A stretch of 23,476 nucleotides of DNA from a virus: IMG/VR virus record IMGVR_UViG_3300020172_005183, positions 1 to 23,476 of that record; one strand, written 5' to 3'. How positions within the stretch are numbered: the stretch's first letter is position 1; each line of letters starts with the position of its first letter. A model generated the notes under the pieces. The model was not told where the DNA came from. It saw nothing but the letters and a program-made list of their open reading frames with translations, and did not search any database. This document shows, one piece after another, positions 1 to 23,476 of the stretch. Position numbers and translations under genes: made by a program.

Positions 1-1602
1 GTGGTTGGCGCTGACAGCATTGACCTTGCAACAATTAATCAGACCAATACAACCGGCTCTGATGGTACTTCTTTTGTTCAGTCGCACTCTGTTGACTCGT
101 ATGGAAGAATTACTGGAACAGTAACTGCCGCCGTTCAAGACGGGGGGACTACTCAAAAGGGTATTGCTCGGTTTAACTCTAACCATTTCTCTGTTTCGAG
201 CGGTTCTGTGTCTATTGGACAGGCGGTAGCCACAACATCTTCAGTAACATTTGCAGCAGTAACAGCCCCTCTTGTTGGAAATGCCGACACGGCTACGCAA
301 CTTCAAACTGCACGGACAATTAGTCTTTCCGGTGATGTTACTGGCTCGGTTTCATTCTCTGGTTCTGCAGATGCTTCCATAACAGCAACAATTGCAGCCA
401 ACTCGGTTGCGCTAGGAACTGATACGACTGGCAACTATCTAGTTGATTTATCGCAGGGAACCGGCATAACGATTACCCACACTCCCGGAGAAGGTTCGAC
501 GGCAACAATCGCAATTGGTCAAGATGTATCGGCATCGGCGGTTCCCACATTTGGTGGTGTGAATTTAAATGGAGTAATTGTTTTTGAAGGCACAACCGCT
601 AATGATTTTGAAACTTTTCTGTCAGTTACGGACCCAACCGCAGACAGAACAATCACCCTGCCAGATGCCACTGGAACCGTAGCGCTTACAGTAAATAAGC
701 TTTCAGCTTTTGCAGCTACCTCTTCATCGGAACTTGCAGGAATTATTTCAGATGAAACTGGTACTGGTGCGCTCGTATTTGCCAACACGCCAACACTTGT
801 AACGCCAAATATTGGTGCCGCCACCGGCACATCCCTTGTTCTTTCAGGCGACTTAACAGTAAATGGAACAACAACTACTGTTAACTCAACAACAGTAACA
901 ATAGATGACCCAATATTCACCCTTGGTGGAGATACGGCTCCTGGGTCAGATGACAACAAAGACCGAGGTATCGAGTTTAGATATCACTCTGGCACGGCAG
1001 CATCTGTTGGGTTCATGGGTTATGACGATTCTGCGGGAATGTTTACGTTCCTCGTCGGCGCAACGAACTCGTCAGAAGTCTTTTCTGGTACGACTGCTTC
1101 GATAAACGTTGGAATGGTATATATAGGCGGAGCTCAAATTGCTGCTACCAACCTATTGAACGGGGTAACCGGTTCCGGTTCCGTAGCGCTTTCCTCTAGT
1201 GCGGCTTTAGTTAGCCCAACTCTCAGCGGAAGTGTGGCTTTTGATGCTTCGGCAAGCGTCACTCTTCCTGCCAAGACTTTCTTTCCAGAGGAATATCTTG
1301 CGGTCTCGTCTAGCGTTACTTTAAGCTCAACAACTCATAGGTATGCAACTCTTGAAATGACTGCGAGCGCTGGAACTTCAGTAATATCTGTCCCAACAGA
1401 CGCTTCTGACAACTTCCCCATCGGCACCGTAATACAGATAATCAGGGTCGGAGCAGGTGAGGTTCAGATAACAGCGGTTACCCCAGGAACAACGACAGTA
1501 AATAACGCGCTAGGAACTCGCTTGAGAGTGCAGTACTCTACTGCTACACTACGGAAAAGAGCTGCGAATACGTGGCTGTTATCGGGCGACCTTAAGGTTT
1601 AA
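1..1602 (+). CDS. Tail-fibre / receptor-binding protein, 3' part (5' end outside window)
   Basis: The frame is open from the first base, so the GTG at position 1 is probably an internal valine codon and the true start lies upstream. The visible 533 residues are low-complexity and rich in Thr, Ser, Ala, Val and Gly, with short recurring beta-type segments (TLPDATGTVAL, LSGDLTVNGTTTTVNS, GGDTAPGSDDNKDRGIEFR). These are common in tail fibres of aquatic tailed phages and suggest a trimeric beta-structured fibre. The last 30 or so residues (YSTATLRKRAANTW..SGDLKV) match the end of the minus-strand fibre gene at 21613-22617 (YSSATLINRGAADW..GDLKL), so the two share a C-terminal domain. The fibre role is an inference from composition, motifs and neighbouring tail genes. 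Receptor specificity cannot be read. Confidence 0.8.
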   Translation: MVGADSIDLATINQTNTTGSDGTSFVQSHSVDSYGRITGTVTAAVQDGGTTQKGIARFNSNHFSVSSGSVSIGQAVATTSSVTFAAVTAPLVGNADTATQLQTARTISLSGDVTGSVSFSGSADASITATIAANSVALGTDTTGNYLVDLSQGTGITITHTPGEGSTATIAIGQDVSASAVPTFGGVNLNGVIVFEGTTANDFETFLSVTDPTADRTITLPDATGTVALTVNKLSAFAATSSSELAGIISDETGTGALVFANTPTLVTPNIGAATGTSLVLSGDLTVNGTTTTVNSTTVTIDDPIFTLGGDTAPGSDDNKDRGIEFRYHSGTAASVGFMGYDDSAGMFTFLVGATNSSEVFSGTTASINVGMVYIGGAQIAATNLLNGVTGSGSVALSSSAALVSPTLSGSVAFDASASVTLPAKTFFPEEYLAVSSSVTLSSTTHRYATLEMTASAGTSVISVPTDASDNFPIGTVIQIIRVGAGEVQITAVTPGTTTVNNALGTRLRVQYSTATLRKRAANTWLLSGDLKV

Positions 1603-1613
1603 AGGAATTTAAA

Positions 1614-2066
1614 ATGGCTGGCGGAGCGAACTCAGAAAAAGAACCAGATGCCCCAAAAGGGACTGTCCCAAACCTTGTTGGGCTAACAAGTGCCGCTGCG
1701 CCTGGGGCCGTAACTACTGCGGGATTCGTAGGTTCTGCTTCTGCAGCCTCCTCAATAACCGACCCAACCGGAAGCATTGGTGCCGGAAACTTGAATAAAG
1801 TTACATCTCAGACAGAAACTGCAGGAGCAGTAATGCCTGTGGGAGAAGTAATTGACTATGTAGTTGCCACTCCATATTTTCCTCCTTTCTTTCCTCCTTT
1901 CTTTCCTCCTTTCTTTCCTCCGTTCTTCCCTCCACACTTTCCTCCGCACTTCCCGCCGCACTTTCCTCCGTTCTTCCCTCCACACTTCCCTCCGCACTTC
2001 CCGCCGCACTTTCCCCCATTCTTCCCTCCACACTTCCCTCCGCACTTCCCTCCTTCGTTTAAGTAA
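1614..2066 (+). CDS. PASTA-like domain protein with 15 FPPx tandem repeats
   Basis: A 150-residue protein, ATG start with AAAGGA about 8 bases upstream, 11 bases after the fibre gene. Residues 17-86 resemble one PASTA domain: it opens with VPNLVGLTSAAA, followed by a segment like the usual extended strand and an ending PVGEVIDYVVATP. PASTA domains are known from cell-wall-binding kinases and penicillin-binding proteins, and occur in phage structural proteins. Residues 89-148 are 15 perfect FPPx units, where x is Phe, His or (last) Ser. The last twelve units show a higher-order pattern of one FPPF and three FPPH. A run this rich in proline should form an extended polyproline-type rod with regularly spaced His and Phe. 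There is no signal peptide or membrane segment. The role is unknown; a virion fibre accessory is plausible because it directly follows a fibre gene. Confidence 0.75.
   Translation: MAGGANSEKEPDAPKGTVPNLVGLTSAAAPGAVTTAGFVGSASAASSITDPTGSIGAGNLNKVTSQTETAGAVMPVGEVIDYVVATPYFPPFFPPFFPPFFPPFFPPHFPPHFPPHFPPFFPPHFPPHFPPHFPPFFPPHFPPHFPPSFK
1878..2057 (+). repeat. 12-bp coding tandem repeat (FPPx), with 48-bp higher-order unit
   Basis: Fifteen in-frame 12-base units each encode Phe-Pro-Pro plus Phe, His or Ser. The first four are near-identical pyrimidine tracts (TTTCCTCCTTTC). From unit 4 on, units group into a 48-base period, FPPF then three FPPH, in about three copies with synonymous differences. 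This suggests expansion by slippage or unequal recombination, with selection on the protein. The plus strand is almost purely pyrimidine in the first part. Confidence 0.9.
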
Positions 2067-2068
2067 AC

Positions 2069-2953
2069 ATGACAGCATTTGACAACATCACATACCCATT
2101 GTCAGAACAGGTAGTTGAAGAAATATCTCTTCCAGTATCTATTTATGACATAAAAATATCTTCAGCGGATACGAGAAATGAAGATATTCTTAGCTCAAGA
2201 CGTGGGAAAGTGACACTTTTATTTAACGTAGCTGCCGGTTGTGGGAATATCCCACAACATTCAGTTCTAGAAGAGCTCAACCAAAAGTACTCAGCAGAAC
2301 CTGATTTTTCAATAGTTGCAGTGACAGTAGATGATTTCGTATGTCATGGTTACCCTGAATTTCAAAATGGCCTAAACTCATACATAAAAGAAAACAATTT
2401 AGACGTAACTCCTGGCCAGCTTGCTAAAACTTACGCAGAGGAAAACTTTGCTACGACTTATGAGTTCACTGAATTAACAAATGGCCGACATGATAAACAT
2501 ACCTATGATGAAAATTATGTTCCTGGACTAGTAAATTTACAGGAGCAGCATGACTTGTGGAAATATCTTACTGGCGCATATTCTGCAGACTTAAATGAGA
2601 ATGGTATTCCATACCATGATGAGCTCATATCCTGGTCTGACGCTGAGCCCATGAAAAAGCCAAAAGACGCTAAGTCATTCGTTCCACTCAGGGGCAACTT
2701 TGAAAAGTTCCTCATAAGCAGGGACGGAAGAAGAATTAAAAGATACGCCAATGGCTTTCTCCTTGGAGAGCGTGACGTAACAAACAATACGTTTCCATGG
2801 GTAAAAGAACACTACATGGAGAATGGGCGCAGGGACCATCGACCAAAGACATCAGAAGATGGGGAAAAATGGCCTAGCTCTGCGCAGAAGTTTGGTATAG
2901 GTTTATCTTTAGAAATTATAAGTAGAGATATAAATACTTATTTGTCATATTAA
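2069..2953 (+). CDS. Glutathione-peroxidase-like (thioredoxin-fold) protein with altered active site
   Basis: A 294-residue protein starting 2 bases after the previous stop, probably by translational coupling since no clear Shine-Dalgarno is seen. It follows the glutathione peroxidase pattern in order: IYDIKI near residue 25, GKVTLLFNVAAGCG at 46-59 with Cys58 at the peroxidatic position, LEELNQKYS at 67-75, VDDF at 87-90, YAEENFATTYEF at 122-133, DLWKYL at 162-167, and GNFEKFLISRDGRRIKRY at 209-226. The usual tetrad is Cys, Gln, Trp, Asn. Here Cys58 and Asn210 are kept, the Gln position is Asp89 and the Trp position is Gly209. It is longer than usual (about 160-180), with an insert at about 170-205 and a C-terminal extension of about 60. 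It may reduce peroxides or act as another thiol oxidoreductase; the substrate is unknown. It is the first non-tail gene of the accessory region. Confidence 0.7.
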   Translation: MTAFDNITYPLSEQVVEEISLPVSIYDIKISSADTRNEDILSSRRGKVTLLFNVAAGCGNIPQHSVLEELNQKYSAEPDFSIVAVTVDDFVCHGYPEFQNGLNSYIKENNLDVTPGQLAKTYAEENFATTYEFTELTNGRHDKHTYDENYVPGLVNLQEQHDLWKYLTGAYSADLNENGIPYHDELISWSDAEPMKKPKDAKSFVPLRGNFEKFLISRDGRRIKRYANGFLLGERDVTNNTFPWVKEHYMENGRRDHRPKTSEDGEKWPSSAQKFGIGLSLEIISRDINTYLSY

Positions 2954-2966
2954 TAAATAAAATAGA

Positions 2967-3854
2967 TTAGTAAAAGCCACCAATTTCATAACCCATAGCT
3001 ACCTTTTCTTCATCGGTTAGCTTGAACGCGTCAACCAAGTATTGAGAATAGTGTTTTACACCATCAATAATTTGCATCTGGTTAGAAACTCTTCCCGCAG
3101 TAGACAAGACACGCTCTTCTTCCATTCTTGCCCACTCTTCAGGTCCATGTTGTTTTTCACTTGACAACCAGTCCTCAGAGCCTTCATTTTTATATTTCAC
3201 AAAAGACCTAATTAAAAATTTTGTTCCAGATTTAACCATCCCTACAGCGTGGAAGTATGGTTCGTCGCCTGGGTAAATCGGGGAGCCAGATGGGAATACG
3301 ACTATGTCACCTGCTTCGGGTTTGTAATCCAAAGAATCGCCAGTCATTGTTGTGAACCTAACTTCACCCCCTTCATAGTCGTCATTTATGTAAACAGTGC
3401 ATGTCAGGAGAAAATTTTCAAATCGGCTAGCGTGCTGGCTAACAATATAGTCCGTATGGTATTGCATTACCCTACCCCCACCAGTGTCAATACCTTCGTA
3501 GTAAGCAGCAAAGCTGACCCGAGATATGATTGAATCTTCGGGAAGCTGAACATCGTTGGCATCTATATAATGAGAGAAAGCACAGCTAATAGCGTTTTGC
3601 AGTCTTTCCTCCATTGACCTTTCGCAATCGTACATGTCATTAGACATATCTGTTGCTTCCGGATTGAACTGTTTTGGTTCGCAAAGCTGTCCAAAACCGT
3701 ACCAATCCATCCATTTACCAAAATAGTATTTACCTTCAGATGAGCCTAATGACTTCCGAAGTGTTGAATGAATGTGGTTTTTGTCCGGGAGAAGACCCTG
3801 ATAAACAAAAATTTTTGGGTATATTTCTTTATACGAAAGATTAATGTTTATCAT
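2967..3854 (-). CDS. 2OG-Fe(II) oxygenase, prolyl-4-hydroxylase-like (lone minus-strand copy)
   Basis: A 295-residue protein with the double-stranded beta-helix signature of the prolyl-4-hydroxylase-like family. Metal ligands: H133 and D135 (YHTDY) and H202 (YFHAV), with K212 ten residues later at the usual 2OG position. NDDYEGGEVRF (158-167) and AGDIVVFPSG (181-190) are typical core strands of the family. It would use O2 and 2-oxoglutarate to hydroxylate an unidentified substrate. It is the only oxygenase in the window on the minus strand, ends 13 bases from the convergent GPx-like gene, and is divergent from the SGNH-like gene at 3934. No clear Shine-Dalgarno precedes the ATG. The C-terminal 60 residues (WARMEEERV.., TDEEKVAMGYEIGGFY) lie outside the catalytic core and are unrecognised. 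Confidence 0.85.
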   Translation of the reverse strand: MININLSYKEIYPKIFVYQGLLPDKNHIHSTLRKSLGSSEGKYYFGKWMDWYGFGQLCEPKQFNPEATDMSNDMYDCERSMEERLQNAISCAFSHYIDANDVQLPEDSIISRVSFAAYYEGIDTGGGRVMQYHTDYIVSQHASRFENFLLTCTVYINDDYEGGEVRFTTMTGDSLDYKPEAGDIVVFPSGSPIYPGDEPYFHAVGMVKSGTKFLIRSFVKYKNEGSEDWLSSEKQHGPEEWARMEEERVLSTAGRVSNQMQIIDGVKHYSQYLVDAFKLTDEEKVAMGYEIGGFY

Positions 3855-3933
3855 GCCCAGATTGTACCACTGCTATTCTCCGTACATCCTCTTGATTCTT
3901 TTCGATATAACAATTTTGGGCTACTATTCGAAT
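3855..3933. other. Divergent intergenic region, likely to hold promoters for both directions
   Basis: A 79-base gap between the minus-strand oxygenase start (3854) and the preferred plus-strand start at 3934, the only clearly divergent junction in the window. The plus frame is open through it from 3844, but that extension would overlap the minus-strand gene and gives a hydrophobic, compositionally odd N-terminus. On the minus strand TACAAT (complement of 3862-3867) resembles a -10 box, and on the plus strand TATAAC is at 3906-3911. No convincing -35 is correctly spaced for either, so promoter assignment is tentative. Confidence 0.35.
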
Positions 3934-5001
3934 ATGCAGAATGGCAAAAGTGAAAATCAAACTGACCCATTTATTTTTTCATTTGACAAAAACTTAGAAA
4001 ATCCATTCTCAATTATTTATGAAGAATCATTTGAACCGCAAGATAGTGAAAAATGCTACACAGGGGCAAATCTTTGTGGGATTACTAATTTTGATGGTTC
4101 TGCTGCTCCTTGGGGAAGAAGACCAATAGAGAAAAATCCGGAATTTGTGTGCATAGGCTGTTCCTGTACGGTATCTATGGGGCTAATTGAAGAATATTCT
4201 TGGCCATCAATAATTAGAGAATTTACTGGGGCAAAAGTTAATAACTTGTCTTCGCCTGGGTCTGGTATTGATTTTCTATCTTCATTTGCAATTGATTCTT
4301 TTGCTCAATTTGGAAAGCCAAAAACAGTATTTGCACTGTTTCCAGACATATACAGAATGTGGACTGTGAATTCGTGTGAGCATATATCTAATGGTAAAAA
4401 TCACACAATACACGCATCATGGCACACAGATGTTTGCGAGTACTTTATGGATGTTCGTCATTCTGCTATGGCTACAGAAGACAAGCCAGTGACGACAAAA
4501 CCATTTTCATATACTGGTTACGACGGTCGGAAAACTACTATTTCCGTTGATGCTACTATCTTCAATAGCTTTACTACACTTGAAATGTTGATGCATTACT
4601 GCCGCATGAATAACATGGAGTTTAAATTTTGCTCATGGGATGATGAAACAAATAAAATATTTTCCAATATTGGCTACTACGATTCTAATTATCAACCAGC
4701 AAAAGTATTGCATTTTGAAAATGAAAAAATATCAAAAAAACAATTAAAAAATAGTAAAACAAATATGGACCAAATTTGGTGGGAAGAAGAAATAAACATA
4801 AGCGACGTGTACCAGATGCCATGGAGAAGACTAGGTTTTGGCGATGAATGTGAACACTTGCCGCAAACTGAATATCAAAAAAAATGTTGGAGTGTTGCTA
4901 GTGATATTGGCAATCATCCGGGCATTCATGACCAAATACATTTTGCAGAACACTTTCTTGGCATGAAGGTAGACAACGATTTCTTAGGGAAACTACCATG
5001 A
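3934..5001 (+). CDS. SGNH-hydrolase-like protein, copy 1
   Basis: A 355-residue protein from the ATG at 3934; the frame extends to 3844 but would overlap the divergent gene. I read a GDSL/SGNH-type pattern. Block I is CIGCSCTVSMGL (73-84) with Ser77 as the likely nucleophile, then WPSIIREFTG and VNNLSSPGSG (102-111) with the oxyanion-type glycine. Block V-like is HPGIHDQIHFAE (328-339) with D333 and H336 in the DxxH arrangement. SGNH enzymes are esterases, lipases or O-acyltransferases acting on small acyl or sugar esters. It is clearly paralogous to the gene at 5752-6834: same block I and V, VNN, PD.YR.W and YSWPSI. Its stop overlaps the next oxygenase start (ATGA), so the two are probably co-translated. 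The function is inferred from these blocks only. Confidence 0.6.
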   Translation: MQNGKSENQTDPFIFSFDKNLENPFSIIYEESFEPQDSEKCYTGANLCGITNFDGSAAPWGRRPIEKNPEFVCIGCSCTVSMGLIEEYSWPSIIREFTGAKVNNLSSPGSGIDFLSSFAIDSFAQFGKPKTVFALFPDIYRMWTVNSCEHISNGKNHTIHASWHTDVCEYFMDVRHSAMATEDKPVTTKPFSYTGYDGRKTTISVDATIFNSFTTLEMLMHYCRMNNMEFKFCSWDDETNKIFSNIGYYDSNYQPAKVLHFENEKISKKQLKNSKTNMDQIWWEEEINISDVYQMPWRRLGFGDECEHLPQTEYQKKCWSVASDIGNHPGIHDQIHFAEHFLGMKVDNDFLGKLP

Positions 5002-5765
5002 GCAAAAAAAGAATTGAATACGGAACTAGGCCGTCGCAACTTTTCGTAATGGAAAACTTTCTAAACGAAGAAGAACTTTCTGTATTCAATAATTTACTTC
5101 TTGTTGATTCAGATTGGGTAAAGCAGGAAAAATATTACCCAGATGTGAGGCAGCACTATACTCTGAGCAATGAAAAAGGAGAAAACCAGGATTTACTAAG
5201 AATAGATAAGGAAGTCAAAGAGAGAATTCACAAAGAGCTAGAAAAATATTATGCTCAATTACTTTTTGTGCCAATAAATCTTTCGTACAACAGGTGGATG
5301 ATTGGCGATGAAATCAAGTCGCACAACGATAGTGGACATACATCTGGTGAGTTGATAATCGAAGAAAGAGGAAATGAAAATTTTCCAGTTCCGATATCAG
5401 AGCATTTTAATGATTATGCATCAGTTGTTTACCTTACGGACGACTATGAAGGCGGAGAGTTTTTTTTCAACTATCTTGGTTACAAGATTAAGCCATCTGC
5501 TGGTGATGTAATTACTTTTCCAGCAAATCATTTTTATACACATGGAGTAACTCAGCTAGTTTCCGGAGAGCGGTTAACCATGACATTATTTTGGCCCGGG
5601 GTAAGGTCCGTGTGCCTAAGCCTAGTGCCGGAGCTTTATACCGACTGGTGGAAGCGTGTATCCAATCCAGAAAGTATTTGGCGCGTTATGCCTCAAAAGT
5701 ACATTGACTCTGTCGATAAAGCAATGCTTCCAGAAAGAATGTGGTTTGACGATGAAGAAGATTAA
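4998..5765 (+). CDS. 2OG-Fe(II) oxygenase, prolyl-4-hydroxylase-like
   Basis: A 255-residue protein starting inside the stop codon of the SGNH-like gene. Metal ligands are H109 and D111 (KSHNDSG) and H182 (YTHGV), with R192 ten residues on (SGERLTMTLFW) for 2OG binding. YLTDDYEGGEFFF (145-157) and KPSAGDVITFPAN (165-177) are typical core strands. The N-terminus (LFVMENFLNEEELSVFNNLL) matches the usual opening helix of this family. A C-terminal tail of about 55 residues, rich in Trp and acidic residues, follows the core. It is sandwiched between two paralogous SGNH-like genes with overlaps on both sides, suggesting a hydroxyl created here is a substrate for, or is protected by, the acyl-type enzymes (inference). 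Confidence 0.88.
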   Translation: MSKKRIEYGTRPSQLFVMENFLNEEELSVFNNLLLVDSDWVKQEKYYPDVRQHYTLSNEKGENQDLLRIDKEVKERIHKELEKYYAQLLFVPINLSYNRWMIGDEIKSHNDSGHTSGELIIEERGNENFPVPISEHFNDYASVVYLTDDYEGGEFFFNYLGYKIKPSAGDVITFPANHFYTHGVTQLVSGERLTMTLFWPGVRSVCLSLVPELYTDWWKRVSNPESIWRVMPQKYIDSVDKAMLPERMWFDDEED

Positions 5766-6834
5766 ACAACATCTACTTAGCCCTGATGAGCTATACTCGC
5801 TTTCTTTTTATTCAGATAGAGCTTCCGATAGCGGATTTTTTTCAATTTACAATACGGCTGAAAATAATTCACCAAAAAAAATAGAGAAACAAGATAGCAA
5901 TGTTCCTTTTACTGGGGTTACCGATAATGGCCTCGTAGACTTCAGCGGAGAGCAAGCACCATATTCAAGAAATAACTTCATAGAGGACCCTTACTACGCA
6001 TGTATTGGGTGCTCGTATACTGTTTCAAAAGGACTTCCAGTAAATTACTCGTGGCCCTCAATCGTTGAGCTGTTTACTGGTAAAACAGTAAATAATTATT
6101 CTGAGCTAGGTGCTGGTTACAGAAAAATATCTTCATTTACGATGGATGCTTCCGCGCGCTATGGTTCACCAAAACATGTTTTAGCACTAATGCCAGACCC
6201 TTATAGGTTCTGGTTTCCTTACTCATGGATTCGAAATGTAGAAATACATTCTTTCAGCTACGAGGGGGACGTAGAGGACAGTGATAATTCTAGTATTGTT
6301 TTTGGTCAGGCATTTTGGGAAGCAACAGTTCAATCCTATACCCATAATCACATGGCGTCTGGACAGGAGCCCCTAAGGCTCGTTGACCATAAGGGGAGAA
6401 AGCATGTTGTCTCTCCAGAACTTGCTGTTTTTGCGAGCATGTCATCTTTATATTCTCTTAAAAGAATATTTGAATCAATGTCTGTGCCATTTGACTGCAT
6501 GACGTGGTTTCATCCCGATAACCCACTTGCTATTGATTCTCATGACTTATTCAACATAAAGAGGAAACCGCAGTTACGGCTTGAAACATCAACTAGTCAT
6601 TTTCAGAAATTCATAGACATGGAACGAGAGATAGGCGGAGATGGTCGGTGGCGCAGACATGGGGCCCCATCCCGCTTGGAAACTTGTGACCACGTGCCGT
6701 TAACTGAGAATCAAACCAAGTTCTGGTATAAATCAATAAACAGCATGCACCCCGGACTGCACGACCAAATACATTATGCCGAACAGCTTCTTGGAGTAGA
6801 AATACCATGTTCAATACTTGAGGAGATGCCGTAA
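5752..6834 (+). CDS. SGNH-hydrolase-like protein, copy 2
   Basis: A 360-residue protein from the ATG at 5752, overlapping the previous gene by 14 bases; the frame extends to 5656 but that part lies in the oxygenase coding sequence. Block I is CIGCSYTVSKGL (84-95) with Ser88, followed by YSWPSIVELFTG, VNNYSELGAGY (113-123) and LMPDPYRFW (146-154). Block V-like is HPGLHDQIHYAE (333-344) with D338 and H341. It has the same length and order of motifs as the copy at 3934-5001 but is well diverged in the middle, so the duplication is not recent. The expected role is an esterase or O-acyltransferase; the substrate is unknown. Its stop overlaps the start of a small basic ORF (TAATG). Confidence 0.6.
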   Translation: MKKIKQHLLSPDELYSLSFYSDRASDSGFFSIYNTAENNSPKKIEKQDSNVPFTGVTDNGLVDFSGEQAPYSRNNFIEDPYYACIGCSYTVSKGLPVNYSWPSIVELFTGKTVNNYSELGAGYRKISSFTMDASARYGSPKHVLALMPDPYRFWFPYSWIRNVEIHSFSYEGDVEDSDNSSIVFGQAFWEATVQSYTHNHMASGQEPLRLVDHKGRKHVVSPELAVFASMSSLYSLKRIFESMSVPFDCMTWFHPDNPLAIDSHDLFNIKRKPQLRLETSTSHFQKFIDMEREIGGDGRWRRHGAPSRLETCDHVPLTENQTKFWYKSINSMHPGLHDQIHYAEQLLGVEIPCSILEEMP

Positions 6835-6965
6835 TGTTTTCTAAAAAAACAAAAGTCCGTTTGTTCAGAATTTCAACATCAATCTCTATAACAAAATCAA
6901 GAATAAAAATTTTTGTACTAAGAAAACGTAAAAAAAACAAAGACAAAGACTTCCATATATACTGA
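6834..6965 (+). CDS. Small basic ORF, 43 residues, unknown
   Basis: An ATG overlapping the TAA of the SGNH-like gene (TAATG) opens a 43-codon frame that fills the whole gap before the carbamoyltransferase. The product begins MFSKKTKVRLFRIS and is strongly basic (runs such as RKRKKNKDK), with no Cys and no clear membrane segment. Its TGA overlaps the TGAGGA Shine-Dalgarno of the next gene, which fits a real, coupled gene. It is AT-rich and lysine codons are mostly AAA, so a chance frame is possible. Confidence 0.4.
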   Translation: MFSKKTKVRLFRISTSISITKSRIKIFVLRKRKKNKDKDFHIY

Positions 6966-6972
6966 GGAATGT

Positions 6973-8427
6973 ATGTCATCTAATATTTTATGGGGCATAA
7001 ATGACTCATCGCATGATGCCGCGCTAAGTGTTTTAGTAGACGGTAAAATATGTTTTGCTGCTCATGCGGAACGCTACAACAAGGTGAAGAATTCATTTCA
7101 CATATCTAAAGATTTGATTGATGATGCTATGTCATACGGGCATCCCTCTGCAATTGCCTATTTTGAGAAAAGGTTAAAGAAAAGAATTAGACGCATACTT
7201 TTTGGCGGCATCAATGGTGACTACGGAAATCTTTATACAGATAAATTTCCTGAGTTATCAACTGTCCCTGAACATCAATTCTCACACCACTATTCGCACG
7301 CTGCGGCTGGTTATTATACGTCACAATTTGATGCTGCAACAATTGTCGTAATTGATGCGATTGGGGAGTTTGAGACAGCATCCATTTGGGAGGCACGCGG
7401 AGAGTCAATCAAACGTATTTTTTCCTTAAAATATCCTGTTTCTTTTGGTCTTTTTTATAGTGCATTCACTCACTTGGTAGGGTTGGAGCCGGGCAAGGAA
7501 GAATACATACTGATGGGTATGTCAGCATTTGGGGACCCCCGTAAGTACGGGGAGCGAGTTGGTAGTTACTTCCCATCATTTGCTAATCAACCACATAACT
7601 TGCATCGAGGAGTGCCCAAATGGGGGGAGGTGTTCGACGATGATGACAAGTGTGATATTGCAGCAGCAACACAATCCGTGTATGAAAAAAGACTATTAGA
7701 ATTTATGAGATTTGCTAAAACTATTACATCATCTAATAATCTTGTATTCATGGGAGGGTGCGCCCTGAATTGCAAAGCCAACTCGCTTTTAATGGGTGAA
7801 TGGGGAAAAATCTGGATTATGCCCAATCCTGGAGATGCTGGTTCAAGCCTTGGGGCCGCACTTGCGCTTCATGGTGGACACGTGGAGTGGAATGGTCCGT
7901 ACTTGGGTAAAAACATCTCCCAGACATACCCAGTCGGTGAAATAATTAAAGAACTCCAGAACTCCGGCATTGTTGGAATAGCTTCAGGTAGTGCTGAATT
8001 TGGTCCTCGGGCTCTTGGGAATAGAAGCATCCTTGCAGACCCGCGAAACGCTCTTAATAAAAATATTGTAAATGAAATAAAAAAACGTGAAAAATTCCGT
8101 CCGTTTGCTCCGGTGATTATGGAGGAGTTCTCACATGAATGGTTCGATATGGATGGTTCATCACCGTATATGCAATATGCGGTAAGGTGCAAAAAACCGC
8201 ACCTAATTCCTGCTGTTGTTCATGCTGACGGAACTAGCCGAGTTCAGACCGTAAACAAGGAGCAGCATGCTGGACTGTATGGGGTGCTGGAGCGCTGGCA
8301 CTCCATTACCGGCATTCCCATACTACTTAATACCAGTTTAAATATAAAAAATCAGCCTTTACTTAACGACATGAAAGATGTTGAATTGTGGAGGCGTGAC
8401 AATCCTGACGTATGTCTGCTTACCTGA
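6973..8427 (+). CDS. Carbamoyltransferase, NodU/CmcH family
   Basis: A 484-residue protein with a good Shine-Dalgarno (GAGGA, 6964-6968) before ATG 6973. The N-terminal Kae1-like half has SSHDAALS (12-19), AERYNKVKNS (32-41), SHHYSHAAAGYY (104-115, with the His residues of the family's metal/active site), VVIDAIGE (125-132) and GGCALNCKAN (261-270). The YrdC-like C-terminal half has GSAEFGPRALGNRS (339-352), ADPR and REKFRPFAP (372-380). Family members use carbamoyl phosphate and ATP to form a carbamoyl-adenylate and transfer the carbamoyl group to a hydroxyl on a sugar, antibiotic or nucleoside. It is somewhat shorter than the usual 540-580 residues and stops soon after the GIPILLNTSLN motif. 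It sits between the SGNH/oxygenase group and a run of oxygenases, so an acceptor hydroxyl made by one of them is a reasonable inference. Confidence 0.9.
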   Translation: MSSNILWGINDSSHDAALSVLVDGKICFAAHAERYNKVKNSFHISKDLIDDAMSYGHPSAIAYFEKRLKKRIRRILFGGINGDYGNLYTDKFPELSTVPEHQFSHHYSHAAAGYYTSQFDAATIVVIDAIGEFETASIWEARGESIKRIFSLKYPVSFGLFYSAFTHLVGLEPGKEEYILMGMSAFGDPRKYGERVGSYFPSFANQPHNLHRGVPKWGEVFDDDDKCDIAAATQSVYEKRLLEFMRFAKTITSSNNLVFMGGCALNCKANSLLMGEWGKIWIMPNPGDAGSSLGAALALHGGHVEWNGPYLGKNISQTYPVGEIIKELQNSGIVGIASGSAEFGPRALGNRSILADPRNALNKNIVNEIKKREKFRPFAPVIMEEFSHEWFDMDGSSPYMQYAVRCKKPHLIPAVVHADGTSRVQTVNKEQHAGLYGVLERWHSITGIPILLNTSLNIKNQPLLNDMKDVELWRRDNPDVCLLT

Positions 8428-8472
8428 TGCTTTTGTTTGAAGTGCTTAACATCTTCCTGTAGCATTAGGGTC

Positions 8473-9114
8473 ATGAACAATATTGCTAATGAGCAATCAC
8501 TGGTTAAATCTGGACACTTTGGCTCTAGTTCTGACAATATATTAATAATTGAAAACTTTGTTGAGCAACAAGACTTAGAGACTATTAATAAATTTTTTCC
8601 GCTGATAAATGAGTGGGAGAACGAAAAAGAAGATGAGTTTAACGAAGATGGAATCTGCATATATGATGCCTCGTATTGGCGAGACAGGATGTGTAGTGGG
8701 GAAATACTGAAACGCATTTCCCCGGAAATTTTTAATTTAGTAGATAAATATGTCAACAAGATGGCTACTGCTATTAGTGCGAAGTATGACGTAATGGTTT
8801 CATGCCGACCCCCTGTTCTTATCAGGTGGCTTCCGGGAAACAGTCAGTCTCCGCATGCGGATAAACAGCTGAACGACGGAACCCCAAATCCATTTCCCAC
8901 GTACGACCTTAATTCCGTCATATATTGGAATGAAGCATTTACAGGTGGGCAGATTTATTACCCCCAGCATGACGTAGAGGTGAAGATAAGCTCAGGGATG
9001 GCAGTTGCGCATCCAGGAGATATCAACTATCTTCATGGAGTACGTGAGATAACGTCTGGCGAACGCTGGACAACGCCATCCTTTTATACAATCACTAAAA
9101 TAGGGAGACAATAA
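8473..9114 (+). CDS. 2OG-Fe(II) oxygenase, prolyl-4-hydroxylase-like
   Basis: A 213-residue protein from the first ATG; a TTG at 8437 would add 12 residues without support. A weak AGGG precedes the ATG closely. Metal ligands are H128 and D130 (SPHADKQ) and H188 (YLHGV), with R198 ten residues later (SGERWTTPSFY). IYWNEAFTGGQIYYP (150-164) and ISSGMAVAHPGD (172-183) are the usual core strands. It is close to the minimal size of a single-domain oxygenase of this family. It opens a run of seven genes with overlapping or nearly abutting ends (8473-14797). A 45-base gap separates it from the carbamoyltransferase. The TAA overlaps the next ATG (TAATG). Confidence 0.88.
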   Translation: MNNIANEQSLVKSGHFGSSSDNILIIENFVEQQDLETINKFFPLINEWENEKEDEFNEDGICIYDASYWRDRMCSGEILKRISPEIFNLVDKYVNKMATAISAKYDVMVSCRPPVLIRWLPGNSQSPHADKQLNDGTPNPFPTYDLNSVIYWNEAFTGGQIYYPQHDVEVKISSGMAVAHPGDINYLHGVREITSGERWTTPSFYTITKIGRQ

Positions 9115-9809
9115 TGGAAGTAGCTGGATATATTGGTCATGAAAATGCCGGAATAGTTTTATACAAAAACGTGTGGCCAAGTGATGCCAATTTTGTTGAA
9201 CGTCTTGAGGCAGTTTTAGAGGATAGTCAGCATTCGCGGTATAAGTGGAGCCCTGCAATGGTCGGGGACCAAGAAATTATGAAAGATTACCGTGACTGCT
9301 TTGATTTCAAAATGCGCCAAGGCGAGATGCCAATAGCGGAACCTGGGTTTGAAGAGTTATCATCTGTCTATTTGGAAGTTATGAGTGGTGTACGGGAATG
9401 CATGGAGCACTATTCTGGTTTATACAACTTGAAACTTGGATACGAAGAGGCAACCAACTTCGTTAAGTACGGAGTTGGTCAGCACTTCTCTGTGCATCCA
9501 GATTCTGGTTTTTCCTATAGTTGCGCCGTTTCCAGTATTGGCTACATAGCTGACGGTTATGAAGGTGGAGAGTACTTCATGCCATATCAACAGCTCAAGT
9601 TTTTCCCAGAAAAGGGAGACTTAATCATGCACCCATCTGACTTCATTTATGCACACTCATCAATGCCGGTAACAAAAGGTACAAAGTATTCGGTAGTGAC
9701 CATGTATGACTACAACGACAGAAATCACCAAACTGGTTCGTATGGTTTAAACGTTGTTTCTCAAGCATCCACACTTCCAAATGTTAGTGGTCAGGTAGTA
9801 ACGGCTTAA
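9114..9809 (+). CDS. 2OG-Fe(II) oxygenase, prolyl-4-hydroxylase-like
   Basis: A 231-residue protein whose ATG overlaps the previous TAA. Metal ligands are H128 and D130 (SVHPDSG) and H181 (YAHSSM), with K191 ten residues later (KGTKYSVV). ADGYEGGEYFMPYQ (146-159) and PEKGDLIMHPSD (165-176) fit the core. The 2OG-binding residue is Lys, as in animal and algal prolyl 4-hydroxylases, whereas most oxygenases in this window have Arg. About 30 residues beyond the core (YDYNDRNHQTGSYG..) are Ser/Thr/Val-rich and unassigned. Substrate unknown. The next gene starts at the base after its stop. Confidence 0.87.
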   Translation: MEVAGYIGHENAGIVLYKNVWPSDANFVERLEAVLEDSQHSRYKWSPAMVGDQEIMKDYRDCFDFKMRQGEMPIAEPGFEELSSVYLEVMSGVRECMEHYSGLYNLKLGYEEATNFVKYGVGQHFSVHPDSGFSYSCAVSSIGYIADGYEGGEYFMPYQQLKFFPEKGDLIMHPSDFIYAHSSMPVTKGTKYSVVTMYDYNDRNHQTGSYGLNVVSQASTLPNVSGQVVTA

Positions 9810-10535
9810 ATGGATGTAACCCTGACTAGAACACATCAAAACCCACCAGTTATTCGTCAATCCACCGTTAGAAGAGATTGGATGGATGACACATATAACA
9901 AGCATGCGTATAAGTGCCTCCCTATGACGGAAGCAAATATAGCCGGGTGGGAAATGGTTCTGCAACAGGACGTTGTTGTTCAATGGGATGGTGGTCTTTC
10001 TGTTCCACGAGTTCTTTCTGGTGAATTTGCAACATTCTCTACTGGTGGACAGGAATACCAGCGTGCAATAGTTATGCCCAGCATCGTTGGAATTATGTCA
10101 TTCACTACTGGATGGACATTTTCTACTCCAGAGAATGTGTGGACATGGATATCGGGTTCGCCAAACTATTTTGTAGACGGAGCTGTTCCTTTGTCTGCGA
10201 CTATTCCAAGCGACTGGTGGCCGGATGAGTTCAACATGAATTGGAAGATTACCAAAATTGGAGAACCAGTAACTTTTAGTGCTGGTATGCCATTCATGTT
10301 TTTTCAGTTTTACGATATTTCGACTATGCCATCGGTCAGGTTTAAAGTTGACAATTACTGGGACAAGCCAGAACTCATGGACAGTAGAGCTGCGTACGGT
10401 GCAGCAAAGATGAAAAAACTACACGATGAGCCATGGACTTGGATGGGTGGAATACGTAGCGGTTTGAATGAAAACGGAGAACGCATAGGACCACGCCATG
10501 AAGGCCATATTAAGCTTGAGGAACCAATTCAATGA
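9810..10535 (+). CDS. DUF6065-like protein
   Basis: A 241-residue protein beginning directly after the previous stop. From memory it matches the pattern of DUF6065: a start like THQNPPVIRQSTVRRDWMD (8-26), then HAYKCLPMTEANIAGWE (32-48), QWDGG (58-62), GIMSFTTGWTFSTPE (94-108) and FNMNWKITK (141-149), with the FSAGMPFMFFQFYD stretch (156-169). The family's biochemical role is, to my knowledge, unknown. It is rich in Trp, Pro and aromatic residues and has no signal or membrane segment. It lies between oxygenases with no gaps (its TGA overlaps the next ATG), so it is probably a partner in the same process. The family call should be tested by a profile search. Confidence 0.6.
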   Translation: MDVTLTRTHQNPPVIRQSTVRRDWMDDTYNKHAYKCLPMTEANIAGWEMVLQQDVVVQWDGGLSVPRVLSGEFATFSTGGQEYQRAIVMPSIVGIMSFTTGWTFSTPENVWTWISGSPNYFVDGAVPLSATIPSDWWPDEFNMNWKITKIGEPVTFSAGMPFMFFQFYDISTMPSVRFKVDNYWDKPELMDSRAAYGAAKMKKLHDEPWTWMGGIRSGLNENGERIGPRHEGHIKLEEPIQ

Positions 10536-12118
10536 AGAAGCTAAAGGGTGGAATAGCCGCAGGCTTGCGTCTTGGGAATCTTGGATTTAAGGTTAGGGGA
10601 GTCAGTGCTGCACAAATCATTGAAGATTCTGACTATTTTGCCGAAATATTAATACGAAATAAGATGATTGGGTTCAAGGATGTGAACCCGACAAATGACG
10701 AGTTCGTTAAGATAATGCAGAATATATATAGAGGAGACAATGATTACTCCGCTCTTCGCCCTGGTCTACTGACAGACCAGCAACATCAAGGAAATAAAAA
10801 CACTCAAGTAGATGATGTTGAGTGGTTTATAAATTCTCAATGGCATATGGACAATCCATTTTTAGAAGAAGTACCTTCATACACTGGGTTGAGAATGGAC
10901 AAGTTTACGTGCTCTCCAAATGTTGGGCAAACCCACATATACAGTCTTGTTAATGCCTATAGAGACTGCCCAGAGCATATTAAGCCATATCTGGAAGATG
11001 CGTATTTCGTTAATGGGACAGGTTTCGTTGGTGATGACTTTAGTTCGCTCCCATTGCATCCAGCGCTACGCACGCATCCGGCCACTGGTGAAACAATGCT
11101 GTTTTGGTCTGGTCATGATATGCGGCTACCGAATGGCGAAGAGCAAGCATGGTTTAGCGACTTAAAGGGATATATGCAAAATCAACTGCTGTCTCCTGAG
11201 TTGCGTTATTCGTGGGAGTGGCGTCAGGGAGACTTGGTTATTTGGGATAACAGAGCTGTATTGCATTCATTTTCCCCAGGTTGGTCACATGACCAAAGAA
11301 TCTTTACGAGATGCGAAGTTGGAAAGGAAAAACCAACTTATGAGCCAAATCGAAAAATAATAGTTAATGAAGATTTTGGTGATACGTGGCGCAAAGAAGG
11401 CGTTGAAAAAGACATAACAGTCGGGCCAAATCCAGACCACATACCACTTGTGTTCACAAAAGGAATATATGCACTCTCGGAGTATGCAGACTTATTTCAA
11501 AAAGTAACTTTATTCGTATATTCCGATGACGGAACAATTGGTGAAGATGTAAATGCTTTTAAAAACGAAATCAATAATGATGATTTTAGGGTAGTAACTG
11601 TTGTGCCGTGGGCACCAGCAACTGAACCCTCATTTACATATGACAAGATGAATAGATTTTCTAAGGCTTATTTAGATAACCAGCAAGTAGTCGGGCAAAA
11701 GTTTTTGTTCACACAAAATGGTGACCTGGAGAGAGCTTTTGCTGCAGATGAAGATTTATTCAGAACAGAGCCGTATGAAGATGGCAGGCCAGCTCCGCTT
11801 CCGCTTGTTAGGACCCTTCTGGAAATGCACCCAGACATGCGCCACGCAGGGCATGCTTGGCACTACCCGTGTTGGTTTCCGCATCAACGGAACTTGAAGT
11901 TTCGTCCGTGGGATTGGCATAATCTTTCATTTTTTGAATATGAACAATTTAATGGGGGACCCCCTCCTTTTGATTTTCTTGTTCAGTTTGCTGTGGATAC
12001 GGTTTATGGGTGCTTCAATCACATCGATACCGATAGTGAACGCCGACGCATTATTGAAGCGATAATTGACTACATGCAGTACATGTTGGAGCTGGGGGAG
12101 CATGAGCGCGATAGGTGA
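10532..12118 (+). CDS. TauD/TfdA-like 2OG-Fe(II) dioxygenase with ~230-residue C-terminal extension
   Basis: A 528-residue protein overlapping DUF6065 by ATGA. Residues 1-280 are TauD/TfdA-like: H105 and D107 (QWHMDN), the hallmark HPALRTHPATGE (176-187), GDLVIWDNRAVLHS (233-246) with H245, then R256 and R260 at +11 and +15. That spacing matches E. coli TauD (H255, R266, R270). TauD relatives hydroxylate small molecules such as taurine, amino acids and alkyl sulfonates. Residues from about 300 on are a separate region I do not recognise: it begins HIPLVFTKGIYALSEYADLF, includes VTLFVYSDDG, and holds a block rich in His, Trp and Pro (HAGHAWHYPCWFPHQRN). It is nearly twice the usual length of about 280-300, so this is probably a two-domain fusion. 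Confidence 0.85.
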   Translation: MKKLKGGIAAGLRLGNLGFKVRGVSAAQIIEDSDYFAEILIRNKMIGFKDVNPTNDEFVKIMQNIYRGDNDYSALRPGLLTDQQHQGNKNTQVDDVEWFINSQWHMDNPFLEEVPSYTGLRMDKFTCSPNVGQTHIYSLVNAYRDCPEHIKPYLEDAYFVNGTGFVGDDFSSLPLHPALRTHPATGETMLFWSGHDMRLPNGEEQAWFSDLKGYMQNQLLSPELRYSWEWRQGDLVIWDNRAVLHSFSPGWSHDQRIFTRCEVGKEKPTYEPNRKIIVNEDFGDTWRKEGVEKDITVGPNPDHIPLVFTKGIYALSEYADLFQKVTLFVYSDDGTIGEDVNAFKNEINNDDFRVVTVVPWAPATEPSFTYDKMNRFSKAYLDNQQVVGQKFLFTQNGDLERAFAADEDLFRTEPYEDGRPAPLPLVRTLLEMHPDMRHAGHAWHYPCWFPHQRNLKFRPWDWHNLSFFEYEQFNGGPPPFDFLVQFAVDTVYGCFNHIDTDSERRRIIEAIIDYMQYMLELGEHERDR

Positions 12119-12911
12119 ACATCTTGGAGGTGGTGTTGTTATTTACCGCAACGCCTTTAACCTCGACTGGGAGTGGATGCGAAATTTTTGTCATTCGACA
12201 TTGCTAGAAGAGCGCAATACCATGTATTCACCTGGCGTAGACCCAATAACTGGTGAAGATGGATACATAAATAAAAGTAATTACTTTTTTAAAAAAGATT
12301 CTATTGAAGTAATGCCGTGGAGAGGTAGCCTCATTCATCAAAACGGCGATACTAAAGTCCAGGAGACGATTGACTATCTGGAGAGGGCTAAGGATGAATG
12401 CCTACAGGACTATTTGCATAAATTTCCACTTGCTGGAAAATGTATTTGGTGGCGCATCCGTGGACACATAGTTGCCTACCCAAAGGGTTCATTTCTCGGA
12501 CTACATGCGGACATTCAGACAGAGTACGAATTTGGGAAGCCTCACCCCAAGGACCAATTAGCAACCAGAAATATTGTGTCCGTTGTTGCTTATATGAACG
12601 ACTGTGTTGATAGCTCAGACGAGCTGGATGGTACAAATTTCACTGGCGGGCTTCATTACTTTAACTACTTAGACATAACCATAAAGCCTCAAAAGGGTTC
12701 AATAATATTTTTTCCGTCAAACTACGTTGCTGCGCATGAGGTGCAACCCGTAACAGATGGAATGAGATACTCGTATTTGGGGTGGTACTGCCAGGGAACA
12801 CCGAATTCAGAAGTTCTAGAAAACGTCGTAGACCCAGTCGCCCAGCCGGAAGCAGCTCGAAAGTCATCAAACGTATATATGCCAACCGGCTATAAGTTAA
12901 CGGAGTCGTAG
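12102..12911 (+). CDS. 2OG-Fe(II) oxygenase (WW-RGH subgroup)
   Basis: A 269-residue protein from the ATG at 12102, overlapping the previous gene by 17 bases; GGGGGAG lies just before the ATG. Metal ligands are H135 and D137 (GLHADIQ) and H212 (AAHEV), with R222 ten residues on (DGMRYSYLGWY). It shares IWWRIRGHIVAYPKG (115-129) and IIFFPSNYVAAHEV (201-214) with the oxygenase at 17383-18357 (IWWKARGHVLKYLPG, VVFFPANYVGSHAV) and, more weakly, with the C-terminal domain of the next gene. These three form a subgroup. The HAD-to-strand loop is longer than in the other copies (EYEFGKPHPKDQ). Substrate unknown. The TAG overlaps the next GTG start (TAGTG). Confidence 0.87.
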   Translation: MSAIGEHLGGGVVIYRNAFNLDWEWMRNFCHSTLLEERNTMYSPGVDPITGEDGYINKSNYFFKKDSIEVMPWRGSLIHQNGDTKVQETIDYLERAKDECLQDYLHKFPLAGKCIWWRIRGHIVAYPKGSFLGLHADIQTEYEFGKPHPKDQLATRNIVSVVAYMNDCVDSSDELDGTNFTGGLHYFNYLDITIKPQKGSIIFFPSNYVAAHEVQPVTDGMRYSYLGWYCQGTPNSEVLENVVDPVAQPEAARKSSNVYMPTGYKLTES

Positions 12912-14107
12912 TGTCAATAAAAGTAGGAATTCTCAATACGGGTAAAATGGGGGCTTCGTTAGCGAGGGCGGCAAAAGATAATGGGTGTGAAGTTTTCTGG
13001 GCATCAGAGGGTCGCTCTACTGAAAGCAAGAGCAGGGCACATGAGCTTGCGCTTCATGATGCTGTAACCATAGAAAATATGTGCTCAGTCTGCGATGTGA
13101 TTATTTCAATATGCATGGGTTCCGGTGTGATGCCAAATGCTTTGAACGTTGTTTCTGGTGGATTTAATGGTACGTATGTTGACGCAAACCACATAGGTGA
13201 TGTTTCTCACGAAAATCACTTAAAAAATATAATCGAAGATGCTGGAATTAGTTACGTAGATGCATCGATATATGGCTGGCCGTACCCTCACGAACAAAAT
13301 CCGGATTCTGAAAGAACTCTTTATCTGTCTGGAGGTAAAGCAAATGACGTTAAATCAATATTTCACGGATATATCTTTGATTGTGAAGTAACGGAAATGT
13401 CTGCAAAAGGGGTCAAACGCCAGAGAGAGATAGCTGACAGAGCAGACTGCGCACCACACATTGACCACGGTTATGGGATAGTTGAGTTCCCTAGAATAAT
13501 GCAAATAGAGGATATCTTTATTGATTCCTACATGCAGCGCAGGGAGATTTCTGAGCCACAGGATTATTACGTTGACGAAGAGGGTTTTTATGTAAACCGT
13601 GGCGGCTATAGGTTTACGAAAGAGCACGTAGATAAAGCACCAAGAAGATATTTGAATTTAACGCCTGATGGATGTCCGCAGGAAGATATTGATTTTCACG
13701 CAAAAATCGAAGCCGAGATATCTAAGTGTATAAACGCCTACAGAGGGATATACCCCGAAGTTTATGACTGCGTCAGATGGAGGACGGATGCTCATATTGC
13801 CGCATATCCATCCGGAGCTGGCATGGGTGTACATCATGATAATTCAATCGGAAGTGCCGGAAAGAGCGAAAATCCAATATTCAATGTTCTTTCGCTATCA
13901 TTAGTGCTAAGCGACAGGTGTGAAGGCGGGGAGTTAGAGATGAAATATATAAATAAAGCATTTAAACCACAAAAAGGCACTGTAATCATTTATCCAGCAA
14001 GTTTTCTTGGTAGCCATGCGGTATCAAAAGTAGAATCTGGACTTAGAATTTCATATCTAGAATTCTTTGGACACGGCACCGTTAGTGGCCAGACTAAGCC
14101 GATTTGA
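12911..14107 (+). CDS. Fusion: NAD(P)-binding Rossmann (beta-hydroxyacid dehydrogenase-type) domain plus 2OG-Fe(II) oxygenase
   Basis: A 398-residue protein with a GTG start inside the previous stop. Residues 3-150 look like the N-terminal domain of 6-phosphogluconate/3-hydroxyisobutyrate dehydrogenases: VGILNTGKMGASLARAA (5-21, with G6, G11, G14), then CDVIISICMGSG (61-72), GTYVDANHIG (87-96) and DASIYGWPYP (117-126). The helical C-terminal domain and catalytic lysine of those enzymes are not visible. Residues 250-398 form an oxygenase core: H308 and D310 (GVHHDNS), H369 (GSHAV) and R379 (SGLRISYLEF). About 100 linker residues lie between. The oxygenase half belongs with the 12102 and 17383 copies. 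It could couple an oxidoreduction to hydroxylation, or the Rossmann part could only bind a ligand. No frameshift is needed: it is one continuous frame. Confidence 0.8.
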   Translation: MSIKVGILNTGKMGASLARAAKDNGCEVFWASEGRSTESKSRAHELALHDAVTIENMCSVCDVIISICMGSGVMPNALNVVSGGFNGTYVDANHIGDVSHENHLKNIIEDAGISYVDASIYGWPYPHEQNPDSERTLYLSGGKANDVKSIFHGYIFDCEVTEMSAKGVKRQREIADRADCAPHIDHGYGIVEFPRIMQIEDIFIDSYMQRREISEPQDYYVDEEGFYVNRGGYRFTKEHVDKAPRRYLNLTPDGCPQEDIDFHAKIEAEISKCINAYRGIYPEVYDCVRWRTDAHIAAYPSGAGMGVHHDNSIGSAGKSENPIFNVLSLSLVLSDRCEGGELEMKYINKAFKPQKGTVIIYPASFLGSHAVSKVESGLRISYLEFFGHGTVSGQTKPI

Positions 14108-14119
14108 TAAATTATATAT

Positions 14120-14797
14120 ATGAAAGTTATAGACGAATTTCTCAGTGACGAAATATGCAATTCAATAGTTAATGACAAATCATTTTTCCCAATGTCCATG
14201 GGGAGCGATGAACGAATTGCTTCAGAAATTAACTCATACCATAGTGAGCAGGCTGACTGCTTTGCTCCGTATATGTTCTGGGATGGTTGGGGTAGGTCTG
14301 AGCCAAAATCACTAAAACAGTTAGTCGTGAAGCATATTTGGGAAAATAACTTGCCGTTTCCAGTTGACGAGCTTTGTGGTTTTGAATATTGGACTAGAAC
14401 ATTTAATCAGCGTCAATTTCTTGGTCCACATGTAGACGAAGATACATTTAGGTACGCAAAGACTAAAATTTTGACAGGTCCGCAGATTGGCTGCGTTTAT
14501 TACGGGCCAGAAACAGATACTGGCAATGGTGGGTTTCTGGAGATATATCCTCACAAAATAGATGACTATACAGAAAACGCTCTTGAATCAAGTCATGTTG
14601 GTGAATTACTCGTTGACATATCAGAGCGCGAACGTATCTCATGTAAGCCCAATAGATTGATAATTTTTGATGCTGGACACGTGCTTCACGGTACAACTCC
14701 AATGATTTCAGGCCAAAGAAATGTAATGATTGTAAATGTTTGGCACCGAGACCTCCCCCCAACAGCGCTTGACACTGGTGATTTTTACTACGAATAG
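14120..14797 (+). CDS. 2OG-Fe(II) oxygenase
   Basis: A 225-residue protein, ATG 12 bases after the previous stop in an AT-rich gap with no obvious Shine-Dalgarno. Metal ligands are H104 and D106 (GPHVDED) and H190 (VLHGT), with R200 ten residues later (SGQRNVMIVNVWH). KPNRLIIFDAGH (176-187) replaces the usual AGDxxxFP strand, and the spacing between HxD and the distal His is longer (84 residues), with a loop GPETDTGNGGFLEIYP (129-144). This is a more distant member than the other single-domain copies. It ends the run of closely packed genes that began at 8473. Confidence 0.85.
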   Translation: MKVIDEFLSDEICNSIVNDKSFFPMSMGSDERIASEINSYHSEQADCFAPYMFWDGWGRSEPKSLKQLVVKHIWENNLPFPVDELCGFEYWTRTFNQRQFLGPHVDEDTFRYAKTKILTGPQIGCVYYGPETDTGNGGFLEIYPHKIDDYTENALESSHVGELLVDISERERISCKPNRLIIFDAGHVLHGTTPMISGQRNVMIVNVWHRDLPPTALDTGDFYYE

Positions 14798-14816
14798 TAG
14801 AAAAATTGTAGTAAAA
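14783..14816 (+). other. Inverted repeat at end of oxygenase run
   Basis: TTTTACTAC (14783-14791) and its reverse complement GTAGTAAAA (14808-14816) flank a 16-base spacer, spanning the stop codon of the preceding gene. The arms are AT-rich, so the hairpin would be weak. It lies between two gene runs, just upstream of the TTG-start gene, and could be a weak terminator, an operator or chance. The TAAAAT at 14812-14817 also resembles a -10 box, without a good -35. Confidence 0.3.
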
Positions 14817-14847
14817 TACTGATGTCCGCTTATTGCAATCCGTAACT

Positions 14848-14853
14848 AGGAGA
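14848..14853 (+). promoter_or_regulatory. Ribosome binding site AGGAGA selecting a TTG start
   Basis: AGGAGA lies 5 bases before the TTG at 14859. No ATG or GTG in that frame is equally well placed, so this site decides the start of the 86-residue gene. Confidence 0.6.
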
Positions 14854-14858
14854 ATAAA

Positions 14859-15119
14859 TTGTCTACATTTAATATAAGCAACATAGTTCCAGCGGAATCA
14901 AGAAAAGAAATCCTGCAAAGAGCCTTGGAACAGGCTAGTTCAGAAGTTTTTAGAATCGCATTCGACCTATTGATAGACCCAGATACCGTAACCGAGGGCT
15001 GGAAAGCATCTGATTCTGGAGTCGAAGAAGGCCATTTTCTATGGGGTAGTGCTGTATTGCTTGAGTTTCATCTGAATAGGTATTTTTCAGCGAAGAAACA
15101 ACTAGAAGCTCTTTCCTGA
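14859..15119 (+). CDS. Small unknown protein, 86 residues (related to the next gene)
   Basis: TTG start with a good Shine-Dalgarno. The product is acidic and mostly helical by composition. It contains FDLLIDPDTVTEGWKASDSG, which parallels FELCESLGINPNSVSETWKK in the next protein, followed in both by an acidic D.G.EE stretch and later by LEFHL / LEYHI. I therefore read the two as members of one small family, the second with an added zinc-ribbon-like tail. No membrane segment or signal. Function unknown; it is not recognised as any named family. Confidence 0.65.
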   Translation: MSTFNISNIVPAESRKEILQRALEQASSEVFRIAFDLLIDPDTVTEGWKASDSGVEEGHFLWGSAVLLEFHLNRYFSAKKQLEALS

Positions 15120-15134
15120 GAAAGGGTCTATATC

Positions 15135-15656
15135 ATGATTGATTCACATACAGATATCCCGTCAAAATACGTTCACCCTGAGGTGCGTTTACGGATAGTA
15201 AATAAAGAGATTGTTGAGAGCGCAAAAAGAATTTTTGAGCTATGTGAATCTCTTGGGATTAATCCAAATTCAGTTTCTGAAACATGGAAAAAAGAAGATA
15301 TTGGGATTGAAGAAATTCCTTTTAGTGACGAATTTGGTGATGCAAACATTGCCCTCGCTGGCGAATATGGTGATAAACCGGTATTTCGGATAAATAAAGC
15401 TGCAGCCACCGGCGACGATAAGACGCTGCATCTAAAACCTTTTGCAGAAAGTCTCGAATACCATATAAAAAAACATGCATTAATGCTTATGAAGGCGGAA
15501 AATGTAACTGAAGAGAGTCTCAACAACCCAAGAGATTGGCATTCAGATGGACTCTTCCATTGGTGCCCGAACTGTGACCAGGTCTTTGGGTGCGATACTC
15601 CAAATAAAGACGGAGAAGTTTGCTGTAGTTTTTGTGGAACCTATGGGACATTTTAA
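15135..15656 (+). CDS. Unknown protein, 173 residues, with C-terminal zinc-ribbon-like motif
   Basis: The ATG is preceded by AAAGGG about 10 bases upstream. Residues 25-62 resemble the 86-residue neighbour (L.I.P..V.E.WK..D.G.EE). The end holds two CxxC pairs, C144-P-N-C147 and C164-S-F-C167, 16 residues apart and each in a turn context (HWCPNC, CCSFCG), as in a zinc ribbon. C153 and C163 are extra cysteines. The Zn ribbon suggests nucleic-acid or protein binding but does not identify the partner. It lies in a plus-strand run of small unknown genes between the oxygenase groups. Confidence 0.65.
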   Translation: MIDSHTDIPSKYVHPEVRLRIVNKEIVESAKRIFELCESLGINPNSVSETWKKEDIGIEEIPFSDEFGDANIALAGEYGDKPVFRINKAAATGDDKTLHLKPFAESLEYHIKKHALMLMKAENVTEESLNNPRDWHSDGLFHWCPNCDQVFGCDTPNKDGEVCCSFCGTYGTF

Positions 15657-15671
15657 GAAACGGAACATGAC

Positions 15672-15911
15672 ATGGCACTTTCTTTAGAAAAAACATTATT
15701 GGCACAGGCAGAAGCAAAAAAATACCTTGAGTATTCAAGTTATTCGCTGTGCTTAATGCTCGGGATTAGCCCAGAAAACGCAGAGGAAGATATTGATTCA
15801 GGCGTTATGAACATGACGGAATATGGTTACGATACAAACCATGTGACGCAACTTCAATCTGCAGTTGGTTGTTTAAAAAAACAAATGCAAATCCTGGAGA
15901 ATCTCGGGTAA
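15672..15911 (+). CDS. Small unknown protein, 79 residues
   Basis: ATG 15 bases after the previous stop, with a weak GGA upstream. It is a helical, acidic protein containing LCLMLGISPENAEEDIDSG, which weakly echoes the LGINPNSVSE motif of the preceding gene, and a Leu/Gln-rich C-terminal helix (QLQSAVGCLKKQMQILENL) that could form a coiled coil. The TAA overlaps the next ATG (TAATG). No recognised family. Confidence 0.55.
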   Translation: MALSLEKTLLAQAEAKKYLEYSSYSLCLMLGISPENAEEDIDSGVMNMTEYGYDTNHVTQLQSAVGCLKKQMQILENLG

Positions 15912-16258
15912 TGAAATTATCAACTGAAATAACAGAAATTTTTAGCAGCTCAAAAACTTTTGAAGAACTTGCCCAACATTCCAACAGAAAGATTGTTGTG
16001 TATAACGAGCAGTTGGAGGAGTCAAAGTCAAAAACATCCGTATCACTAGCTGGACAACTGTACTCAGCAGAAAAACAATTAAATAGAGAAAATGATACTA
16101 TTCGCTGGGAAAGTTCAGTTCATTCGTCTGTTTTTTCATCAGACGACTCCGTAGTTAGATGCCCAGTATACGCAGAGTCCAATGATTCAATTAGCAAATG
16201 GAATGCTGAATCTCCTCGTTTTATTGTGATGAATAGTACGGAGGGTATTTCGTTGTGA
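15911..16258 (+). CDS. Unknown protein, 115 residues
   Basis: The ATG at 15911 overlaps the previous stop. The frame is open to 15869, but the coupled start with GGAG 11 bases upstream is preferred. The N-terminal two thirds are helical and polar (TFEELAQHSNRKIVVYNEQLEE, broken into separate helices), rich in Ser and Glu; the end is Ser-rich with a single Cys. No signal peptide or membrane segment. The TGA overlaps the next GTG (GTGA). Function unknown. Confidence 0.5.
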   Translation: MKLSTEITEIFSSSKTFEELAQHSNRKIVVYNEQLEESKSKTSVSLAGQLYSAEKQLNRENDTIRWESSVHSSVFSSDDSVVRCPVYAESNDSISKWNAESPRFIVMNSTEGISL

Positions 16259-16590
16259 CTATTAGACATTCTTGGGAAACACAAAACAATACCTACTCAG
16301 TGGACTCGCACATTGAATACGTCGAGCATCAAATAGCTTCAATTCTTTACATTTCCGGCCTTGATGGGAAATTAATTGAGTCATACGAGATTGAAGAAAT
16401 GCTTTCAGCAGTCAGGGACACCTTTAAGGTGACAAGAGAGTCAATTGTTGTTGACAATATTAAATCTGGTATAAGGCCAGCGTACGAATTTTTTATGACC
16501 AAGAACTCGTCAAAGCTTACTCTTGTTCTTAGGCGTAATATGAGATGGTTAAAAATAGCAAAGTATGCAAAGGGTATACAAAATGTCTAG
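16255..16590 (+). CDS. Unknown protein, 111 residues
   Basis: GTG start overlapping the previous TGA. It is an acidic helical first half (HIEYVEHQIASILYISG, EIEEMLSAVRDTF) with a basic C-terminus (LVLRRNMRWLKIAKYAKG). No motif is recognised. It overlaps the methyltransferase-like gene by 8 bases when that gene starts at 16583, which suggests coupled translation. Confidence 0.5.
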   Translation: MTIRHSWETQNNTYSVDSHIEYVEHQIASILYISGLDGKLIESYEIEEMLSAVRDTFKVTRESIVVDNIKSGIRPAYEFFMTKNSSKLTLVLRRNMRWLKIAKYAKGIQNV

Positions 16591-17353
16591 TGGGTGGGCG
16601 ACGCGAGCAAGAATTGCAAGAAGACTGTCCAGAACTGGACAGGACGAACTCCTACTCTCTGAGTTAGGGGAACTTTCTGATTACGCCTCAAAAATAAAAC
16701 AATTTCATGAAGAATCCTCTGTCGACAGGCGAACAATCGCCATTGGCGCAGACATAGAAAGTCATTGGTATGAGGCAATAATCAACCCAAACGAAGAGTT
16801 TGCTCATCTCATGTGGCAAAACATTGCCCAAATTAAAATGTGGTACGACCTTCTCTTAAGCGGTGGGACTGAACAAGACCCAAAGACTGTTCTTACCTAT
16901 ATGCAGCTTCCTTGTAATTTTATTATGGAGCTAATTTCTGATAGAACAAAAGAATTTACATTCGTTAATAACTTAGACCTTTTTTATTTTGAAAATTTTT
17001 ATCTCACAGAAAATGTTTTAGATACGCATCCTGATATTAGATATTCAGCTGTAGATAATGTTGACATTATTTCAAAGCAAACAGAAAAACAGTATGACAT
17101 GGTTAGGGCAACGGGATTTGGTATCCATGGCATCTCTACCGAAATGCTTGCCGGATTAATGGACTCTGTCAAAATAGGGGGCTCATTCATACTCTCCGAC
17201 GCGTCAGACTACGGAATGCTTTACACTGGGGCTGATGCTGAAATAACTTCTACTTTTTGGGATTATGGCAAATACATATGCCAGCGTGAGGATTTTATTT
17301 CCTATCACCTCCCATATGATGTAGGCTTGGTCGTAGCAAAAAGAATTGCTTAA
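16583..17353 (+). CDS. Methyltransferase-like Rossmann protein, degenerate motif I
   Basis: A 256-residue protein from the ATG at 16583, with AAGGG 10 bases upstream; an ATG 18 bases earlier is also possible. The second half follows the end of a class I SAM-dependent methyltransferase fold: a strand/acidic stretch NVDIISKQ (159-166), EKQYDMVRATG (168-178), a helix EMLAGLMDSV, then KIGGSFILSDASDYG (197-211, the usual GG-x-hydrophobic strand), and a final pair of strands ending DVGLVVAKR. The glycine-rich motif I is not visible; FVNNLDLFYFENFY occupies roughly that position. It may be a divergent methyltransferase or an inactive relative. A basic N-terminal helix (RARIARRLSR) and a linker precede the domain. 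Confidence 0.5.
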   Translation: MSSGWATRARIARRLSRTGQDELLLSELGELSDYASKIKQFHEESSVDRRTIAIGADIESHWYEAIINPNEEFAHLMWQNIAQIKMWYDLLLSGGTEQDPKTVLTYMQLPCNFIMELISDRTKEFTFVNNLDLFYFENFYLTENVLDTHPDIRYSAVDNVDIISKQTEKQYDMVRATGFGIHGISTEMLAGLMDSVKIGGSFILSDASDYGMLYTGADAEITSTFWDYGKYICQREDFISYHLPYDVGLVVAKRIA

Positions 17354-17382
17354 CCCAATACACAAAAGACTAGAGGTATGTC

Positions 17383-18357
17383 GTGGAAGCGACGCGCAAA
17401 CACCTAGAAATACCAAAGCTTGGCTCTACCGGATGCAGTGAAGTCAATGCTATTCAGTACATAAATCACGGCAGTGGAATAATGCAGTTCAAAAATGTTC
17501 TGGATATTCCGCAGGACAAAATACTTCCATATGTTGACTCATATGCGTACGTACCGAGCTGTGGATTGGAGATTTACGAGGAAGACGGTATTAAGAAGGC
17601 TAGGGATTTCGAGGGAAATGAGCAGCCGTATTCAAATCTGCTCTCACTTCCTTTACGACTTGGCGGTTTTGGCATGCCTGGACCGGTCGAGGATTATACC
17701 GAATCGGATGTAGTTGAGTTTTTTAATAACTGCGAAAGAGCTCTATACCTTTGCCTGATGAGATACATTGACATTCACCCAATGATTCTTAACACGATTT
17801 GGTGGAAGGCAAGAGGCCACGTACTCAAGTACCTTCCCGGTGCTTCACTTGGCATGCACAATGATAACGACACGAACTTTAGGGTGATTGACGGGCAAAG
17901 GTACCTATCGCAGCGCGAAGTTGCTATGTACCAGGTAGTCAATGCGATTATCTATTTTAATGATTCATATGATGGTGGTGAATTTAGATTCCCATATGCC
18001 AATGTAACTATTAAGCCAGATGCTGGAGATGTGGTCTTTTTCCCTGCAAACTATGTCGGCTCGCATGCTGTTGCCCCAATTACCAGTGGAGAAAGGTATA
18101 CATATCTTGCTCAGTTTGGGCATGGTGTTGCAAAGAACGACGAAATACGCGAAGCACAAGAAAGTGTTGATTGGTTGCCTCCCGTGTATTTGCCTTTTAT
18201 TTATCAAGATGCAGTAAAGTTTTCGGAATCTGGATTCTCCCATTACGACGATTCAGCGGAAGTTGCTCTTGGTTTGCACAATAACAGCGTTATCTCTCAA
18301 CAAAGGTCTGTAGAGGGAGCTCCAGAGGGGACGAAGCTAGAATATGAAGAGAGTTAA
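17383..18357 (+). CDS. 2OG-Fe(II) oxygenase (WW-RGH subgroup)
   Basis: A 324-residue protein with a GTG start; AGAGG lies 6 bases upstream, and the ATG at 17378 is out of frame. Metal ligands are H159 and D161 (GMHNDND) and H228 (GSHAV), with R238 ten residues later (SGERYTYLAQFGHG). FNDSYDGGEFRFP (192-204) and KPDAGDVVFFPAN (211-223) are the core strands. It shares IWWKARGHVLKYLPG (139-153) with the oxygenase at 12102 and more weakly with the fusion at 12911, although it lies 3.3 kb beyond them. It has an extra N-terminal region (1-100) and a tail of about 75 residues (VDWLPPVYLP..) outside the core. It overlaps the next gene by 14 bases. Confidence 0.88.
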   Translation: MEATRKHLEIPKLGSTGCSEVNAIQYINHGSGIMQFKNVLDIPQDKILPYVDSYAYVPSCGLEIYEEDGIKKARDFEGNEQPYSNLLSLPLRLGGFGMPGPVEDYTESDVVEFFNNCERALYLCLMRYIDIHPMILNTIWWKARGHVLKYLPGASLGMHNDNDTNFRVIDGQRYLSQREVAMYQVVNAIIYFNDSYDGGEFRFPYANVTIKPDAGDVVFFPANYVGSHAVAPITSGERYTYLAQFGHGVAKNDEIREAQESVDWLPPVYLPFIYQDAVKFSESGFSHYDDSAEVALGLHNNSVISQQRSVEGAPEGTKLEYEES

Positions 18358-19312
18358 ATCTGCTGAACAATATGTTTTTGATTTTAAAGGAATCGAAGAC
18401 ATAAGAAACAACTTTAGTGCTTATGCGGATGCATTCAAAACCCATGGGATTATTTGTTTCCGTGGCGCATTCCTTGACATATACAAGGGCACAGAGGTCC
18501 TTGCTGCTGTGTCAAAGGGCCTTAATTGGACTCCTGTATACAAGAGTCAGGACGGGAAGGTAGCAGATTGGAGGTATACGCAAAATTACGACGATAGGGC
18601 AAATACTTTTGTTACGTCAGAAGTGCAGCAAGGATTAATAAACCCATGGCATCTTGAGGGAATGTACAAGAAGCACACAATGCACGCAGTCGGATGGAGT
18701 ATGCGAAATTTCAAATGCGATAGCTCTGTCGGGCAAACCGGATTTATTGATGCATCCGAACTTGTTTCTATTATGCCTGCAGACATGTACGCATTTATGA
18801 AAAAAGCAAAGCTTATACATTACCCAATATTTGCACGCAAGGTACCAGAACCTTACCAGCCAATGCTCGACCATTTTGCGGCAGAGATGGATGCCATGCA
18901 TGAAAAAATTTGGTCAGTTGATGGCGATACGGAAATGTCAAGCAATGCGCATGATGCAATACAAAATCACCCAACTTTTGGGTATGAGGTTCTTAGATTG
19001 TGTCCATGTTGCGAGCGATGGGGAAATCAGCATCTGCTATTTTCCGTCGATGGGCAAAAACCGACAGAAAAAGATAATCAATTTTTTAAAACAATACAGG
19101 ATTGGCTGAAAGAAATTATCACTGACGAGTCCTTAGCTTGGTACCATGAATATCAAGAAGGTGATTTTGTAATCCCTGATTTATTTATAATGATTCACTC
19201 CGCAAAAGGAGGGTTTGCTCCTGGGGAACGGGAATTTGATGGAATGTGGTGTTTCCAAAAAAAGGTAGACTACGATGAAAATAAAGCCATACCAATAAGG
19301 CAGGAAAAATAA
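18344..19312 (+). CDS. TauD / clavaminate-synthase-like 2OG-Fe(II) dioxygenase with HxE
   Basis: A 322-residue protein. The family layout is visible: THGIICFRGAF (33-43), NPWHLEG (100-106) with H103 and E105, FKCDSSVGQTGFID (123-136), EGDFVIPDLFIMIHS (272-286) with H285, and R296 eleven residues later. Glu in place of Asp is known in clavaminate synthase, AsnO and VioC, so the triad can still be functional. Those relatives hydroxylate free or carrier-bound amino acids. Unusual here is LRLCPCCERWGNQH (217-230), a CxCC cluster in the position of the HPxTG loop of TauD relatives. It starts inside the preceding oxygenase. Confidence 0.75.
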   Translation: MKRVKSAEQYVFDFKGIEDIRNNFSAYADAFKTHGIICFRGAFLDIYKGTEVLAAVSKGLNWTPVYKSQDGKVADWRYTQNYDDRANTFVTSEVQQGLINPWHLEGMYKKHTMHAVGWSMRNFKCDSSVGQTGFIDASELVSIMPADMYAFMKKAKLIHYPIFARKVPEPYQPMLDHFAAEMDAMHEKIWSVDGDTEMSSNAHDAIQNHPTFGYEVLRLCPCCERWGNQHLLFSVDGQKPTEKDNQFFKTIQDWLKEIITDESLAWYHEYQEGDFVIPDLFIMIHSAKGGFAPGEREFDGMWCFQKKVDYDENKAIPIRQEK

Positions 19313-19313
19313 A

Positions 19314-19532
19314 ATGGAACTAAACCCACAGATGGTCATTGACGAAATGATGAAAAAAATTAACTCACTTACAGCAGAGAACATTATTCTCAGCACTCAG
19401 GTGAGAGCACTTTCCGACAAGTTGTCTGGGTATAACGAGGCTTCTCCATCGCAGGTGATGCAGGGGACTATAGACAGTGAAGGAAAGTATGACGAAGCAA
19501 TAAGAGAAGGAAGAATAAATTCAGGAAGCTAG
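19314..19532 (+). CDS. Small coiled-coil protein, 72 residues
   Basis: ATG one base after the previous stop, with AGGAAAAATAAA upstream as Shine-Dalgarno. Residues 5-40 form an amphipathic heptad-like helix (VIDEMMKKINSLTAENIILS with Leu/Ile/Met at a/d positions). The remainder is polar and acidic, including a Gly/Arg end. It could oligomerise or bridge to another protein. It ends the plus-strand module and converges with the minus-strand genes. Confidence 0.55.
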   Translation: MELNPQMVIDEMMKKINSLTAENIILSTQVRALSDKLSGYNEASPSQVMQGTIDSEGKYDEAIREGRINSGS

Positions 19533-19757
19533 CTACCACTTATTAAGTGGGCAAACTGCCTCGGCTAGCTTTACCTTCAGCTTCATGAAACAACCACATT
19601 CTTTGCACTGCTTTGTTGTCTTCGTCAAGCGGTCGCATGAGTTGCAGGCTGCGTAGCGCGATTCCTGAATCTCAACTGGAGCGAAGTCGGTATCTTTCTT
19701 GACAAGGTCAAGTGGCGATACCTTATGGTTTTTTCCGGTCGTGCGCTTAAATATCAT
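19533..19757 (-). CDS. Small cysteine-rich protein (DUF6171-like zinc-binding)
   Basis: 74 residues from the ATG at 19757, four bases after the upstream stop; an extension to 19907 would overlap the neighbouring gene. Six cysteines follow the pattern C38-x2-C41, C51-x2-C54-x-C56, C69, with RYAACNSCDRLTKTTKQC (34-51) and CGCFMKLKVKL (54-64), ending CPLNKW. This arrangement is common in small proteins of aquatic phages beside tail genes and, from memory, fits the DUF6171 type. It probably binds zinc. Function unknown. Confidence 0.65.
   Translation of the reverse strand: MIFKRTTGKNHKVSPLDLVKKDTDFAPVEIQESRYAACNSCDRLTKTTKQCKECGCFMKLKVKLAEAVCPLNKW
19536..19550. terminator. Hairpin at the convergent junction
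   Basis: CCACTT and AAGTGG flank a 3-base loop exactly where the plus-strand module and the minus-strand module meet. The sequence lies inside the last codons of the minus-strand gene, and no T-run follows on either strand, so a terminator role is only possible. A palindromic AGCTAGCT just before it (19527-19534) and GGCTAGCT at 19563-19570 add a second, weaker symmetry. Confidence 0.3.
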
Positions 19758-19761
19758 TATT

Positions 19762-20166
19762 TTATGACCCGAAAATGTATAGAACCCATGAAACCGATTC
19801 TTCGTCCCACGTAAACCTATGAGCTTCTTTGTATTCTCCAGACTCAGAAGGCCAATTTTCTTGTGTGTAGTTGCTTGGCATGGGAATTGGCGGAAACCAA
19901 GAACCATCTTCCTGAAGAACCCATGATGGGTAAGACTCTGGGCTTTTATCTATAAAACGGTCAGACGCAGGGTCGTACGTCCCTCCAATCATAGCAAAAC
20001 GGCCTCTGTACTCGCCGTCGCGCCACGTCTGAATCCACGTGTGTTGGTTATCTGCTTCGTTTAATTCGTTTAGTTCTTGCTCTGCGCCTCCAGAGTTTTC
20101 TCCAGATGCTCCTAAGTTTATAACAAAATTATTTTCGTCTAGTTGAGCGTAATAAAAAGTTTCCAT
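19762..20166 (-). CDS. Small tail-associated protein with TYDP..D.F repeat motif
   Basis: A 134-residue protein with a strong Shine-Dalgarno AGGAG five bases upstream that overlaps the preceding stop. It carries the segment IGGTYDPASDRFID (60-73), PSWVLQEDGSWFPPIPMP (80-97) and a C-terminal WDEESVSWVL. This pattern is frequent in small proteins following tail-fibre genes in cyanophages and other aquatic phages. Those proteins are usually unannotated but are thought to be tail-fibre associated. It directly follows the Gly-rich adhesin gene. Confidence 0.65.
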   Translation of the reverse strand: METFYYAQLDENNFVINLGASGENSGGAEQELNELNEADNQHTWIQTWRDGEYRGRFAMIGGTYDPASDRFIDKSPESYPSWVLQEDGSWFPPIPMPSNYTQENWPSESGEYKEAHRFTWDEESVSWVLYIFGS

Positions 20167-20173
20167 AGGTCTC

Positions 20174-21610
20174 CTAAGCTGGCCCTACCCAAGTTATCTC
20201 GGTGTATCCATTTGCTCCGTCAAAGTTCGACTTTCCACCAGCACCGTAATTCCCCTCCGCGCCGTTGACATAGGAACCGTATCCAGAGCTAAATCCAGTG
20301 TTAAACAACCCAGGGCCACCAGGACTGACTCCAAAGTATCCTGAACCACCGTTTATGTCGGAAGCTGCTCCACCTGCACCGCCACCGCCGCCGCCAATTG
20401 AGGAACCACCAGCAAATCCAGCGTTTCCATTTCCACTGCTTCCACCTTGATAGTTTCCTGTAGCGGCATAACCTCCTCCTGCGGTAATCGTTGCAAAACT
20501 TCCTCCAGCGAGTGTTGATGCAGTTCCACGAGAACTGGTGCTTTTACTACCTCCTGGTCCAGGAGAACTAAGCAGGAAGGAAGTTGTAGATATACTGCTT
20601 CCAGTTTTAATATCTCCACCACCACCACCACCGTACCCGAGGAAGGCTCCGGCCTGGTTACCTCCAGCGCCACCTCCTCCAACAAGTGTGTACGAGTTGA
20701 TTGTTATGTTTGCCCCATAGTCTGGCTTAGACACTAACTTGTAACCTGTTGTAGTTCGAGTTGTGTAGGTTCTAAACACACCAGTAGATGTGCCGTTGTG
20801 AACGGTAACTGCCCTACTTATCGTTCCTGTTGTTTGTACGCTTGCCCCTCCAGCGTAAGTTGCCGTAACACGCCAGTGTATAGTTGCTGAAGTACTCGAC
20901 CCTAGGCTCCATGAAGATACTACTTCAAGTAGTCCGGCGCCTATGCTTACTGAACCAGCGCTAGTGCCGTAGCTCCCATCAGTACCGTACTCAACCGAAA
21001 CCGTTGTTGTGCTGCCGTTTGGGGTAACTCTTGTAGTTAAAGCAAAAGTTGATATAGTGTTGGTTACCCTGACACGCCATTCATGGTTTGTGTCTTCAGC
21101 AAGACCACTTAACGAGTCACCAGAAGCTCCGCCCCCAGTTCCACTTATTCTTTCATAATCGTAAAATGTAGCACCAGCACCAATAGATTTACTTAGTGTT
21201 CCCGTTGTTGTGTAAACGTTGGATATGCCCGTAGTTGAGCCGCCGCTAGGAGCTGAGGCTGAGGAAGACCCTGTTTGCGTTCCGAAAGTTGGTGGAACAT
21301 ACGCCGTGATTGAGCCAGAGGCACCAGAAGTTGCAGAACTTATTCCAGACCCAGACTGTTTTACTACAGTGAAGGTATATGCAGTACCAGTAGTCAATCC
21401 AGTTACCGTTATGGGAGAACTGGCGCTACTTGCAGTAAGTGAACCAGGAGATGAAGTGACTACGTAGTTCCCGGAACCCTTGCCTGGGTTTGTTGACGCC
21501 ACGAAAGATACGCTTGCCTGACCACCCGAGACCGCCGTAGCAGAAATGCTCGTAGGGACGTCTGGAAGCCTCGCGCTGGCTCCGGGCTGAGATATGGGTC
21601 CCAATGGCAT
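20174..21610 (-). CDS. Tail adhesin with Fn3-like domains and glycine-rich C-terminus
   Basis: 478 residues from ATG 21610, two bases after the previous stop. Domains in order: an Fn3-like domain at about 15-105 (PDVPTSISATAV.., ITVTGLTTGTAYTFTVV); a second Fn3-like region at about 125-275, including TRVTPNGSTTTVSVEYG and WRVTATYAGG; and from about 308 a glycine-rich domain beginning YTLVGGGGAGG, with many GGG runs to the end. Glycine-rich C-termini of this type form polyglycine II sandwiches in T4-type adhesins (gp38 class) and contact host receptors. Very likely virion-exposed and the determinant of host range at this end. The glycine-rich part is fast-evolving, so exact boundaries are approximate. 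Confidence 0.75.
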   Translation of the reverse strand: MPLGPISQPGASARLPDVPTSISATAVSGGQASVSFVASTNPGKGSGNYVVTSSPGSLTASSASSPITVTGLTTGTAYTFTVVKQSGSGISSATSGASGSITAYVPPTFGTQTGSSSASAPSGGSTTGISNVYTTTGTLSKSIGAGATFYDYERISGTGGGASGDSLSGLAEDTNHEWRVRVTNTISTFALTTRVTPNGSTTTVSVEYGTDGSYGTSAGSVSIGAGLLEVVSSWSLGSSTSATIHWRVTATYAGGASVQTTGTISRAVTVHNGTSTGVFRTYTTRTTTGYKLVSKPDYGANITINSYTLVGGGGAGGNQAGAFLGYGGGGGGDIKTGSSISTTSFLLSSPGPGGSKSTSSRGTASTLAGGSFATITAGGGYAATGNYQGGSSGNGNAGFAGGSSIGGGGGGAGGAASDINGGSGYFGVSPGGPGLFNTGFSSGYGSYVNGAEGNYGAGGKSNFDGANGYTEITWVGPA

Positions 21611-21612
21611 GA

Positions 21613-22617
21613 TTAGAGCTTCAGGTCGCCTATGACGTACCAATCGGCTGCTCCGCGGTTTATTAGCGTAGCACTTGAATATTTCGTCCTAAGGGTAACG
21701 ACGCTGGCCGAAGTTCGTGGTTCAGCTTTTATATCAGTCGCCCCTGTGAATGTTATGGTCGCAGAACCTGTTCCCATTTGCATAACGGTTATTTGAGAGC
21801 CAATCGTCCAACTTACGTTGGGCACCGTCAGTGTGGCACTATTGCCAGTAAGTTCAACAAACTTGCCATTTTCAGATAAGGAAAGCGAACCGCCAGAGGC
21901 TACCGACGCTGTTCCTATGTGGTAAACAACATTCCCAGTGACTGACGCAGATGCGGCTGTAATGGCTCCAGCAACCGATGTGCTTCCAGATACTGTCAGA
22001 TTTGTAGCTACTGAAGCCGTTCCGCTCATGTTTATGTTTGTAATATTTATGTCCTGAGGGAGGCTCAACGTAATGGCAGCCGTTTCCGAACCAGAACCAC
22101 CAACAGTTATTTGGTTTGCCGTGCCAGCAACCGTAGCAACATAGGCTCCAGTCGTATCGTCCCCCAGTACCACCCTATTGCCGCCAATGGTTAACTCACC
22201 AGTGGTACTAATAGTTGCGTCTCCGCCGAGCGTCACATACGTTGGTACCCCAGAAGCATTTGCAACAATTATCTGTCCAGATGTCCCAGATGCAAGTTTT
22301 GAGAGTGCAATTGCCGCGGTTGTAGATACTTTTGCATTAGTGATTGACAAGTCGGGAGTAGTGAACTGCGCTGAGTCAACCCATGTGGAACCATCGTAAA
22401 ATTGGATTACTCTAACGTTTGTCAAATCTCCCAATTTGTCTTTCAAAAAGCATAAGCGTCCTGCTGACAGCGTTGGTTGGTTCGCTCCACCAAAAGCATT
22501 GTCCCTTTGAGTTGGGTTATCAAAAACGCAGATAGCTTGGTCCATGAGGTAGCCATTAACCTCCGCAGCACTCAGGACTAGTCCGTCCTGAAAAAGTTTT
22601 ACTCCAGCTCCAGCCAT
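21613..22617 (-). CDS. Tail-fibre protein, paralogous C-terminus to the left-end fibre
   Basis: A 334-residue protein with AGGAG five bases before the ATG. The N-terminus (MAGAGVKLFQDGLVLSAAEV, CVFDNPTQRDNAFGG, VIQFYDGSTWVDSAQF) is of the kind seen in aquatic-phage tail fibres. The middle repeats short segments such as LSKLASGTSGQIIVANASG and LGGDATISTTGELTIGG. The C-terminus (GSQITVMQMGTGSATITF.., YSSATLINRGAADWYVIGDL) matches the plus-strand fibre at 1-1602. It forms a tail module with the P2 gpI-like protein upstream and the adhesin downstream. Confidence 0.8.
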   Translation of the reverse strand: MAGAGVKLFQDGLVLSAAEVNGYLMDQAICVFDNPTQRDNAFGGANQPTLSAGRLCFLKDKLGDLTNVRVIQFYDGSTWVDSAQFTTPDLSITNAKVSTTAAIALSKLASGTSGQIIVANASGVPTYVTLGGDATISTTGELTIGGNRVVLGDDTTGAYVATVAGTANQITVGGSGSETAAITLSLPQDINITNINMSGTASVATNLTVSGSTSVAGAITAASASVTGNVVYHIGTASVASGGSLSLSENGKFVELTGNSATLTVPNVSWTIGSQITVMQMGTGSATITFTGATDIKAEPRTSASVVTLRTKYSSATLINRGAADWYVIGDLKL

Positions 22618-22694
22618 TTTATCTCCTATTTCATCAAAATACTAGCATTAATCATTGTTAAGTTATTTGCACAATTATTTACATATAAAATATA
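22618..22694 (-). other. 77-base AT-rich gap before the fibre gene
   Basis: It contains the AGGAG ribosome binding site (22623-22627, complement) and runs of A/T, including TATATTTTATAT-like sequence. A weak -10-like TAGTAT is present on the minus strand without a matching -35, so I assign no promoter. Confidence 0.3.
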
Positions 22695-23476
22695 TTAAGG
22701 CCCAGGAAACGTTGGGTAGTTTCTTGGGAGGGTACTTGCGCTGCTAGGAGGGGAAAGCGTTAGCTGATTAAGAACACCAAGTGTTTCATCCCCTAGCGTA
22801 AAGTAAAATTCCGTAACAGCCGTATGGGTTACCTTGTAGCCAAGTGGCCTAGAGTCTTCCAGCAAGGCAAGTATTGTCGGGCTTGACTGTCCAGAAGTCG
22901 TCACATCGGGGGTTTCATTTACTATCGTCTGAATCCTGATTGCAAATGGGTCGCCAGCGTATCTTGGGGTTATCGCTACAGAGTAAGTTGAGTCGGTGTC
23001 GTCATCGGTAAATATTAAGCCGCGCTTTGTTGCTTCGAGCATCGACTCTCTTGCTCCAGCACCAATACCAAAATATCCATTGTTTACCTGCCAGCGCGAA
23101 TACTCATTCTCCACATCGTAAGAAGGAAGCAGTTTTGAACCATCAGCTAGCGTGATGTTTCTTTTTAGTCTCGTCCCCATGAATTGAGATAACCATGGGA
23201 GGTGGTCTTCGCTTGCGTAGAGTGGCTCGACTAGCGAACTATGAGACTTACTAAGAAGCTCATCAGCTAAAGAGGTGAGTTCGCTTTTCTCAAATGGGAA
23301 AATCTCAACATATTTATCATATGACATCCCAGCTGAATGAGATAGAGCATCTATTAATTTATGAAATGGTGCAACTGGATTTTCTTGAGCAATATCTAAA
23401 TCCCAATAAAAATCAGGCATGTACCTTCGTGATTCAGAAACAAAAATATTAGAATAATACAATTCATCATTTATTA
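22695..23476 (-). CDS. P2 gpI-like tail protein (5' end probably outside window)
   Basis: The frame is open to the window edge on the minus strand. A TTG at 23462 and an internal ATG coding for MPDFYWDLDI are possible starts, but upstream codons contain no stop, so I treat it as partial. About 255 residues are visible. PLYASEDHLPWLSQFMGTRL (80-99) fits the conserved part of tail protein I (P2 gpI family): the Trp-Leu-x-Gln-x-x-G-x-Arg-Leu pattern that follows an acidic loop. A segment with W..N..YFGIGAGARESMLEATKRGL (broken here as W124-N127, then the Gly-rich helix) is also typical. Family members sit in the baseplate and connect to tail fibres, consistent with the fibre gene directly downstream. 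Confidence 0.65.
   Translation of the reverse strand, partial: INDELYYSNIFVSESRRYMPDFYWDLDIAQENPVAPFHKLIDALSHSAGMSYDKYVEIFPFEKSELTSLADELLSKSHSSLVEPLYASEDHLPWLSQFMGTRLKRNITLADGSKLLPSYDVENEYSRWQVNNGYFGIGAGARESMLEATKRGLIFTDDDTDSTYSVAITPRYAGDPFAIRIQTIVNETPDVTTSGQSSPTILALLEDSRPLGYKVTHTAVTEFYFTLGDETLGVLNQLTLSPPSSASTLPRNYPTFPGP

Follow-up and report, generated by a model that had tools for sequence, protein, structure and literature searches.

The window analyzed here is a stretch of 23,476 nucleotides from a virus (IMG/VR record IMGVR_UViG_3300020172_005183). It begins within a tail-fibre-like structural gene with an open left end (1–1602; plus strand, as are all features below unless indicated), which matched a PHROG 697 structural protein (E = 7e-47) and, in tblastn, cyanophage fibre proteins. 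Directly downstream lies a confirmed open reading frame (1614–2066) for a protein of 150 amino acids that combines a PASTA-like domain with an FPPx repeat, hereafter the rod protein. It is followed by a gene for a glutathione-peroxidase/thioredoxin-like protein (2069–2953; PF00255, E = 9e-7), homologs of which were present in 20 of the 25 PASTA-rod loci.

The remaining genes form an island rich in 2-oxoglutarate (2OG) oxygenases. Two of them, one on the minus strand (2967–3854; PF13640, E = 2.1e-9) and one on the plus strand (4998–5765; PF13640, E = 8.5e-8), are located close to the rod gene. They alternate with genes for two proteins (3844–5001 and 5752–6834) which are labelled SGNH-like on the basis of a sequence motif; no Pfam or PHROG family supported this label at E <= 0.1. 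A NodU-type carbamoyltransferase (6973–8427; PF16861 and PF02543) precedes three adjoining genes: a prolyl-hydroxylase-like oxygenase designated P4H-A (8473–9114), a second oxygenase designated P4H-2 (9114–9809; PF13640, E = 2.2e-7), and a DUF6065 protein (9810–10535; PF19541, E = 2.6e-39). Further downstream are a TauD-type oxygenase with a C-terminal extension (10532–12118; PF02668, E = 4.3e-26), a 2OG oxygenase (12066–12911; PF13640, E = 6.4e-12), an NAD(P)-binding-like domain fused to a 2OG oxygenase (12911–14107), a weak 2OG oxygenase below the cut-off (14120–14797; PF13640, E = 2.9e-5), another 2OG oxygenase (17383–18357; PF13640, E = 7.7e-11), and a second TauD-type oxygenase (18344–19312; PF02668, E = 4.6e-16). 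Besides the two TauD-type enzymes, the window thus contains six PF13640 matches, seven oxygenases by a custom-built profile, and eight when the weak member is counted. A preliminary description of this DNA had placed the repeat protein beside an oxygenase-rich locus, which agrees with these matches, two of which fall within the segment it considered (1614–5765).

The same description had reported 15 perfect FPPx units, and all 15 were recovered as consecutive units in residues 89–148 of the rod protein (1878–2057), the putative substrate rod. The x residue is F, H or, in the last unit, S; thus, the repeat is F-P-P-x and not the collagen-type Gly-x-y triplet. The underlying 12-base array was also detected by Tandem Repeats Finder. 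Eight different 12-mers encode the 15 units, and they differ only in the x codon and by synonymous changes at third positions. When the protein was shuffled 100,000 times, eight or more FPP arose only once, and the reading frame is kept across 25 IMG/VR relatives. Of 1214 units, 1153 have F, Y, H or W at x, so that this position is occupied by an aromatic residue or His in 95% of units while F is constant. Lys and Arg are absent from the rod region except for the last residue of the protein, and ordinary tryptic virion proteomics would therefore miss the rod. A tblastn search with three PASTA-rod members and one Fn3-rod protein gave no match in 50,697 phage records, under a low-complexity filter which hides the rod, and a literature text search for the string FPPFFPP found no mention.

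The N-terminal part of the rod protein (residues 17–81; 1662–1856), overlooked in the preliminary description, resembles the PASTA domain (PF03793; 20.2 bits, E = 5.7e-4, below the cut-off of 23.2 bits). A PASTA match was found in 14 of 16 aligned members of the rod family at E <= 0.01, and the N-terminus of one relative (L022) scored above the cut-off (24.6 bits). The AF2 model of the rod protein (pLDDT 51) was too poor to use.

Rod genes and oxygenases occur together far beyond chance. PF13640 was present in all 26 PASTA-rod records, window included. Among 50 large IMG/VR contigs chosen by the FPPx pattern alone, 46 contain PF13640 (45 above cut-off), usually several copies and up to 11, versus 1 of 41 random contigs (Fisher P-value = 5e-20); the remaining four of the 50 have no oxygenase. 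Rod loci contain 298 oxygenase ORFs in 1.11 Mb, and random loci a single one in 0.96 Mb. Within one portal-defined lineage, PF13640 was found in 5/5 rod-bearing but only 6/35 rod-less records (P-value = 7e-4). In four contigs, two of which (G186 and G188) look like one phage, 26 of 28 oxygenases are located within 15 kb of the rod. On the other hand, the 3 kb downstream of the rod lack an oxygenase for 17 of the 102 distinct rods, and at least two FPPx units were found in only 10 of 50 contigs chosen by the oxygenase motif. Among such contigs of at least 30 kb, a rod was detected in 8/9 with at least five PF13640 matches and 0/11 with four or fewer; this comparison gives the link weak support, as it is uneven: local reading was added for the former group, and FF[SA]PP rods escape the whole-contig patterns.

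Terminases, tail sheaths and a portal are encoded on distal pieces of rod contigs, and one portal is most similar to those of Brevibacterium and Gordonia phages. A T4-like (Kyanoviridae) origin was also considered; no PF07068 (Gp23) match was obtained in 50 rod contigs, but the controls gave none either, and its absence therefore shows little.

The preliminary description had further proposed that some of the oxygenases may hydroxylate the rod, and had suggested comparing related phages; oxygenases kept without any proline repeat protein would speak against its proposal. For phage oxygenases at large this is the case: PF13640 oxygenases occur in all 18 cultured or single-cell marine phages considered, 13 of which were chosen via an oxygenase match, and the rod patterns applied matched in none of them. 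Phage oxygenases thus do not generally need the rod, and most of them have other targets. For one group of enzymes, however, the co-occurrence proved strong, specific and linked in both directions. A tree of 583 oxygenase domains separated a clade (clade A) found almost only at rod loci, of which P4H-A is the window member and to which neither oxygenase in 1614–5765 belongs. In this tree, which was built on 88 columns and with a non-rod set whose selection by sequence motif may have left clade A under-represented, 38 of the 40 clade-A domains came from rod loci; a further one came from L066, where the contig edge truncates the rod ORF. None of the 50 isolate domains falls in clade A, and none falls in clade B.

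In the converse search, using the clade-A oxygenase alone, an aromatic-proline rod was present in 71 of 80 loci, usually just upstream, and in 31 of 32 clusters at 90% identity; these are the best 80 of 569 loci, ordered by similarity to the enzyme of the window, and the far edge of the clade thus lies outside the sample. The same check on random loci gave 0/120. In eight of the nine loci without a visible rod, the sequence stops no more than 2.3 kb upstream of the gene, and in the ninth it stops 43 bases downstream, which fits contig truncation without proving it. Both genome_contigs matches to clade A also have a rod. The clade-A gene is often 6–330 bp from the rod, whatever the N-terminal domain of the latter: rods with Fn3 or PASTA N-termini have the clade-A oxygenase in common, which makes the rod the shared candidate substrate.

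These data bear on a simpler view, in which a variable island behind tail-fibre genes gathers both rods and oxygenases while the enzymes act elsewhere. Rods and arrays do sit directly behind fibre genes, isolate S-CAM7 has an oxygenase close to a fibre gene but no rod, and the SGNH-like, carbamoyltransferase and TauD genes of the island vary among relatives. Such a shared hot spot leaves unexplained why a single clade keeps the rod so often and so closely, why it does so regardless of the rod's N-terminal domain, and why isolate domains are missing from clades A and B. We regard it as unlikely.

Among 73 loci fetched by the clade-A oxygenase, homologs of P4H-2 and DUF6065 were present in 70 and 69, respectively. 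The carbamoyltransferase and the two SGNH-like genes, which had been proposed to decorate the rod, were found in only 3, 5 and 3 of them. The conserved module thus includes the second oxygenase and DUF6065, not these cassette genes. No solved relative of DUF6065 was detected below E = 0.1, and a literature search found no paper on this family.

The best candidate rod hydroxylase lies outside the segment 1614–5765 considered in the preliminary description; clade membership, the converse search and structural modeling point to P4H-A. Its AlphaFold (AF2) model (pLDDT 90.5) has the double-stranded beta-helix fold of 2OG oxygenases (Foldseek E = 1e-9 to human prolyl 3-hydroxylase 1, P3H1), with VIA-align Z scores of 17.3 to P3H1 and 16.1 to both chlorella-virus vCPH and PHD2. 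Sequence profile searches gave P3H1 (2.7e-7) and a bacterial P4H (4e-5), whereas against PF13640 the protein scores 19.7 bits, below the 27-bit cut-off, and six other island members match. Residues H129, D131, H189 and R199 are invariant in 34 sequences; from family knowledge, we take the first three to be the HxD...H iron triad and R199 to be the distal 2OG residue.

Considering this linkage and fold, we favor the following as the probable reading. The rod gene would encode a small protein associated with the tail fibre, and the dedicated enzyme P4H-A, probably together with P4H-2, would hydroxylate prolines of its aromatic-proline repeat, (F-P-P-[F/H/Y])n, after translation. We infer a putative place on the virion from gene context: in the window the rod directly follows the fibre-like gene, in L502–L505 it lies directly downstream of large genes, and one rod relative (L070) contains Peptidase_S74 (E = 3.7e-11). 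Hydroxylation would stiffen and solubilize a very hydrophobic polyproline-type rod, and the hydroxyls could serve further modification by DUF6065 or other island genes.

The rod might also be the substrate with Phe, Tyr or His as the modified residue. Some 2OG oxygenases do hydroxylate His or Asn, and the constant F and the predominance of aromatic residues or His at x would suit them; the closest solved folds to P4H-A are mostly protein prolyl hydroxylases, and we consider this version very improbable. Somewhat less improbable, though still doubtful, is that the targets of the oxygenases are a different component of the virion or a glycan, such as collagen-like G-x-y fibre repeats or a sugar, with the rod as structural partner of that component. 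Collagen-like GPTGPTG genes adjoin one oxygenase array (L496), an isolate oxygenase adjoins a glycosyltransferase, and 11 oxygenases on a contig exceed the need of one substrate. Against this, the fibre gene of the window has no direct repeat of at least 20 bases and no collagen-type repeat by eye, and the rod is the common element of the clade-A loci.

Building on proline hydroxylation of the rod, a broader and more tentative idea is a mobile hydroxyproline-fibre module in uncultured aquatic phages. A rod (FPPx, FPFF or FF[SA]PPx) and a prolyl hydroxylase dedicated to it, in most cases accompanied by a second oxygenase and DUF6065, might build an extensin-like modified virion fibre, and large arrays might serve mainly fibre maturation rather than metabolism.

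Marine phages commonly carry prolyl-hydroxylase-like oxygenases as extra genes, and the FPPx rod offers a concrete, testable candidate substrate for them, for one clade in particular. As a one-enzyme/one-substrate pair linked both ways, it makes the substrate question directly testable; if confirmed, phages would use hydroxyproline chemistry for their fibres. Viral use of prolyl 4-hydroxylase has been termed "cryptic" (PMC9301287). The phage 2OG-Fe(II) oxygenases of PHROG 61 occur widely in marine phages and resemble human EGLN3 in structure; the available text of that report names no substrate, and an advantage is only inferred there (PMC12774648). The isolate domains examined here, by comparison, fall outside clades A and B. 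The vCPH of the chlorella virus PBCV-1, among the closest folds to P4H-A, is a small virus-encoded prolyl hydroxylase acting on proline-containing peptides (PMC7019647); no hydroxyproline is reported to have been found in PBCV-1 virion proteins, and the role of vCPH is described as unknown. Here, in contrast, the enzyme and an F-P-P-[F/H/Y] repeat gene are neighbors that are co-inherited in phages. Animal P3H1 and collagen P4H, the former being the closest solved relative of P4H-A, likewise pair 2OG prolyl hydroxylases with a long repetitive proline rod, in their case collagen, although the phage repeat has four residues rather than three and no Gly-x-y. In plant extensins and other hydroxyproline-rich glycoproteins, proline runs spaced by aromatics are hydroxylated by P4H; the phage rod lacks their Ser-Pro4 motif but is similar to them in its aromatic-spaced prolines.

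The preliminary description had reported 15 FPPx units in the window, and the count was borne out. The ORF at 1614-2066 (+) of this 23,476-base virus record encodes a protein of 150 residues, in which a PASTA-like domain is followed by 15 in-frame FPPx units, the array being real at the DNA level. It looks coding: its 8 unit variants differ synonymously except at x. The array is also conserved, since rods of this type (a PASTA-like domain, then FPP[F/H/Y] repeats) are encoded at 25 IMG/VR loci.

FPPx rods extend beyond this family: a three-unit FPPx pattern with x free gave at least 120 IMG/VR matches, and among the 1214 units of 87 distinct rod ORFs, residue x was F in 711, Y in 239, H in 194 and W in 9. 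The domain ahead of the rod is either PASTA-like or fibronectin type III, and in some proteins the rod leads into an Ig-like domain, a Peptidase_S74 chaperone or a domain of intein/Hint-like type. The intein/Hint-like continuation (loci L113:8066-9304, L032:3762-5012 and L108:1762-3084, with a Pfam match in L113 only) hints that some rod proteins may be self-processing. Oxygenase arrays also have related rods built of FPFF or FF[SA]PPx units, the latter being a second rod type (loci L316, L346, L351 and L364). Non-aromatic FPPR and FPPE repeats were observed in L078 and L126, with no oxygenase within 3 kb downstream.

Comparison among relatives supported the co-occurrence of rods and oxygenases: PF13640, a Pfam family of 2OG oxygenases, was matched in 26/26 PASTA-rod records, window included. 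Among the matches listed, 46 of the 50 large contigs picked by the rod pattern had it as well, 45 of them over the cut-off (contigs of ~17 kb or more among 80 listed FPPx-pattern matches, minus three from the PASTA set), compared with one of 41 scanned control contigs of 15-150 kb picked by random 14-mer. An oxygenase profile built from window domains detected 298 ORFs per 1.11 Mb around rods versus 1 per 0.96 Mb at random sites. For 85 of the 102 distinct rods with 3 kb of downstream sequence, an oxygenase lies within 3 kb.

Lineage could account for this association; therefore, we compared the relatives of a single rod-contig portal gene (40 records: 37/80 loci, on contigs of at least 20 kb, and three isolates). 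PF13640 was present in 5/5 rod-bearing and 6/35 rod-less records. On four contigs in which the rod is not terminal (including G186 and G188, apparently a single phage), 26/28 PF13640 matches fall within 15 kb of the rod. Loci L502-L505 share the order large (fibre-type) gene, rod and oxygenase array, with a small gene intervening in two of them. At L496:1002-7624 (-), collagen-like GPTGPTG/GATGAT genes adjoin an oxygenase array that has an FPFF rod, and their products are an alternative candidate substrate for the oxygenases.

The FPPx rod had been proposed as a substrate of the neighbouring oxygenases, a proposal that relatives with oxygenases and no proline repeat protein would contradict. 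Phages of this kind exist: all 18 marine phage records (13 chosen via an oxygenase match, five otherwise) have 1-13 PF13640 matches each, and the rod patterns applied matched none of them. Of 50 contigs chosen by oxygenase motif, 10 contained at least two FPPx units. Thus, phage oxygenases in general can do without rods, and the proposal is contradicted at the level of the whole class.

In a tree of 583 oxygenase domains (787 aligned, reduced at 92% identity), clade A comprises 40 members, 38 from rod loci and none of the 50 isolate domains; L066, one of the two exceptions, begins within a rod. Clade-A genes lie downstream of the rod, many at 6-330 bases and most within 2.3 kb. The window member, P4H-A (8473-9114), is 6.4 kb downstream, with genes at 2069-8427 intervening; in relatives L002 and L005, rod and clade-A gene are 1.7-1.8 kb apart. 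A second group, clade B, likewise follows rods: 80 of its 99 members come from rod loci, and it includes no domain from an isolate or from the window.

Conversely, loci were fetched by the clade-A alignment alone, independently of rods. Among the best 80 of 569 matching stretches, 71 have an aromatic-proline rod, upstream on the same strand in 55 and on the other strand in 16. Eight of the nine rod-less loci end within 2.3 kb upstream, and L613 ends 43 bases downstream. Clustered at 90% identity, these loci have a rod in 31/32 clusters. The identical search found no rod at 120 random loci. In a collection of bacterial and archaeal genomes covering 84,980 species, two contigs match clade A, both with a PASTA-FPPx rod.

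At the 73 newly fetched loci of these 80, BLAST homologues (E 1e-10, not orthologues) were found for the second oxygenase, P4H-2 (9114-9809), at 70, for DUF6065 (9810-10535) at 69, for the SGNH-like genes at 5 and 3, and for the carbamoyltransferase at 3. The complete triad of P4H-A, P4H-2 and DUF6065 occurs at 85 examined loci, on a single strand in 72 and consecutively in 43 of those. DUF6065 (PF19541) thus accompanies rod-linked oxygenases almost constantly; a solved relative and literature were looked for and neither was found.

Elsewhere in the window, 12911-14107 encodes a 2OG oxygenase fused to an NAD(P)-binding-like domain (weak PF03446/PF03807, and PF13640). The 20174-21643 (-) product has an Fn3 domain, then a long glycine-rich region, and is reminiscent of gp38-type adhesins. 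Fibre-like genes with similar C-terminal ends, at 1-1602 (+) and 21613-22617 (-), flank the island.

No such rod-oxygenase pair was recognised in the literature searched, including passages of PMC7019647, PMC9301287 and PMC12774648. Rod proteins vary in their N-terminal domain yet share the rod and clade A; therefore, the simplest explanation is that clade A, with P4H-A, and the rod are a putative enzyme-substrate pair. We infer that the rod may be hydroxylated, that it may be located in the virion and that it may later be decorated. The predicted P4H-A model (pLDDT 90.5) has as its nearest folds human P3H1 (Z 17.3), vCPH (16.1) and PHD2 (16.1), with PiuC (15.8) and a Shewanella oxygenase that is uncharacterised (16.1) also close, where rows no more than 1 Z apart count as tied. 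Fold likeness to prolyl hydroxylases says nothing of function by itself. Because of this modelled fold, proline would be the likeliest modified residue; sequence-profile matches of P4H-A are to P3H1, Bacillus P4H and PiuC.

Follow-up and report, generated by a model that had tools for sequence, protein, structure and literature searches.

Gene content of the oxygenase island

The window, meaning the whole stretch of DNA analysed, is the complete IMG/VR record IMGVR_UViG_3300020172_005183 (23,476 bases) from an uncultured phage. Since this record is a fragment, the true number of oxygenases may be higher than that given here. Apart from OXY1, every feature described below lies on the plus strand. 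The first gene, which runs off the left edge of the record, encodes a fibre or structural protein (1–1602; phrog_697 structural protein, E 7e-47). It is followed at 1614–2066 by a protein with a PASTA-like N-terminal domain (20.2 bits, under the cut-off; the relative L063 reaches 28.3 bits) and a C-terminal array of 15 x-F-P-P units, x being F, H or Y. This protein, our proposed substrate, adjoins the island directly upstream. Next comes a glutathione-peroxidase/thioredoxin-fold protein (2069–2953; PF00255, 9e-7, above cut-off), with homologues in related islands. Fibre genes flank the island on both sides.

An earlier note on this DNA had claimed ten 2OG-Fe(II) oxygenases, eight of them prolyl-hydroxylase-like and two TauD-like. 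ORF calling places ten ORFs where that note had put them; position 8473 is an internal ATG of OXY3, whose ORF opens at a TTG, 8437. Profile matches and intact sites bear out all ten, as well as the division into eight PF13640 and two PF02668 proteins. Six of the eight P4H-like proteins score above the curated PF13640 cut-off of 27 bits, at 32–47 bits: OXY1 (2967–3854, minus strand; 38.6 bits), OXY2 (4998–5765; 33.5 bits), OXY4 (9114–9809; 32.2 bits), OXY5 (12102–12911; 46.9 bits), OXY6 (12911–14107; 36.4 bits) and OXY8 (17383–18357; 43.3 bits). OXY3 (8473–9114; 19.8 bits) and the divergent OXY7 (14120–14797; 25.4 bits) fall slightly under it. We accept both as PF13640-type because their relatives match the profile (9/11 for OXY3, best E 9e-10; 6/6 for OXY7, best 1.7e-6) and because the OXY3 profile matches prolyl 3-hydroxylase 1 (7e-11). 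TauD1 (10532–12118; 4e-26) and TauD2 (18344–19312; 4.6e-16) match PF02668 directly.

The active-site pattern that had been described, HxD or HxE with a distal His and a basic residue at +10 or +11, is present in all ten proteins. The P4H-like enzymes carry the HxD...H triad and a basic residue at H+10 in 8/8 cases (in OXY1, H133xD, H202 and K+10), while TauD1 and TauD2 have Arg at +11 of the distal His. In alignments, H128, D130, H188 and R198 of OXY3 are invariant, as are the iron triad and basic residue of OXY4, OXY5/8 and OXY7. The HxE motif of TauD2 is retained in most of its relatives and thus does not reflect decay. We conclude that the ten oxygenases are real and their sites intact; 2OG-dependent hydroxylation is the predicted activity.

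What do these enzymes resemble? The OXY4 profile matches the bacterial prolyl 4-hydroxylases 3itq and 5hv0 (9e-7), and the best PDB match of OXY2 is prolyl 3-hydroxylase 1 (E 7.9e-6). The closest solved relatives of OXY3, OXY4 and OXY2 are clearly peptidyl-prolyl hydroxylases. OXY5/8 match prolyl hydroxylases weakly, another hydroxylase being slightly ahead, and OXY7 gave no match among solved structures. OXY6 is an NAD(P)-binding Rossmann domain (PF03446/PF02826 matches sub-threshold) fused to a P4H-like oxygenase; the two domains are separate genes in loci L131 and L337. The AlphaFold model of TauD1 matches AtsK/TauD structures (about 1e-15), and the order of elements in its C-terminal domain is thioredoxin-like.

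Between the oxygenases lie several accessory genes. Putative SGNH-type protein 1 (3844–5001) has no Pfam or PDB match, and its GCSxT and HDQIH motifs are invariant among relatives; putative SGNH-type protein 2 (5734–6834) is its paralogue (32% identity). The earlier note had also spoken of transferases. This holds for a NodU-type carbamoyltransferase (6973–8427; PF16861 2e-50, PF02543 1e-30; phrog_1601) but not for 16565–17353, a putative methyltransferase-like protein assigned by eye and kept in the closest relatives, for which Pfam, PHROG and PDB searches gave no support. The DUF6065 protein (9810–10535; PF19541, 2.6e-39) forms a core with OXY3 and OXY4. We claim no fold for it: the AlphaFold model has a pLDDT of 61, and its best PDB matches are dUTPases at E 4e-3 and TM <0.4 (query length). 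Bacterial homologues above cut-off occur in 24/398 Pseudomonadota genomes, amid ordinary neighbours with no oxygenases nearby; none was found in 50,697 phage records. Promoter and terminator scans did no better than on shuffles, and no tRNA or Rfam family was found.

Conservation of the island in related phages

Is this gene order peculiar to one record? A search of other viral contigs, which the earlier note had advised, finds OXY3–OXY4–DUF6065 in dozens of uncultured phages, usually with TauD1–OXY5–OXY6. Gene order is kept in relatives at 45–87% identity, 29/29 related records hold 5–9 PF13640 genes, and the number of oxygenases per locus ranges from five to eleven. Nearly every island has the array, OXY3 and OXY4. 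OXY2 has one close relative only in our sample. The same neighbourhood is thus kept in related phages, in agreement with the view that these are not scattered single acquisitions. A tree of the oxygenase copies rejects recent local duplication, which had been raised as a possibility. OXY5, OXY6 and OXY8 are paralogues related to one another; most copies are old paralogues that have persisted as distinct orthologous groups. The island could be read, as first suggested, as a multi-step hydroxylation pathway.

The terminase of one relative is 37% identical to that of Moorella phage MTATph1. In a check for T4-like origin the gp23 profile matched nowhere, the positive controls being equally silent. 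We take the island phages to be large tailed phages from aquatic habitats, of a lineage not previously described.

Linkage between the x-F-P-P array and oxygenases

The repeat protein lies outside the region covered by the earlier note, which overlooked it. Its array is conserved at the protein level. Among arrays, x is F, Y, H or W in 99.1% of 1,927 units, and all four proline codons are used. The unit is x-F-P-P and not Gly-X-Y, so the array is not collagen-like. Arrays sit on differing N-terminal domains (PASTA, fn3 or no recognised domain). Of the loci that include this region, the vast majority have the array next to the island.

If islands come with arrays, do arrays come with oxygenases? 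In the reverse test we scanned for the x-F-P-P repeat alone and then counted oxygenases in the loci found. At least one oxygenase was present in 83/118 array loci and at least three in 49/118 (3.10 per 10 kb), against 10/120 and 1, respectively, for a collagen-repeat (Gly-Pro-X) control (0.13 per 10 kb). Loci of fn3 fibres with an array hold oxygenases in 16/18 cases (5.1 per 10 kb); those without hold them in 14/102 (0.42 per 10 kb), 12-fold fewer. With redundancy removed, at least three oxygenases remain in 23/55 array loci versus 2/75 (p=1.4e-8); representatives were used here, DNA single-linkage clustering having been dropped when shared repeats merged nearly everything. Six array-negative controls have three or more oxygenases; in five of them an irregular FFPP/FFP array lies a short way upstream of the first of these genes. 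Where a regular array of at least 8 units is followed by at least 4 kb of downstream sequence, oxygenases occur in 28/30 loci, and 294/325 oxygenase ORFs are co-directional with the array. Two long arrays (L128 and L176) and some shorter or irregular ones (L164 and others) have no oxygenase in the sequence covered.

The array is thus statistically tied to oxygenases, and strongly so. This tie points to a protein substrate, although it could stem in part from common descent of fibre locus and cassette. TauD1 tracks His-rich arrays (28/35 versus 1/36). We do not claim TauD1 as the histidine hydroxylase, there being two well-supported independent contrasts only and all-His arrays without TauD1 in L168 and L189.

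Proposed substrate of the island and comparison with known systems

Because the block is conserved and lies nearly always just downstream of the repeat protein, its likeliest role is heavy chemical alteration of this surface protein. We propose, at roughly even odds (about 0.5), that the island hydroxylates and decorates the x-F-P-P repeat protein. In this scheme the repeat protein, which ends in tandem (aromatic)-Phe-Pro-Pro tetrapeptides, would be fibre-associated and probably located at the virion tail-fibre tip. Before virion assembly the P4H-like oxygenases, above all OXY3 and OXY4 as the best conserved of the set, would hydroxylate the array prolines with O2, Fe(II) and 2-oxoglutarate; Phe, Tyr and His may be hydroxylated too. 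The TauD enzymes, NAD-linked OXY6, the carbamoyltransferase and the SGNH-type proteins might then oxidise or cap some of the hydroxyls, and the modified array could provide a rigid, sticky or host-specific tip. Against the array as substrate, at least eight enzymes look excessive for a single four-residue repeat, and some arrays come with no oxygenase. Where the substrate of a TauD enzyme is known, it is usually a small molecule.

Might the genes instead form a cluster that tailors a small molecule or surface polysaccharide, the repeat protein being merely a neighbour at a shared fibre locus? Tailoring commonly involves enzymes of the kinds present here (a NodU-type carbamoyltransferase, the TauD-type pair, a Rossmann domain), a comparable cyanophage set is described by Iyer et al. 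2021 (PMC7824862), and cyanophage S-SCSM1 has oxygenases, carbamoyltransferases and glycosyltransferases together. S-SCSM1, with 24 oxygenases and no x-F-P-P array, shows that oxygenase clusters can serve other ends. Yet none of the genes in the window was recognised as coding for a glycosyltransferase, sugar epimerase, halogenase or synthetase. The carbamoyltransferase is limited to the closest relatives (8/35 His-rich and 0/36 other array loci), whereas the array, OXY3 and OXY4 are almost always present, and the scarcity of oxygenases at array-free fn3 fibre loci also argues against mere proximity; we regard such tailoring as unlikely. That the oxygenases act on different proteins of virion or host (fibre g01, the fn3 protein g27, host receptors), with the array structural, is less plausible still. 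The island does lie between fibre genes, superfamily enzymes modify many proteins and some arrays lack oxygenases, but linkage to the array exceeds linkage to fibres generally, and the array is dense in prolines while OXY3 and OXY4 resemble prolyl hydroxylases.

We give very little credence to DNA-base hypermodification by TET/JBP-like oxidation and O-carbamoylation. Phage 5hmC carbamoyltransferases are known (PMC8670742) and there are weak TET_JBP matches (OXY2 at 6.7e-5, under the curated cut-off), but no oxygenase exceeds the cut-off of that profile (PF12851; best 22.6 bits versus 34.9), and PF13640 outscores it for OXY2, OXY6 and OXY8. Such carbamoyltransferases are usually partnered by a thymidylate-synthase homologue (thymidylate synthase/dCMP hydroxymethylase); none was found in the window, itself a fragment, and the carbamoyltransferase, though of the same PF16861/PF02543 type, is not conserved among islands. 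Equally improbable is a set of metabolic genes, unlinked to one another, that would draw down 2-oxoglutarate in the host with no dedicated substrate, as put forward for cyanophages by Sullivan et al. 2010 (PMC3037559); this predicts neither conserved order, co-direction nor linkage to a proline-repeat protein.

How does the island compare with published systems? The earlier note knew of no described system of this make-up; that is overstated, since phages with several oxygenases have been published, though with the genes scattered and not in this order. Cyanomyoviruses carry 1–5 2OG-Fe(II) oxygenases each (Sullivan et al. 2010, PMC3037559), and S-SCSM1 has its 24 scattered over 228 kb (PMC9602691). 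These T4-like cyanophages share with the island many divergent PF13640-type genes, some near fibre genes, and carbamoyltransferases; they are a different lineage, going by the terminase match of the island relative to the Moorella phage. The clusters of Iyer et al. 2021, for which tailoring was proposed, likewise unite carbamoyltransferases and several 2OG oxygenases, but they include a halogenase, and in the island, with no halogenase or sugar enzymes recognised, the constant partner is a repeat protein.

Fold family and active site are common to the island, the B. anthracis P4H (3itq, 5hv0), collagen prolyl 3-hydroxylase 1 and mimivirus collagen hydroxylation, and in peptidyl prolyl hydroxylase systems too a proline-rich repeat protein adjoins the enzymes. 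The island differs in its repeat (x-F-P-P rather than Gly-X-Y), in having five to eleven oxygenases per locus rather than one, and in belonging to phages of prokaryotes; its activity is a predicted one. It is a tentative and somewhat doubtful further step that widespread uncultured phages use these dedicated enzymes to build a multi-hydroxylated, capped (aromatic)-Phe-Pro-Pro fibre-tip repeat, comparable with hydroxyproline- or DOPA-rich adhesive proteins and the first such system in phages of prokaryotes. The tight tie to a single simple repeat protein offers a concrete, testable substrate. If our reading is right, dense protein hydroxylation would give phages a means of adjusting how they adhere or which hosts they infect. 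The island would also be a ready source of sequence-specific peptide hydroxylases for a simple repeat substrate.

Bacterial genomes, too, were scanned for the array. Three of 398 Pseudomonadota genomes matched; two of the matches are non-aromatic by their codons, and the third is G030, an assembly that also contains an island contig (L337).

Ten oxygenases in a conserved neighbourhood

All ten ORFs that the earlier note had claimed as 2OG-Fe(II) oxygenases were found as described, and in all ten proteins the HxD/E and the distal His are present together with a basic residue, which lies at +10 in the P4H-like and +11 in the TauD-like enzymes. In a Pfam profile search eight (six of them above the curated cut-off) matched PF13640: OXY1 (2967-3854, minus strand) and, on the plus strand, OXY2 (4998-5765), OXY3 (8473-9114), OXY4 (9114-9809), OXY5 (12102-12911), OXY6 (12911-14107), OXY7 (14120-14797) and OXY8 (17383-18357). 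Searching the IMG/VR record itself, a viral fragment of 23.5 kb, likewise gave six PF13640 matches. OXY3 and OXY7 fall below the cut-off; the matches of their relatives confirm both, as do their iron- and 2OG-binding residues, which are invariant. The closest match is prolyl 3-hydroxylase 1 for OXY2 (7.9e-6) and for the OXY3 profile (7e-11, followed by bacterial prolyl 4-hydroxylases), and bacterial prolyl 4-hydroxylases for the OXY4 profile (9e-7). Matches of the window to TET/JBP were all under the family cut-off.

The remaining two, TauD1 (10532-12118) and TauD2 (18344-19312), matched PF02668. The predicted model of TauD1 has the TauD fold; by eye, the predicted element order of its C-terminal region (residues 325-431), E-H-E-H-E-E-H, resembles a thioredoxin fold. 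TauD2 has HxE in place of HxD, and since the Glu is retained in most relatives, its sequence suggests a functional variant site.

Is the arrangement conserved? Megablast found no near relative of the window among 50,697 phage records, and we compared related contigs with it gene by gene. L008 and L009 have all ten oxygenases in unchanged order (57-85% identity), L007 keeps most, and L010-L014 and L019 keep parts of the block wherever the contig covers it. In the more distant L020-L025, L035 and L066, OXY3-OXY4-DUF6065 is retained, TauD1-OXY5-NAD/OXY6-OXY8 comes next in most of them, and edge genes are exchanged; a second group (L042, L045, L057) has OXY3-OXY4-DUF6065-OXY7, plus OXY8 and OXY5 duplicated. 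Every one of 29 related records tested has 5-9 PF13640 matches, and 20 have TauD. The 210-kb record G014 has eight PF13640 genes, most of them within a single segment of roughly 10 kb (159-170 kb). L131 and L337 encode the NAD-binding half of OXY6 and its oxygenase half in separate, adjacent genes; the window's OXY6 is therefore two island genes fused into one.

In a FastTree tree of 107 domains, with moderate deep-node support, seven of the eight P4H-like enzymes group with orthologues from several other loci before any other window enzyme, and OXY2 has a single sister only. OXY5, OXY6 and OXY8 form an older paralogous set. The tree argues against recent tandem duplication as the chief origin of the copies. 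Together with gene order it bears out the conserved neighbourhood that the earlier note had set as a test of its proposal. We conclude that the phage island is real and conserved.

DUF6065 (9810-10535), a constant core member, was present in about 6% of the Pseudomonadota genomes sampled, with no oxygenases close by; one Anaerolineae copy (L339) is, by eye, preceded by PqqD-like and HprK-like genes. Five small unassigned genes (14859-16590) separate OXY7 from the methyltransferase-like gene. Among them, 14859-15119 and 15135-15656 are paralogues of each other, and the C-terminus of the latter is rich in Cys and resembles a zinc ribbon. L337 and L338, contigs assigned to Gammaproteobacteria and Verrucomicrobiales MAGs, also have this island with its array and probably represent phage DNA. 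In G030, the assembly from which L337 comes as contig 74, array matches are nevertheless listed at C3:71678.

The x-F-P-P repeat protein and its linkage to oxygenases

Directly upstream of the island, and downstream of a fibre-type gene (phrog_697), lies a gene (1614-2066) for a 150-aa protein with a PASTA-like domain followed by fifteen x-F-P-P units. An array protein stands upstream of the oxygenases in nearly all related loci covering that region, despite a differing N-terminus: L063 has PASTA there and L131 has three fn3 domains, and no domain was recognised in L020 or L071. The 163 distinct arrays comprise 1,927 units, and in 99.1% of these x is an aromatic residue (F, Y, H or W), while Pro codons vary freely; it is therefore the protein pattern, not the DNA, that is maintained.

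Do arrays predict oxygenases? To keep the test non-circular, viral contigs were scanned for array DNA alone, a pattern with zero chance matches in shuffled window sequences. Some of the loci behind the P4H-like profile come from these same phages, and counts are among matches listed, not random samples. At least one P4H-like oxygenase occurred in 83 of 118 new array loci, at least three in 49 and at least five in 33 (3.10 per 10 kb); L137, an array locus, has eleven. Among (Gly-Pro-X)5 control loci listed, 10 of 120 had oxygenases, a single one of them three (0.13 per 10 kb).‌ The G+C of control loci is somewhat above that of array loci. A closer control was the fn3 fibre motif, also found in array proteins: among matches listed, oxygenases occurred in 14 of 102 fn3 loci without an array (0.42 per 10 kb) and in 16 of 18 with one (5.1 per 10 kb). 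Six 'array-negative' fn3 loci had three or more oxygenases, and in five of these an irregular FFPP/FFP array lies immediately upstream. With redundancy removed, at least three oxygenases were present in 23 of 55 array loci versus 2 of 75 control loci among matches listed (p=1.4e-8). Given at least eight regular units and at least 4 kb available downstream, 28 of 30 loci had oxygenases, 26 of them three or more.

Where array loci have oxygenases, the array's strand carries 294 of the 325 oxygenase ORFs; a downstream oxygenase on that strand is present in 76 of the 83 loci. OXY3 and OXY4 were each found in 67 of 71 array loci.

A possible substrate

What might the enzymes act upon? The fibre-gene setting suggests, as does the linkage of arrays to fn3 and PASTA domains, that the array protein is part of the virion surface. 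The prolines of its array would be hydroxylated by the island enzymes, and the aromatic side chains there perhaps also; in some lineages the hydroxyls may then be processed further by NAD-linked oxidation, O-carbamoylation and SGNH-type enzymes. The NodU-type carbamoyltransferase (6973-8427) and the methyltransferase-like gene (16565-17353) accompany only His-rich arrays, and most of the loci concerned are closely related to the window; both genes are therefore accessory.

Arrays without oxygenases in the available DNA were seen in L128, L164 and L176 and in the fn3 fibre proteins of L100, L102, L114 and L124; often such an array is short or lies inside an fn3 fibre protein. Either the enzymes are located elsewhere or these arrays function unmodified. 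Arrays are His-rich or Tyr/Phe-rich by lineage (L020-L040 versus L042-L090). TauD1 follows His-rich arrays, but lineage confounds this and L168 and L189 contradict it.

Relation to known systems

Cyanophages carry 1-5 2OG oxygenases per genome, with a proposed role in nitrogen metabolism (PMC3037559), and S-SCSM1 has 24, whose functions its authors describe as not specifically investigated (PMC9602691). For a cyanophage cluster containing carbamoyltransferases plus several 2OG enzymes, Iyer et al. proposed a role related to a metabolite or to the capsule (PMC7824862). On examining the S-SCSM1 genome we found its annotated oxygenases scattered, unlike those of the window, and no x-F-P-P array. 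The open literature yielded nothing on phage prolyl hydroxylation in such an arrangement, many subscription journals being outside its scope. The earlier note knew of no described system of this make-up; the oxygenase count has precedents, and what is new, as far as searchable, is the organisation with an aromatic-Phe-Pro-Pro repeat protein. The island is apparently undescribed.

Three 'ferrochelatase' genes of S-SCSM1 (L334:2203-2787, L335:25972-26529 and L336:16908-18269) match the P4H-like profile strongly (7e-16, 2e-13 and 3e-20), and window oxygenases match phrog_3531, labelled 'ferrochelatase' in PHROG, and phrog_274 and phrog_2297, labelled 'DNA endonuclease (V)'. Because of these matches, the labels look like misannotated 2OG oxygenases.

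Follow-up and report, generated by a model that had tools for sequence, protein, structure and literature searches.

The locus raises the question of whether a dehydrogenase-type domain and a hydroxylase are truly joined in one viral protein and, if they are, what that protein would act upon. The window, by which we mean the whole stretch analysed, is a virus record of 23,476 bases, and its positions 12911-14107 (+) form a single open frame that starts with GTG and encodes 398 aa; stops are abundant on the reverse strand of that stretch. The Rossmann domain occupies residues 1-160 (12911-13390, +), is of the DUF1932/beta-hydroxyacid-dehydrogenase type, and bears the motif G6-IL-N9-T10-G11-K-M13-G14 along with R35-S36. 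A helix follows at residues 165-178 (13403-13444, +), placed at the start of that family's inter-domain helix by the predicted model, by alignments and by a PDB profile alignment, and then a 2OG-Fe(II) oxygenase domain at residues ~183-398 (13457-14104, +), with H308, D310 and H369 positioned for iron and R379 for 2OG. The first-pass annotation had read the frame as uniting these two halves; both identities are upheld by searches and predicted folds, and the residues that it named (G6, G11 and G14, and the four oxygenase residues above) were the right ones.

Domain searches of the halves placed the oxygenase above its Pfam cut-off (2OG-FeII_Oxy_3, 36.4 bits against 27), and the Rossmann half was recognised by tblastn, by PDB profile and by predicted fold. 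Against Pfam the Rossmann half gave sub-threshold matches only (2-Hacid_dh_C, 1.6e-4; NAD_binding_2, 9e-4); in tblastn it matched plasmid DUF1932-type NAD(P)-dependent oxidoreductases with E-values down to 6e-13, and in a profile search of solved structures it matched PDB 1i36 at 2e-18. The model of residues 1-180 aligned with MTH1747 (1i36) at Z 20.9 (rmsd 4.3, 205 aligned) and with 3-hydroxyisobutyrate dehydrogenases at Z ~20 (e.g. 5y8h: Z 20.4, rmsd 2.2, 168 aligned). The N-terminal half is thus predicted to be a complete Rossmann dinucleotide-binding domain of the beta-hydroxyacid-dehydrogenase type, DUF1932-like.

Residue counts for this domain come from one alignment of 31 viral and 79 cellular rows. 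G11, M13 and G14 are present in every row of both kinds, and R35, S36 and N93 in every viral row. At position 9, where GxGxxG has its first Gly, all 79 cellular and 27 of the 31 viral rows carry H or N and the other viral ones S or Q, so the canonical GxGxxG is missing in viral and cellular rows alike. A GRS motif suits NADP in this superfamily, and the constancy of R35-S36 among the viruses is suggestive of NADP(H) binding. A lysine at the start of the inter-domain helix is catalytic in the beta-hydroxyacid dehydrogenase superfamily; K169 stands in that column, which holds K in 26 viral rows, R in four and a gap in one, and K in 78 cellular rows with one gap. The stretch aligned around K169 is short. 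This placing was repeated by a second alignment and by profile alignment to 1i36 and two more structures; a small early alignment placed K169 otherwise.

In the oxygenase half, H308 and D310 are invariant and H369 and R379 nearly so (14 aligned rows); the iron triad HxD...H and the 2OG-binding Arg are intact. Modelled alone (pLDDT 85.5, pTM 0.82), the domain takes the double-stranded beta-helix fold, and its closest folds are collagen, algal, bacterial and HIF prolyl hydroxylases together with PKHD enzymes: algal prolyl 4-hydroxylase 3gze (Z 16.1, rmsd 3.6, 178 aligned), viral collagen prolyl hydroxylase 5c5t (Z 16.1, rmsd 3.5, 165 aligned), PKHD enzyme 3dkq (Z 15.5, rmsd 3.3, 160 aligned) and HIF PHD2 (Z ~15). 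The best solved match by sequence is again 3dkq (3e-10). A predicted prolyl-hydroxylase-like fold says, by itself, nothing certain on substrate.

The predicted structure of the whole fusion has a mean pLDDT of 87.9 and a pTM of 0.63; each domain is well defined in the model, and their mutual placing is not. The deposited model of UniProt A0A6J5NCI1 [uncultured Caudovirales phage], a protein of 398 aa with 74% identity, agrees with ours over the whole length (TM 0.89) and is likewise a prediction. That entry is named only 'Oxoglutarate/iron-dependent dioxygenase', its Rossmann half going unnamed; the fusion architecture is therein already deposited in the databases, unnoticed.

A single-sequence search found no relatives in viral contigs or genomes, because exact peptide words only were scanned. 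Relatives were recovered using an alignment with the plasmid DUF1932 proteins: two alignment-based scans of viral contigs gave 26 and then 45 loci, and the Rossmann domain was found in 44 of those 45, which with the window makes 45 records, or 31 clusters at 95% identity. The same fusion, both domains in one frame, is present in 10 of the 45 records and 7 of the 31 clusters (the window, L014, L017-L019, L041/L043, L042, L044 and L045; contig ends cut L017 and L044 beyond the fusion junction). This recurrence rules out a sequencing error or chance joining of frames. For production of two proteins by way of an internal start, the sole in-frame start near the junction would be the ATG at residue 163, which is Ile in L014.

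In most of the other records the two domains are encoded by abutting genes whose stop and start codons overlap, e.g. as TAATG, TGATG or GTGA. A few records depart from this: in L067 and L068 a related oxygenase lies immediately upstream and the downstream one is lacking, L071/L072 have no oxygenase within the available stretch, the contig of L039 ends inside the Rossmann gene, and L070 has a short oxygenase frame. That other viruses encode the two halves as separate, abutting genes gives good support to the view that they work in a single pathway.

Among genomes, 145 candidates were confirmed and the best 80 of them examined. At 79 of these, all DUF1932-like, there was neither a fusion nor a matching oxygenase at the locus; the remaining one, L073, comes from a gammaproteobacterial bin and is a cassette of the virus type. 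The claim that the architecture is undescribed stands to this extent, that no fusion occurred in the best 80 of 145 genome loci and no account of it was found in the open-licence PMC literature, a limited search of which also returned no description of DUF6065 (a protein family of the cassette, below) or of the xFPP repeat.

A tree of 56 Rossmann domains (the 31 viral rows and 25 of the 79 cellular ones, picked for spread) parts the viral from the cellular rows at 100/99. All seven fused rows group together (100/98), in a branch that lies beside a split branch at 81/71, with further split branches deeper; the placement of the long branches L071, L035, L046 and L045 is unsure. One change between the fused and split states is all that the tree needs among the viruses, and the simplest reading is that the fusion arose once, when an ancestor with split genes lost the overlapping stop and start.

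What the viral proteins lack is the C-terminal all-alpha domain of the family, which is absent from all of them; the split viral Rossmann proteins stop just after the inter-domain helix. At 79 of the best 80 genome loci, 54-170 aa lie beyond the Rossmann domain, and the two values below 111 (54 and 85) belong to genes cut by contig ends; in L073, the virus contig in a bacterial bin, only 7 aa follow. Because a test for the C-terminal domain found it absent, the fusion does not count as a full DUF1932 dehydrogenase. It shares with these oxidoreductases (1i36, MTH1747) the complete Rossmann domain, the GIL[HN]PGxMG-type loop, the GRS motif and the catalytic-lysine column, but the viral forms do without the C-terminal domain and, in one clade, carry a 2OG oxygenase in frame instead.

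The surrounding genes form a cassette whose order is kept in nearly all representatives: structural gene, repeat gene where present, oxygenase, oxygenase, DUF6065, TauD, oxygenase, Rossmann, oxygenase. The window opens within a structural, tail-fibre-like protein (1-1602, +; open at the window edge) that matches PHROG 697 structural protein at 7e-47 and several tail proteins. After the repeat gene comes a glutathione-peroxidase-like protein (2069-2953, +; Pfam GSHPx, 9e-7), found at that place in many representatives, then 2OG-Fe(II) oxygenases at 2967-3854 on the minus strand (Pfam 2OG-FeII_Oxy_3, 2e-9) and at 4998-5765 (+; Pfam, 8.5e-8). From 8437 to 14797 the genes overlap or lie at most 12 bases apart. 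The conserved core comprises a 2OG oxygenase with a weak FlmC-type match (8437-9114, +; NCBIfam 2.5e-4, Pfam 19.6 bits, below the cut-off of 27), a second 2OG oxygenase (9114-9809, +; Pfam 2e-7), the DUF6065 protein (9810-10535, +; Pfam 2.6e-39), a TauD-type oxygenase with a second region (10532-12118, +; Pfam TauD 4e-26), which is two adjacent genes in some relatives, and a 2OG oxygenase directly upstream of the fusion (12066-12911, +; Pfam 6e-12). Downstream of the fusion lie a 2OG oxygenase-like protein (14120-14797, +; Pfam 25.4 bits, below the cut-off of 27), a conserved protein with no Pfam match (16565-17353, +) that is paired in relatives with the gene after it, that gene being a 2OG oxygenase conserved in relatives (17383-18357, +; Pfam 8e-11), and a TauD-type oxygenase (18344-19312, +; Pfam 5e-16).

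Phage isolates gave no match to the window as a whole and none to DUF6065, and one weak match to window positions 8473-9111. A relative of 155,887 bases carries RNR, portal, terminase and tail-sheath genes, the last three only distantly like those of isolates, and its cassette comes after tail/structural genes. DUF6065 itself was seen in 2 of 274 genomes of one class, one of the two being the bin that holds the virus contig. In Sinorhizobium medicae it lies just after an autotransporter gene, a single case of little weight.

One further gene of the run encodes a NodU-like carbamoyltransferase (6973-8427, +; Pfam, PHROG 1601). NodU-like carbamoyltransferases and FlmC-type enzymes often act on sugars, and the presence of the one and of a weak match to the other in the gene run would suit a cassette that makes or decorates a sugar or small molecule, such as a glycan of the fibre or host surface, with the fusion acting on it and the repeat protein a mere neighbour. 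We regard this as unlikely: going by gene orders the carbamoyltransferase is absent from most relatives, being found in the window and two others, profile scans of the window returned no glycosyltransferase or sugar-nucleotide gene, and the linkage between repeat and oxygenases described below would be left unexplained. It is very improbable that the oxygenases hypermodify phage DNA in the manner of TET/JBP. The weak Tet_JBP matches that would suggest this (6.7e-5 for 4998-5765, at 22.6 bits against a cut-off of 34.9; 0.077 for the fusion) are countered by the location of the cassette with tail genes and by the scarcity of the C5-methyltransferase family (2 records) and the thymidylate-synthase family (1 record) among 16 records, a set with many fragments.

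The neighbour that we propose as substrate is the small repeat protein at 1614-2066 (+), whose N-terminal part is PASTA-like at sub-threshold scores and whose C-terminal part is a [Y/F/H]FPP array. The array (1875-2054, +) consists of 15 tandem xFPP units, with x being His in eight, Phe in six and Tyr in one, written in nine different 12-mers. The units differ in synonymous codons, with all four Pro and both Phe codons in use, and it is therefore the protein sequence of the array that is conserved. Of the 31 clusters, 27 have such an array upstream of the cassette, as does L073 (L213, L208 and L052 standing in this count for the contigs of L014, L041 and L025). The misses are L033 and L039, whose contigs start at the first oxygenase or no more than 0.1 kb from it, L070, from which most of the cassette is absent, and L071, whose DUF6065 gene is located elsewhere. 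A collagen-like substrate was rejected, as only two short Gly-X-Y runs turned up in the frames scanned (in L070 and G001), and none in the window.

The linkage was tested independently by running against viral contigs a degenerate DNA pattern that stands for four xFPP units and contains no oxygenase; it hit at least 120 stretches, of which 80 loci were listed, 70 of these with the repeat in frame. Among the listed loci with at least 3 kb downstream (n = 40), at least one oxygenase frame followed in 34, at least two in 31, and DUF6065 in 29; upstream, at least two oxygenase frames were present in 1 of 29. When contigs shared with the Rossmann set are excluded, at least two downstream oxygenases remain in 29 of 38 listed loci. 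Among the loci listed, the first oxygenase lies a median of 462 bases beyond the stop of the repeat frame. A (GPP)n control, with the repeat in frame in 66 of 80 loci, had at least two oxygenases at 0 of 37 loci downstream and 0 of 36 upstream. Counting oxygenase frames anywhere in loci of at least 6 kb gives 207 in 644 kb for xFPP; the GPP loci have 4 in 674 kb, and those of an FPFP control, whose repeat is in an open frame in only 38 of 80 loci, have none in 641 kb. In three long records, 19 of 23 Pfam oxygenase matches fall at most 15 kb downstream of the array (6/7 in G001, 6/7 in G002 and 7/9 in G004). The xFPP repeat is thus linked strongly and one-sidedly with 2OG oxygenase genes across viruses, in counts drawn from related records, which are not independent and are uncorrected for phage kinship. 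Fewer than two downstream oxygenases occurred at 9 of the 40 listed loci (L175, L177, L179, L186, L190, L204, L224, L228 and L238), so the repeat is not always in need of the cassette.

Most cassettes found by the repeat among the loci listed have no Rossmann gene within the available stretch, so the Rossmann step is not essential. Where a Rossmann gene is present it goes with His in the repeat (25/28 against 3/26). That these His residues are the target of the fusion is only an idea, given the Rossmann loci without His (L176, L192, L207 and L216) and the loci with His and no Rossmann gene in the available stretch (L191, L242 and L244). Perhaps, with cassette and substrate as we propose, the Rossmann domain is a catalytically dead module that binds NADP(H) or serves for docking, and positions the oxygenase or senses redox state; we hold this as a tentative alternative. 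It would accommodate the many xFPP cassettes with no visible Rossmann gene, the loss of the family's substrate-binding C-terminal domain from every viral form, and the Arg in place of K169 in 4 of the 30 viral rows with a letter there. It sits poorly with the retention of the dinucleotide loop, R35-S36 and the catalytic-lysine position across very divergent sequences, since a dock need not keep the lysine.

Our preferred reading, to which we give a probability of roughly 0.58, is that the fusion works within a phage cassette whose enzymes modify the small tandem aromatic-Phe-Pro-Pro protein encoded at the start of this gene run, right after a tail/structural gene. We infer the substrate from gene linkage, and likewise infer the chemistry and the virion location of the product. 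The prolyl-hydroxylase-like oxygenase domain would hydroxylate one residue of the xFPP repeat, and the other oxygenases of the cassette would hydroxylate further positions, yielding a highly oxidised array; a fold like that of P4H and PKHD enzymes, an adjoining Pro-rich repeat protein and several paralogous oxygenases together suggest position-specific hydroxylation of the tetrapeptide. The Rossmann domain would bind NADP(H) by way of R35-S36 and, with K169, oxidise or reduce the hydroxylated residue: going by superfamily chemistry, a beta-hydroxy residue made by the hydroxylase would be fitting for a beta-hydroxyacid dehydrogenase domain, which could convert it to a ketone or reduce it back. 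This NADP(H) step is the least certain of those proposed. The first-pass annotation had offered oxidation of an alcohol and hydroxylation of the same substrate, or use of the Rossmann half to hold a nucleotide-linked one. The former is perhaps right, as a putative activity of a domain that has lost the family's substrate-binding part and kept NADP-type residues and the catalytic-lysine position; as to the latter, the adjacent genes favour a protein substrate, namely the [F/H/Y]FPP protein, over a nucleotide-linked small one. Something would have to stand in for the lost C-terminal domain, be it the oxygenase domain, a different protein of the cassette or the peptide; in our proposal the active site would be closed by the oxygenase domain or by the substrate bound to it. 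The modified repeat protein would be part of the virion, and in the window and two of its relatives the carbamoyltransferase could, speculatively, cap hydroxyls.

Comparison with known systems bears on this reading. The fold and the HxD...H triad with Arg are shared with vCPH of Paramecium bursaria Chlorella virus 1 (5c5t) and with algal, bacterial and HIF prolyl hydroxylases. Like vCPH, the oxygenase would be a viral hydroxylase, found here in phages near a Pro-rich repeat protein; unlike vCPH, it belongs to tailed phages, the repeats are aromatic-Phe-Pro-Pro and not Gly-X-Y, each cassette has many oxygenases and there is a Rossmann partner. PKHD-type hydroxylases (3dkq, Sbal_3634; PiuC) give the best sequence match among solved oxygenases, but the match spans the core only and they have no Rossmann part. 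Cyanophage 2OG-Fe(II) oxygenases belong to the same broad PHROG family (PHROG 61, 2.6e-14), but in phage records the matches cover at most 30% of the fusion at ~25-32% identity and lack the Rossmann part. PMC9602691 describes many copies of these oxygenases per phage genome and, for a phage with 24 such genes, proposes a role in host metabolism. That the oxygenases here likewise reprogramme host nitrogen or energy metabolism through 2-oxoglutarate levels is extremely improbable, since such a role would lead one to expect neither linkage with a repeat gene, nor a fixed gene order, nor a fused Rossmann domain. If our preferred reading holds, the cassette would work, by analogy, like the viral and cellular prolyl-hydroxylase systems, differing in the repeat, in the number of oxygenases and in the Rossmann partner; it would then be a protein-modification system of tailed phages unlike any that we know of.

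A bolder extension, which we consider speculative and unlikely, is that many uncultured tailed phages devote a set of 2OG oxygenases to building a strongly oxidised xFPP virion fibre or adhesive, to be likened in principle to the hydroxyproline- and DOPA-rich adhesives of animals; in the fused branch a single protein would make a beta-hydroxy residue and then oxidise it, perhaps at the His units, which are frequent there. Substrates have not been demonstrated for the numerous 2OG-Fe(II) oxygenases of phages, and the linkage described here offers a concrete candidate, a simple repeat protein encoded alongside them. In the fusion, a dehydrogenase that shed half its fold gained a hydroxylase, a clear case of two abutting genes of a pathway becoming one enzyme.

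The TauD1 protein of the conserved oxygenase cassette is encoded in the window as a single 528-aa frame (10532-12118), and its two regions correspond to two neighbouring genes in related loci (L032 and L034-L036). This frame is apparently a second gene fusion within the same cassette as the Rossmann-oxygenase fusion. Nearer the start of the window lie two long proteins (3844-5001 and 5656-6834) that matched neither Pfam nor PHROG. The motifs CIGCS.TVS.GL and HPG.HDQIH are common to both by eye, and from their sequences the two look like paralogs of each other.

The homolog of the window 17383-18357 gene in locus L014 is broken into two overlapping frames (11855-12711 there), which is a frameshift or sequencing error. 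Locus L073 is a virus contig inside a gammaproteobacterial bin. The label of L074, from a bin titled Bordetella parapertussis, is doubtful, since this locus clusters with a Bryobacterales bin in the tree of Rossmann domains.

Among the matches listed, 22 of the 67 xFPP repeat proteins whose stop falls inside the locus end in a C-terminal FK or FKG; examples of this type occur in L171, L188, L208, L213 and others. Many xFPP repeat proteins have, by eye, fibronectin-like stretches N-terminal to the array. Six loci (L177, L190, L200, L204, L228 and L238) bear an xFPP array with no recognised oxygenase within the locus stretch examined, and several of these arrays are embedded in far longer proteins.

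On Streptomyces plasmids (L006, L007, L013), genes for a HAD hydrolase, a guanylate kinase and an AAA ATPase adjoin that of the DUF1932 oxidoreductase. On a Sinorhizobium medicae plasmid (L166), an autotransporter gene is followed about 10 bases on by the start of a DUF6065 gene; surface proteins may be a target of DUF6065.
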